Source of the DNA: Lactifluus volemus
Lineage: Eukaryota; Basidiomycota; Agaricomycetes; Russulales; Russulaceae
Assembly (NCBI GenBank): GCA_022376515.1
Contig: WTXI01000145.1
Span: 1-64,000 of the forward strand
Length of the DNA: 64,000 nucleotides
Direction of reading: 5' to 3'
The translations under genes were made by a program, and so were the position numbers. Position 1 is the first letter of the stretch, and every line of letters begins with the position of its first letter. Under the pieces are notes generated by a model. That model was not told the origin of the DNA and made no database searches. It saw only the letters and a program-made list of their open reading frames with translations. Of this stretch, positions 1 through 64,000 are shown piece after piece.

Positions 1-181
1 CGAAGGTAGGTTGTCAGTGGCGGTAATCAAGTGAGAATGCTCTCGATTGTACAGTACGGATGCAAGGGAGGGGGCTCTCCGAGTCAGTAACAGGAAGGTA
101 AATATCTGGAGTTGAGGATGGGGATCTATGGACTGCTCACCGGCGTCTATGGTCAGGGACAGGCAATAAATAAAGTGTCTG

Positions 182-1394
182 TTAGGGGCTAGTACCCCAT
201 CGAAGGATACCTTCATATATGGAGTACATGACGGCAGCATTGGGCACGACACGCATGAGATGAGCACTGAGACCGCCATAGAGCGACCGCGCGCCCTCTT
301 CCGCGATGACGAGACGGAGCGTTTGAATCAAGCCTGTATACTTCATCTTGCCGTCGACAAGGGGTTGTCGTAGCCGTGTTCGGAGAACCTATATTCGCCA
401 GATACCGTCAAACCTCATCCACGGGGAAAGGAACGAGAACCAGAAGCCGACCTCGTGAGGATACGTGATGGCTCGCAACGCACTTGGCTGTCCCGGCAGA
501 GCCCAACATGCCAAACCATTCTTGTATCCCACCCTTCCCTTCGGTGCTGGCGGTCAGGAGCTTGAGGCGTTCATATAGCACCCACTGAATCGTGCCCTCG
601 GTGACACCCAGATAACTCGCGCTGAGGCCCTTGTAAAAACCGCGGATACCCTCTTCGCGCGCAATCTGCCTTATCGTCGAAACGCTTCCGCCAAAGGACG
701 GCGATGACGATGGAAGAGTAGTCGCAGCTCGAGACGCGACCTTTTGGTTTTGTGATGCGGAGAGTTGTAGCCGCGTCTTGACGACCCATATGGGATTCGT
801 CGCCGTGCCCGTGACGATACCCGCGATCGCGGCGGCGCAGAGGTGCACGTAAGAGTTTTCTTGTCCGTCATTGAATCGGTTGGCGATGATCTGTTTGCCG
901 TTGCCGTATGTGAAGAAATTTATCGAGCGTGCCGGGATGACGCCGACGAGAGTGGGTCCGAGGCCCTTGAAGAGCGCGCGGGGAGATTCATCTCTTGAAA
1001 TATCTCTGGAGGTGAGTATAGCACATCAGCAATGGTACGAAGAAAAAAAAAATCCAAAGAGGACGCAACCGGATGATATGCGCCGTCTCGACAAAGTGCC
1101 ATAAGAATCCTCCCGGTCGTCGGACCAGCACGACACTATCTCCCACTATGGCACCGACATCGGCATGTTTTTGACGGAAGAGGTCCGATTGAAGACGTGT
1201 CTTGACCACATCGAAGGGGCTAGTGACGACAGCACCACACATTCCCCCTAAGCTAATATAGCAATGTGATGAGCGCGCGTGTGCAAAGGAAACACGTGGA
1301 AGAATAATAATTACCCTCCAGCGATAAAATGTTGCCATGATTTTGCGGGAAACCAGGTCGTTGTTGGGGTAGTTGTGTTCACTGGCGCGGCCAT
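182..1394 (-). CDS. RIM2: Mitochondrial pyrimidine-nucleotide carrier, RIM2/SLC25A33-36 type, with one frame break
   Basis: A six-helix inner-membrane carrier that exchanges (deoxy)pyrimidine nucleotides across the mitochondrial membrane. The three carrier signatures are visible in order: SPFDVVKTR, NPIWVVKTR and YPHEVLRTR. Inferred exons on the minus strand are 1394-1315, 1252-1070, 1005-452 and 388-182, with GT..AG introns of 62, 64 and 63 nt. The N-terminus starts MAAPVNTTT and the FIAGG/LGGMCG motif spans intron 1. The end is LRWGTSP followed by a stop at 184-182. Reading is continuous except near 466-476, where AKCVAS and ITYPHE are joined with two bases fewer than the family needs. This is either a sequencing error or a real lesion. 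The family assignment is secure. The gene is divergent from RPC25, with 103 bp between the starts. Confidence 0.85.
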
Positions 1395-1497
1395 CGAGGT
1401 CGGTTTGTCCAACGCGACTGACATCGGCAAAAGCCCGTTTTTACTTTTTTTTTTAATTATCTTGACGCCGAGTTGGAGATAAGATAATCTTGAAAAG
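1395..1497. promoter_or_regulatory. Short bidirectional promoter between carrier and RPC25
   Basis: Only 103 bp separate the two divergent start codons. The interval holds an 11-base poly(dT) tract (about 1444-1454), a common nucleosome-excluding feature of fungal promoters. No TATA box is evident. The role is inferred from position. Confidence 0.5.
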
Positions 1498-2388
1498 ATG
1501 TTTGTCTTGTCCATCGTCAAGGATAAAATTCCTATTCACCCCTCCCAGTTCGGCCTTCCCCCAGAACAAGCCCTCATCCACGAGCTGAACAAAAAGTATG
1601 CAAACCGTGTCCTTCACGATGTCGGCCTCTGCATTTGCGTGTTTGACCTGGCAGAGGCAGGGGAGGGTAAAGTCCGCTATGGAGACGGTTTCCTCTGGTA
1701 TACCGGTGAGTCCAAATCGTCTTTTCTCCACAAGACAAATCTCAGACATTTGATCACATAGTCGTGTTCAGGTTGACCGTCTTTCGACCTTTCTCTTCAG
1801 AAGTGCTCCTCGCAAAAGTCAAGTCCTCGGACGAAGATGGCATACAGCGTGCGTGAAATCCCTCCTCTAAACTCAAATCGCACCTCAAGCCTGCCTTAGT
1901 GTCAGTTGGCTTTTTCGAAGACATGTGGATCCCACTTGTCTATCTCCCTCAACCGTGCGCGTTGTACGTTTTTATCTTTATCGACGTTTTCGAACACCAA
2001 AGCTTACCTTTACCTGTGCGTTCTCTTCAGTGATCCCAACGAGCGTGCATATTTCTGGCTTCCGGGCTCTGAGGCAACCTCGAGTCACGAATTACTCGAC
2101 TCACCAGTGACGGAGCGTTTATACATTGACCAAGGCGAGATCGTTCGTGTCCGCGTTGAGAGGGACGAATTTTGCGATGAGGAGCCCGGTCCCCCCAAAG
2201 CGACCGAGGGCGTACTCATTAGCGGAGAAGCGCGACGGCTACCATATACCGTGACTGTGAGTCTCCGGTGTGCGTGCGACGATAAACACCTTTTTTATGC
2301 TCTTCACTTTTAGTGCTCTATCGCCGAGCAGGGGCTTGGGCCAGTGACGTGGTGGAAGGCAGCGGAGGCGGTGCTTGAAGAAGGATGA
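1498..2388 (+). CDS. RPC25: RNA polymerase III subunit RPC25/RPC8 (Rpb7-like)
   Basis: A nuclear subunit of the Pol III stalk (Rpb7/RpoE family) that acts in initiation on tRNA and 5S genes. Inferred exons are 1498-1705, 1762-1848, 1900-1963, 2031-2256 and 2314-2388, a total of 660 nt and 219 residues, close to the usual length of about 210. All introns are GT..AG, 51-67 nt. Family landmarks are the start MFVLSIVKDKI, ELNKKYANRVL, VGLCICVFDL, the exon 2 stretch VFRPFSSEVLLAKVKSSDEDGIQ-like, VGFFEDMWIP and the C-terminal LGPVTWW. The reading frame is open across all five exons, so the gene looks intact. Its 5' end faces the carrier gene, so the two probably share a bidirectional promoter. Confidence 0.93.
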
Positions 2389-3559
2389 CCATATCACTCA
2401 CTGCGCCCGACGGGAAAAACAAACAATCAGGGCATTATTCGTACTCATGCTCGTCGTCCTCTGACCGCAGCCTGGAACGGATATCGTGATCTCCATGATT
2501 CGTTCATGCACACCGTCATGCCTCCGCGACCAAGTGTAGTAGCTCATGCCTGTATTTGTGCATCGGGAGTTCACAAGTGGAGGACTTGGACTGATGGAGT
2601 TCATGAACAATATCGTCTTTTCCTCCCAGCCGAGGACGTTCCACCGAGATGTAGTAGAAAGTAATGACAAACGCTATATACACGTCAACATAACTTTTTG
2701 AGTTCTGGTGGGGACAGAAACGGCTTTGAGTCTGCACAAGGAGCAGAGTTGGCGTTGGTGGTGGTGACAAGTCAAAATTGAATCAATTGACATCCAAATT
2801 ACCGATTGTTGAGTAAACTTGGGAATGTGGGGTGCCCTAGCCCTTTGAGTCTGATTCTGGGAAAGGGACGAAGGACTCCACGCGTTGCAGTCTCTCGTAG
2901 ACTTCCCTCTTTTGCTGGGATCTCGAAAAATCTTCTTCCCTTTCTTTCATTTTACGTCTTCGCCTTTCGTCATCCCGAAGGACGCCTTGATACATGGTCT
3001 AGGGAGGGAAAAAAAAAATCAGCAAAGGCCTTTGTGAAGCAATAGAAGGATACGGACCTCGTGTTCTCGCTGCTGAAGAAAATGGACGCCCCATACAGTA
3101 ATAGACGACACGAGGATTGATGTGATTAGAGTAGCTTTGGCTACTCGAGACATTGACTATCTTCTCCAGGCTCCGCGCAGTACGACTTCCGAGTCCGACT
3201 CGGACACGTGCCCAGGCCACAGCTATTGTTTAGTCGTCTAATGTCACGTACCCCACCAACTCGAACCTCTCTCCCTTTCCCAACCGAAGTTGTCCTCTGA
3301 CTCTTTGTGGTTTACTTTCTGATCTTTTGGCGACTACAAGATGGAGACCGAGAATCGTGAGTTATTGTGTTGAGCTTTCTGGAACTATCTGTATCACCTA
3401 CACAGTAAGAGTGTCTTACAATACATTCATCTTCACAGTCTTTCTGGGACCGAGCACGACATTGATATTCATCAAAGTGTTTTCTTTCGTCGTCACCTCG
3501 ACTTCATCCTCAGCGTGCCATATGGCTCGTGTACCTGGCAGGGCTGAGATCCGAACCCT
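2389..3559. other. Intergenic, no gene recognised
   Basis: Short ORFs occur on both strands, but none shows a recognisable domain, splice-linked continuation or codon pattern. A short open stretch near 3020-3090 (reading AIEGYGPRVLAAEENGRPIQ) could be an exon fragment, but nothing next to it supports this. Confidence 0.4.
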
Positions 3560-5892
3560 TCGAAATCTTTGAGTGCACGAACAACTGGCACACTAATCTT
3601 TCGCTTGACGGAAGCACTACTCCTTCCATCGAGAACTGGACATATGCCTAATACTGCATCCTCCTTGCGCTCGCGTGGTCCCTTCGTCTTCGCTGGGACA
3701 GATTCAAGCAACCTTACGATATCAAGTATTGTGTTAAGTACCTTCGTTATCTCAGAAAAAAGACCACCAGCTTCAAGTCCTCAACATCTCCCAGAATATC
3801 GTAACATCATATCTCGTGTTGGCATTAGCAGAGCAGGTGAACTTGAAGTCGACTCCGGACAACGTCGTGGAGGCTCAACTCAGATAGCCTAACGAGGCCC
3901 CAACAGAAGTCTTTCTTGCCTTCATCAATTCTATCTATACTCCTTACGATGTAACGAAACTCGAAGGACCCCTCGGCCAAGTGATCGAATGCTTCCGGGA
4001 AGCGAACAATCGTTTCCCAGATTCCTCCCTCCTGTCTACTTTTCTTGAAGATTGTCTCACCATGCGTTTTCTCGAAACTTTTGTGTTTGGTGAAGCAATG
4101 GCAAGCCTGAACAGAGCCATAACTTTTCGCCCCCAATCTCTTTAATGACATTCGGAGTCACGTCCAGGTTTACAGAGCATCCCAACCCTTTTTAAACGCG
4201 ATTCCTCTTGATCAACCAAAACGCCCAGAATTTTCCTGGAGATTGGCGAATCTCGGAGACTCGCGCGTTCATCCTGATGGATACTTGCATGATCGGTCTT
4301 ACCAACTCCCGGAAACCGTGGCTGTTGACGTTGACCTCTCGAGCTTCTCAACCCTATCTGCGTCTCTTACCAAAACGAATCCAAGTTCCTTGACCTCCGA
4401 GCAGTTGCACCAACACTTTCAAGCGCTTCGCACCATACGGGAAACCACCGAATTAGCAGAGACAGAGGAGGTGCTCAAGTACTGCCGCCTTTTGATCGCT
4501 TCACTTCGCCATGATCCAAATTCACATCCAAACATCTCATATGCAGCCTTAAAAACGCTAGGAAAGGTTCTTCGCGCGTTTCAGAGTATGGACAAAATCA
4601 AGTACCTCGAAGTTCATCACGATCAACAAAGTACTGGAGCAAGTTACGACGTCCATGGTTCCGTATGGGATTACAGAAACGGAAGGTAGAGAAACAGTGC
4701 GCCCCGATAGAATGGATCCATTCAGTCATCTGGTAGTGAGGCAACAGAGGCTTTTGGAGGAGCGCGACAAGTTCATTTCACCAATCCGAGCCCTACTCGA
4801 TTTTGGGAGCTTCTTGACCTCCGTCGTTTGGTGCTCTTCATTCTGCTGCGTTACGTGGACCAGTCATCATCATTAACCGTTGCACGTGGGATTCCGACAT
4901 ACCTACCCTTCTTCACGACCTGCCTCCTTCGCCTATCACTACCACCGATCATGATAACTTGTACGATCGCACAATCGAGTTAAGCGACTGGCTGGTGAGA
5001 ACCAGCAAGGGTCACCACCTTGTGATACCAGCGCTCTCTCCGTTCCGTACTCAGGAGTCTCTATGATCTTGTAGGCAAGCCAGTCATCGAGGAGTTCCGC
5101 AAAATGAAGGTACCAGAACAATCCAGAGTTTGGTGGCGTCCTACATCTGTGTTTTCCTATCTTCACCTCCATGTTATGGGGCCAATACCCTCGGACGATG
5201 GGATCAAGCGCTACACCCCAACCTTATCCGCACTCATAGAATTACACAGACGTGGAGGACAAATGTCGGGAAAGCCTTCATCTTCTCCGCGTGGAGCAGA
5301 AATTCTGGTTGCGCCACAAGAAACCTTCAGTACTTCTTGTTGTGCGGCCAGAATTTCTGCTTCACGCGGACCGAGAAATCTCGATACGGCCGTGACATCT
5401 CTTATCTCAAAGGATGCGACGCCTTCAAGTGCGGTGGAGTGTCTCAGGCATCACCAGTTCTCCCATTTCGTGTGCCATGAGAATATGGAACCTGGGAAGC
5501 CATTCGATGAATCGCTCCAGCTTCACGGGGGCGAGCCACTTACGTTACTCAAGATTGTGCCCTCTCAGCTTCCAACAGCGGAACTCGCTTTCCATTTGGC
5601 TTGTCACACAGGCTGACACCGCTGAACTGACTGAGGACAGCACCACTGACGAGGCACTCCACCTCACAGCGGCAATGCGCTCCGGAGTGTTGTTGGGATA
5701 ATGTGGGCGGTAGTGGATGAAAATGGACAATATCTAGTTGAAATTTTTTTACAAGTCAAATGCTGTCGAGCGATGAACCGGGTATACCTTATTATGAGAA
5801 ATCGGTGAGGGCACTTCTCTGGACGCGGTGAAGAGTCTGAGAAGAAAAGGAGCGTCTTTTGGGGTGTTGGTGGGATTATGGCGCATGGTTAG
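3560..5892 (+). pseudogene. Decayed TPR-CHAT domain protein
   Basis: Remnant of the long TPR-plus-CHAT proteins common in Agaricomycetes. CHAT is a caspase-like peptidase fold. Family-like stretches appear in several frames: WDRFKQPYDIKYCVKYLRYL (about 3690-3760), VIECFREANNRFPDSS (about 3985-4030), LKYCRLLIASLRHDP (about 4475-4520), VPEQSRVWWRPTSVF (about 5110-5155), GPIPSDDGIKRY, then SHFVCHE with the presumed catalytic His and LACHTG with the presumed catalytic Cys (about 5460-5610). The C-terminal tail reads through LRRKGASF to a stop at 5890-5892. In-frame stops and several frameshifts (one near 5612) separate these blocks, and an 83-bp palindrome disrupts the CHAT domain. The true 5' limit is uncertain. 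Confidence 0.75.
5287..5369. repeat. 83-bp palindrome inside the CHAT pseudogene
   Basis: Arms 5287-5322 and 5334-5369 are reverse complements at about 33 of 36 positions, with an 11-nt loop. The right arm copies the left arm in reverse, as expected from template switching during replication. Confidence 0.85.
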
Positions 5893-6950
5893 GAGTGTTA
5901 CTACAATCTCTGGTGAGTCTTTGAATTATGTTGGGTATATGAGCTTGAACTCAATTTACTCAAACAAAACAGTGTCACGGCAGCCCTTCCGCCAACAGCG
6001 GCGAAGCCCACTTTTTTTCTTTATCTCCCGCGCTTCCAAGTCGTTTCACCGCTTTCTTGTACTTCATCATTGTCTTCGGCATTCTCAAGGCTATTTCCGC
6101 CCCGGCCCGGGGCACGGTACCGTTTTCTGCAGTCTTGTGCCACTCCTGTATTTCTCAGACTTTTCACCTGCTTTGTGTCTGCTACGCATATCATCTCTCT
6201 CTGCTTCCTGTTTGATTGTAGATCGCCTCAGGCTCGCATCTGTCTTTGTTCGCTCGGTACGGTACTTCCTCTGCCCTATGTTTCCTCTGTCTCCTCCACT
6301 CGGGACTGAGCCGCGTCACGCTGCTGCGCCCCGCGCTGGGTCTAGTATGTCTTACCCTTCGACTCATAAATCTTGTATCCGGTCGGTTTGTAGCTTGAAT
6401 GCCGAGAGGGAGCACGGATTTTCAAATTTTACGTCGCGATCAGAGCCCGAACGCGTCCGCAGCGCGAGACGTCTCATGAGAAGAAAAATAGAATTTATAA
6501 ACAAACTTGAAAATCAAGGCCGGAAAACCGGTCACTTTGCTAGGTTTTGAGCCAGAACTTGAGGGTGGAGGGGATAACCCGAATTGTTTACCGGCGTCTC
6601 TTTGATTTGTGTTTGTGACAAATGGACTCGGATAACCTAGTTACTGCTGTCAATGGAGACGTCCCCTGAAGGAGATGAAGGATTCGTAGCGGGCATGGGC
6701 ATGATCACCCAAGCTTCTCTCGTCGCATGGCGAACACTCCACAGGGAAAAGAACCGGTACCTTATCAGCCACCCCCAAGCTGAGGCACTGGCTCGCTTGG
6801 TGGCAGTGTCCTTAATTTTCTTATTCCGGGGTCACATGGCATGTCCGCCACGGCAAATATGGCAACGAGTCCACCGAGTTCCGTTACCGAGATAAGCATA
6901 GCTCATCAGAGTCTCCGCAAGACAGATACTAGTAACACATGAGCCGACAT
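5893..6950. other. Intergenic, no gene recognised
   Basis: A 240-codon open frame (5828-6550) overlaps the end of the CHAT pseudogene but has no domain or signal and looks like a chance ORF. Nothing else is supported. Confidence 0.4.
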
Positions 6951-7300
6951 TGGTCGCGGTATTGCAGAGGAGAGCTTTGACTGAGAATTATGAGACACAA
7001 CGCGAGTACTCAGCTACCCCGTGCGATAGCGAGGAAAGTTCGTGCCGATGAGTAGAATTGGCTCTCAGCCACCAAGTTAAGCATTTGGAACCACCAGAGT
7101 CGGACTCGAGTGAGCCAGGAGCTCTTGACAGTGAAAGGCATAAGGCAATACGTTCAATGCGCCAAGCCAAGTTTGTTCTTATTTGAAAAATACGGGCCAA
7201 AGCTGTCGCGAAACTGTTTCACCGACGTAACGACAACGGTTCGTATTTCACGATCGACGCTGTTCAGCCAAAAAAAGGTTCGAAACTTGAAGAAAGAGTT
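6950..7300 (+). repeat. Relic of knottin-gene 3' flank (array edge)
   Basis: The stretch with 'catgagccgacattggt' and the following 100 bp also occurs downstream of module A copies (near 19050, 29340, 34510, 54170, 57855, 63845). No knottin gene precedes it here, so it marks the left edge of the array or a lost copy. Confidence 0.7.
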
Positions 7301-7515
7301 CAATGGGAGGTGTCACCATAACAGACAGGGACAGTACCCATACGTATCCACACTTCCATCTTCAACATAAAAGCTCGACTTGATCCCGATGACTTTCCTC
7401 ATCCTGTTGGTTTTTTTTCCTAAGTGTGTATACTTTCTACTATCCACCATCATTCAAAAGTGTAACACACCCAACAGGCTGGTCCTTCAGAAAACGACTT
7501 ATCCTCTTGACGAAA
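7300..7515 (+). promoter_or_regulatory. Promoter/leader shared with module C
   Basis: Sequence from 'ggtgtcaccataacagac' through the leader with 'aacacacccaacaggct' matches the region before module C in unit 7 (about 34795-34980). A TATA-like ACATAAAAGC lies near 7366. The same promoter stands in front of a different coding sequence here. Confidence 0.65.
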
Positions 7516-7812
7516 ATGTTGTTCTTCAAACTCTCCATCGCTCTTCTTGCTCCCCTCGTTGTGGCGGCTGTCCCGGTCAGTCGGGCCGATATCAATGTCC
7601 GCCAGAACTCCGGGGGTACCGGCCCCAATGACCCGAATAGTTCGATTGGCATCATAGGCCCTTCCAGTGACCCGAATAGTTCGATCGGCATCGGCCCTGC
7701 CAGTGACCCAAATAGTTCGATTGGCATAGGCCCTGCCAGTGACCCAAATAGTTCAATTGGCATAGGCCCTGCCAGTGACCCGAATGGCTCGATTGGCTCA
7801 GGGAGGAAGTAG
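7516..7812 (+). CDS. Secreted tandem-repeat protein (98 aa)
   Basis: An intact ORF with a signal peptide (MLFFKLSIALLAPLVVAAV) and then four to five copies of a 12-13-residue repeat of the form DPNSSIGIGPAS, ending in GSGRK. The repeats are nearly identical in DNA too (39-bp period across about 7630-7790), so copy number probably changes by slippage. No dibasic KR/RR site separates the repeats, so the usual Kex2-processed precursor layout is not seen. No known family is recognised. The leader is shared with module C. A small wall-associated, surface or matrix protein is possible, but that is inference. Confidence 0.7.
   Translation: MLFFKLSIALLAPLVVAAVPVSRADINVRQNSGGTGPNDPNSSIGIIGPSSDPNSSIGIGPASDPNSSIGIGPASDPNSSIGIGPASDPNGSIGSGRK
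7630..7790 (+). repeat. 39-bp coding minisatellite
   Basis: Four in-frame near-identical copies, each reading about DPNSSIGIGPAS. The first copy has an extra Ile (GII) and the last has Gly for Ser (DPNGSIG). Confidence 0.85.
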
Positions 7813-8450
7813 TTTGCTCATCCACCACGTTGGTCACTCGGCGCGCAGAGGTGACGGAGTGGGGGTTACTGTTGCGACAGCACGAGGGATGAGATTTATG
7901 ATATGCAGAGACAGGTAGAGACACCGGTGGTATTTCCAATTCCCACGTTTCGTAACTGTATAGTTTGCAAGGAGATAGAGAAACCAGGTCAACGCCAAGG
8001 AGACATCGTGTGAAAAGAAGTGAGGTGTATCCACTCAGCTAACGATGCGATCGTACCCCATTTCGATCCTAGATGTTCACGTTCCTGTTATTAAGACTCT
8101 GCATCTACGTCTGTGTTATATGTCATTATCAATACCCCTCTGATGGCTAGGATCATCGTCTCACATCCTCATTGCCCATGACGCTCACACCAATAAGGAG
8201 AAAGCGAAAAGAGAAACAGGATTTCTTTCGTAAAACCCTAACCTCAATATCGTGCCACTTCCTACCCCGACCCGACGAGGTTGAATAGAGCATGTTTTTC
8301 TACATATCTTTCCTACGAACTCCGCCACATTCCAGTTTACAGTCCTCCCCAATTCTATTCACTCCTCAAGTGTCTAATGACCTTCGCACGGAGCATTTTC
8401 CAGCCAGTGTAGACCTCTTTTATTGGTGGATCTCAAACACTCCACAAAAT
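7813..8450. other. No gene recognised
   Basis: Transcript tail of the repeat protein and single-copy sequence. Some frames are open, but nothing is identifiable. Confidence 0.4.
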
Positions 8451-8625
8451 ATCGTCAGGCTCTCAGAGCCCGCAAAGCTGACTACTTGGCGGCAAGAGAA
8501 TGCGTATAAGCCCTTGCAGATTCAACCACCTCCAAAAAGTTTCATTGCAGTTGATGGAGTGGATTGTTGTCTTATCATCTCTCCTTCGTCGACCGTTACA
8601 TCCTCAGTGATCGACTTGCGCGATC
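8450..8625 (+). repeat. Fragment of module B 3' exon
   Basis: The stretch reading QENAYKPLQIQ..VDGVDCCLI is related to the end of full B modules (e.g. 31110-31290, reading LQIQLALKSLTEVDCCLV). It sits directly upstream of, or runs into, the methyltransferase copy M1. Confidence 0.5.
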
Positions 8626-9917
8626 CCAAGATCGGCAAGATGCCGCTCCCCGTTCGTTCACTGCCTATGAGAATCATACCTCCCAGAAAAGGCGGCAGGG
8701 CGGCGTGCCCATTAAGAGCACTACTCCTACCACCAAGCAAGAGGCGATCACTCGGACTTTCCGCCTATTTGGGGATGACGGAGGTGCCGCTACTAGTAGT
8801 ACTCCCCTGATGGAAATCAAAGAAACAATCTCCTTTGACCTTGACAAGGTGACCGGATCCACGGGCCATCGCGTGCCCGTGTTTTTGTATTCTCTCTGAG
8901 CGAAGGACTGATGAGACATAGCACCACAGAAATTGTGGGACAGCGGAATAGGTCTGAGTGCATGGCTTGTCGTCTTTTGGTCACGACCGACCATGTTGCT
9001 GCTGCTGCTACGGTATCGGCATCCGAATCCGAATCCGAATCGCGGTCTGCTAGTGGTGATCTTGGACCTAAAATCGTGGTTCGGGAGCTCAGAGGGAGGC
9101 TGGCCTTGCGCGAGGAATGTCGCATTATCGAATTAGGTGCGCCCTTTCCTGTTCATTCCTCGTTTCCTTCTGTCAGGTCCCCGGTTCACGTACTGTACAT
9201 GATAGGTGCTGGGACTGGGATAGTCTCGATAGTCCTTGCCGCGCTGCGCTCGAATAATCTTGCCTCTGCTGCGCATGATACCTGTATACTCTCCACAGAC
9301 CTTCGTGAGTCTCTTCCTTCCCAATCCAAATCTTCTTCGACCAGCATCATTGCAATCAATTTTTTGTAGCGTCTTCGATGGAACTTATGGGCTACAATAT
9401 ACATGCAAACACCACACTTTACCCCCATTTTCCCCCAACCGTGCTTCCCCTGGACTGGGACCAAGAGCTTCCGGAAAGCGTTCTCAATATTCGTGAACGT
9501 GGTGGGTTCGACCTTATCGCGTAAGCTATGATTCCCTTATCGCATCCTATCGTATTATCATTTTTCAATAGGATGGCAGACGTGACGTACAATACGTCAT
9601 CCTTCCCAGCCCTGCTCCGGACACTCTCTTCTCTTCTCGCGTTGAGCGATCATCGTCGTCAATGCGTGGCCGGACCCGATGCGCACGAGCCAATTGCCCT
9701 TGGGAATGGGCCACTGGTGTTATTGGCGTACAAGGAACGGGATCCAGGAGAGAGGCAGCTCTGGGATATGATGGTACGCGAGACGGGCATTGTGCTCGAG
9801 TGCGTTGGGAAGCAGGCTGGTGCGGGAGGGCTTCCCGTCGAGATATGGCTCGGGAAGAAGGCACTTACCCACCTCTTTACTGGGCACACAAAATCGCAGA
9901 CCGCGCCGAGACCATAG
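8564..9917 (+). pseudogene. M1: METTL21/EFM-type protein methyltransferase, nearly full copy
   Basis: A SAM-dependent class I methyltransferase of the METTL21/EFM6 protein-lysine type. Inferred exons are 8564 (start uncertain)-8872, 8930-9136, 9206-9304, 9370-9520 and 9572-9917, with GT..AG introns of 51-69 nt. Landmarks in order are ETISFDLDKVTGSTG, LWDSGIGLSAWLV, the SAM motif IIELGAGTGIVSIVL formed across intron 2, LDWDQELPESVL, and GFDLIA joined to MADVTYNTSSFPALLRTL across intron 4. One base is missing at about 8970 relative to copies M2, M4 and M6, breaking the frame after AWLV. This is the only copy with the 5' exon containing FRLFGDDGG, so it looks closest to the parent gene. Whether it is dead or carries a sequence error cannot be decided here. 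Confidence 0.75.
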
Positions 9918-10049
9918 TCAGATAAACTGCCTCCACACATCTTCTCTCTATCATGGAACCCAATTATGAGGTGCTTTTACTCGTAAACTGTGCGGTTTTC
10001 AAGAGGTCGTTGAGAACGAGGCACTGATCATGTGACCTTGTTGATCAAC

Positions 10050-10235
10050 AATGCGCACACCTTGGAACGTTTTTTATGATGTTTTCTTTCACACATCCCT
10101 TCATCCTTCGTCAAAATCAAAGGTTGACTTCCCACGTGGGAATATGTCGTTATTTCAGGCTCCAAGAGGACGACATACAAGATGTCGGACAGGAAAGCAA
10201 GGCGGCGGCAAAACGTCGTGCTGCGCTAATTCTAG
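10050..10235 (+). repeat. B module fragment (short form)
   Basis: A short B copy containing ATGTCGGACAGGAAAGCAAG. It ends after 'gctaattctagg' and jumps straight to the knottin promoter, so the downstream B exons are missing. Confidence 0.65.
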
Positions 10236-10274
10236 GTGTAAAGAAATGAAAAACAGCGTGTTTCTCACGCCTGC

Positions 10275-10298
10275 TTGTCGGAGTTTACAATCCGACAA
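10275..10298. promoter_or_regulatory. Hairpin in knottin upstream region
   Basis: TTGTCGGA and TCCGACAA flank an 8-nt spacer. A slightly varied version (CTGTCGGA..TCCGACAG) recurs before other A copies, e.g. 14509-14532. Being kept in many copies makes it a candidate binding site or structured element. Confidence 0.45.
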
Positions 10299-10326
10299 TA
10301 CCGCCGATTGGAGATGGCGTGGGACG

Positions 10327-10345
10327 TAACGTGACTGCCACGTTA
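10327..10345. promoter_or_regulatory. 19-bp interrupted palindrome upstream of knottin gene
   Basis: TAACGTGACTGCCACGTTA has perfect 7-bp arms around ACTGC. It recurs before several A copies (near 20615, 25663, 62848) but is degraded before others (e.g. unit 7). It is a plausible dimeric transcription-factor site, inferred from symmetry and conservation. Confidence 0.45.
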
Positions 10346-10756
10346 GGGTCAAGGTACGACTAAACCGACTTCACCACCAACGTCACCCATGACGCTATCT
10401 TGCCGCTTTACACCACAACCTCCCACCATGAGCTTTCGATCAAAACATCATTTAATTTGTACAGTTTCACATGGAATCCGTACTCCAAGCACAAACGCGC
10501 GTCGCGCCAGCCAGTAAGTAGTCCATGCGTCGTTCGTGCCAGGAATCGGATCCTTCCAATTCTTTCGCTACCGCGTCATGTCAGCGTCATGTCAGCGTCC
10601 TGTCAATTGTGTATCCCCAAGTTGATCATGAGGCTCTCGCTCTCTCTGCCATCAGGCACTATTGAGTCTCGAAATGTGTTCCGAATCGTTTCCGGGTGAA
10701 TGCGCCAGTGTCTCGAACTTTAATCATTCTGCGTACCGTTTGAAATTGCTTGGAGC

Positions 10757-10762
10757 TATAAG
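10757..10762 (+). promoter_or_regulatory. TATA box of knottin gene A1
   Basis: TATAAG in the context gagctataagaag lies 84 bp before the ATG. The same box sits exactly 84 bp upstream in all eleven copies: 10757, 14902, 18376, 21017, 26061, 28677, 33860, 41086, 53494, 57181 and 63186. Confidence 0.8.
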
Positions 10763-10840
10763 AAGAGGACTACGGACAAAAAGGAGGGTCAGCATTACTC
10801 ACCATCGATTTGATTTGCTCTTGAAACAAACACAACCACC

Positions 10841-11098
10841 ATGCGCTTCTCCGTCTTCACTCTCCTCATTGTGTTTCCTGCTGCAGCCTATGCAGCTGTA
10901 TGTCCCCAACAGTTTTCGATTAAACCCGCATGCGGTTTACTCGGCGATGTCTGCGACGATGAATTTCCGTGCTGTAGCCCTTTGATATGCGGGGCTGGCC
11001 CGGGCTTGATTACAGTATGTGCCATTGCATACTATCATGATTCCCTCAGTCTTATGATGAACACTGAAATTGAACAGCAATGTGTTATTGGACATTGA
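10841..11098 (+). CDS. A1: secreted knottin-like cysteine-rich protein (64 aa)
   Basis: First of 11 paralogs. Exon 1 is 10841-11014, the intron 11015-11077 (63 nt, GTATGT..CAG) and exon 2 11078-11098. The signal peptide is MRFSVFTLLIVFPAAAYAA. The mature part has C21, C31, C38, C44, C45, C50 and C60, with the last six spaced x6, x5, x0, x4, x9: the C-C-CC-C-C order of inhibitor-cystine-knot folds. The last Cys comes from exon 2 (QC, then VIGH, stop). Unspliced reading also stays open, because 63 is a multiple of three and the donor GTATGT itself reads Val-Cys. The 3' UTR carries AATAAA at 11249-11254. The protein is presumably exported and disulfide-folded. Its target is unknown, and no toxin activity is implied by the fold alone. 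Confidence 0.8.
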   Translation: MRFSVFTLLIVFPAAAYAAVCPQQFSIKPACGLLGDVCDDEFPCCSPLICGAGPGLITVCAIAYYHDSLSLMMNTEIEQQCVIGH

Positions 11099-11399
11099 AT
11101 CAGCAAGGCGTGTGCGGGAACTTTCAAGAACTGGCTGTGATGAAGTTGAGGCGTGGTGCTCTTGTCGAGTGGAATGGCAGGCGTCCCTCTATTGCGACGC
11201 GCATGAGAGTGGGTTAGAGGGAGTTGGGCCATTGCTCTTCTGTATGGAAATAAATTTTCTTCAATACTGTTTGAAGAAAAGCAAACTGCTACCTTTTGTA
11301 GTGCGGAGACGTGTTCAATTTGTCGAGCATGAGGGTGGTTGTTTTCGTAAAAAATCTCTAGTAAGGGGGCAAGAACCGCCGATGCCAGCCTCGTGTCTG

Positions 11400-12540
11400 G
11401 CGCACATTAGGTGTGTATACTACTTTCTATCCACCAAGTTATTTTTTCCAACACACCCAACAGGCTCTCCCTCCCAGAAACCATTTTAATGGCTAGATCG
11501 TCGACTCAGAGAAGTCAGACAATGATGTCGCAACCTCCCTTGCAATACACATTTAGGGAAATTGCGTCAACGGGGTCCCACAAGACGCCTTTGGACATCA
11601 CCAAAAAAAAAAGAAGACTGGCCTGCCAATCGTGCAACTGTCAGACAGAAAAACAGTGGAGGCATGGGTACAGTTACATGACCACAACCAAGCTACTTGT
11701 ACACGACATGTCGCATTTCTGCATCAGTGGAACAGATAACTTTGGTGTCACATGTGCAGCCCAAAGGCAGCAGCAGGAAGGACAATACAGGGATAACCAA
11801 AAAAATGAATGAATGTCATTGAGTTCGACCGAGCGTAGGATGGTGTGAACGGAGAGCCAGAAAATGGAAAGGAAGCACGTGAAATGGTGAATGAACAGCC
11901 ACTGGCACCATCACGTGAAAGGAGAAACGAACGCGGGCGGCCACACGGACAACCACACGGACAGGGTTTGCTGGTCTTCACATTATTCGTAATGTGCCTT
12001 ATGCTGTTTTATCGGGGTCAGTCAAAGCTGCGCCGGTTGAACAACTCGCCCCACTTATAATTGCTGGCACGCAGTCGTGCAAGGTTGTCCAGGTGCTGTC
12101 CCCTATGTCGGTGGTTTCCCGCGCAGGTGATCTGACCGCAATCTGTATGTGAGAGAGTCAACATCCGACCAATAATGGGTCACCGTGGTGCACATTCCGC
12201 GTCGAAGGGCTTCGTTGACAAAAACTCGAAGGTATAGCCAAGATCGTCCAAGTTCCAATTTTCATTTACTAGTAGCTTCATTGATTTTCTGTGGGTTTCT
12301 CAAATGTAAAAACCCCTGTAAACTGAAATGCTGAGGTACTAATGCGCCTTGTTTGTGCGCGCCGCATCATGATGGACAGTGTCCTCAAAGGTAGCTGCGC
12401 GGACTCTGGCATGGAGAACGGCGCCCAAGATCACAAGTAGGTGGATACAAATAAAAACATCTATCGTATTATGTACATACAACATAAACCCCCTTTCGTA
12501 ACACCATGACGACGCTGTCGTTGGTCATATGCATTAAATG
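11400..12540 (+). repeat. C1 module: leader, short ORF and non-coding tail
   Basis: Begins with the leader also found before 7516. An ATG at 11490 opens an ORF to 11812 (MARSSTQRSQTMMSQPPLQ..). A run of ten A's near 11602-11611 shifts the frame relative to other copies. The tail includes a stretch reading QGLLVFTLFVMCLMLF, a possible membrane or signal segment, near 11965. Function unknown. In all copies the ORF is short or broken. Confidence 0.55.
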
Positions 12541-12583
12541 ACATCGTAAAATCAAAAGTATGAAGAAGCGTGCAGAGAAAGGG

Positions 12584-13770
12584 CTAATTAATGTGTGTGA
12601 ATGTGTGTCCCTTCCAAATCGAGAGAGCAAGCGAAAAAGCCTTTTTCATTAAAGTTAAAAGAGAGGCGATCATAACGGAAAGCAATAACGTGAGAGGCGG
12701 GATCGCGCGATGCAATGCGCCACTCGAATGTGCGCTTCCTGAGCCCGTGACGCTCGCGCTCACAGAACCGATCGTGCGAGTCAGCACGCCCTCTGCGTCA
12801 ACCAAACTCTGCGCGTTTGACGCAAGTGTGGCAAAGCCGACGGAAGCCGGATTGGCACGGAACACGCTGTACACGTTCTTCAAGAACGTATCTCCGACGA
12901 TCCATGCAGGCGAGTTGTTGTTCGAAGTATACTCGAAGATCGCGCCAAGACATTGCCCATCCGAGAGCTCGGTTACTTCAAAGTCGGCCGGAGAGATGGA
13001 CCAACTCTTGCCGCCGAAAGAGAGGGCGACGTTAAAGGTCGTAGAACATGCTGCGGAAGATTTATCAGCACACAAAATGGCAAAGAATACTACCAGTGGG
13101 ATAGGGTGGGAATGTAACGACGTACGATAGGTGCAGTAATTGCCAGTGGCAGGAGAAGAATTGGGGATCTGCGCATATAGGGCACTGACTTGCGCTGCAG
13201 GTCCACCAATAAGCGTTGTTCCCGTATCGATCGCAGCGTACGAGGATGAGCCGGAGGGCAGTGTTATAGATCCAGAATTCACGGTTAGGCTCGTGATTGG
13301 AAGGGTCCAGTATGAAACCGCATCTGAGGGAACAGATTGAAAATCTATTTGGCCCGTATAGAGAGACGAGTTGGTCGTTCCTGTCATGAGACATACAATA
13401 GGCTTCGGGAGACGGCGGAGCGACGCTGGGGCCAACCCAACATGAAAACTCCTCCAGTCTCATTTGGTTGGGGGCTCGATGCGTTCTGGAACCGCGTGAG
13501 ATAGAAGGCCATGACTGGCTCATCAAACACGTTACCCTGGTACAAAGATTGCCAGAAGGGGGTGGCACCCGAAGATGCCAGCTGTTGCCAGCCAAGGCCC
13601 ATGAGTCCTGATACGGGCGCACTTAACAGACCACTGGAGATATCGTTGCATACACCTGTGAGGATTGTTACTTGACAATAAGTGACATGAGCTACTTTAA
13701 GGACGTACCAAAGACCTGATTTTGAACCTGAAAGTCGGCCATTTGGACCACGAAGTGTTCTTCGGGCTAC
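12584..13770 (-). pseudogene. P1: C-terminal and central part of GPI-type aspartic protease
   Basis: Minus-strand pepsin-family (A1) sequence with plausible introns: DFQVQNQVFG, intron, ISSGLLSAPVSGLMGLGWQQ, FMLG, intron, GTTNSSLYTGQIDF, the second catalytic motif AIDTGTTLIG, CTYP, intron, CSTTFNVALSFGG, PAWIVGDTFLKNVYSVF, then a Ser/Gly-rich tail and a hydrophobic C-terminus typical of a GPI-anchor signal. The stop is at 12586-12584. The reading frames are well kept, but the N-terminal half is not upstream on this strand: it lies inverted at 13795-14145, so the gene as arranged cannot make a full protease. Confidence 0.8.
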
Positions 13771-13794
13771 AACCTGTGCGCACCTTTTCCCTTT

Positions 13795-14145
13795 CCGCTT
13801 GTGAGCACATAACCCACTGACACTGAGCCAGAATTGTCAATCAAAACATCGACTCGAGGTAGCTCCATATATACGGAGCCCGAGTATTCGCTGACAGGCT
13901 GTGTGCCCAGTTATTTTTGGTTCAATAGCCATCGGAACCCCTCCTGTCGTGTTCGATGTCATCCTTGACACAGGCTCCGCAGACCTCTGGCTTGCCGCCT
14001 CGACATGCACTCAGGGACGCAATAATATTCAGACTTATGCGTCCTCATCCCCCTCCACGTCTAGTTCCAGCAACCAGCCGTTCTCGATCACGTACGGCAG
14101 CGGTAAGGCCAGCGGAACACTTGCAACAGATGTCGTGATGACGAT
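13795..14145 (+). pseudogene. P1 inverted N-terminal half of the aspartic protease
   Basis: Plus-strand sequence with TEPEYSLTG, SIAIGTPPVVFDVI, the first catalytic motif DTGSADLW, then SITYGSGKASGTLATDVV. It stops where the minus-strand part starts (VVQMADFQVQNQ). The two pieces fit head to head as one gene split by an inversion. The same layout occurs in P3. Confidence 0.8.
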
Positions 14146-14334
14146 TGTATTTCCCCTCCAGAAATTCTTTCTGCCGCTTGGCCCGAAATCTCCATTCAGT
14201 GTCATTGCGAGGCCCTTCCACCCGACGAAGGGTGGGGACATGCATACTACAGGAAGACGGTTGATCACGAGACGTGGGCACAGCCACCGACGGTGAGCCT
14301 GAGTAGCAAGCTCAAGGCCATGGAAGTTCGTCAA

Positions 14335-14480
14335 AGTCAAAGTAAGACTTCCCTCACGGAAATATGTCGTTATCTCAGGCTCCAAGAGAACGACATACAG
14401 GATGTCGAACAGGAAAGCAAGGGTTGCCGAGGCGGCGAAATGTCGTGCTGCGCTAATTCTAGGTCACGGGTGTAAAGAAA
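14335..14480 (+). repeat. B module fragment (short form, unit 2)
   Basis: Same short form as at 10050-10235, followed by the 'tgtaaagaaatgaaaaacagcgtg' start of the knottin upstream region and the hairpin at 14509-14532. Confidence 0.6.
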
Positions 14481-14985
14481 TGAAAAACAGCGTGTTTCTC
14501 ACGCCTGCCTGTCGGAGTTTACAATCCGACAGTACCGCCGATTGGAGATGGCGTGCGCTGCCACGTTAGGGTACGACTAAACCGACTTCCCCGCCAATAT
14601 CACCCATGGCGCTACCTTGCCGCTTTACACCACAACCTCCTACCATGAGCTTTCGGTTAAAACATCATTTAATTCGTACAGTTTCACATGAAATCCGTAC
14701 TCCAAGCGCAAACGCGCGTCGCGCCGGCCAGTAAGTAGTCCATGCGTCGTTCGTGCCAGGAATCGGATCTCACGTCCTGTCAGCGTCCTGTCAATTGTGT
14801 ATCCCCTCAGGCACTATCGAGTCTCGAAATGTGTTCCGAATCGTTTGCGCCAGTGTCTCAAACTTTAATCATTCTGCGTACCGTTTGAAATTGCTTGGAG
14901 CTATAAGAAGAGGACGACGGACAAAAAGGAGGGGCAGCATTACTCCCCATCGATTTGATTTGCTCTTGAAACAAACACAACCACC

Positions 14986-15236
14986 ATGCGCTTCTCCGTC
15001 TTCACTCTCCTCATTATGCTTCCTGCTGCAGCCTATGCAGCTGTATGTCCCCAACAGTTTTCGATTCAATCCGTATGCGGTAAACTCGGCGATTGGTGCG
15101 ACAATGAATTTCCGTGCTGTTCGGGTTTGGAGTGCGAGCGTGTTGGCTATGAAAATGTATGTGCCATTGCGTACTATCATGATTCCCTCAGTCTTATGAT
15201 GAACACTGAAATTGAACACAGAGCTGTGTTATTTGA
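14986..15236 (+). CDS. A2: secreted knottin-like protein (61 aa)
   Basis: Exon 1 is 14986-15156, the intron 15157-15221 (65 nt) and exon 2 15222-15236. Exon 2 supplies SCVI and the stop. The spacing after the N-terminal Cys is x9, then x6, x5, CC, x4, x8. The TATA box is at 14902. Reading without splicing gives a 277-codon frame running through the AATAAA site, which I take as fortuitous. Confidence 0.8.
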
Positions 15237-15544
15237 CATTGAATCAGCAAGGCGTGTGCGGGAACTTTCAAGAACTGGCTGTGATGAAGTTGAGGCGTGG
15301 TGCTCTTGTCGAGTGGAATGGCAGGCGTCCCTCTATTGTGACGCGCATGAGAGTGGGTTAGAGGGAGTTGGGCCATTGCTCTTCTGTATGGAAATAAATT
15401 TTCTTGAATACAGTTTGAAGAAAAGCAAACTGCTACCTTTTGTAGTGCGGAGACGTATTCAATTTGTCGAGCATGAGGGTGGTTGTTTTCGTAACAAATC
15501 TCTAGTAAGGGGGCAAGAACCGCCGATGCCAGCCTCGTGTACTG

Positions 15545-16345
15545 GCGCACATTGGGTGTATATACTACTTTCTATCCACCAAGTTATTTTTTCCAACACA
15601 CCCAACAGGCTCTCCCTCCCAGAAACCATTTTAATGACTAGATCGTCGACTCGGAGAAGTCAGACAATGATGTCGCAACCTCCCTTGCAATACACATTAA
15701 GGGAAATTGCATCAACGGGGTCCCACAAGACGCCTTTGGACATCACCAAAAAAAAAGAAGACTGGCCAACCAATCGTGCAAGTGTCAGACAGAAAAACAG
15801 TGGAGACACAGTTACATGACCACAACCAAGCTACTTGTACACGACACGTCGCATTTCTGCATCAGTGGAACAGAGAACTTTGGTGTCACATGTGCAACAC
15901 CAGCCCAAAGGCAGCAGCAGGAAGGACAATACAGGGATAACCAAAAAAAACGAATGAATGTTATCGACCGAGCGTAGGGGGGTGTAAAATGAGAGCCAGA
16001 AAATGGAAAGGAAGCACGTGAAACGAACGCGGACGGCCACACCAACAACCACAGGGACAGGTCTTCACATTATTCGTAATGTGCCTTGTGCTGTTTTCAT
16101 CGGGGTCAGTCAAAGCTGCGCCGGTTGAACAACTCGCCCCCCTTACAATTGCTGGCACGCAGTCGTGCAAGGTTGTCCAGGGCGCTGTCCCCTATGTCGG
16201 TGGTTTCCCGGCGCGCAGGTAGTCCTGACTGCAATCTGTCTGTTGGTGCACATTCCGCGTCGAAGGGCTTCGTTGATAAAAACTCGAAGGTATAGCGAAG
16301 ATCGTCCAAGTTCCAATTTTCATTTACTAGTAGCTTCATTGATTT
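15545..16345 (+). repeat. C2 module
   Basis: C copy with an ATG at 15634 (MTRSSTRRSQTMM..). Its A-run is shorter than in C1, so the frame ends early (62 codons). It runs into a full B module. Confidence 0.55.
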
Positions 16346-16349
16346 TCTG

Positions 16350-17350
16350 TGGGTTTATCAAGCGTGCAAAAAGAAGTATCACAGCCTGAGGCTCAACAAC
16401 GCACACACGTGGCCCGTTTGTACGCAACCTTTTTCACGATTTTTTGTTTCACACATCCCGTCATCCTTCGATGCCTTTCGTCAAATTCAAAGGAAGTCTT
16501 CCCTCGCGGGAACATGTCGTTATTTCAGGCTCCAAGAGGACGACATACAAGATGTCGGACAGGAAAGCAAAGACTTGGAGGCGGGAAAACGTCGTGCTGA
16601 GCTAATTCTAGGTACGGCCCTATCATCTGAGCAATTTTTTCATCTTATATTTTTCTAGGTCTGAGCGCCGCCGACCGAGCCAACGTTGAGCAAATCGACC
16701 GTGATGGTCCGAGCTCTGACATCATCGTGGAAGCTAGTACGAAAGGAATCGAAGGTTTAATGGTGGCTGGTAAAGGCCAGTCAGTGTTGTGAGTACATTC
16801 AAATTAAATGACCTTCTCTCATCGTTTTCATCGATTTACCCCTCACGTAAAGCGTTTGCCTACCTCACTACTTGAGGCCAAGAGGATGCGCATAAGGGAT
16901 TGCAGATTCAACTGGCTTTGAAAAATCTCGCTGGGATTACCTCCCCTTTCCAACCGTTACTCGGACAGAGCGCTTTCACCCCTCTCTTCTTTCTTGTCAT
17001 CGGATTCAGTCTCTAGATGCTTGGGATCGTAACTGAACTGTTTTCGAGTTTGATCTACAGAACGATGAAGCCCGCAACAAGTAGTTTTTATTTATTATTA
17101 AATTGCTTGTATCTTGAACTTCTTTCTGACATCCTGACTCGCAGCTTAGAATGATTTTGACGGACTTAAAGGGCCCAGTGGGCGAAGTCAACCTCCACGA
17201 GTTCCTCGGGCACGAAAGCGGGAGAGTAGGACGATGCTCACAATAGTAGAATCACATTGGCAGTGCAACATACCACAAAGAGAACAAACGACTGTAAGCT
17301 CAGCGCTCAGTCCTTGCATGGGTACACCGCGGTATAGCGAACAACTGTGA
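16350..17350 (+). pseudogene. B2: full-length copy of module B, unknown gene
   Basis: A candidate multi-exon gene. The first visible exon contains MSDRKAK.. at 16551, followed by GTACGGCC..TTTCTAG (intron about 45 nt), then an exon reading LSAADRANVEQIDRDGPSSD to about 16790. Later stretches resemble LQIQLALKNLAG and SVTRTERF, with the frame lost between blocks. No domain is recognised. Other copies have indels at different places, so the family looks dead in this array. The end carries AATAAA-type sequence in other copies. Confidence 0.4.
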
Positions 17351-18040
17351 CGTCTTGAATTAGGCATAAGCTGTCAAGTTTGTGATCCTCACACATGAGT
17401 TGACACGTTCGGTGTAACGGTGTTCACTGTTCATCTCCACAACCATAATTGCATGGCACCTGAGATCAATCGCTTCGAGGCTATGTGTCTGTGGATCGTC
17501 GCTCGGCGACATGATATCTATCATACTAACATGGCACCCCTCTGCCAGTGTGAACAAACCCCCTTTGTGAACACTCCAAATTTCTGACACAATTCTCGCT
17601 CAATCACCACATAATTTAGCCTACAGTATCTAGTACCAAATGTGACTGTATTCCGTGCATTTTTTTCTTGGTAGAAACCGTAGTGTGTAAAGAAATGAAA
17701 AACAGCGTATTTGTCACGCCTATCGTGTCGAAGCTTACAATGTTTCAAAAATGGCAAGCTTAGGGCTCGCGCTCTGGGCTCGCGCTCTGACAGAACAGCC
17801 GATCGGAGTCTAAAGAAATGGCGTGTGACGTAGCCTGACGGTTCACAACAAAGGGAGCTGCTTCATTTGTAGCCCTACATCTGTCAAGCACAACTCGGAA
17901 CCAAGGATTATCATGCGAGACGCAAGTTTCGTGACTCATGCCACTCTTCGGTACGATTAACCGATTTGGCACGTCAGCTCCCCCACCAAAACATTCACTG
18001 TGACACTATCTTGCCGCTTTACACCACAAACCTCCCACTT

Positions 18041-18107
18041 GTACGGACGAAATAATTTTTAAAGCGAAAGCTCCGAGCTTTCGGTTTAAACATTATTTCG
18101 TCCGTAC
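18041..18107. repeat. 67-bp nested palindrome in knottin A3 upstream region
   Basis: The outer arms GTACGGACGAAATAAT (18041-18056) and its exact reverse complement (18092-18107) enclose inner arms CGAAAGCT/AGCTTTCG around CCG. Other units have only the right half (gagctttcggtttaaacatcatttaattcgtacag), so the left half is a new inverted copy. Confidence 0.9.
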
Positions 18108-18459
18108 AGTTTCATATGAAATCCGTACTCCTAGTGCAAATGCACGTCGCGACGGCCAGTAGTCCATGCGTCGTTCGTGCCAGGACCCGGATTCTCGCTA
18201 CCATCGTGTCAGCGTACTGTCAATTGCGTACTGTATCCCCAGGCTCTCGCTTGCTCCCCCAGGCACTGGCCGAGTCTCGAAACGCGTTCGGAACTGTTTC
18301 TGGGTGAATGTGCTAGTGTGTCAAACTGTAATCATTCAGGGTACCGTTTAAAATGAACGTGAATCTGCCCGGAGCTATAAAAAGAGGATGAAGGACGAAG
18401 AGGAGGGGCATCATTACTCACCACCGATTCGATTTGCTCTTGAAACAAACACAACAACC

Positions 18460-18707
18460 ATGCGCTTCTCCGTCTTCACTCTCCTCATTGTGCTTCCTGC
18501 TGCAGCCTATGCAGCTGTATGTCCCCAACAGCTTTCGATTCAACCCGAATGCGGTGAACGCGCCGATTACTGCGACGAGGAATTTCCGTGCTGTGGCCGT
18601 TTGAAGTGCACGTGGAATGGCTATGGTCAAGTATGTGCCATCGCGTCCTATCATGATGCCTTCCGTCTTATGATGAACACTGAAATTGAACACAGGAATG
18701 TGCTTGA
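18460..18707 (+). CDS. A3: secreted knottin-like protein (60 aa)
   Basis: Exon 1 is 18460-18630, the intron 18631-18695 (65 nt) and exon 2 18696-18707, giving ECA and the stop. Charged loops (GERADY, DEEFP, GRLK) differ from A1 and A2. The unspliced frame runs to 18816. It is followed directly by the 3' flank and then methyltransferase copy M2, with no C module between. Confidence 0.8.
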
Positions 18708-19139
18708 GAGGTTGGACATCGAATCAAGGCGTGTGCGGCAATGTTCAAGAACTGGTTGTGATAAATTTGAGGCGTGGTGCTCTTGTCGAGTGGAATGGCA
18801 GGCGTCCCTCTATTAATGACGAGCATGAGAGTGTTAGAGGGAGTTGGACCATCGCTCTTGTGTATGGAAATAAAGTTTGTTGAATACAGCATGAAGAAAA
18901 TCAAACTGCTACCTTTTGTAGTGTGGAGACGTGTTCAATTTGTCGAGCATGAGGGTGGTTGCTTTCGTAACAAATCTCTAGAAAGGGGACAAAGAACCGA
19001 TGCCAGGCTCGTTTACTGGCGCACAGACATGCACTACAGAAGCATACGAAGCACATGAGCCGACATTGATCTCGGTATTGCGGAGGAGAGCTTGACTGAG
19101 AATTATGAGACACAACGCGAGTACTCACTACCACTTGCC

Positions 19140-20202
19140 ATCGCTAGACTCGTGCCAGTGATGCAAATCAAGAAACAATATCCTTTGATCTTGACGAGAT
19201 GACCAGATCCACGGGCCATCGCGTGCTCGTGCTTTTGTTTTTTCTCTGAGCAAAAAGACTGATGAGACATAGCACCATAAAATTTGTGGGACAGCGGAAT
19301 AGGTCTGCCAGTGGGTGCGTGGCTTGTTCGTCTTTTGGTCACGACCGATCATGGTGCTGCTGCTGCTGCTACGGTATCGGCATCCGAATCCGAATCGTAG
19401 CCTGCTAGTGGTGATCTTGGACCTGGAATCGTGGTTCAGGAGCTCAGAGAGAGGTTGGCCTTGCGCGAGCAATGTTGCATTATTGAATTAGGTGAGCCTT
19501 TTCCTGTTCATTCCTCGTTTCATTCTGTCAGGTCTCCGGTTCACGTACTGTACATGATAGGTGCTGGGACTGGGATAGTCTCGACAGCCCTTGCCGCGCT
19601 GCGCCCGACTGATCTTGCCTCGCAGCGCATGATACCTGTATACTCTCCACAGACCCTCGTGAGTCTCTTCCATCCCAATCCAAATCTTCTTCAACCAGCA
19701 TCGTTGCAATCATTTTTTTGTAGCGTCTTCGATGGAGCTTATGAGCTACAATATACATGAAAACACCACACTTTACCCCCATTGCCCCTCGACCTTATCG
19801 CGTAAGCTATGATTCCCTTCTTATCGCATCCTAACGTTTCCTCTATTATTATTATTTTTCAATAGGATGGCAGACGTGACGTACAACACGTCATCCTTTC
19901 CAGCCCTGCTCCGGACACTCACCTCTCTTCTCGCGTTGAGCGATCATCGTCGTTAACGCATGGCCGGACCCGCTGCGCACGAACCAATTGACGGGCCACT
20001 GGTCTTATTGGCGTACAAGGGACGTGATCCAGGAGAGCGGCAGCTCTGGGACATGATGGTGCGCGAGACGGGCGTTGTGCTCGAGTGCGTTGGGAAGCAG
20101 GCTGGCGCGGGAGGGCTTCCCGTCGAGATGTGGCTCGGGAAGATGGCACTTACCCACCTCTTTACTGGTCACGCAAATTCGCAGACTGTGCCGAGATCAT
20201 AG
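19140..20202 (+). pseudogene. M2: truncated, broken METTL21-like methyltransferase
   Basis: Starts abruptly at 'gtgatgcaaatcaa', joined to knottin 3' flank. The exon with FRLFGDDGG is missing. SVWDSGIG..SAWLVRLLV is in frame, but a TAG at 19398-19400 stops it. The SAM motif exon, the short MADVTYNTSS exon and the C-terminus are present; part of the WDQELPE exon is deleted near 19780. Confidence 0.75.
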
Positions 20203-20339
20203 TCAGACAAACTGCCTCCACCCATCTCTCTATCATGGAACCCAATTATGAGGTGCTTTTACTCGTAAACTGGGCAGTTTTCAAGAGGTCGTTGAGAACG
20301 AGGCACTGATCATGTGACCTTGTTGATCAACAACGCGCA

Positions 20340-20530
20340 CACCTTGGAACGTTTTTTATGATGTTTTCTTTCACACATCCCTTCATCCTTCGTCAAAATC
20401 AAAGGTTGACTTCCCACGTGGGAATATGTTGTTGTTTCAGGCTCCAAGAGAACGCCATACAAGACGTCGGACAGGAAAGCAAGGGTTGCCGAGGCGGCAA
20501 AACATCGTGCTGCGCTAATTCTAGGTGAAA
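20340..20530 (+). repeat. B3 module fragment (short form)
   Basis: Short form as in units 1, 2 and 4, ending at 'gctaattctagg' and fused to the knottin upstream region. Confidence 0.6.
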
Positions 20531-21100
20531 AACAGCGTGTTTCTCACGCCTGCCTGTCGGAGTTTACAATCCGACTATACCGCCGATTCGAGATGGCGTG
20601 CGACGTAACGTGACTGCCACGTTAGGGTCACCGACTTCCCCGCAAACGTCACCCATGACACTATCTTGCCGCTTTACACCACAACCTCCCACCATGAGCT
20701 TTCGATTAAAACAAAAACATCATTTAATTCGTACAGTTTCACATGGAATCCGTACTCCAAGCACAAATGCGCGTTGCGCCGGCCAGTAAGTGGTCCATGC
20801 GTCGTTCGTGCCAGAATCGGATCTTTCCGATTCTTTCGCTACCACGTCCTATCAGCGTCCTGTCAATTGTGTATCCCCGAGTTGATCATGATGCTCTCGC
20901 TCTCTCCACCACCAGGCACTATTGAGTCTCGAAATGTGTTCCGAATCGTTTCCGGGTGAATGCGCCAGTGTCTCAAACTTTAATCATTCTGCGTACCGTT
21001 TGAAATTGCTTGGAGCTATAAGAAGAGGACGACGGACAAAAAGGAGGGGCAGCATTACTCCCCATCGATTTGATTTGCTCTTGAAACAAACACAACCACC

Positions 21101-21341
21101 ATGCGCTTCTCCGTCTTCACTCTCCTCATTGTGCTTCCTGCTGCAGCCTATGCAGCTGTATGTCCCCAACAGCTTTCGATTGAACACGGATGCCGTGAAT
21201 TCGGCGAACTCTGCGACAAAGAATTTCCGTGCTGTTTGGGTTTGGAGTGCGTGTGGGTTGGCTTTGTTAAAGTATGTGCTATCATGATTCCCTCAGTCTT
21301 ATGATGAACACTGAAATTGAACACAGAAATGTGAATTTTGA
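21101..21341 (+). CDS. A4: secreted knottin-like protein (61 aa)
   Basis: Exon 1 is 21101-21271, the intron 21272-21326 (55 nt, ten shorter than in A2/A3) and exon 2 21327-21341, encoding KCEF and the stop. Since 55 is not a multiple of three, the unspliced frame ends after SVL. Splicing restores the final Cys at the same place as in the other copies. The TATA box is at 21017. Confidence 0.8.
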
Positions 21342-21654
21342 CATCGAATCAGCAAGGCGTTTGCGGGAACGTTCAAGAACTGGCTGTGATGAATTTGAGG
21401 CGTGGTGCTCTTGTCGAGTGGAATGGCAGGCGTCCCTCTATTGTGACGCGCATGAGAGTGGGTTAGAGGGAGTTGGACCATCGCTCTTCTGTATGGAAAT
21501 AAATTTTCTTGAATACAGTTTGAAGAAAAGCAAACTGCTACCTTTTGTAGTGCGGAGACTTATTCAATTTGTCGAGCATGAGGGTGGTTGTTTTCGTAAC
21601 AAATCTCTAGTAAGGGGGCAAGAACCGCCGATGCCAGCCTCCTGTACTGGCGCA

Positions 21655-22790
21655 CATTAGGTGTGTATACTACTTTCTATCCACCAAGTTATTTTTTCCA
21701 ACACACCCAACAGGCTCTCCCTCCCAGAAACCATTTCAACTGGCAATGTCTAGATCGTCGACTCAGCGAAGTCAGACAATGATGTCGCAACCTCCCTTGC
21801 AATACACATTGAGGAAAATTGCATCAAAGGGGTCCCACAAGACGCCTTTGAACTTCACGAAAAAAAAAAAGACTGGCCAGCCAATCGTGCAACTGTCAGA
21901 CAGAAAAACAGTGGAGGCATGGGTACAGTTTACATGACCACAACCAAGCTACTTGTACACGACACGTCGCATTTCTGCATCAGTGGAACAGAGAATTCTC
22001 GTGTCATATGTGCAACACCAGCCCAAAGGCAGCAGCAGGAAGGACAATACAGGGATAACCACAAAAATGAATGAATATCATCGAGTTCGACCGAGCGTAC
22101 GGGGTGTGTGTGAAAGGAGAGCCAGAAAATGGAAAGGAAGCACGTGAAACGGTGAATGAAGTTCAATGAACAGCCACCACCACGTGAAAGGAGAAACGAA
22201 CGCGGGGCCACACGCGGACAGGGTTTGCTGGTCTTCACATTATTCGTAATGTCCCTTATGCTGTTTTCATCGGGGTCTGCCAAAGCTGCGCCGGTTGAAC
22301 AATTCGCCCCCTTATAATTGCTGGCACGCAGTCGTGCAAGGTTGTCCAGGGTGCTGTCCCCTATGACGGTGGTTTCCCGCGCAGGTAGTCTGACCGCAAT
22401 CTGTATGTGAGAGAGTCAACATCCGACCAATAATGGGTCACCGTGGTGCACATTCCGCGTCGAAGGGCTTCGTTGACAAAAACTCGAAGGTATAGCCAAG
22501 ATCGTCCAAGTTCCAATTGTCATTTACTAGTAGCTTCATTGATTTTCTGTGGGTTTCTCAAATGTAAAAACCCCTGTAAACTGAAATGCTGAGGTACTGA
22601 TGCGCCTTGTTTGTGCGCGCCGCATCATGATGGACATTGTCCTCAAAGGTAGCTGCGCGGGCTCTGGCATGGAGAACGGCGCCCAAGATCACAAGTAAGT
22701 GGATACAAATAAAAACATCTATCGTATTATGTACCTACAATATAAACCCCCTAACACCATGACGACGCTGTCGTTGGTCATATGCATTAA
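21655..22790 (+). repeat. C3 module
   Basis: An ATG at 21746 opens MSRSSTQRSQ.. for 63 codons. It also retains the tail with VFTLFVMSLMLFSSGS. It precedes a truncated protease copy. Confidence 0.55.
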
Positions 22791-22836
22791 ATGACATCGT
22801 AAAATCAAAAGTATGAAGAAGCGTGCAGAGAAAAGG

Positions 22837-23330
22837 CTAATTAATGTGTGTGAATGTGTGTCCCTTCCAAATCGAGAGAGCAAGCGAAAAAGCCTTTTTC
22901 ATTAAAGTTAAAAGAGAGGCGATCATAACGGAAAGCAATAACGTGAGAGACGGGATCGCGCGGTGCAATGCGCCACTCGATTGTGCGTTTCCCGAGCCCG
23001 TGACGCTCGCGCTCACAGAACCGATCGTGGGAGTCGCCACGCCGCCTGCGTCAACCAAGCTCTGCGCGTTTGACGCAAGTGCGGCAAAGCTGACGGAAGC
23101 CGGATTGGCACGGAACACGCTGTACACGTTCTTCAAGAACGTATCTCGTCAAGGATGACCCAAAATCGCCATTCAGTGTCATTGCGAGGGTCTGCCACCC
23201 GACGAAGGATGGGGACATGCAGACTACAGGAAGGCGGTTGATCACGAGACTTGGGCACAGCCAGCGGATGACCGACGGTGAGTAGCAAGCTCAAGGCGAT
23301 GGAAGGTTGGAGGCATCAAGACGCATGGCT
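22837..23330 (-). pseudogene. P2: heavily deleted aspartic protease remnant
   Basis: Only the C-terminal exon remains (FLKNVYSVFRANPAS through the hydrophobic tail, stop at 22839-22837). Beyond it, at about 23155, the sequence jumps to the distal flank seen beside P1 and P3 (reading INRLPVVCMSP on the minus strand). The central protease, both catalytic Asp motifs and the inverted half are deleted. Confidence 0.75.
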
Positions 23331-23541
23331 TCCAGGGAGAAGATTAACTGAGGTTTCGGGAAGCTAAGGGTAGAGGGGAGGGGTTGGGATCAAAACAGGA
23401 GGGCTGTTCGGAGAAAATAAGAAAAGATGGAAGAAGCAGGACCAGTCTGCGCAGCAGATGAGAGATCAATGACGAGGCGTATCGCCCGCGTCGTCGCCAT
23501 GACAAAGGTCCCGTTCCCACTTCACACTTCTCAACCTTCTT

Positions 23542-24819
23542 ATCGAGTTAGCCCGAGATGGGGGGAGGGGGTCTACCGGGCCAAGTCGCTGCCTGTTGAG
23601 AAAGAATGCTTACCTAATTATTCTAGATCTTCCTAGCCCACCTGGGGCCCCTCCTCCACCTGGCGGGTCCCGTCCCCAACTGTCGATGAGCGATGATAGA
23701 TTCGAGCGTGCAGCCCCGAGTATCGAGCCAAGTGTTGCTGAGACTGCGAGTGAAGGCGACTGGCTTGGCCGCAATTGAGGAGGACGAGGGTGATGGAGAA
23801 GACAATGGGTGCGAACACCAATTGCCTGTTAACCCAATCAGCAAAGATGGGAGTGGTTACATTAGTGAGTATGGCGGGACTGAACTTTCCCTTTCCGACT
23901 GTTGGGGTTTGTGTAGGCGTTGGCAGCAGCATACTGGGATAGCCCAAATGCGCCGAGCCCCGTGAGCACAGGCATCTCAGCGGCGTCTGTGTGTGACCGT
24001 ATCACTCACTGACTTCAGTTACGTTGTAAAGGCAGTCTCAAGGATAGTGTCGCTACCCAGGTTGATGACAGCGAGGGTGTCCGTGATGTGGCGGATGAGA
24101 CCCAGCCTCATGGATGGACAGGCACTGGATAATGTTCACGAGGCATCCCCTGCAACTTCTTTTGCCACTACACAAGCAGCGGATGTTCCCGAGGCTCAGG
24201 ACCCGGCGGCGTCGCTAGGCGAGCTAGGTGGTGGCAACAATGGTATTAGAGGATGTGGGCCAGGGGGTGGTGGCGGCATGAGCCTGCGGGAGGAAGCAAG
24301 CTAGGTGGCGCCATATGGTGGCGGCAGGAAGAGGTGGGGAGCGGCGGGCTGGGCGGCGGGCTGGGTGCAACAACAACAAAACATGTGGGCTAGGTGGCAG
24401 GGAGTGGACTAGGCGGCGGCAACAACAGGAGGAAGGGGTGGCGGGCTGTGCGGCGGCGAGCAGCAGCATGAAGGGGCGGGCCAGGCGGCGGCGGCGGCGG
24501 CGGCAGCAGCAGCAGCAGCAGAAGCGAAAGGAGCCCCCGGCCATGGGAGAGGCAATGAACCAAATGTGGATGTACAACAGGGCTGAATGGCGGCTCGTCT
24601 CAAAGAGCAAATTCGAGGGTTCTTCTATTTCAGGAGGGATGGGCGGGAGGGGGGGCGCACATGAAAGCCTAGTTTGGAAGGCGCTGTGGTGGACAATGCG
24701 TATATCCATTTGGGGGAGGTAGGCGGGCTAGGAGAACAGTTAGGTAAGCATTCTTTACTGGGAAGTTGAAAGGCAGTGAAAAGGGCGACTTGGTCCCCCC
24801 CATCTCGGGCTAACTCGAT
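23542..24819. mobile_element. G1: 1278-bp element with terminal inverted repeats
   Basis: A 24-bp terminal repeat (23542-23565) is matched in reverse complement at 24796-24819. The match continues imperfectly inward for about 90 bp, sharing the 'gaatgcttacctaa' motif. The interior is G-rich, with no coding region identified. It looks like a MITE-like or fold-back element. The right end is lost in the second copy (G2). No target duplication could be defined. Confidence 0.6.
24484..24525 (+). repeat. CGG/CAG trinucleotide microsatellite
   Basis: A (GGC)n tract followed by (AGC)n, present in G1 and absent from the otherwise similar G2. Confidence 0.85.
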
Positions 24820-24832
24820 TAGAACTCTCGTG

Positions 24833-25268
24833 TATACAGGTGACCGTGCTTCCCCTGGGCTGGGACCAAGAGCTTCCGGAAAGCGTTCTCAATATTCGTG
24901 ACGTGGTGGGTTCGACCTTATCGCGTAAGCTATGTTTCCCTTCTTATCGCATCCTAACGTTTCCTCTATTATTATTATCCTCTCTTCTCGCGTTGAGCGA
25001 TCGTCGTCGTCAATGTGTGGCCGGACCCGGTGCGCACGAGCCAATAGCCCTTGGGAACGGGCCATTGGTCTTATTGGAGTACAAGGAGCACGATCCAGGA
25101 GAGCGGCAGCTCTGGGATACGATGGTACGCGAGACGGGCATTGTGCTTGAGTGCGTTGGGAAGCAGGCTGGTGCGGGAGGGCTTCCCGTCGAGATATGGC
25201 TCGGGAAGAAGGCACTTACCCACCTCTTTACTGGGCACACAAAATTGCAGACCGCGCCGAGACCATAG
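24833..25268 (+). pseudogene. M3: methyltransferase 3' remnant
   Basis: Carries the end of the LGWDQELPESVL exon, the intron with GTAAGC, and a last exon whose start (MADVTYNTSS..) is deleted so that 'ttattattat' meets 'cctctcttctcgcg'. The C-terminus through IWLGKKALTHLF is intact. Confidence 0.75.
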
Positions 25269-25399
25269 TCAGACAAACTGCCTCCACACATCTTCTCTCT
25301 ATCATGGAACCCAATTATGAGGTGCTTTTACTCGTAAACTGGGCAGTTTTCAAGAGGTCGTTGAGAACGAGGCACTGATCATGTGACCTTGTTGATCAA

Positions 25400-25580
25400 C
25401 ACCTTGGAAGGATGTTTTCTTTCACACATCCCTTCATCCTTCGTCAAAATCAAAGGTTGACTTCCCACGTGGGAATATGTCGTTGTTTCAGGCTCCAAGA
25501 GAACGCCATACAAGATGTCGGACAGGAAAGCAAGGCGGCGGCAAAACGTCGTGCTACGCTAATTCTAGATGTAAAGAAAT
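25400..25580 (+). repeat. B4 module fragment (short form)
   Basis: Short form as in unit 1, with the same 'gaaagcaaggcggcggcaaaac' deletion as at 10195, so the two units share ancestry. Confidence 0.6.
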
Positions 25581-26052
25581 GAAAAACAGCGTGTTTCTCA
25601 CGCCTGCCTGTCGGAGTTTACAATCCGACAATACCGCCGATTGGAGATGGCGTGCGACGTAACGTGACTGCCACGTTAGGGTCAAGGTACGACTAAACCG
25701 ACTATCCCCTGACGCTATCTTGCCGCTTTACACCACAACCTCCCACCATGAGCTTTCGATTAAAACATCATTTAATTCGTACAGTTTCACATGAAATCCG
25801 TACTCCAAGCGCAAACGCGCGTCGCGCCGGCCAGTAAGTACTAAGTAGTCCATGCGTCGTTCGTGCCAGGAATCGGATCTTTCGCTACCACGTCCTGTCA
25901 GCGACCTGTCAATTGTGTATCCCCAAGTTGATCATGAGGCTCTCGCTCTCTCCACCACCAGGCACTATCGAGTCTCGAAATGTGTTCCGAATCATTTGCG
26001 CCAGTGTCTCAAACTTTAATCATTCTGCGTACCGTTTGAAATTGCCTGGAGC

Positions 26053-26066
26053 TATAAGTATATAAG
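26053..26066 (+). promoter_or_regulatory. Doubled TATA box of knottin A5
   Basis: TATAAG is duplicated (26053 and 26061) by an 8-bp tandem repeat. The inner copy keeps the 84-bp distance to the ATG. Confidence 0.7.
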
Positions 26067-26144
26067 TAGAGGACGACGGAAGAAGAGGAGGGGCAGGATT
26101 ACTCACCATCGATTTGATTTGCTCTTGAAACAAACACAACCACC

Positions 26145-26388
26145 ATGCGCTTCTCCGTCTTCACTCTCCTCATTATGCTTCCTGCTGCAGCCTATGCAGC
26201 TGTATGTCCCCAACAACTTTCGATTGAACCCGAAAAATGCGGTGAACTCGGCGAACTCTGCGACAAAGAATTTCCGTGCTGTGACGGTTTGGAGTGCGTG
26301 TGGGTTGGCTTTGTTAAAGTATGTGCTATCATGATTCCCTCAGTCTTATGATGAACACTGAAATTGAACACAGAAATGTGAATTTTGA
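26145..26388 (+). CDS. A5: secreted knottin-like protein (62 aa)
   Basis: Exon 1 is 26145-26318, the intron 26319-26373 (55 nt) and exon 2 26374-26388, giving KCEF and the stop. It has one extra Lys before the second Cys (IEPEKC), so the first spacing is x10. Otherwise it is close to A4. Confidence 0.8.
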
Positions 26389-26689
26389 CATCGAATTAGC
26401 AAGGCGTGTGCGGGAACGTTCAAGAACTGGCTGTGATGAATTTGAGGCGTGGTGCTCTTGTCGAGTGGAATTGCAGGCGTCCATGACGAGCATGAGAGTG
26501 TGTTGGAGGGAGTTGGGTCATCGCTCTTGTGTATATAAAGTTTGTTGAATACAGTTTGAACAAAATCAAACTGCTACCTTTTGTAGTGTGGAGACGTTCA
26601 ATTTGTCGAGCATGAGGGTGGTTGCTTTCGTAACAAATCTCTAGTAAGGGGGCAAGAACCGATGACAGCCTCGTGTACTGGCGCACATT

Positions 26690-27600
26690 AGGTTTATATA
26701 CTACTTTCTATCCACCAAGTTGTTTTTCTATCACACTCAACTCCCAGAAACGACTACCAATTTAATGACCAGATGGTCGACTCACAGCGAAGTCAGACAA
26801 TTATGTCGCAACCTCCCTTGCAATACACATTAAGGGAAATTGCATCAACGGGGCCCCACAAAACGCCTTCAGACTACGCATGAAAACCGAATTCCGTGGG
26901 ACATCACGAAAAAAAAGAAGACTGGCCCGCCAATCGTGCAACTGTCAGAAAAAAAAAACCGGAGGTATGGGTACAGTTACATGACCACAACCAAGCTACT
27001 TCTACACGACACGTTGCAGTTCTGCATCAGTGGAGCAGAGAACTTTGGTGTCACATGTGCAACACCAGCCAAAGGTAGCAGCAGGAAGGACGATACAGGG
27101 AAGGAATGTCATCGAGTCGACCGAGCGTAGGGGAAAATGGAAAGGAAGCACGTGAAACAGCCACCACCACGTGAAAGGAGAAACGAACGCGGACGGCCAC
27201 ACCAACAACCACAGGGACAGGGTTTGTTGGTCTTCACATTATTCATAATCTTCAAACTTGTCGGAGTATAGTCAGGAACCAGCGTCATCGCCATGTTGAT
27301 GCAGGATACTACATAGTACTATCCCTGGTTTTAACAAGGGCGCTGGTGCACAACAGACGCTTACATAACGACCCGAAAGCAAGACGGCACCGCATGGGTG
27401 TCAAGAGTAAGTTGTCGCCTTGGTGCACATTCCGCGTCGAGGGGCTTCAAGCGGTCGATAAAAACTCGAAGAGTAGCGAAGATTGTCCAAGTTCCAATCT
27501 TCATTTATACCGGATGTACTACTCTCGCCACACGATCAGACAGACCGTTGAAAGTATGGTGTTAGTAGTAGTATCGGACAGAAGTGGATAAAACACTTGG
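26690..27600 (+). repeat. C4 module
   Basis: The ATG at 26765 opens only a 22-codon frame (MTRWSTHSEV..). A-runs at 26910 and 26950 vary from other copies. The tail differs from C1-C3 and matches C6. Confidence 0.55.
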
Positions 27601-27715
27601 GTAACCCGTAGACTCGGAGACCGAAAACGCAGTGCTATCAGTTCCATAGGTTGGCAGTCACAGTGGACAAGGACAGTGAGTATGAACGGTGCGGAAGGGG
27701 ATGAGGGCGCGCGGC

Positions 27716-28080
27716 AAGCATTGACTAGGATCCGTGACTTTTCTCACACGCACCCCACGTAGAATGCAAAAAAAAAGGGACAGGGTGGTAAAAATTTCGG
27801 CCAATGCATCTCAATTGCCGAATTCGCCAGTGGCGGGATGGGAGCGGCTCGGTTTCATCCAGTGAAATGAGGAGGGAGGGAACAGCCACTACCAGCAAAT
27901 AATGGGAAGATTGTTTGTTGACATCTGATTCCAGGGATCGCTGGAGCCATTGCGACGCAAGGGTAGCGGACAACAAGCAAGGTAACAATCTCAGGACAAG
28001 AGACAAAGTTTAGAGATGACATTTGTAAGGTCACTGGCAGACTTGAGCGAACATTTCTGCCTGGCCGCAATTCTCACTCA
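27716..28080. repeat. D1 repeat, unoccupied site of the 2934-bp element
   Basis: Matches 45713-46080 closely and a reversed copy at about 58380-58735. An open minus-strand frame reads SLLISLDETEPLPSRHW.., not recognised. The junction 'cggcaagcattgac' here is the empty site for the element at 42779. Confidence 0.7.
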
Positions 28081-28760
28081 ATCACCACGTAATTTAGCCT
28101 ACAGTATCTAGTACCATGTATGACCATATTCCACGTTTTTTTGGTAGAAATCGTAGTGAGTAAAGAAATGAAAAACTGCGTGTTTGTCATGCCTGCCTGT
28201 CGGAGTTTACAATCTGACAAACGCTGATCGGAGTCTAAAATATGGCGTGGGACGTAACGTGACTGCCAAGTTAGTGTCAAAGTACGATAGCACGTCAACT
28301 TCCCCGCCAACCCATGACACTATCTTGCCGCTTTACATCACAACCTCCCACCGTGAGCTTTTGGTTTAAACCTTGGTTTAAACATCATTTAATTCGTACA
28401 ATTTCACATGAAATCCATACCCCAAGCACAAACGCGCGTCACGTTGGCCAGTAAGTAGTCCATGCATCGTTCGTGCCAGGAATCGGATCTTTCGCCACCG
28501 CCCTGTGCGTCCTGTTAATTGTGTCTCCCCGAGTTGATCATGAGGCTCTCGCTCTCTCCGCCACCAGGCACTAAGTCTCGAAATGTGTTCGGAATCGTTT
28601 CCGGGTGAATACGCCATTGTCTCAAACTTTAATCATTCGGGGTATCATATGAAATGAACGTGAATCGGCCTGGAGCTATAAGAAGAGGATGACAGACAAA
28701 GTGGAGGGGCAGCATTACTCACCACCAATTCGATTTGCTCTTGAAACAAACACAACAACC

Positions 28761-28998
28761 ATGCGCTTCTCCGTCCTCACTCTCCTCATTGTGCTTCCTG
28801 CTGCTGCCTATGCAGCTGTATGTCCCCAGCAGCTTTCGATTCAATCTGTATGCGGTGAACGCGGCGATTCCTGCGACCCTAAACATCCGTGCTGTGGCCG
28901 TTTCCTGTGCACGTGGAATGGCTTTTTTTATGTATGTGCCATTGCGTACTTTCCTTCCATCTTATGAACTCCGAAATTGAACACAGGAGTGTAGTTGA
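28761..28998 (+). CDS. A6: secreted knottin-like protein (60 aa)
   Basis: Exon 1 is 28761-28931, the intron 28932-28986 (55 nt, with a different deletion from A4/A5) and exon 2 28987-28998, giving ECS and the stop. The mature loops are GERGDS, DPKHP and GRFL. The TATA box is at 28677. It is followed directly by M4, an arrangement duplicated as A9-M6. Confidence 0.8.
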
Positions 28999-29439
28999 GA
29001 GGTTGGACATCGAATCAGCAAGGTGTGTGCGGGAACGTTCAAGAATTGGCTGTGATGAATTTGAGGCGTGGTGCTCTTGTCGAGTGGAATGGCAGGCGTC
29101 CCTCTATTAATGACGAGCATGAAAGTATGTTGGAGGGAGTTGGGCTATCGCTCTTCTGTATGGAAATAGAGTTTGTTGAATACAGTTTGAACAAAATCAA
29201 ACTGCTACCTCTTGTAGTGTGGAGAAGTGTTCAATTTGTCGAGCATGGTTTAGTTTCGTAACAAATCTCTAGTAAGGGGGAAAGAACCGATGCCAGCCTC
29301 GTTTACTGGCGCACAGACATGCACAGAAGCGTACGTAGCACATGAGCCGACATTGGTCTCGGTATTGCAGAGGAGCTTGATTGAGAATTTTGAGGCACAA
29401 CGCGAGTACTCAGCTACCCCTTGCCATCGCGAAACTCGT

Positions 29440-30497
29440 GCCAGTGATGCAAGTCAAAGAAACAATCTCCTTTGATCTTGACGAGGTGACCGGATCCACG
29501 GGCCAGCGCGTGCTCGTGCTTTTGTGTTCTCTCTGAGCAAAAGGACTAATGGGACATAGCACCATAGAAATTGTGGGACAGCGGAATAGGTCTGAGTGCA
29601 TGGCTTGTTCGTCTTTTGGTCACGACCGACCATGCTGCTGCTGCTGCTACGGTATCGGCATCCGAATCCGAATCCGACTCGCAGTCTGCTAGTGGTGATC
29701 TTGGACCTAGAATCGTGGTTGGTTCGGGAGCTCAGAGAGAGGTTGGCCTTGCACGAGGAATGTCGCATTATCGAATTAGGTGCGCCTTTTCCTGTTCATT
29801 CCTCGTTTCCTAACTTTCCTTCTGTCAGGTCCCCAGCTCACGTACTGTACATGGTAGGTGCTGGGACTGGGATAGTCTCGATAGTCCTTCCCGCGCTGCG
29901 CTCGACTAATCTTGCCTCTGCAGCACATGATATCCTTATACTCTCCACAGACCTTCGTGAGTCTCTTCCTTCCCGATCCAAATCTTCTTCAACCAGCATC
30001 ATTGCAATCATTTTTGGTAGCGTCTTCGATGGAGCTTATGAGCTACAATATACATGCAAACACACTTTATTGCCCCCCAACCGTGCTCCCCCTGGACTGG
30101 GACCAAGAGATTCCGGAAAGCGTTCTCAATGTTCGTGAACGTGGTGGTGGGTTCGACCTTATCGCGTAAGCTATGATTCCCTTCTTATTGCTTTCCAGCC
30201 CTGCTCCGGACACTCACCTCTCTTCTCGCGTTGAGCGATCATCGTCGTCAACGCGTGGCCAGACCCGGTACGCACGAGCCAATTGACGGGCCACTGGTCT
30301 TATTGGCGTACAAGGAACGCGATCCAGGAGAGAGGCAGCTGTGGGATATGATGGTGTGCGAGACAGGCGTTGTGCTCGAGTGCGTTGGGAAGCAGGCTGG
30401 TGCGGGAGGGCTTCTCGTCGAGATATGGCTCGGGAAGAAGGCACTTACCCACCTCTTTACTGGGCACGCAAAATTTCAGACTGCGCTGAGACCATAG
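29440..30497 (+). pseudogene. M4: 5'-truncated methyltransferase with frame break
   Basis: Joined to knottin 3' flank at the same point as M2 and M6. The frame is open through WDSGIGLSAWLVRLLVTTDH.., then a tandem GGTT duplication at 29717-29724 shifts it before the RERLALHEECRIIEL exon end. The short MADVTYNTSS start of the last exon is deleted near 30190. Confidence 0.75.
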
Positions 30498-30599
30498 TCG
30501 GACAAACTGCTCGGCACATCTTCTCTTTGTCATGGAACCCAATCATCAGGTGCTTTCACTCGTAAACTGGCCAGTTTTCAAAAGGTCGGGGCACTGATC

Positions 30600-31587
30600 A
30601 TGTGACTCGGACATTGTTAATCAACAACGCGCACACCCTTGGAACGTTTTTTACGATGTTTTCTTTCACACATCCCTTCATCCTTCGTCAAAATCAAGGA
30701 AGACTTCCCTCGCGGGAATATGCCGTTATTTCAGGCTCCAAGAGAACGACATACAAGATGTCGGACAAGAAAGCAAGGGTTGCCGAGCCGAAACGTCGTG
30801 CTGCGCTAATTCTAGGTACGGCCCTATCTTCTGGGCGTTTTTTTTCATCTTATATTTCTAGATCTGCCAGTGAGTGCCACCGACTGAGCCAACGTTGAAC
30901 CAAAGACTGTGATAGTCCAAGCTCTGACATCATCGCCGAGTCGTGGAAGCTAGTACAAAAGGAATTGAAGGTTTAATGGCAGCTGGTACGGCAGCCATTA
31001 AGTGTTGTGAGTCTTTGTGAAGTTACCTTTCCTACCACATTCAAATTTGATAATCTTCCCTCATTGTTTTCATAGGTTCACCCTCGCGTAGAACGTTTGC
31101 ATACCCGACTACTTGAGGACAAGAAGATGCGCATAAGGGATTGCAGATTCAACTAGCTCTGAAGAGTCTCACCGAAGTGGATTGTTGCCTTGTCCACTCC
31201 CCTTTGCCATCCGTTACTCGGACAGAGCGCTTTCAACAAATATTTTCTTGTCATCGGATCCAGTCTTCAGATGCTTGGGTTTGTAACTGAACTGTTTTCG
31301 AGTTATGATCTACAGAGCGATGAAGCCCACCAACAAGTAGATTTATTATTATTAAATTGCTTGTCATCCTGATTCGCCGAGTTTGACGGACTTACAGGAC
31401 CTGGTGGGCGAAGTCAACCTCCCCGAGTTCCTCAGGCACGAAAGTGGGAGAGTAGGACGATGCTCACAATAAAAGAGGCAGGTAATATCACATTGGCAGT
31501 GGAACGTATAACAAAGTGAATAAAAACTGTAAGCTCAGCCCTTGTATGAGCACATGGCGGTATAGCGAACAACTGCGACGTCTTGAA
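30600..31587 (+). pseudogene. B5: long copy of module B
   Basis: Contains MSDKKARVAEPKRRAALIL at 30757, the intron ending TTTCTAG near 30861, and the later block reading SLTEVDCCLVHSPLPSVTRTERF (about 31165-31235). Frames are broken between the blocks. It ends where the Helitron enters. Confidence 0.45.
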
Positions 31588-33063
31588 TCTATTATATTAA
31601 AAGAGGGCTGTTGCCGGGCTGTGATTGGTCGACAGCAGGCGGCAGGCTGAAGACGTTTCAGTCAGCTGATTGAGGCAGGCGGCACCAGTCCATAGTCCAT
31701 ACTATCATTGGTGTGTAATGACTAGGATGTTGTAGGTCACCACTGACATCCACGACGATGCAGAACGCCAGAACTCAATCCTTGACGAGACAGTTCGTTC
31801 ATTTTCTCTGTTTTAGTTTTCGATAACTTACAATATCTGGTACAACCCAGACAAACACTTTCAGCTCCGTCACGTCCGAGCACTCTTCCTCTGCTGAGCT
31901 CTCACCCCCTCTTTCCTCTTCGTATGTTCCGTCTCAAAAACACAGGTGGGGATGTGCAATTGGGGATGGCATCTCACGCGCGACCAGGACAACTTTCGTT
32001 GCTCTCTGTGTGCTTTCTCTCTCCCCCTGTCTACGTGTGCTGTCTCAAAAGGGCAGTTGGGGAAGCGCTTTCTTGCGGATGACGACACTGATGGCAGACT
32101 TTGGTCACCTCAACTGCCTCATTTGGTTGCTCCTCACTTGGCCCCTTCCTCCTGTGCGTTGGATTTCCTCTCTGCTGTATGTCTCCACTCAACTTCTTCA
32201 GTTGACACAGTGTCTTGCATGCGATGACTCCAGATTGTCGCCGGGCTGTGATTGGTCGACAGCAGGCAGAAGGCTGAAGACAGTTCAGTCAGCTAATTGA
32301 GGCAGGCGGCACCACTGGCAGTCAACCGTCACTGAATGCCCCTTACGCGACTCTGATTGGTTGGCGGTCGACCGACGACCGTGAGCAGGCACCATAAGCG
32401 CTCGACCGAAGACAGCTTTTTGCCAATGCGGGCCGCAGCCGCTGTCAGGCTGCTCTCATTGGTCAGCGTGGGGTCGTGCACCTGACCGGTCACGATCCGC
32501 AGACTCTGGCCAGGGCTGGGGTCCGATAATTGCCCCTGTCATTCGCAGCGTGCTCAACCCAGACCGTCGTGCATCTCCAGGCAGGTGGGTGCATACCCAC
32601 GATCACATAGCCATACGGACGATGTGTGCAAGCTGTTCTTGCACGGTGCACACCACTCACGCTTCACCTTTCACCTCACCGGTGTGGTAATACTACGTCG
32701 ACTAAACCACCGACAACCGCACCACCCTCTGCCAACAGTACCACCTCATCCCCTTCTGTGCCAACTTTGGATAAGGGTGCTCGGTCGAGCCCTGCAGGAA
32801 GCGTTAGTAGTAGCGACCTGAGTATGAGTGTATTGACAGCACGCTTGGAGAATGAGAGGCTGTGACCGCCCGTGCACATTCAAGCATCTCCTCCAAGCAA
32901 TGTCGATGCGACCATTTCAAAAGATTTCGTCATCGAACGACATGTTCCACCCCTCTCAAGTGGTGGTGTCAGTGAGCTTGCACAGACCGCGAGGTTCTGG
33001 GCTGTAGCCCGACGCTGGGCAGACCCAAAAAAAGGCCCCGTGCGAAGCACGGGTCCACGCTAG
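31588..33063 (+). mobile_element. Non-autonomous Helitron (1476 bp)
   Basis: Starts TCTATTATATTAAAAG and ends CACGCTAG, inserted between A and T (5' flank ..cttgaa, 3' flank ttaggtat..) with no target duplication. The empty site 'cttgaattaggtat' is seen at 62451 and, slightly varied, at 17355. A 7-bp perfect hairpin CCCGTGC-GAA-GCACGGG (33037-33053) lies six bases before the terminal CTAG. These are the standard Helitron ends. No Rep/helicase is encoded. An internal repeat of about 75 bp (31611 and 32237) and a frame reading SSDLSMSVLTARLENERL (32800-32865) may be captured host sequence. Confidence 0.9.
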
Positions 33064-33429
33064 TTAGGTATAAACCATCAGGTTTGCATCATGACCCTCA
33101 CACATGATTCGACACATTCGGTCTAGCGGTGTTCATCTACACATGTGCAACAATAATCGCATGAACCTGAGATTAACCTCTTCGAGCCTACTAACGGGGT
33201 GCCCTCTCTGATCACCCCCCCCTTTCTGATCAGTCCAATTTTCTCGCCCAACTCTTGCTCAATCACCACATAATTTAGCCCACAGTATCTAGTACCATGT
33301 ATGACCATATTCCATGTTTTTTTGGTAGAAATCGTAGTGTGTAAAATGAAATGAAAAACAGTGTGTTTGTCACGCCTGCCTGTTGGAGTTTACAATCTGA
33401 CAGAACACTGAGAGCAGTTGATCGGAGTC

Positions 33430-33943
33430 TAAAATATGGCGTGTGGCGTAACGTGACTCGTTAGTGTCAACGATTAACCGATTTAGCAAGTCAGCTTCCC
33501 CGCCAACATCACCCATGACGCTATCTTGCCGCTTTGCGCCACAACTTCCCACCGTAAGCTTTTGGTTTAAACATCATTTAATTCATACAGTTTAACATGA
33601 AATCTGTACTCTAACGCAAATGCGCATCGCGCGGGCCAACAAGTAGTCCGTGCGTCGTTCGTGCCAGGAATCGGATCTTTCGCTACCGTCCTGTCAGCGG
33701 CCTGTCAATTGTGTATCCCCGAGTTGATCATGAGGCTCTCGCTCTCTCCACCAGGCACTATTGAGTCTCGAACGTGTTCCGAATCGTTTCCGGGTGAATG
33801 CGCCAGTGTCTCAAACATTACAGTAATCATTCTGCGTACCGTTTGAAATTGCCTGGAGCTATAAGAAGAGGACGACGGACGAAGAGGAGGGGCAGCATTA
33901 CTCGCCATCGATTCGATTTGCTCTTGAAACAAACACAACCACC
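33430..33943 (+). promoter_or_regulatory. Knottin upstream region, unit 7
   Basis: Representative of the roughly 500-bp region kept before most A copies. It has 'cgctatcttgccgcttt', 'gtttaaacatcatttaattc', 'gtgccaggaatcggatcttt', 'gaatcgtttccgggtgaatgcgcc' and TATAAG at 33860. Such conservation beside divergent coding sequence suggests shared expression control, though recent duplication also explains part of it. Confidence 0.5.
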
Positions 33944-34230
33944 ATGCGATTCTCCGCCCTCACTCTCCTCATTGTGCTTCCTGCTGCAGCCTATGCAGCT
34001 GTATGTCCCCCACAGTTTTCGATTCAATCCCGATGCGGTGATTTCGGCGATTTCTGCTACAATGAACGTCCGTGCTGTCCGGGTTGGGAGTGCGAGCAGT
34101 ATGTATGTGCCATTGCGTACTATCATGATTCCCTCAGTCTTATGATGAACACTGAAATTGAACACAGAAATGTGTTGTTGGAAATTGGATCAGCAAGGCG
34201 TGTGCAGGAACTTTCAAGAACTGGCTGTGA
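33944..34230 (+). CDS. A7: secreted knottin-like protein with C-terminal extension (73 aa)
   Basis: Exon 1 is 33944-34102, the intron 34103-34167 (65 nt) and exon 2 34168-34230. The final knot Cys follows after only four residues (EQYK). A base change of the usual TGA to TGG lets exon 2 read on for 16 more codons, adding another Cys (SKACAG) before the stop. It is the most divergent mature sequence (YNERP, PGWE). Confidence 0.72.
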
Positions 34231-34794
34231 TGGAGTTACGTGGTGCTCTTGTCGAGTGGAATGGCAGGCGTCCCTCTATTGCGACGCGCATGAGAGTGGG
34301 TTAGAGGGAGTTGGACCATCGCTCTTCTGTATGGAAATAAAATTTGTTGAATACAGTTTGAAGAAAATCAAACTGCTACCTCTTGTAGTGTGGAGAAGTG
34401 TTCAATTTGTCGAGCATGGTTTCGTAACAAATCTCTAGTAAGGGGGAAAGAATCGATGCCAGCCTCGTTTACTGGCGCACAGACATGCACTACAGAAGCG
34501 TACGTAGCACATGAGCCGACATTGGTCTCGGTATTGCAGAGGAGAGCTTGACTGGGAATTATGAGACACAACGCGAGTACTACCCCTTGCCATCGAGAGA
34601 CTCGTGCCAGTGAGTAGAATTAGCACTCAGCCAAGTTTGAACATGCGCAGCCGTCAGACTCGAGTGAGACAGTCATGAATCCCATTTCAAATTTGTCCCC
34701 TGTCACATGACAAATTGAATGGGATTGACAAACATGTGGTCTGACGATGCACCCCTTCAACACAGTATTTCATGATACGATATGTGCGCAGGTG

Positions 34795-36060
34795 GTGTCA
34801 TCATAACAGACCGGCAGTATCCACACGTATCCACACTTCCATCTGCAACATAAAAGCTCGACTTACTCCCGATCACCTTCCTTCCGCTTTCTTTCCTAGA
34901 TGTGTATACTTTCTATCCACCAAGTTATTTTTCTAACACACCCAGCAGGCTCGCCCTCTCGGAAACGACTACCATTTTAATGACTAGATGGTCGACTCAC
35001 AGCGAAGTCAGACAATTATGTCGCAACCTCCCTTGCAATACACATTGAGGGAAATTGCATCAACGGGGCCCCACATGTACAGGACACCTTGGGACATCAC
35101 GAAAAAAAGAAAAAAGAAGACTGGCCAGCCAATCAGGCGACTGTCAGACAGAAAAAAAGAACCAATGGAGGCATGGGTGCAGTTACATGACCACAACCAA
35201 GCTACTCACGTCGCATTTCCGCATCAGTGGAACAGAGAACTTTGGTGTCACATGTGCAACACCAGCCAAAGGCGGCAGCAGGAAGGGCAATACAGGGACA
35301 ACCAGAAAACGAAGGAGTGTCATAGAGTCGACCGAGCGTAGGGGAGTTTGAAAGGAGAGCCAGAAAATGGAAAGGAAGCACGTGAAACGGTGGAAGGACA
35401 GCCACCACGTGAAAGGAGAAACGAACGCGGACAACCACACGAACAGGGTTTGCTGGTCTTCACATTATTCGTAATGTCCCTTATGCTGTTTTCATCGGGG
35501 TCAGTCAAAGCTGCGCCGGTTGAACAACTCGCCCCCCTTATAATTGCTGGCACGCAGTCGTGCAAGGTTGTCCAGGGTGCTGTCCCCTATGTCGGTGGTT
35601 TCCCGCGCAGGTAGTCTGACTGCAATCTGTCTGTGAGAGAGTCAACATCCGACCAATAATGCGTCACCGTGGTGCACATTCCGCGTCGAAGGGCTTCGTT
35701 GATAAAAACTCGAAGGTATGGCGAAGATCGTCCAAGTTCCAATTTTCATTTACTAGTAGCTTCATTGATTTTCCGTGGGTTTCTCAAGTGTAAAAACCCC
35801 TGTCAACTGAAATGCTGGGGTCCTGATGCGCCCCCTGTTTGTGCGCGCCGCATCATGATGGACATTGTCCTCAAAGGTAGCTGCGCGGGCTCTGGCATGG
35901 AGAACGGCGCCCAAGATCACAAGTAGGTGGATACAAATAAAAACATTTATCGTATTATGTACATACAATACAAACCCCATTTCGTAACACCATGACGACG
36001 CTGTCGTTGGTCATATGCATTAAATGACAGTGAAATCAAAAGTATGTAGGAGCGTGCAGA
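34795..36060 (+). repeat. C5 module, longest copy
   Basis: Retains the full upstream part (TATA-like acataaaagc near 34849) also found before the repeat-protein gene at 7516. The second ATG frame at 34988 gives 117 codons (MVDSQRSQTIMSQPPLQ.. to HRVDRA). The tail frame (QGLLVFTLFVMSLMLFSSGS) is open to 35614. No family recognised. Confidence 0.55.
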
Positions 36061-36067
36061 GAAAAGG

Positions 36068-37235
36068 CTAATTAATGTGTGTGAATGTGTATCCCTTCCA
36101 AATTGAGAGAGCAAGCGAAAAAGCCTTTTTCATTAAAGTTAAAACAGAGGCGATCATAACGCAGAGCAATAGCGTGAGAGGCGGGATCGCGCGATGCAAT
36201 GCGCCACTCGAATGTGGGCTTCCTGAGCCCGTGACGCTCGCGCTCACAGAACCGATCGTGGGAGTCCGCATGCCGCCTGCGTCAACCAAGCTCTGCGCGT
36301 TTGACGCAAGTGCGGCAAAGCCGACGGAAGCCGGATTGGCACGGAACACGCTGTACACGTTCTTAAACGTATCTCCGACGATCCACGCAGGCGAGTTGTT
36401 GTTCGAAATATACTCGAAAATCGCGCCAAGACATTGCCCGTTCGAGAGCTCGGTCAATTTAAAGTCGGCCGGAGAGATTGCCGCCGAAAGAGAGGGCGAC
36501 GTTAACGGTCGTAGAACACGCTGCGGAAAGTTTGTCAGCACACAAAATGGCAAAGAATACTGCCAGTGGGATAGGGTGGGAATGTAACGACGTACGATAG
36601 GTGTAAGATCCTTGATAATTGCCAGTGGCAGGGGAAGAATTGGGAATCTGCGCATATAGGGCACTGACTTGCGCTGCAGGTCCACCAATAAGCGTTGTTC
36701 CCGTATCGATCGCAGCGTACGAGGATGAGCCGGAGGGCAGTGTTATAGATCCAGAATTCACGGTTAGGCTCGTGATTGGAAGGGTCCAGTATGAAACCGC
36801 ATCTGAGGGAACAGATTGAAAATCTATTTGGCCCGTATAGAGACGAGTTGGTCGTTCCTGTCATGAGACATACAATAGACTTCGGGAGACGGCGGAGCGA
36901 CGCTGAGGCCAACCCAACATGAAAACTCCTCCAGGCTCATTTGGTTGGGGGCTCGATGCGTTCTGGAACCGCGTGAGATGGAAGGCCATGACTGGCTCAT
37001 CAAACACGTTGCCCTGGTACAAAGATTTCCAGAAGGGGGTGGCACCCGAAGATGCCAGCTGTTGCCAGCCAAGGCCCATGAGTCCTGATACGGGCGCACT
37101 TAACTGACCACTGGAGATATCGTTGCATACATCTGTGGGGATTGTTACTTGACAATAAGTGAGATGAGCTACTTAAAGGACGTACCAAAGACCTGATTTT
37201 GAACCTGAAAGCCGGCCATTTGGACCACGAAGCGT
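36068..37235 (-). pseudogene. P3: C-terminal and central part of aspartic protease
   Basis: Same order as P1 on the minus strand, including MGLGWQQ, AIDTGTTLIGG and the GPI-type tail. A deletion near 36478 removes the KSWSISPADF start, and another (36364) shortens FLKNVY. It keeps a longer QGSYTYR segment than P1. Confidence 0.78.
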
Positions 37236-37274
37236 TCTTCGGGCTACAACCTGTCCGCACCTTTTCCCTTTCCG

Positions 37275-37590
37275 CTTGTGAGCACATAACCCACTGACAC
37301 TGAGCCAGAATTGTCAATCAAAACATCGACTCGAGGTAGCTCCATATCTACGGAGCCCGAGTATTCGCTGACAGGCTGTGTGCCCAGTTATTTTTGGTTC
37401 AATAGCCATCGGAACCCCTCCTGTCGTGTTCGATGTCATCCTTGACACAGGCTCCGCAGACCTCTGGCTTGCCGCCTCGACATGCACTCAGGGTTGCAAT
37501 AATATTCAGACTTACGGGTCCTCATCCTCCTCCACGTTTAGATCACGTACGGCAGCGGTAAGGCCAGCGGAACACTTGCAACAGATGTCG
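37275..37590 (+). pseudogene. P3 inverted N-terminal half
   Basis: SIAIGTPPVVFDVI and DTGSADLW are present on the plus strand, as in P1. About 27 bp are deleted within the serine-rich stretch before TYGSG (near 37543), shifting the frame. Confidence 0.78.
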
Positions 37591-37639
37591 TGATGACGAT
37601 TGTATTTCCCCTCCAGAAATTCTTTCTGCCGCTTGGCCC

Positions 37640-39090
37640 AAAATTCCCATTCAGTGTCATTGCGAGGCCCTGCCACCCGACGAAGGATGGGGACATGCAG
37701 ACTACGGGAAGGCGGTTGATCACGAGACTTGGGCACAGCCAGCGGATGACCGACGGTGAGTAGCAAGCTCAAGGCGATGGAAGGTTGGAGGCATCGAGAC
37801 GCATGGCTTCCAGGGAGAAGATTAACTGAGGTTTCGGGAAGCTAAGGGTAGGGGGGGGGGTTGGGATCAAAATAGGAGGGCTGTTCGGAGAAAATAAGAA
37901 AAGACGGAAGAAGCAGGGCCGGCCTGCGCAGCAGATGAGAGATCAATGACGAGGCGTATCGCCCGCGTCGTCGCCATGACAAAGGTTCCGTTCCCACTTC
38001 ACACTTCTCAACCTTCTTATCGAGTTAGCCCGAGATGGGGGAGGGGGTCTACCGGGCCAAGTCGCTGCCTGTTGAGAAAGAATGCTTACCTAATTATTCT
38101 AGATCTCCTCCCCAGCCTCCTAGCCCGCCTGGGGCCCTCCCTCCACCTGGCGGGTCCCGTCCCCAACTGTCGATGAGCGATGATAGATTAGAGCGTGCAG
38201 CCCCGAGTATCGAGCCAAGTGTTGCTGAGACTGCGAGTGAAGGCGACTGGCTTGGCCGCAATTGAGGAGGACGAGGGTGATGTGGAAGACAATGGGGGCG
38301 AACATCAATTGCCTGGCAATAACCCAATCAGAAAAGATGGGAGTGGTTACATTAGTGAGTATGGCGGGACTGAATTTTCCCTTTCCGACTGTTGGGGTTT
38401 GTGTAGGCGTTGGCAGCGGCATACTGGGATAGCCCAAATGCGCCGAGCCCCGTGAGCACAAGGATCTCAGCGGCGTCTGTGTGTGACCGTATCACTCACT
38501 GACTTCAGTTATGTTGTAAAGGCAGTCTCAAGGATAGTGTCGCTACCCAGGTCGATGACAGCGAGGGTGTCCGTGATGTGGCGGATGAGACCCAGCCTCA
38601 TGGATGGACAGGCACTGGATAATGTTCACGAGGCATCCCCTGCAACTTCATTTGCCACTACACAAGCAGCGGATGTTCCCGAGGCTCAGGACCCGGCGGC
38701 GTCGCTAGGCGAGCTAGGTGGTGGCAACAATGGTATTAGAGGATGTGGGCCAGGGGGTGGTGGCGGCATGAGCCTGCGGGAGGAAGCAAGCTAGGTGGCG
38801 CCATATGGTGGCGGCAGGAAGAGGCGGTGAGCGGCGGGCTGGGTGCAACAACAACAAAACATGTGGGCTAGGTGGCAGGGAGTGGACTAGGTGGCGGCAA
38901 CAACAGGAGGAAGGGGTGGCTGTGCGGTGGCAAGCAGCAGCAGGAAGGGGCGGGCTAGAAGGCTGGGTGAGTGCACGGGGGACACGGCGGGACATGAAAG
39001 CCTAGTTTGGAAGGCGCAGTGGCGGACAATGCGTATCCATTTGGGAGAGGTAGGGGGCTGTAGAACAGTTAGGTAAGCATTCTTTACTGG
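37640..39090. repeat. G2: second copy of the G-rich element and flank
   Basis: Near copy of 23171-24760. It keeps the left inverted-repeat arm (about 38020-38045). The right arm is cut off after 'gcattctttactggga', where methyltransferase remnant M5 begins. The microsatellite of G1 is missing. Confidence 0.7.
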
Positions 39091-39240
39091 GATATGATGG
39101 CGCGCGAGACGGGCGTTGTGCTCGACTGCGTTGGGAAGCAATCTGGTGCGGGAGGGCTTCCCGTCGAGATATGGCTCGGGAGGGAGGCACTTACCCACCT
39201 CTTTACTGGGCACCCAAAATCGCAGACTGCGCCGTCGGAC
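39091..39240 (+). pseudogene. M5: 150-bp methyltransferase remnant
   Basis: Only the end of the last exon remains (MMARETGVVLDCVGKQ through IWLGREALTHLF). Confidence 0.75.
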
Positions 39241-39299
39241 AAACTGCCTCCACACATCTTCTCTCTGTCATGTGACCCAATCATCAGGTACTTTTACAG

Positions 39300-40320
39300 T
39301 TTTACTCGTAAACTGGGCAGTGTGTGCAGTTTGCAAAAGGTCGGGGCACTGATCATGTGACCTTGTTGATCAACAACGCTCACACCCTTGGAACGTTTTT
39401 TACGATGTTTTCTTTCACAACACATCCCTTCATCCTTCGTCAAAATCAAAGGAAGACCTCCCTCGCGGGAATATGTCGTTATTTCAGGCTCCAAGAGAAT
39501 GACATACAGGATGTCGGACAGGAAAGCAAGGGTTGCCGAGGCGTCGAAATGTCATGCTGCGCTAATTCTAGGTACGGCCCTATCTTCTGGGCTTTTTTTT
39601 CATCTTATGTTTCTAGATCTGAGCGCCACCGACAGAGCCAACGTTGAACCAAAGACTGTGATAGTCCAAGCTCTCACATCATCGCCAAGTCGTGGAAGCT
39701 AGTACGAAAGGAATTGAAGGTTTAATGGTGGCTGGTACGGCCATAAGTGTTGTGAGTGTTTGTGAAGTTACCTTTCCTACCTCATTCAAATTTAATGATC
39801 TTCCCTCATTGTTTTCATCGGTTCACCCTCGCGTAGAACGTTTGCATACCTGGCTACTTGAGGACAAGAAGATGCGCATAAGGGATTGCAGAATCAACTA
39901 GCTTTGAAGAATCTCGCTGGGATTACCCTTTCCAACCGTTACTCGGACAGAGCGCTTTCAACACATCTTTTCTTGTCATCGGATCCAGTCTTCAGATGCT
40001 CGGGTTTGTAACTGAACTGTTTTCGAGTTATGATCTACAGAGCGATGAAGCCCACCAACAAGTAAATTTATTATTATTAAATTGCTTGTCATCCTGACTC
40101 ACTGAGTTTGACAGACTTACAGGACCGGTGGGCGAAGTCAACCTTCACGAGTTCCTCGGGCACAAAAGTGGAAGGGTAGGTAGGACGATGCTCACAATAA
40201 AAGAGGCCAGCAATATCACATTGGCAGTAGAACATACCACAAAGAGAATAAAGACTGTAAGCTCAGCCCTTGCATGAGCACATTGCGGTACTGCAAACAA
40301 CTGCGACGTCTTGAATCAGG
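39300..40320 (+). pseudogene. B6: long copy of module B
   Basis: Contains MSDRKARVAEASKCHAALIL near 39512, an intron to 39616, LSATDRANVEPKTV, and the ERLHTWLLEDKKM block near 39838. It ends with AATAAAGACTG-type sequence near 40250, a possible polyadenylation region. Confidence 0.45.
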
Positions 40321-41169
40321 TACTGTATAAACCGTCAGGTTTGCATGATCCTCACACATGACTTGACACGTTCGGCCTAGCGGTGTTCACCCCCACATGT
40401 ACAGTACAATAATAACCGCATTAACCTGAGACTAACCGCTTCGAGCCTATGTACCCGTGGATAGTGGCTCGGCGGCATCATGCTAACATGGCACCCCTCT
40501 GTGAACAAGACCCCCTTTGTGAACACCAACTTCCTCACCCAATTCTCACTCAATCACCACATAATTTAGACAGTATCTAGTACCATGTATGACCATATTC
40601 CATGTTTTTTTTTGGTAAGATCTGCAATTGTCACGCCTGCCTATCGGAGTTTACAATCTGACAGAACAGCCGATCGGAGTCTAACATATGGCGTATGACG
40701 TAACGTGACTGCCACGGTTAGTGTCAAGGCACGACTAACCGATTTAGCAAGTCATCTTGCCGCTTTACACCACAACCTCCCACCATGAGCTTTCGGTCTA
40801 AACATCTTTTAATTCGTAGTTTCACATGAAATCCGTACTCTAAGCGTAAACGCGCGTCGCGCCGGCCAGTAAGTAGTCCATGCCTCGATCGTGCCAAGAA
40901 TAGGATCTTTCGCTACCGTCTTGTCAGCGGCCTGTCAATTGTGTGTCCCCGAGTTGATCATGAGGCTCTCGCTCTCTCCACCAGGCACTATTGAGTCTCG
41001 AAACGTGTTCGGAATCGTTCCCGGGTGAATGCGCCAGTGTCTCAAACTTTAATCATTCTGCGTACCGTTTGAAATTGCCTGGAGCTATAAGAAGAGGACG
41101 ACGGACGAAGAGGAGGGGCAGCATTACTCATCACCGATTCGATTTGCTCTTGAAACAAACACAACCACC

Positions 41170-41414
41170 ATGCGCTTCTCCGTCCTCACTCTCCTCATTG
41201 TGCTTCCTGCTGCAGCCTATGCAGCTGTATGTCCCCAACAGCTTTCGATTCAAGTCGAATGCGCTAGACGCGGCGCTTTCTGCGACAGCGATCATCCGTG
41301 CTGTGGCCTTTTGGATTGCAGTTGGAATGGCTTTTCTATGGTATGTGCCATTGCGTACTATCATGATTCCCTCCGCCTTATGAACTCCGAAAATGAACAC
41401 AGGAATGCACTTGA
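41170..41414 (+). CDS. A8: secreted knottin-like protein (60 aa)
   Basis: Exon 1 is 41170-41340, the intron 41341-41402 (62 nt) and exon 2 41403-41414, giving ECT and the stop. The final Cys is written TGC here and TGT elsewhere, a synonymous change. Loops are ARRGAF, DSDHP and GLLD. Confidence 0.8.
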
Positions 41415-41734
41415 GAGGTTGGACATCGAATCAAGGCGTGTGCGGGAACGTTCAAGAACAGGTTGTGATGAATTTGAGGCGTGGTGCCCTTGTCGAGTGG
41501 AATGGCAGGCATCCCTCTATTAATGACGAGCATGAGAGTGTGTTGGAGGGAGTTGGGTCATCGCTCTTGTGTATATAAAGTTTGTTGAATACAGTTTGAA
41601 CAAAATCAAACTGCTACCTTTTGTAGTGTGGAGAAGTGTTCAATTTGTCGAGCATGAGGGTGGTTGCTTTCGTAACAAATCTCTAGTAAGGGGGCAAGAA
41701 CCGATGCCAGCCTCGTGTACTGGCGCACATTAGG

Positions 41735-42778
41735 TGTATATACTACTTTCTATCCACCAAGTTATTTTTCTATCACACCCAACTCCCAGAAATGACTACC
41801 AATTTAATGACTAAATGGTCGACTCACAGCGAAGTCAGACAATTATGTCGCAACCTCCCTTGCAATACACATTAAGGGAAATTGCATCAACGGGGCCTCA
41901 CAAAAGGCCTTCAGACTACGCATGAAAACCGAATTCCGTAGGACATCACGAAAAAAAAAGAAGACTGGCCCGCCAATCGTGCAACTGTCAGAAAAAAAAA
42001 GCGGAGACATGGGTACAGTTACATGACCACAACCAAACTACTTCTACACGACACGTCGCAGTTCTGCATCAGTGGAACAGAGAACTTTGGTGTCACATGT
42101 GCAACACCAGCCAAAGGTAGCAGCAAGAAAGACGATACAGGGACAACCAAAAAAACGAAGGAATGTCATCGAGTCGACCGAGCGTAGGGGGAAATGGAAA
42201 GGAAGCATGTGAAACAGCCACCACCACGTGAAAGGAGAAACGAACGCGGACGCCGCCGGACGGCCACACCAACAACCACAGGGACAGGGTTTGCTGGTCT
42301 TCACATTATTCATAATCTTCAAACTTGTCAGAGTATAGTCAGGAACCAGCGTCATCTCCATGTTGATGCAGGATACTACATAGTACTATCCCTGGTTTTA
42401 ACATGGGCGCTGGTGCACAACAGACGCTTACATAACGACCAGAAAACAAGACGGCACCGCATGGGTGTCAAGAGTAAGTTGTCACCTTGGTGCACATTCG
42501 CGTCGAGAGGCTTCAAGCATAAAAACTCGAAGGGTAGCGAAGATTGTCCAAGTTCCAATCTTCATTTATACCGGATGTACTACTCTCGCCACACGATCAG
42601 ACAGACCGTTGAAAGTATGGTGTTAGCAGTAGTATTGGACAGAAGTGGATAAAACACTTGGGTAACCCGTAGACTCGGAGACCGAAAACGCAGTGCTATC
42701 AGTTTCATAGGTTGGCAGTCACAGTGGACAAGGACAGTGAGTATGAACAGTACGAAAGGGGATGAGGGCGCCCGGCAA
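41735..42778 (+). repeat. C6 module
   Basis: Close to C4, with the same short ATG frame (MTKWSTHSEV..) and the same tail. Interrupted downstream by the TIR element. Confidence 0.55.
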
Positions 42779-42799
42779 CATCAGCAAGATGTGGTGTTA

Positions 42800-43075
42800 C
42801 TAGAGCGACCTAGAGCTAGTACCACTAGTACCGGCTAGTACCGGCTAGTTGCTCTAGTTGCTCTAGTTTCTGTACTAGCTCTAGGGAACTTGTCATGCTC
42901 TAGTAACGAAACTAGCCCTAGGTGCTGCTAGTTTTTTGACTAGCTCTAGTTTCTCGACTAGCCCTAGTTTCTCAACTAGCTCTAGTTTCTCAACTAGCCC
43001 TAGTTTCTTGACTAGCTCTAGTTTCATACCTAGATCTAGTTTTACACCTAGTACCAGTTCTTCACACCTAGTTCC
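42800..43075. repeat. CTAG-rich subterminal repeats, left
   Basis: Irregular repeats of 'actagctctagtttct' type, about one CTAG per 8-16 bp. Such arrays commonly bind transposase in DNA transposons. Confidence 0.75.
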
Positions 43076-45439
43076 AGTTCACATAAAATAGCTATATTCA
43101 CGAAGCTACAAATAATACATTATACATAACAGTAATTTCATCAACCCACCCTTCCCCTCCCACTGAATCGTGCCCTCCATGGTGCCGAAATAGCGTGCAT
43201 CCCGTTCAGTGAGTGGGCGACATGTCAATCAGCCCAACACGTCTTGTCAAGCACCGTAACGAAGGTGGCTTTGCAAACACCATTCTGCTCATGTGGGCCA
43301 AGCAGTAATCAACAGGACTCTTCTGCGCACTGACGAGGATGATGATAAGCGTTGGGTAAACACCCTGGAGTATGATTCAGCGCCTGAGACAGATTTAATA
43401 CTACAGTGCTCACCGGAGCAACCAATAAGGGAGCCATCTCAACTGCCGCCGCCGGTGGTGTTGTGACTGGATTACAGCATTGACAGCGCTGTCGCTCCCA
43501 CCAGTGAATCATGATCAAGTATCTGCTTTTGAAGAACTGATGATGTCAGGAGAACAACTGTGTCACCGCCTCTTACGCCGCCGCCACAAGGAAAACTCAG
43601 CTACCGAGAGTGAGGAGAGCAGGTAAAAGGTTACCATCTGGAGGTTCAAGTTGTTGAGTAGTGTTGAGCAGTCTGCAAAATGCACGGATGATACCTTTTG
43701 AGAGCTCGATGTTGACTCGTTCCCAAGTTGCCAGCTTGCGCTGCCGGCGCCGGAAGAGGTGGCGGCAATGACTGGTTGTGATGATGTCATGAGTTGAGAA
43801 ACTGAAAAGGACATTGCGATACAGACATTCGGGAGGGATTCTCACCATCAGCCACGGTGCGCTGGGAGAAGATTAGAATTTGACGCATTTGGGCATCGGC
43901 TTGATGGTGCGACCGTTATAGAAGAGGGAACTGGCTTTCCCCGCCGGCGAGGAATCCGAGCCGGACTGTCATTCGACAGAAGAGAAGCGTCGAGGACGGC
44001 CTCGCACCTCGTGCGCTTCGCGACCGGGACAGGATTCATCAGACCTCCGGCAAGGATAATAAGGATTTCAATCAGAATTCCTTTTCATAGAGAAAGGGAC
44101 TCTTGTACTGACTGGAATAGAAGTCGTAACACCCTCCTTGTCCATTCAGCAGCCGGCCAGTGCTTGAGTATTGACATATCGTGACCTGGGGGTTGAGCGT
44201 GCCCCAAAAGACCAAACCCAAGGTCTCGACAGAAAGATATGGCAGTGGCGGGGAAAAATCAACCAACAGACACGATCAGTCAAGTATCTCTGAGACAAAG
44301 GATTTAGAGGCCTTACCTGTGAGAGAATGGATCCTCCTTGGCATGAAAACAGAGCCAATGTAGAGCCATTGACTCAGAAAGGCAGAAGCTAGCAGGGGGT
44401 TATGGAAGTGAAGAGAAAGAGACGGCGTGGCAGCGAAGAAAATCAACAAGAGACGAAATCAACTAATGCACAACAAGCAAACACACAGATAAATCAACGC
44501 AAATAAAGTGTCATGTCTGTTGAATTCCACACGGAGTTTGGGCGGAGTTTGGGCAGACCGACAATTTCTCTAAGTCGAGATCCAACTGGGGTGAACCGCT
44601 GAACCGCCGAACCGGTGAACGGTGAATGTGTGAACGCTTGAACTTTCGTGCATGCCTCCCCTTCCTCCCGTCCGCTGTCTATTCCACCATCGCCTCTGCC
44701 ATCACCTTCATCGCATGCCCTCTGTCGTCTCGTGTCATCTGTTGCCCACACTCTGTCATCGCGTCGCGTCGTCTCGCTGTCGCCCGCCCTCTGGTGCCGC
44801 CACCCGTCTGTCAATGTCATCGTCTTCCCCTCGCTGCTGTGACTGCTGTGGCCCGTTAGCATGGTCCACCAATGCGTCGTGAATTTTTTTTTCACTTTTC
44901 ACGCTAATCCTTTTTCTACAGTATTTTCTTTTATTTCCTTTTTCCCTGTTGTCCCCCTGCCTCCCCTTTGAGGGATGGCCTCGCATCCACCCACTGACAC
45001 GGAGGGGCGCCGCTTCCACCGTGTAGACGGTCCATTGGCGTCACGGTTGCTCGGGCGTTGCTGTTGCAACCGTCCGAGCCCCTGACGCCAGTGACTTGGT
45101 GCTATTGCGTGCGGGCCACTCTCTTTCTGTGCCGTCCTGCCCGGCCTTACCCACAGGGCAGCCTGGTCCAGCCCGAGGTTACTCGCACGTGGTAGAGGGG
45201 ATATGTGGCGGTGGGGCGGGGCGGGTTGCAGGGGTGGTGCGCAACGGCAGCGTGGGTGGTGTCAGGACAGCGGGGGAGTGTCGGGACAGTGGCGGTGGGA
45301 CAGCAACGGTGGCAGCAGCGGGAGTCGCGGGACAACAACGACCGCGTCAAAAATATAATGGCGGCAGTGGCAGCGAGGGTGGCAGGGCCGGCCCCTGGGC
45401 AGTCTAGCATCCTCTGATTTCATCCATTTATGTACAGTA

Positions 45440-45695
45440 CAATACTGTACTAGATCTCGTTCAAAATACTAGTTGTGCCTAGAGAAGTCAATTAAATTCT
45501 AGAATGACCTGGCATGACCTGGCATGACGAGGCACAATACTAGCTCTAGCTCAAATACTAGATGTGCCTAGAGAAGTCAATTAAATACTAGCTGTGCCTA
45601 GAAAAGTCAATTAAATACTAGAATGACCTAGTGTGACTAGGTGGTACTAGTGCTAGTGTCGCTAGGTCACGCTAGGCAGCTCTAGGCAGCGCAAC
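45440..45695. repeat. CTAG-rich subterminal repeats, right
   Basis: Repeats of 'gcctagagaagtcaattaa' and 'actagctctag'. Partner of the left array; the unit sequence is different but both are CTAG-rich. Confidence 0.75.
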
Positions 45696-45712
45696 TTTGC
45701 ATCTTGCTGATG

Positions 45713-46080
45713 AAGCATTGACTAGGATCCGTGACTTTTCCCACACGCACCCCACGTAGAATGCAAAAAAAAAAGGGACAGGGTGGTAAAAATTTCGGCC
45801 AATGCATCTCAATTGCCGAATTCGCCAGTGGCGGGATGGGAGCGGCTCGGTTTCATCCAGTGAAATGAGGAGGGAGGGAACAGCCACTACCGGCAAATAA
45901 TGGGAAGATTGTTTGTTGACATCTGATTCCAGGGATCGCTGGAGCCATTGCGACGCAAGGGTGGCGGACAATAAGCAAGGTAACAATCTCAGGACAAGAG
46001 ACAAAGTTTAGAGATGACATTTGTAAGGTCATTGGCAGACTTGAGCGAACATTTCTGCCCGGCCGCAATTCTCGCTTAAT
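45713..46080. repeat. D2 repeat, right part
   Basis: Close copy of 27716-28080, split from its left neighbour by the 2934-bp element. Confidence 0.7.
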
Positions 46081-46206
46081 CACCACATGATTTAGCCTAC
46101 AGTATCTAGTACCATGTATGACCATATTCCATGTTTGTTGTTTTTTTGGTAAGATCTGCAAAACAGCGTGTTTGTCACGCCTGCCTATCGGAGTCTAACA
46201 TATGGC

Positions 46207-46361
46207 AAATGACGTGTGGATGTGACGTCACCCAACATCGTACATTATAACGAGTTATCACATGTATTATGACCGGCCCAAGTACTTAAACAGGCCAGTT
46301 AGGCCACTATAATATTATCTTATCTTGTCCCCTTTCTACTGTCACGCTCTGTCAACGAACT
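46207..46361 (+). repeat. Copia 5' LTR (155 bp)
   Basis: Identical by eye to 52929-53083. Contains a palindromic TGACGTCA at 46223-46230. The end bases are set by the ATGGC duplication; they are not TG..CA, so the limits could be off by a base or two. Confidence 0.85.
46223..46230. promoter_or_regulatory. CRE-type site TGACGTCA in LTR
   Basis: A perfect 8-bp ATF/CREB palindrome, repeated at 52945-52952 in the 3' LTR, about 630 bp upstream of knottin A9. Confidence 0.5.
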
Positions 46362-49300
46362 GGTTATGGGCCCTGCGCTCACAGACTGACCAACACCGTC
46401 GCCTGTCCTTACTCGCGCTTAGAACTTCTTCATTTTATATAATACAACCGACACGTTATGCAATCAATAATGTCTTCAGCCACGAATCAGGCACAGCCAT
46501 CAACGAATCAGTCATCGACCAGCACGAATCAAGCGGGCGCAAGCACCCAATCAAATACAAACACCACAACTCAACCAAATGTCCCTACACAACCCGCCTT
46601 CCCAAGCCGTCCCATACTCTCCCCGGACGATATCCCCCAACGCCTATGTTCATTTCCGACCCTACATGGCCATCATCCCTCACACTTGATTTGCAACGAT
46701 CCAATTGGCCCGAATGGAGCCGCCGTCTCGAACTTCTTGCCAATCGACAAGGCCTATTCCCATGGTTGAACGGCACACTAGCCTGCCCAGATCCTGCGAT
46801 TGTCAGCCCCAAGATATGCTGGGTCTGGTGGACCAACGATAGTTCTCTCCGCTCCTTTATCCTACAACACGTCTCATCCTTCGACTACAACATCGCAGAC
46901 AAATTCCCGACCTCTTCCCTTGCCTACGCAGCTCTCCGCAAACGTCACGAGCAACTCGGCACGCACGCTCAAGCTCACCTTATGAAACAAATTATGGACA
47001 CGCAGTTTATGCCTGGGACTCCACTTATGGACACCGCCACAAAGATCAATGGCCTGCACGAATCGTTTGTCAAGATGGGAACTCCGGACTTTGACAAAAT
47101 GCACTGCGCCTGGCTCGTCAACGCCGCCTCCCAACATTTTCGCTCACTCCAATCATCATTACAAGCCCTCACTCGTGATCCATCCTGCACCCCTCAGACA
47201 ATACTTGCCCGCCTTCAAGACGAAGATGACCTCCACCACCGCCGTACCGCTCACGGCTCCCAAGACGACTCGGCAATCGCCCTGCTAGCTCGCCCCAACA
47301 ACCCTTTCCGTAACGTTATTTGCTTAAACTGTAAGCGTCCTGGACACACGAACGATTTTTGCGTTCGGGTGGGTGGAAAGATGGCTGGCCAAACGCTCGA
47401 TGAAGCCCGCGCTGCTCAAGCCCGTTTCCTAGCACGCCGCAACACTCGCACCGCAACTTCCAATCATTCGGCTCATATAGCCACCACCACTTCGACCGAC
47501 GCCAAACCGACCGCCACTGCCTCTACGGGAGCCCCACCGGCTGCCCCCAATAACGTTGTGATTAACGGAGTAACTTACACCTTTGTTCCTGTGCAGTCCA
47601 GCGTTGCTCCGTCCGAACCGACCCAACAAACACCTTCACCTATTACGGATCTCACCAATCTCCCTCAAACGCCGCTAAGCATCGACTCCGGTGAATCGTG
47701 GGAGGCACTTCTCGCGTTTGCTGATGACGACGTTCTCGACACCACAAGCTACGCTTTCACTACCGATTCCGACGCGGTAATTCATTCTTCTGATGCCACA
47801 CCGTTTATTCTCGACACGGGCGCAACCTGCCATATCTCACCGGTACGCTCCGATTTTCGCGTTCTTTACCCAATTTCCCCCAGAGCCATTAAAGGCCTGG
47901 GTAATTCCTGCGTCTTTGCTAATGAAATGGGGACGGTGGATATCCCTCTCACGAGTGGACAAATGCTAACCCTCTCCAATGTCCTATACATTCCTAATTC
48001 ACGTGTCCGCCTGCTCTCAGTATTAACCCTAAACCGCCACGACAGCGTCTCAACACACTTTGATGCCAACTCATGTTGGATCACTGATGCTTCTGGCTCC
48101 ATCATTGCTACAGGTGTACTCCTAAAATCTCGCAATCTGTACGTACTCTCAACAGCAAGAACAAGTCTGCGCGCTCCGTTACAGTCTCCGCCACCGCATG
48201 AACAAATCTTCGTCTCGCAAAGCATTCCGAATCTCAAAACGTGGCACCGTCGCCTCGGTCATTGCAACATCCAGACGGTCCTGGATATGGCCCGTGCACG
48301 CGTCGCCGATGACATGCCAATCGACTTATCAACTTTCCCTGCAAAATGCACCGCCTGTATTCTCGGCAAACAAAGCCGCAGCTCAATTCCCAAAATTCGC
48401 GAAGGTCCGAAATCGACGGAGAAGTTGGAGCAAGTTTATATAGATCTTTGTGGCCCGATGTTATCACCCTCCCGGGCGGAAAACCGTTACATCATGAATA
48501 TTATTGATGACTATTCTAGCTTTAGCTGGACTATCCCCCTGAAACGAAAGGACGACGCTATTCTCGCGCTTCTGCCCTGGCACAAAGCTGTCGAGAGTCA
48601 GAGCAAATCGAAGCTGCGTTCGATCATCACCGACAACGGCGAGCTAGTGAATTTCATTTCGAAGGCCTGGTGCGATAAGTATGGTATTATTCACTACACC
48701 ACCGCGCCCTACACGTCTCTGCAAAATGGCAAAGTAGAACGACTGCACCGAACGATCGTTTCCCGCGCCCGCGCTATGCGACTCGCGTGCCGCGCACCCG
48801 ACGACCTCTGGGACGAATTTTGTCTCACCGCGGGTTATCTCACAAACTGCGTCTCCACCACCGCACTCAAAGGAAAAACACCGTTCGAGCTCTGGTTTGG
48901 CCGTCGCCCGTCGTTTTCCCATCTGCGCGAAATCGGCTGTGCTGCCTACTCTCTCGTACACAACCAACCGAAGCTACTTGCACGTTCAACACCTTGTATC
49001 CTAATCGGTTATACACATCAATTGAAGGCATATCGCCTCTGGGACCCTGAATCCGACTGTGTTTTTGATTCCTTTCATGTCTCATTCATTGAACACCTTG
49101 ACAGCACTCCAAGACCATATCGACCAGGAAAGATCCTTAATAACGACAAACCGACGCCGCCAGCAAACACGAACGACAACGCAAACCGCAACGACCAGCA
49201 ATCACCGCCCGCAAACAACGCCGCTCAACCGTTTGTCCAACCACCCGTCACCGTATCCGCCCGAACCAGCCTTCCCACCATTCTACCACCGATTTCCGCC

Positions 49301-51223
49301 ACTTCTCCTCAACAAACATTTGACCCGCTCCCCACTGCTCAACTCCCGACAACTCCGACAACTTCACACACGACCGCCGCACCACCTCCAAGATCCGCTC
49401 CGACTACTCGACCTCCCGCATCCCCTTCAAGATCACATCTGACAACTTTCGACCACAGTACAACGCAACCAACACCAAACGACAACACCGCCAACCCCGC
49501 CAAAATTCCCCCCATCGTTATCCCTGCATGTATACCTGACCCACCCACGAATCAATCCCTTACGATAACAACTACTGTACAAGAAACGATACCCAATACT
49601 ATAGCCCCACCTTCCCTTACAGAACAACCAACTGCTTCTCATTTACGTATAACTTCTTCTGCGGAACAACCCACCGCTTCGTCCTCTACTTTACAAACAA
49701 ACACACCTAATTCTTCTGTGAATACTTCTGCGGAACAGCCCACCGCCACAACTCCTACCTTAAATGCTACTGTACCTACGCTTAGACGTTCCTCTCGAAT
49801 ACCCATCCCTACTTCCCATAACCCTCTTTTTGATAGCCGTCTCGCCGCCGCTGTCGCTGATAGCTCGGCAGCCAGTGTCCGCCGCAAGGCGGCACGCGAA
49901 ACAAACTCTGCCACCGATGCTCGTACCACTGCAATGCTTGCGGAATTCTATCCGCTCCGTGATTCGCATTTCCTAATACCACTAGACCTGCCCACGCTTC
50001 CGCTGCCCATCGACGAATTGCTTGCGGCACTCTCCGACGGCTCCGCAGACCCCTGCCTTCCGACTGACGACGACCCCTCCTGGGCTGAAGCGCTCGCTTC
50101 CCCGGAACGCGAGTTCTGGATTGCCGGCGGCCGCGACGAGTTACAGAGCCTGAAAGACTTGAACGTCTTCGTGCTCGTCCCGCGCTCCCACGTACCTCCC
50201 GGACAGCGTCCCTTGAAAGGAAAGCTCGTCTGCAAACGGAAACGCGATGGCGCCGGGAACATCACGCGGTACAAAGTACGGTACATCGCGAAAGGGTATG
50301 CGCAACAATACGGCATCCATTATGACAAGACTGCTGCACCCACGACCCGACTTGAGTCGTTCCGCGCGTTACTACACATCGGCGCCACACTCGATTGGGA
50401 TGTCCAACAGTTTGACGTAAAGACTGCCTTTCTCCACGGCGTCCTTCCTGCAGGGGAGACGATGTTCCTCGAACAGCCCCCCAGCTTCGAAGAGCCTGGA
50501 AAGGAAGGGTGGGTTATGCACCTGATGAAGAGTATTTACGGGATGAAGCAGGCAAGTCGTGTCTGGAACGCCACTTTTGACAGCGCCGTCCGGGAATGGG
50601 GCTTTACGCGCCTTCCCTGTGAGTGGTGCGTCTACCGACGCCAGTCCACGACGGGTACGATCCTGTTTGCCGTCCACGTAGATGATATCATTTCGGTTGC
50701 ATCATCTTCGGATGAGAATAAGCGGTTTCAATCATTGCTGACCTCTAGGTGGGACATATCTGCGCTCGGCGCTGCCAAGTTCGCTCTTGGAATAGCGATC
50801 TCCCGTGATCGCACAATGCGGACCGTCTCGCTATCACAAACAGTCATGATCGATCGCTTACTGGACAGCTTTGGGCAACTCAACGCGCGCCCCATTGACA
50901 CACCTATGGTCGTCGGCCTACAGCTCGAGCGTCCTGACAAGACAGCTCCAGTTGATCCCCTCGTCTCGGAGTGGGCCACTCGCACGCCATACCGCGAGCT
51001 TATCGGGAGCCTCATGTACATCGCCATAGGCACGCGCCCAGACATCGCCTTCGCTGTCAGCAAACTTGCCTCATTCCTAGATTGTTATCGCCCCGACCAT
51101 TGGGAAGCTGGCATCCGTGTCCTACGTTACCTAAAAGGCACTCGCTCCCTCGCTGTTACGGTTATGCAGGCCGCCCGGCCCATTTCTTACTGTTCTCCGT
51201 CTGATTTTCGACTTGTGTTGTGA
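46325..51223 (+). CDS. Copia Gag-Pol, interrupted before RNase H
   Basis: The open frame of 1632 codons starts inside the LTR, so its first codons are probably not used. A second frame from 46458 (MQSIMSSATNQAQ..) looks like the real S/T/N/Q-rich Gag start, which implies a frame change near 46640-46690. Residue positions in the long frame are: CCHC zinc knuckle CLNCKRPGHTNDFC at about 336; protease DTGATC at 497; integrase HRRLGH with CTAC at about 641-680; integrase core Asp 707, Asp 770 and Glu 805; RT with FDVKTAFLHG and the catalytic HVDD at about 1451. The frame runs into the inserted solo LTR at 51154 and stops by chance at 51223. Confidence 0.88.
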   Translation: MSPFYCHALSTNWLWALRSQTDQHRRLSLLALRTSSFYIIQPTRYAINNVFSHESGTAINESVIDQHESSGRKHPIKYKHHNSTKCPYTTRLPKPSHTLPGRYPPTPMFISDPTWPSSLTLDLQRSNWPEWSRRLELLANRQGLFPWLNGTLACPDPAIVSPKICWVWWTNDSSLRSFILQHVSSFDYNIADKFPTSSLAYAALRKRHEQLGTHAQAHLMKQIMDTQFMPGTPLMDTATKINGLHESFVKMGTPDFDKMHCAWLVNAASQHFRSLQSSLQALTRDPSCTPQTILARLQDEDDLHHRRTAHGSQDDSAIALLARPNNPFRNVICLNCKRPGHTNDFCVRVGGKMAGQTLDEARAAQARFLARRNTRTATSNHSAHIATTTSTDAKPTATASTGAPPAAPNNVVINGVTYTFVPVQSSVAPSEPTQQTPSPITDLTNLPQTPLSIDSGESWEALLAFADDDVLDTTSYAFTTDSDAVIHSSDATPFILDTGATCHISPVRSDFRVLYPISPRAIKGLGNSCVFANEMGTVDIPLTSGQMLTLSNVLYIPNSRVRLLSVLTLNRHDSVSTHFDANSCWITDASGSIIATGVLLKSRNLYVLSTARTSLRAPLQSPPPHEQIFVSQSIPNLKTWHRRLGHCNIQTVLDMARARVADDMPIDLSTFPAKCTACILGKQSRSSIPKIREGPKSTEKLEQVYIDLCGPMLSPSRAENRYIMNIIDDYSSFSWTIPLKRKDDAILALLPWHKAVESQSKSKLRSIITDNGELVNFISKAWCDKYGIIHYTTAPYTSLQNGKVERLHRTIVSRARAMRLACRAPDDLWDEFCLTAGYLTNCVSTTALKGKTPFELWFGRRPSFSHLREIGCAAYSLVHNQPKLLARSTPCILIGYTHQLKAYRLWDPESDCVFDSFHVSFIEHLDSTPRPYRPGKILNNDKPTPPANTNDNANRNDQQSPPANNAAQPFVQPPVTVSARTSLPTILPPISATSPQQTFDPLPTAQLPTTPTTSHTTAAPPPRSAPTTRPPASPSRSHLTTFDHSTTQPTPNDNTANPAKIPPIVIPACIPDPPTNQSLTITTTVQETIPNTIAPPSLTEQPTASHLRITSSAEQPTASSSTLQTNTPNSSVNTSAEQPTATTPTLNATVPTLRRSSRIPIPTSHNPLFDSRLAAAVADSSAASVRRKAARETNSATDARTTAMLAEFYPLRDSHFLIPLDLPTLPLPIDELLAALSDGSADPCLPTDDDPSWAEALASPEREFWIAGGRDELQSLKDLNVFVLVPRSHVPPGQRPLKGKLVCKRKRDGAGNITRYKVRYIAKGYAQQYGIHYDKTAAPTTRLESFRALLHIGATLDWDVQQFDVKTAFLHGVLPAGETMFLEQPPSFEEPGKEGWVMHLMKSIYGMKQASRVWNATFDSAVREWGFTRLPCEWCVYRRQSTTGTILFAVHVDDIISVASSSDENKRFQSLLTSRWDISALGAAKFALGIAISRDRTMRTVSLSQTVMIDRLLDSFGQLNARPIDTPMVVGLQLERPDKTAPVDPLVSEWATRTPYRELIGSLMYIAIGTRPDIAFAVSKLASFLDCYRPDHWEAGIRVLRYLKGTRSLAVTVMQAARPISYCSPSDFRLVL
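46362..46378 (+). other. Copia primer-binding site, initiator tRNA-Met anticodon region
   Basis: GGTTATGGGCCCTGCGC is complementary, with one mismatch, to the anticodon arm of fungal initiator tRNA-Met (..GCGCAGGGCUCAUAACC..). This indicates half-tRNA priming as in Drosophila copia and not 3'-end priming. Confidence 0.7.
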
Positions 51224-52089
51224 CCTAGGATCCCTTTCCTTGGCCAGCCCCTTCTCTTCCGCTTCTAGGGGCTGTGCGTCGCCGTTTTGGACGTGTATTT
51301 GACTCAGGGATCATGACTCAGATCTTGAGTCAGCGTTCTTGACTCAGATCTTGAGTCAGACACACTGAGTCAGTTCTTGAGTCATCAGAACTGACTCAGG
51401 TCCTTAGTCAATAGTCTTGACTTCGCTACTGTACTGTGACCTTTGTAGGATAGTTGGCTGGCCCTCTGTACGCATAAATAGGGCCCTGTAGACGAGCTAA
51501 AGCCCCAGCTTCAGCTTCGTCTAGAATCGCAGTTCGTTGTCTCCTGCTCACACTCGCATCGCATCTCCTCCTCTCTTCTTGTGAAACCCCTCTTCGTACC
51601 TTGATCCAGGTACTTCGCGCCACGATCAGACATCTGTGAACTTGTTCCATTTCCGTGTAACAAGTCCCCAGACGCCTGAACCCTAATACGAACGCGCTGT
51701 GAGAAGTAGTCCCCACTTCTCACCCCGCGTCCGCCCTCGAACCTTAGTTCAACCTCTCACGAGTGTCCTTGGAAGGCGAGCATCCCTTGCATTCCAATTG
51801 CACTCGCGCCCGTGTTGCGGTTGAACCCACACATTGTCATTAACCCATCTGCCACCGTCTATCCCTTTTGGGAACGGTAAACTCCGACCATCGCGTGCGC
51901 CGGTCCGCTAGTCCGTCTCGCGCGATACAGACACCCAGAGTTCGCACAGTCAAGTCTACTCCACACAGGACCTTGCCTGCGCGTGCTAGAATCGACTATT
52001 TGGTGTTGCTAGTCTTGTCCGACTTGCCACAGCAAATAGCCAACCAGAACTACGCTCACTTCGAGCCACGGTCCCTGCGAACCGTGACA
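51154..52089 (+). mobile_element. Solo LTR of another retrotransposon (936 bp)
   Basis: Starts TGTTACGGTT and ends AACCGTGACA, an imperfect inverted repeat with TG..CA ends. It is bounded by a perfect 5-bp duplication CTCGC (51149-51153 and 52090-52094). No coding region is inside. A TATA-like CATAAATA is at 51473-51480. Removing it with one duplication copy returns the copia polyprotein frame. Confidence 0.92.
51300..51398. promoter_or_regulatory. Cluster of eight TGASTCA (AP-1/Gcn4-type) sites
   Basis: Exact 7-mers start at 51300, 51314, 51326, 51340, 51352, 51366, 51378 and 51392, spaced 12-14 bp apart, about 75 bp before the TATA-like box. This is a bZIP-responsive enhancer layout inside the solo LTR. 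Confidence 0.75.
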
Positions 52090-52641
52090 CTCGCCCTCGT
52101 CCTCGGTGGCAAACTATCAACATCACTATCCGGTTATTCTGACTCAGACTATGCCAACTGCCCTACCACCAGCCGTTCCATTTCTGGCTACATTTTTACC
52201 CTTGGCTCTGGAGCAATTTCCTGGTGCTCCCGAAAGCAGAAAACCGTCGCCGATTCATCATGCTACGCGGAGTACATCGCGCTCCATGAGGCAGCGCAAG
52301 AAACAGTCTTCCTAAGACAACTCCTCGACGGCATCGGCTTTGCGCCCACATCACCTACCACCCTCCGCTGCGATAACGCTGCGGCCACTACTATTGCCGA
52401 AGACCACATCTGGCACTCCCGTATCAAACACATTCGCGTGAAATTTCACTACATTCGGGAACTTATTGCCAACGGCGATGTGACAGTTGCGCGCTGCCAC
52501 TCCGCCGACAATGTTGCCGATATCCTCACCAAGGCTTTGGCCAAACCCACATTTTGCTGTTTGCGATCTGCCCTCGGACTGCGACACTGTGATAGCGACG
52601 ATCATGCCGTGCGGGAGGAGAACTGCAGTGCCAACACGTAG
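52090..52641 (+). pseudogene. Copia RNase H domain, cut off from its polyprotein
   Basis: GYSDSDYANCPTTSRS, SGAISWCSRKQKTVADSS, AEYIAL, LRCDNAAA and KHIRVKFHYIRE are standard copia RNase H blocks. In frame with the upstream part only if the solo LTR is removed. Stop at 52639-52641. Confidence 0.9.
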
Positions 52642-52917
52642 AGTGTTCCCACTGAGGAGGAGCATGGTATGACCCTTTTTCTAACCTGCCTTTCGCCCTG
52701 TGGCACTTATTCTTTCTCTCGCCTATTGGCCCCTTCTTTCTTTCATATCTCGCATTGTCTATTACAATTCGCAACGCTCCTTCATTCGCCTGCCATTGGC
52801 ACCCTTGTGTTTACCCTTATGTTTGTTATCATTGCTCAACGTCATCTGAGCGCCTTTTCCTTCGCCCGCCTCATTGGCACCTTTCTTTGTACTTTGCGGG
52901 TGTTCAGCTTCTGTACG

Positions 52918-52928
52918 ATGAGGAGGAG
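52918..52928 (+). other. Copia polypurine tract
   Basis: GATGAGGAGGAG-type purine run directly before the 3' LTR, in the position where plus-strand synthesis is primed. Confidence 0.55.
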
Positions 52929-53083
52929 AAATGACGTGTGGATGTGACGTCACCCAACATCGTACATTATAACGAGTTATCACATGTATTATGACCGGCC
53001 CAAGTACTTAAACAGGCCAGTTAGGCCACTATAATATTATCTTATCTTGTCCCCTTTCTACTGTCACGCTCTGTCAACGAACT
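52929..53083 (+). repeat. Copia 3' LTR (155 bp)
   Basis: No difference from the 5' LTR was seen by eye. Confidence 0.88.
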
Positions 53084-53577
53084 ATGGCGTGTGACGTAAC
53101 GTGACTGCCACGGTTAGTGTCAAGGCACGACTAATCGATTTCGCAAGTCAGCCAACATCACCCATGACGCTATCTTGCCGCTTTACACCACAACCTCCCA
53201 CCATGATTAAACATCATTTAATTCGTACAGTTTTGCATGAAATCCGTACTCCAAGCGCAAACGCGCGTTGCGCCGGCCAGTAAGTAGTCCATGCCTCGTT
53301 CGTGCCAGGAATAGGATCTTTCGCTAGCGTCCTGCCAGCGGCCTGTCAATTGTGTGTCCCCGAGTTGATCATGAGGCTCTCGCTCTCTCCACCAGGCACT
53401 ATTGAGTCTCGAACGTGTTCGGAATCGTTTCCGGGTGAATGCGCTAGTCTGAAACTTTAATCGTACTGCGTACCGTTTGAAATTGCCTGGAGCTATAAGA
53501 AGAGGACGATGGACGAAGTGGAATGGCAGCATTACTCGCCATCAATTCGATTTGCTCTTGAAACAAACATAACCACC

Positions 53578-53822
53578 ATGCGCTTCTCCGTCCTTACTCT
53601 CCTCATTGTGCTTCCTGCTGCAGCCTATGCAGCTGTATGTCCCCAACAGCTTTCGATTCAAGTCAAATGCGGTGAACGCGGCGATTACTGCGACGAGAGA
53701 CATACGTGCTGTGGCCGTTTGAAGTGCGAGTGGACTGGCTATGGTCAAGTAAGTGCCATCGCGTACTATCATGATTCCCTCCGCCTTATGAACTCCGAAA
53801 ATGAACACAGGGATGTGCTTGA
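53578..53822 (+). CDS. A9: secreted knottin-like protein (60 aa), GTAAGT donor
   Basis: Exon 1 is 53578-53748, the intron 53749-53810 (62 nt) and exon 2 53811-53822, giving GCA and the stop. The donor is GTAAGT, not GTATGT, so unspliced reading would give Ser where the other copies give Cys. The spliced product keeps all seven cysteines. The TATA box is at 53494; a copia element lies just upstream. Confidence 0.82.
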
Positions 53823-54269
53823 GAGGTTGGACATCGAATCAGCAAGGCGTGTGCCGGAACGTTCAAGAACTGGCTGTGATGAATTTGAGGCGTGGTGCTC
53901 TTGTCGAATGGAATGGCAGGCGTCCCTCTATTAATAACGAGCATGAGAGTGTGTTGAAGGGAGTTGGGCCATCGTTCTTCTGTATGGAAATAAAGTTTGT
54001 TGAATACAGTTTGAACAAGATCAAACTGCTACCTTTTGTAGTGTGGAGACGTGTTCAATTTGTCGAGCATGGTTCAGTTTCGTAACAAATCTCTAGTAAG
54101 GGGGCAAGAACCGATGCCAGGCTCGGTTACTGGCGCACAGACATGCACTACAGAAGCGTACGTAGCACATGAGCCGACATTGGTCTCGGTATTGCAGAGG
54201 AGCCTGATTGAGAATTTTGAGGCACAACGCGAGTACTCAGCTACCCCTTGCCATCGCGAAACTCGTGAC

Positions 54270-55321
54270 AGTGATGCAAGTCAAAGAAACAATCTCCTTT
54301 GATCTTGATGAGGTGACCGGATCCACGGGCCAACGCGTGCTCGTGCTTTTGTGTTCTCTCTGAGAAAAAGGACTGATGGGACATAGCACCATAGAAATTG
54401 TGGGACAGCGGAATAGGTCTGAGTGCATGGCTTGTTCGTCTTTTGGTCACGACTGACCATGCTGCTGCTGCTTCTGCTGCTACGGTATCGGCATCCGAAT
54501 CCGAATCCGACTCGCAGTCTGCTAGTGGTGATCTTGGACCTAGAGTCGTGGTTGGTTCGGGAGCTCAGAGAGAGGTTGGCCTTGCACGAGGAATGTCGCA
54601 TTATCGAATTAGGTGCGCCTTTTCCTGTTCATTCCTCGTTTCCTTCTGTCAGGTCCCCAGCTCACGTACTGTACATGATAGGTGCTGGGACTGGGATAGT
54701 CTCGACAGTCCTTGCCGCGCCGCGCTCGACTGATCTTGCCTCTGCAGCGCATGATACCTGTATACTCTCCACAGACCTTCGTGAGTCTCTTCCTTCCCAA
54801 TCCAAATATTCTTCAACCAGCATCATTGCAATCATTTTTTGTAGTGTCTTCGATGGAGCTTATGAGCTACAATATACATGCAAACACACTTTATTGCCCC
54901 CCAACCGTGCTCCCCCTGGACTGGGACCAAGAGATTCCGGAAAGCGTTCTCAATGTTCGTGAACGTGGTGGTGGGTTCGACCTTATCGCGTAAGCTATGA
55001 TTCCCTTCTTATTGCTTTCCAGCCCTGCTCCGCACACTCACCCCTCTTCTCGCGTTGAGCGATCATCGTCGTCAACGCGTGGCCAGACCCGGTGCGCACG
55101 AGCCAATTGACGGGCCACTGGTCTTATTGGCGTACAAGGAACGCGATCCAGGAGAGCGGCAGCTCTGGGATATGATGGTGTGCAAGACAGGCGTTGTGCT
55201 CGAGTGCGTTGGGAAGCAGGCTGGTGCGGGAGGGCTTCTCGTCGAGATATGGCTCGGGAAGATGGCACTTACCCACCTCTTTACTGGGCACGCAAAATCG
55301 CAGACTGCGCTGAGATCATAG
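54270..55321 (+). pseudogene. M6: methyltransferase copy, sister of M4
   Basis: Shares with M4 the 5' junction to knottin flank, the GGTT duplication (54550-54557) and the deletion at the start of the last exon. M4 and M6 therefore come from one duplicated block. Confidence 0.75.
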
Positions 55322-55426
55322 TCGGACAAACTGCCTCCACACATCTTCTCTTTGTCATGGAACCCAATCATCAGGTGTTTTCACTCGTAAACTGGCCAGT
55401 TTTCAAAAGGTTGGGGCACTGATCAT

Positions 55427-56390
55427 GTGACCTTGTTGATCAACAACGCGCACACCCTTGGGACGTTTTTTACGATGTTTTCTTTCACACATCCCTTCAT
55501 CCTTCGTCAAAACCAAGGAAGACTTCCCTCGCGGGAATATGCCGTTATTTCAGGCTCCAAGAGAACGACATACAAGATGTCGGACAAGAAAGCAAGGGTT
55601 GCCGAGCCGAAACGTCGTGCTGCGCTAATTCTGGGTACGGCCCTATCTTCTGGGCGTTTTTTTCATCTTATATTTCTAGATCAGCCAGTGAGTGCCACCG
55701 ACCGAGCCAACGTTGAACCAAAGACTGTGATAGTCCAAGCTCTGACATCATCGCCGAGTCGTGGAAGCTAGTACAAAAGGAATTGAAGGTTTAATGGCAG
55801 TTGGTACGGCAGCCATTAAGTGTTGTGAGTGTTTGTGAAGTTACCTTTCCTACCACATTCAAATTTGATAATCTTAATCTTCCCTCATTGTTTTCATCGG
55901 TTCACCCTCCCGTAGAACGTTTGCATACCTGACTACTTGAGGACAAGAAGATGTGCATAAGGGATTGCAGATTCAACTAGCTTTGAAGAATCTCACCGAA
56001 GTGGATTGTTGCCTTGTCCACTCCCCTTTGCCATCCGTTACTCGGACAGAGTGCTTTCAACAAATATTTTCTTGTCATCGGATCCAGTCTTCAGTTACTT
56101 GGGTCTGTAACTGAACTGTTTTCGAGTTATGATCTACATGAAGCCCACCAACAAGTCGATTTATTATTATTAAATTGCTTGTCATCCTGATTCGCTGAGT
56201 TTGACGGACTTACAGGACCGTCAACCTCCCCGAGTTCCTCAGGCACGAAAGTGGGAGAGTAGGACGATGCTCACAATAAAAGAGGCCAGCAATATCACAT
56301 TGGCAGCGGAAAATACCACAAAGAGAATAAAGACTGTAAGCTCAGCCCTTGTATGAGCACAGCGAACAACTGCGGTGTCTATAAACCGTC
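55427..56390 (+). pseudogene. B7: long copy of module B, sister of B5
   Basis: MSDKKARVAEPKRRAALIL at 55576 and the same downstream blocks as B5. It continues without a Helitron. Confidence 0.45.
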
Positions 56391-57264
56391 AAGTTTGCAT
56401 CATGATCCTCACACATGACTTGACACGTTTGGTCTAGCGGTGTTCATCTCCACATGTACAGTACAACAATAATTGCATGAACCTGAGATTAACCGCTTCG
56501 AGCGTATGTGCCCGTGGTGGATCGTCGCTCGGCGGCATCATGCTAACGTGGCGCCCCTCTGTGAACAGACCCCCTATTGGTGAACACCCCAATTTCCTCA
56601 CCCAATTCTCGTTCAATCACCGCATAATTTGGTCTACAGTATCTAGCACAATGTATAACCATATTCCATGTTTTTTTTTTTGGTAGAAATAGTAGTGTGT
56701 AAAGAAATGAAAAACAGCCGTGTTTGTCACGCCTGCCTGTCGGAGTTTACAATCTGACAGAACAGCTCTAAAATATGGCGTGCGACGTGACTCGTTAGTG
56801 TCAACGATTTAACCGATTTAGCGAGTCAGCTTCCCCGCCAACATCACCCATACGCTATCTTGCCGCTTTACACCACAACCTCCCACCGTGAGCTTTCGGT
56901 TTAAACATCATTTAATTCGTACAGTTTCACATGAAATCCGTACTCCAAGCGCAAACGCGCGTCGTGCCGGCCAGTAAGTAGTCCATGCGTCGTTCGTGCC
57001 AGGAATCGGATCTTTCGCTAGCGTCCTGTCAGCGTCCTGTCAATTGTGTTGACCATGAGGCTCTCGCTCGCTCCGCCAGGCACTATTGAGTCTCGAAACG
57101 CGTTCGGAATCGTTTCTGGGTGAATGTGCCAGTTTCTCAAACTTTAATCATTCAGAGTACCGTTTGAAATTGCCTGGAGCTATAAGAAGAGGACGACGGA
57201 CGAAGAGGAGGGGCAGCATTACTCATCACCGATTCGATTTGCTCTTGAAACAAACACAACCACC

Positions 57265-57506
57265 ATGCGCCTCTCCGTCTTCACTTTCCTCATTGTGCTT
57301 CCTGTTGCAGCCTATGCAGCTGCATGTCCCCTTTCGATTCAAGTCGAATGTGTTGAACGCGGCGATTTCTGCGACGAGGAATTTCCGTGCTGTGGCCGTT
57401 TGCAGTGCACGCGGAATGGCTTTTCTACAGTATGTGCCTTTGCGTACTATCATGATTCCCTCAGCCTTATGATGAACACTGAAATTGAACACAGATATGT
57501 GAATGA
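57265..57506 (+). CDS. A10: secreted knottin-like protein (58 aa)
   Basis: Exon 1 is 57265-57429, the intron 57430-57494 (65 nt) and exon 2 57495-57506, giving ICE and the stop. Two residues are deleted after the first Cys (CPLSIQVEC, spacing x7). The signal peptide varies slightly (MRLSVFTFLIVLPVAAYAA). The TATA box is at 57181. Confidence 0.8.
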
Positions 57507-58149
57507 GAGGTTGGACATCGAATCAGCAAGGCGTGTGCGGGAACGTTCAAGAACTGGCTGTGATGAATTTGAGGCGTGGTGCTCTTGTCGAGTGGAATGG
57601 CAGGCGTCCCTCTATTAATGACAAGCATAAGAGTGTGTTAGAGGGAGTTGGGCCATCGCTCTTGTTTATGGAAATAAAGTCTGTTGAATACAGTTCGAAG
57701 GCAATCAAACTGCTACCTTTTGTATGTGGAGAAGTGTTCAGTTTGTCGAGCATGAGGGTGGTTGCTTTCGTAACAAATCTCTAGTAAGGGGGCAAGAATC
57801 GATGCCAGCCTCGTTTACTGGCGCACAGACATGCACTACAGAAGCGTACGTAGTACATGAGCCGACGTTGGTCTCGGTATCGCAGAGGAGAGCTTGACTG
57901 AGAATTATGTGACACAACGCGAGTACTTGAACTACCCCTTGCCATCGCGAGACTCGGAAATTTTCGTGCCAGTGAGTAGAATTAGCTCTCAGCCAAGTTT
58001 GAGCATGCGCAGCCGCCAGACTCGAGTGAGCCTGGAACAAGGCAACGTTCAAAGTAGCACGCCAAGTTCGTTCTTCCAAGTTCCGAAGTCGGCAAACTCT
58101 CACGTTCGAGGCAGAGGAATAACAAAACACACGCTTACACCGGCACGGA

Positions 58150-58740
58150 TACCTTGTCAGAGTATAATCAGAAACCAGCGCCAGTGCCATGTTGATGCAG
58201 GATACTACATAGTACTATCCCTGGTTTTAACAGGGGCGCTGGCCCGGCCGGGCAGAAATTTTCTCTCAAATTTGCCAATAAAACGGGCTATGATGTAGAT
58301 AAAAAAAACTTCAGGTGTCGACTCTGCCAGTGACCTTACAAACGTCATGTCAAAACCCCTCTAAACTGTCTCTCGTATGATCCTGAGATCGTTACCTCGC
58401 TTGTTGTCCGCACCCTTGCGTCGCAATGGCACCAACGACCCCTGGAATTAGATGTCAACTTCCCATTATTTGCCGGTAGTGGCTGTTCCCTCCCTCCTCA
58501 TTTCACTGGATGAAACCGAGCCGCTCCCATCCCGCCACTGGCGAATTTGGCAGTCGAAATGCATTGGCCGAAATTTTTACCACCGTCGCCCCCTCGCCCC
58601 CTTGGGTATCTCTTCCCCCTTGACGTCGAGCTAAAAAAAAGTCATCACCGATATGTGGTGTGGTTCCTGCCACCGCTCAACCAATACCCTGTCCCTTTTT
58701 TTTGCACTCTACGTGGGGTGTGTGTAGGACGAGCGAGATG
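58150..58740 (+). repeat. C-tail fragment and inverted D3
   Basis: 58155-58240 matches the C4/C6 tail (catgttgatgcaggatac..). From about 58320 to 58735 lies a D copy in the opposite orientation to D1 and D2, with extra sequence near 58590-58680. Confidence 0.6.
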
Positions 58741-58744
58741 AGTC

Positions 58745-60545
58745 ACTCGTCTCGGCTGCTGCCCCGAAGCGGGCGCGCTCAATCTGAAAGTGAGGCTGCG
58801 GCCTCATGAAACTCGGGGCGATGGTCCAATCCGGGTTTCCTCAGGGCACCGATGACGATGGCTGTCGTCCTCGGGCTCCTCCCCAATCCTCTTTGCCCTC
58901 GACATCCGGCATCTCCTCCAAAAGCGCCATCACATTCCAACAGAGGTTGAGGTACAGGGTGAACTCCCAAAGGAAGGGCTTCTTCCATCCGCAGCGATAG
59001 CGACGCATGTACACGGAATCTCGCAGGACCTTTTGCCTGCATGATGCCCAAGGTCCGGTTTGCGCAGCAAAGCGCGTGAAATCCTGTTGCAGAGATCATC
59101 GGGTGGGTCAGGTAGTAGCGGCAGGCTGGTACACGTAGGCTAGGTACTGTTCCACTTGAAAGGCAACTAGTCGAACACGGATGATAGCAGTGCTACCAGT
59201 GTAGGCAAAACAATAGAAGTCAGTACTTAGGCTGTTGTCGGGTTCCGCACCGGGTAGAGCAACGGCGGCCCAGCGAGGAAGCGAGATTGAGGAGGCGGCC
59301 TGGAAGGCTCGATCGCTGTGGTATCCTCTGGGAGATCTGCAAAATATCTTCGAGATGGAGACATCGGGAGGGGGAACCATCGAAGGGATCTTCCACGTCA
59401 TAGTACAGGTCCGGAAGCGGACGGCACCTGGGTGACGCAGCAAGATCGCCGAAATCCGTAAACGGATCATCGGGAGACTTTGCGTCATCGACGTCCATGG
59501 GACAGAGATCCGAAGAATCGGGCTCCAAGGCAGTGGGAGCACAAAGGCTGGATCTCCCCGGCTCTAGGAGTGGTGATGGAGGAGAGGAATTATGGGGCAT
59601 TAGAAGAATATTAGACGTGGTGTAGCGTTGGCACCCTGTAACGACTCAAATGGGGGACCAAGGGCACCTGCGATGTGGCACGGCGGAAGCAGACTGTAAG
59701 AACCGCCTTGTCGAGTGCTAGTGGTTGGCTCTTCCGAGTCTGGACGGAGAGAAGGAAGCGAAACTTTGCACGTGAGCTGCAATGGCCTCACTTGGGGGTT
59801 GAGACGGGGAAGAATGTATGGAATTTGGCGGTCCAGAGGAGAGTCGACAAAGCGTTTTCCACCAGACGATGGTTGGGAGCGAGAGAGTAAGCCATCGAGT
59901 GATATTCCATCGCAAGACGGTGGTGATGATGAGAGGAAGGTATGGAATATTGAAAACCTAGTAGGGCTTGAGCGTCCATCCGGTGGGACCAGTAAAGAGC
60001 AAAGCTGACTCGACCGAAGGGTCTAGGTCTCGTATGAGTGGAGTCAAACCACATGAAAGAGTCATCCTGTCGCCCTCTGCGGTCTAAACGCCCGTCGGAC
60101 TATGATGAGTGAAGAGTGAGAGCAGGGATTGGGTTGAAGTCTCGACGGTGCCTGTGGGACGTGAGTCTGCATCGTCAAGTGGGAGATCCAATATTGGAGA
60201 AAGTAAATCGGTGGGAGGAGGTTCGTCAAGGGGTGATGGTGATGACGGTAATGGTGATTGAACTTCGGCGTCGGCCAGGTCTGAATTAAACCTTGGTCAG
60301 ACATCTGGATTATTATTGAGGGCGGAGGGGAAAGAGGAAGATCTTGGGAGGGAGGATGTGAAAGGGCCTTTGGAGTGGAGGGGTGGGAACAGGCGGGAGT
60401 AGATGCTGCATGCAATGAGAAATCTTCGCACAAAGCAGGAAGGAGGACGGTGTGCTTTGGATAGAAGTTAATGGGAGGAAGAGAAGAATAGAAATATTTG
60501 AAGTGGTCCGTAGAAGGAGAAGGTGGTTAGACATCGGGCCACGTA
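58745..60545 (-). other. Single-copy segment, possible hypothetical gene
   Basis: Not related to any array module. Minus-strand frames include MRRYRCGWKKPFLWEFTLYL (about 59009-58950), MDVDDAKSPDDPFTDFGD within 59600-59220, LAMEYHSMAYSLAPNH (about 59930) and MCEDFSLHAASTPACS (60433). They could be exons of one proline-rich hypothetical gene, but I could not fix the splice sites. Confidence 0.3.
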
Positions 60546-60699
60546 CCTTTGATAGGCGATAGCCTCAACAAAGATACTGTTCAGACGACCTTTGTCGACC
60601 ATCATGCGGACTATGTTCCTAATATTGATGGCTCAATGGAACTGTCCCTACCGTGACTGCTATGGCGGCACTTGCATGTACGTACGGGGTGAGAGTGGG

Positions 60700-61405
60700 A
60701 TTTCCGAGGAGGATTCCACTGGCCCGTCTGTGCTGGGACTGGGATAGCTCGATAGTCCTTGCCGCGCTGCGCTCGACTAGTCTTGCCTCTGCTGCGCATG
60801 ATACCTGTATAGACCTTCGTGAGTCTCTTCCTTCCCGATCCAAATCTTCTTCAACCAACATCATTGCAATCAGTTTTGGTGGCGTCTTCGATGGAGCTTA
60901 TGAGCTACAATATACATGCAAACTCAACACTTTACCCCCATTGCCCCCCAACCGTGCTTCCCCTGGACCGGGACTAAGAGCTTCCGGAAAGCGTTCTCAA
61001 TACTTGGTGGGTTCGACCTTATCACGTAAGCTATGTTTCCCTTCTTATCACATCCTAACGTTTCCTCTATCATTGTCATTTTTCAATAGGATGGCAGACG
61101 TGACGTACAACACGTCATCCTTTCCAGCCCTGCTCCGGATACTCACCTCTCTTCTCGCGTTGAGCGATCATCATCGTCAATGCGTGGGCGGACCCGGTGC
61201 GCACGAGCCAATTGACGGGCCACTGGTCTTATTGGCGTACAAGGAACGCGATCCAGGAGAGCGGCAGCTCTGGGATATGATGGTGCGCGAGATGGGCGTT
61301 GTGCTCGAGTGCATTGGGAAACAGGCTGGTGCGGGAGGCTTCCCGTAAAGATATGGCTCGGCAAGAAGGCACGCGACCGCGCCGAGATCATAGTCTGACA
61401 AACTG
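60700..61405 (+). pseudogene. M7: methyltransferase copy, truncated at both ends
   Basis: Starts inside the SAM-motif exon (ctgggactgggata..) fused to single-copy sequence. It keeps the SSMELMSYN-type exon and the MADVTYNTSSFPALLRIL exon. Small deletions near 60746 and 61337 break the frame, and the C-terminus is lost. Confidence 0.75.
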
Positions 61406-61489
61406 CCTCCACACATCTTCTCTCTGTCACGGAACCCAATCATCAGGTGCTTTTACCGTAAACTGGACAGTTTTCAAAGGTCGGGGCAC

Positions 61490-62450
61490 TGATCATGTGA
61501 CCTTGTTGATCAACGTGCCGTTTATTTGGAACGTTTTTCACACATCCCTTCATCCTTTGTCAAAATCAAAGGAAGAATTCCCTCGCGGGAATATGTCGTC
61601 ATTTCAGGCCCAAGAGACATACAAGATGTCGGACAGGAAAGCAAGGGTTGCCGAGGCGGCGAAACGTCATGCTGCGCTAATTCTAGGTATGGCCCTATCT
61701 TCTGGGCTTTTTTTTCAACTTACGTTTCTAGATCTGAGCGCCACGCCGCCGCCGACCGAGCCAACATTGAACCAAAGACTGATAATCCAAGCTCTGACAT
61801 CATCGCCGAGTCGTGGAAGCTAGTACGAAAGGAATTGAATGTTTAATGGCAGCTGGTACGGCGGCCATTAAGTGTTGTGAGTGTTTGTGAAGTTACCTTT
61901 CCTACCTCATTCAAATTTAATGATCTTCCCTCATCGTTTTCATCGGTTCACCCTTGCGTAGAACGATTGCCTACCTGACTACTTGAGGACAAGAGGATGC
62001 GCATAAGGGATTGCAGATTCACCTAGCTCTAAAGAATCTCGCTGGGATTACCGAAGTGGACTGTTGCCTTGTCCTCTCCCCTTTGCCATCCGTTACTTGG
62101 ACAGAGCGCTTTCAACAAATCTTTTCTTGTCATCGGATCCAGTCTTCAGATGCTTGGGTCTGTAACTGAACTGCTTTCAAGTTATGATCTACAGAGCGAT
62201 GAAGCCCACCAACAAGTAGATTTTTTATTATTAAATCGCTTGTCATCCTGATTCGCTGAGTTTGACGGACTTACAGGACCCGGTGGGCGAAGTCAACCTC
62301 CACGAGTTCTTCAGGCACGAAAGTGGGAGAGTAGGACGATGCTGACAATAAAAGAGGCCGGTAATATCACATTGGCAGTGGAACATACCACAAAGAGAAT
62401 AAAGACTGTAAGCTCAGCCTTTGCATGAGCACAGCGAACAACTGGGACGT
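61490..62450 (+). pseudogene. B8: long copy of module B
   Basis: MSDRKARVAEAAKRHAALIL at 61626, an intron to 61731, then IIAESWKLVRKELNV near 61800-61846 and the VDCCLVLSPLPSVT block near 62060. It provides the empty site for the Helitron at 62451. Confidence 0.45.
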
Positions 62451-63269
62451 CTTGAATTAGGTATAAACCGTCAGGTTTGCATCATGATCCTCACACATGA
62501 CTTGACACGTTCGGTCTAGCGATGTTCACCTCCACTTGTACAACAATAATCGCATGAACCTGAGATTAACCGCTTCGAGCCAATGTGCCCGTGGACCGTG
62601 GCCCGGCAGCATCATGCTAACTCTGTGAACAGACCCCCTTTGTGAACACCCCAATTTCCTCACTCAATTATCGCTCAATCACCACATAATTCAGCCTACA
62701 GTATCTAGCATGTATGACCATATTCCATGTCGTTTTTTTTTGGTAGAAATCGTAGTGTGTAAAGAAATGAAAGTCAGCGTGTTTGTCACGCCTGCCTGTC
62801 GGAGTTTACAATCTGACAGTACCACTGATATATGGCGTGCAACGTAACGTGACTGCCACGTTAGGCGACTAAACCGACTTAACACGTCGGCTTCCCCGCC
62901 AACATCACCCAAGCCGCTATCTTGCCGCTTTACACCATCATTTAATTCATACGGAATCCGTACTCCAAGCACAAATGCGCGTTGCGCCAGCCAGTAAGTG
63001 GTCCATGCGTCGTTCGTGCCAGAATCGGATCTTTCCGATTCTTTCGCTACCACGTCCTGTCAGTGTCCTGTCAATTGTGTATCCCCGAGTTGATCTATTG
63101 AGTCTCGAAATGTGTTCCGAATCGTTTCCGGGTGAATGCGCCAATGTCTCAAACATTCTGCGTACCGTTTGAAATTGCCTGGAGCTATAAGAAGAGGACG
63201 ACGGACGAAGTGGAGGGGCAGTATTACTCGGTATCGATTCGATTTGCTCTTGAAACAAACACAACCACC

Positions 63270-63506
63270 ATGCGCTTCTCCGTCCTCACTCTCCTCATTG
63301 TGCTTCCTGCTGCAACCTATGCAGCTGTATGTCCCCAGCAGCTTTCAATTCAGGCCGGATGCGGTAGACGCAACAATTTCTGCAACGATGAATTGCCGTG
63401 CTGTGGCCGTTTGATCTGCGTGCCAGTGTTGGGTGTATGTCATCGCGTATTATCATGACTCCCTCCGTCTTATGAACTCCGAAACTGAACACAGCGATGT
63501 TGGTGA
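63270..63506 (+). CDS. A11: secreted knottin-like protein (58 aa)
   Basis: Exon 1 is 63270-63434, the intron 63435-63494 (60 nt) and exon 2 63495-63506, giving RCW and the stop. Loops GRRNNF, NDELP and GRLI; the last spacing is x6 (VPVLGR). The signal has Thr for Ala (PAATYAA). The TATA box is at 63186. Confidence 0.8.
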
Positions 63507-63779
63507 GAGGTTGGACATCGAATCAGCAAGGCGTGTGCGGGAACGTTCAAGAACTGGCTGTGATGAATTTGAGGCGTGGTGCTCTTGTCGAGTGGAATGG
63601 CAGGCATCTTTCTATTAATGACGAGTATGAGAGTGTTGGAGGGAGTTGGGCCATCGCTCTTGTGTATGGAAATAAAATTTCTTGAATACAGTTTGAAGAA
63701 AATCAAACTGCTACCTTTTGTAGTGTGGAGAAGTAATCAATTTTTGGAGCATGGTTTCGTAACAAATCTCTAGTAAGGG

Positions 63780-64000
63780 GGCAAGAATCGATGCCAGCCT
63801 CGTTTACTGGCGCACAGACATGCACTACAGAAGCGTACGTAGCACATGAGCCGACATTGGTCTCGGTATTGCAGAGGAGGGCTTGACTGAGAATTATGAG
63901 ACACAACGCGAGTACTTCAACTACCCCTTGCCATCGCGAGACTCGTGCCAGTGAGTGGAATTAGCACTCAGTCAAGTTTGAACATGTGCAGCCGTCAGAT
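63780..64000 (+). repeat. Knottin 3' flank running off the window
   Basis: Same flank as after the other A copies, so the array continues past the window. Confidence 0.7.

What the first reader, a model, noticed from the sequence alone, without database searches (positions are those of the whole stretch)
10841..63506. Eleven-copy array of secreted knottin-like proteins
Seen: eleven genes in 53 kb share a signal peptide and a seven-cysteine mature part whose last six cysteines keep C-x6-C-x5-CC-x4-C-x(4-9)-C. Known: this order is the inhibitor-cystine-knot pattern of plant, animal and some fungal peptides. Inference: a lineage-specific, recently amplified effector or defence peptide family. 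No function is proven, and an array this dense in a fungus would be unusual.
Basis: partly seen in the sequence, partly recalled or inferred. Interest (0 to 1): 0.92.

Follow-up and report, generated by a model that had tools for sequence, protein, structure and literature searches.

The report
Hypervariable knottin gene array in milk-cap mushroom
A forest milk-cap mushroom carries a cluster of near-copy genes for tiny secreted peptides that keep the cysteines of a cystine-knot scaffold while the rest of the peptide changes unusually fast, much as in cone-snail and spider toxin families, which suggests a contest with another organism.

Summary
Eleven tandem genes (10841-63506, +) lie in Lactifluus volemus, an ectomycorrhizal milk-cap. 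Each encodes a signal-like N-terminus and a mature part C-x6-C-x5-CC-x4-C-x(4-9)-C, but only after removal of a 55-65 nt intron. The "Val-Cys" of the open frame is the GTATGT splice donor; the real last cysteine lies in a mini-exon, x-Cys-(1 or more residues)-stop. This fits 29 of 30 copies in the genome; the exception is frameshifted. The other haplotype holds 15 copies. Mature codons diverge 2-3 times faster than intron and flanks (omega 3.2-3.8), signal and cysteines hardly at all. Related proteins occur in Russula, Lactarius and Lactifluus: 100 of 112 retrieved keep the five-cysteine core, with a near-constant signal and very variable mature part. A family profile finds 18 PDB sequences, all of them, as I know them, knottin-type. 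Against: only 1 of 8 deposited gene models from this genome uses this intron; no structure, transcript or function was available. Best reading: a conotoxin-like, positively selected knottin superfamily acting outside the cell on a co-evolving foreign target (tree root, or consumers and competitors; undecided). Fungal knottins are known; my searches listed no paper on this family.

The parts
10841..11098 (+). knottin gene copy 1: exon 1 10841-11014, intron 11015-11077 (GTATGT..GAACAG), exon 2 11078-11098 (QCVIGH stop)
14986..15236 (+). knottin gene copy 2: exon 1 14986-15156, intron 15157-15221, exon 2 15222-15236 (SCVI stop)
18460..18707 (+). knottin gene copy 3: exon 1 18460-18630, intron 18631-18695, exon 2 18696-18707 (ECA stop)
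21101..21341 (+). knottin gene copy 4: exon 1 21101-21271, intron 21272-21326 (10 nt shorter than in copy 2), exon 2 21327-21341 (KCEF stop)
26145..26388 (+). knottin gene copy 5: exon 1 26145-26318, intron 26319-26373 (10 nt shorter than in copy 2), exon 2 26374-26388 (KCEF stop)
28761..28998 (+). knottin gene copy 6: exon 1 28761-28931, intron 28932-28986, exon 2 28987-28998 (ECS stop)
33944..34230 (+). knottin gene copy 7: exon 1 33944-34102, intron 34103-34167, exon 2 34168-34230 (20 codons with an eighth cysteine, then stop). The deposited NCBI model P0013 equals these two exons read one after the other
41170..41414 (+). knottin gene copy 8: exon 1 41170-41340, intron 41341-41402, exon 2 41403-41414 (ECT stop)
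53578..53822 (+). knottin gene copy 9: exon 1 53578-53748, intron 53749-53810 (donor GTAAGT, Val-Ser if read through), exon 2 53811-53822 (GCA stop)
57265..57506 (+). knottin gene copy 10: exon 1 57265-57429 (lacks the QQ pair), intron 57430-57494, exon 2 57495-57506 (ICE stop)
63270..63506 (+). knottin gene copy 11: exon 1 63270-63434, intron 63435-63494, exon 2 63495-63506 (RCW stop)
10757..10762 (+). TATAAG 84 nt before the ATG of copy 1; a TATAAG/TATAAA match lies 83-85 nt upstream in 28 of 28 array-type copies of both haplotypes

Best explanation
A tandem array of two-exon genes, each with its own TATA box, makes small secreted cystine-knot peptides. The signal peptide sends them out of the cell (inferred from sequence). 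Six cysteines form the knot and the loops between them form the binding face (inferred by likeness to knottins). Gene duplication plus positive selection on the loops (shown by sequence comparison) keeps a changing panel of ligands. I infer that each peptide binds and blocks an extracellular protein of another organism that evolves in response: a root-surface or apoplastic protein of the tree host, or a target in animals or microbes that attack or compete with the fungus. The sixth knot cysteine is encoded in a mini-exon, so splicing makes the mature form (inferred from comparison, not from transcripts).
For: Two-exon model: phase-0 donor GTATGT, GTAAGT or GTATGC, intron 52-65 nt, exon 2 = x-Cys..stop in 29 of 30 copies, two distant paralogues included; the exception has an upstream 1-nt deletion. 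Column variability falls to about zero at the donor and jumps at the acceptor to NNN-TGY-NNN-TGA (.59 .62 .34 | 0 0 .15 | .70 .70 .59 | 0 0 0). A deposited model (P0013) has the same exons. Mean pairwise distance, 27 copies, 351 pairs: 5' flank .086, signal .036, mature exon 1 .226, intron .079, exon 2 .295, 3' flank .099. Mature pN/pS 1.88, codon bootstrap 1.22-2.99; ML omega 3.28, lnL -1114.1 against -1129.7 at omega 1; one haplotype at a time 3.23 (15 copies) and 3.81 (12 copies), all with two misaligned tails masked (unmasked 1.85 and 3.52, 3.20, 4.37). TATA box in 28 of 28 array-type copies. Profile matches 18 distinct PDB sequences, all knottin-type by name. 100 of 112 retrieved proteins keep the five-cysteine core.
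Against: No transcript or protein evidence and no structure model. Of 8 deposited L. volemus models retrieved, 1 (P0013) uses this intron; P0029 and P0042 read through the donor, P0003 reads through it and splices later, and P0004, P0010, P0011, P0012 splice elsewhere. No window copy reaches a Pfam cut-off. Seven cysteines leave one unpaired or intermolecular. The codon model has 40 codons and more parameters than sites (warning), and gene conversion may inflate omega. Lactarius-pine symbiosis showed only few induced small secreted proteins (PMC8417538, passages), which weakens the root version.
Confidence: 0.66

Rival explanations
1. Symbiosis effector: the peptides act mainly on the tree root during ectomycorrhiza formation, like other mycorrhiza-induced small secreted proteins. 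(A special case of the best explanation.)
For: The genus is ectomycorrhizal (own knowledge); known fungal knottins Avr9 and MLP124266/AvrP4 are plant-facing (passages read); the relatives found belong to ectomycorrhizal genera where a species is named.
Against: Lactarius-pine transcriptomes found only few induced small secreted proteins (PMC8417538, passages). No expression data here.
Confidence: 0.38
2. Defence peptides: the knottins act on fungus-eating animals or on competing microbes, like spider, plant or insect knottins. (A special case of the best explanation.)
For: Nearest PDB relatives by profile carry names of arthropod, sponge and plant knottins; PF07740 'ion channel inhibitory toxin' is precomputed on P0016, P0024, P0032, P0034, P0061 and P0072; a constant signal with a variable mature part resembles venom families.
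Against: Knottin likeness says nothing about the target; the similarity is weak (best PDB E-value 3.2e-4) and short.
Confidence: 0.36
3. The genes are single-exon: the long open frames (62 to 277 aa in the window) are the proteins and the Val-Cys behind the core is real.
For: The frame is open through the donor in the listed ORFs, and Val-Cys falls at knot spacing. Two deposited models, P0029 and P0042, are read this way.
Against: The 'Cys' is Ser in 4 of 27 array copies, each as GTAAGT. Among 57 hand-picked relatives 55 have the Val, followed by Cys 39, Arg 6, Gly 5, Ser 4, Tyr 1: 54 of 55 are residues that NGT can encode. 10-nt and 7+3-nt deletions behind the donor shift the frame in at least 6 of 27 copies. 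Variability drops at the donor and rises again at the acceptor.
Confidence: 0.06
4. Another acceptor is used, for example (C)AAG further on, giving an end such as ACAGTFKNWL, as in some deposited models.
For: P0004 and P0010 end in ..CAGTFKNWL. With the same donor this acceptor gives x-Cys in 23 of 29 copies.
Against: Fails in 6 of 29: W21101 (Cys to Phe), H153468 (no site), H151862, H128840 and both distant paralogues, where the ACACAG-type model fits 29 of 29. The stretch evolves at flank speed, not at mature-peptide speed. P0004 and P0010 use donors that differ from each other.
Confidence: 0.06
5. The array is mostly dead: a segmental-duplication product without function.
For: Neighbouring protease and methyltransferase-like pieces look fragmentary; one copy (C119:53120) is frameshifted.
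Against: 29 of 30 copies have intact exons and splice sites, the TATA box is kept, and the selection pattern needs expressed protein.
Confidence: 0.05

Closest known systems
Fungal knottin effectors: Avr9 (Cladosporium fulvum) and MLP124266/AvrP4 (Melampsora)
   Same: Small secreted six-cysteine knot proteins of fungi; MLP124266 belongs to a family of 13 members (PMC6889267, passages)
   Different: Different lineage; their letters were not compared here; in this family one tandem array, a seventh cysteine, the last cysteine on a mini-exon, and strong positive selection
Histoplasma 'Fungi1' knottin family
   Same: Expanded family of small secreted six-cysteine proteins in a fungus (PMC4503680, passages: 30 transcripts in the S8 Fig legend)
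   Different: Ascomycete animal pathogen; the Fungi1 alignment was not available, so no membership test
Conotoxin and spider-toxin superfamilies
   Same: Constant signal peptide, conserved cysteine frame, fast-evolving mature loops (their side recalled)
   Different: No propeptide seen; fungal; little sequence kinship beyond the cysteine frame: at E 1e-3 Toxin_12 matches 2 of 67 members, Toxin_35 1, Toxin_30 1, Conotoxin 1
Wrightide R1 (plant knottin; alpha-amylase inhibitor as I recall)
   Same: Best PDB match of a single copy, C-x6-C-x5-CC-x4-C spacing identical
   Different: E-value 0.22 with one sequence, 0.006 with the family profile; 30 residues, without the extra N-terminal cysteine

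Membership tests
Inhibitor cystine knot (knottin) fold | Six cysteines in the order C..C..CC..C..C with knottin-range spacings | tested here: met
   11 of 11 window copies after splicing, 29 of 30 copies overall; the two distant paralogues have C-x5/6-C-x6/8-CC-x5-C-x6-C. As unspliced frames 10 of 11
Inhibitor cystine knot (knottin) fold | Sequence-profile match to solved knottins | tested here: met
   18 of 18 distinct PDB sequences at E 1 or better are knottin-type by name (recalled), best 3.2e-4, only the first four below 0.01. An earlier profile (A3) gave 5, one of them a big defensin matched partly in the signal region
Inhibitor cystine knot (knottin) fold | Disulfides C1-C4, C2-C5, C3-C6 and the threaded ring | not testable with these tools
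   Structure prediction busy, then switched off
Pfam Toxin_12 (PF07740) | Score above the curated cut-off of 21 bits | tested here: not met
   Best window copy 15.4 bits (10 copies, the eleventh)
Conotoxin-like diversification (analogy, not kinship) | Constant signal, variable mature part, dN/dS above 1 | tested here: met
   family level, 66 rows: signal identity .78, mature non-Cys .33, five core Cys .99
Histoplasma/Avr9 'Fungi1' knottin family | Match to the Fungi1 alignment | not tested
Mycorrhiza-induced small secreted protein | Induction in root tips | not testable with these tools
   No expression data

The most novel reading that the evidence does not exclude
Russulaceae have evolved their own counterpart of a conotoxin system: one constant secretion signal and one knot scaffold with a library of rapidly selected, possibly receptor- or channel-directed loops, kept as a tandem array that differs between the two haplotypes of one individual, with the knot completed only by splicing in a mini-exon.
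Probability: 0.4. Interest if true: 0.82.

Novelty: new variant of a known kind. Interest (0 to 1): 0.66.

Why it matters
Russula, Lactarius and Lactifluus are among the most species-rich ectomycorrhizal mushrooms (own knowledge), and what they secrete at the host or consumer interface is little known. A large, positively selected knottin superfamily gives a concrete set of genes to test, offers a natural library of likely stable peptides, and suggests that venom-like peptide evolution arises in mushrooms. It also offers a reason why automatic annotation handles these genes badly: the last cysteine lies in a mini-exon of a few codons, and 7 of 8 deposited models retrieved here miss it.

Tried and rejected
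Structure prediction of the mature peptide (alignment A3) and of the deposited spliced model (A4) was never accepted; I used sequence-profile comparison with the PDB instead. A search of the own genome with an alignment was not accepted, so single proteins were used. A search of bacterial and archaeal genomes with A6 could not be built; with one window protein 531 stretches matched a pattern and none encoded a relative. Pfam and NCBIfam gave no assignment for window copies. Idea: cysteine codons are specially protected, as proposed for conotoxins (recalled). The six exon-1 cysteine codons have mean pS about 0.11 against 0.13 for the mature part: no support. Idea: Val-Cys at the donor is a useful back-up cysteine on intron retention. 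Ser, Arg and Gly there in relatives argue against. Literature: ten searches listed no paper on this family, judged from titles and starts of abstracts; the library holds open-licence papers only. Passages were read in PMC4503680, PMC6889267, PMC10356791, PMC8417538 and PMC9632046; no paper was read whole.

Rows and filters: the distance and omega tables use 27 of 30 copies (left out: frameshifted X53120 and the two C223 paralogues). In the alignment the last exon-1 codons of W63270 and H198343 are out of register; included them, repeats the tests with them masked. skips columns with fewer than 14 letters. Copy 53578 is in A1 but not in A2, A3, A4 or A6. A6 uses 57 of 112 retrieved proteins, picked by hand. 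One search prints only synteny blocks of at least 900 bp and 95% identity.
Full report
What it is in. Deposited proteins from this locus are named Lactifluus volemus, and their contigs have the same lengths as two contigs of the window's assembly, 375271 and 1741901 bases. The window is contig C52:1-64000 of a 62.4-Mb assembly. The taxon belongs to the Russulaceae.

Observation. Eleven copies were found, all on +. Read as open frames they carry a signal close to MRFSVxTLLIxLPAAAYA, then AVCPQQ.., then C-x6-C-x5-CC-x4-C-x(n)-VC in 10 of 11; copy 53578 reads VS. The frames then run on for very different lengths, 62 to 277 aa, which is odd for copies so alike in DNA.

Gene structure. The DNA alignment shows why. 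Val-Cys is GTATGT and Val-Ser is GTAAGT, both usual fungal splice donors (general knowledge). Behind it lies a stretch with 10-nt and 7+3-nt deletions, ending in ACACAG (GAACAG in copy 1, ACAAAG in one copy of the other haplotype). In the frame set by a phase-0 intron the next codons are x-Cys, one or more residues and a stop: for example ICE, ECA, KCEF, SCVI, RCW, GCA. Over the copies known in this genome this holds in 29 of 30; the exception, C119:53120, has an upstream 1-nt deletion. The two distant paralogues on contig C223 follow the same rule. Variability per column drops at the donor and rises sharply at the acceptor, with fixed TGY and TGA between variable codons. A rival acceptor further on, (C)AAG, gives x-Cys in 23 of 29 copies and fails in 6, both distant paralogues among them.

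Deposited models. Eight L. volemus models came back. One (P0013) has exactly these two exons. P0029 and P0042 read through the donor, P0003 reads through it and splices later, and P0004, P0010, P0011 and P0012 splice elsewhere. They disagree with one another, so I take them as automatic guesses, but I could not see whether any rests on transcripts.

Extent. Contig C190, 113.6-199 kb, is the other haplotype: blocks of at least 900 bp (only those at 95% identity or more were printed) run collinear with C119:45001-64904 and then with the window at 95-98% identity, and C119 ends and C52 starts at the same C190 base, 133549. Haplotype A has 15 copies, haplotype B 13, one frameshifted. Copies 28761, 33944 and 41170 have no difference in mature exon 1 from their nearest C190 copy; for 10841, 53578 and 57265 the nearest differs at 24, 9 and 12 sites. 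Assembly errors in such a repeat array cannot be excluded. Outside the array these searches found only the two-gene locus on C223 (counts there are lower bounds).

Selection. Over 27 copies and 351 pairs the mean distances are 5' flank .086, signal .036, mature exon 1 .226, intron .079, exon 2 .295, 3' flank .099. With the misaligned ends of two copies masked, mature distance is .222 and intron .077; mature pN is .241 and pS .128, ratio 1.88, codon bootstrap 1.22-2.99; a codon model gives omega 3.28 (lnL -1114.1 against -1129.7 with omega 1 and kappa 2). Per haplotype omega is 3.23 (-901.1 against -913.5, 15 copies) and 3.81 (-815.5 against -829.7, 12 copies). Unmasked values were 1.85, 3.52, 3.20 and 4.37. 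The alignment is short (40 codons), the program warned of more parameters than sites, and gene conversion was not modelled, so the size of omega is uncertain; the excess over intron and flanks does not depend on the model.

Family. Three protein searches gave 112 proteins, deposited models of this genome included. 100 of 112 have the core C-x5-8-C-x3-9-CC-x3-6-C. Species named are Lactifluus volemus, L. subvellereus, Russula ochroleuca, R. vinacea, R. aff. rugulosa, Lactarius psammicola, L. indigo and L. tabidus, all Russulaceae genera (own knowledge beyond). The single hits of L. indigo, L. tabidus and R. aff. rugulosa lack the core, and the last is not significant (E 0.07). Most hits carry no species name. 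In an alignment of 67 (57 of the 112 plus ten window copies) mean identity over 66 rows is .78 in the signal.33 at non-Cys mature positions and .99 at the five core cysteines. After the core, 55 of 57 have Val, then Cys 39, Arg 6, Gly 5, Ser 4, Tyr 1: 54 of 55 are residues that NGT can encode, as a splice donor would give. I could not read the DNA of these relatives, so an intron there is inferred. A search of bacterial and archaeal genomes with one copy found no relative.

Fold. One copy alone matches Wrightide R1 at E 0.22. The family profile finds 18 distinct PDB sequences at E 1 or better, four of them below 0.01, best Xt3a 3.2e-4; by name all are peptides that I know as knottin-type (ABU8-3 by its likeness to asteropsin). 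A smaller profile gave five, among them a big defensin. Pfam assigns no window copy above a cut-off. No structure model could be made.

Function. Shown by sequence: a signal-like N-terminus, a TATA box at a fixed place (28 of 28 array-type copies), intact exons, positive selection. Inferred: the knot, extracellular action, a co-evolving foreign target. Plant-facing fungal knottins are known (PMC6889267, PMC9632046, PMC4503680: passages), but Lactarius root symbiosis showed few induced small secreted proteins (PMC8417538, passages), so I hold root host and consumers or competitors about equally likely.

Novelty. Fungal knottins and their expansion are known. Ten searches of an open-licence library listed no paper on this family. 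What looks new is the scale and hypervariability in ectomycorrhizal mushrooms, the haplotype-variable array, and the mini-exon cysteine.

Noticed in passing
window 46207-53083: LTR/Copia element: 155-bp LTRs 100% identical, 5-bp target duplication ATGGC (46202-46206, 53084-53088), open frame 46646-51223 with RVT_2 and integrase domains; about 490 bp upstream of knottin copy 9. Its first half has no match in C190:110001-210000; its second half has one 835-bp match there at 90%, so probably a recent haplotype-specific insertion.
   Followed up: partly
window 12584-13387 (-) and 36068-36655 (-): Aspartyl protease (PF00026) matches covering part of the profile; fragments or single exons of duplicated copies.
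   Followed up: partly
window 8808-10237 and repeats near 19159, 24843, 29445, 39087, 54272, 60730: A second repeated unit between the knottin genes; one frame has a weak, sub-cut-off lysine-methyltransferase match (Methyltransf_16, 17 bits against a cut-off of 21).
   Followed up: partly
L021:3770 and L021:9303 (C223:1614770, 1620303): Two distant paralogues with Arg in place of the first mature cysteine and an extra cysteine in exon 2 (LCTDVRCR, GCMPVQC): seven cysteines again, but the odd one at the other end.
   Followed up: partly
window 7516-7812: Open frame with a signal-like start and tandem repeats of the unit SDPNSSIGIGPA.
   Followed up: no
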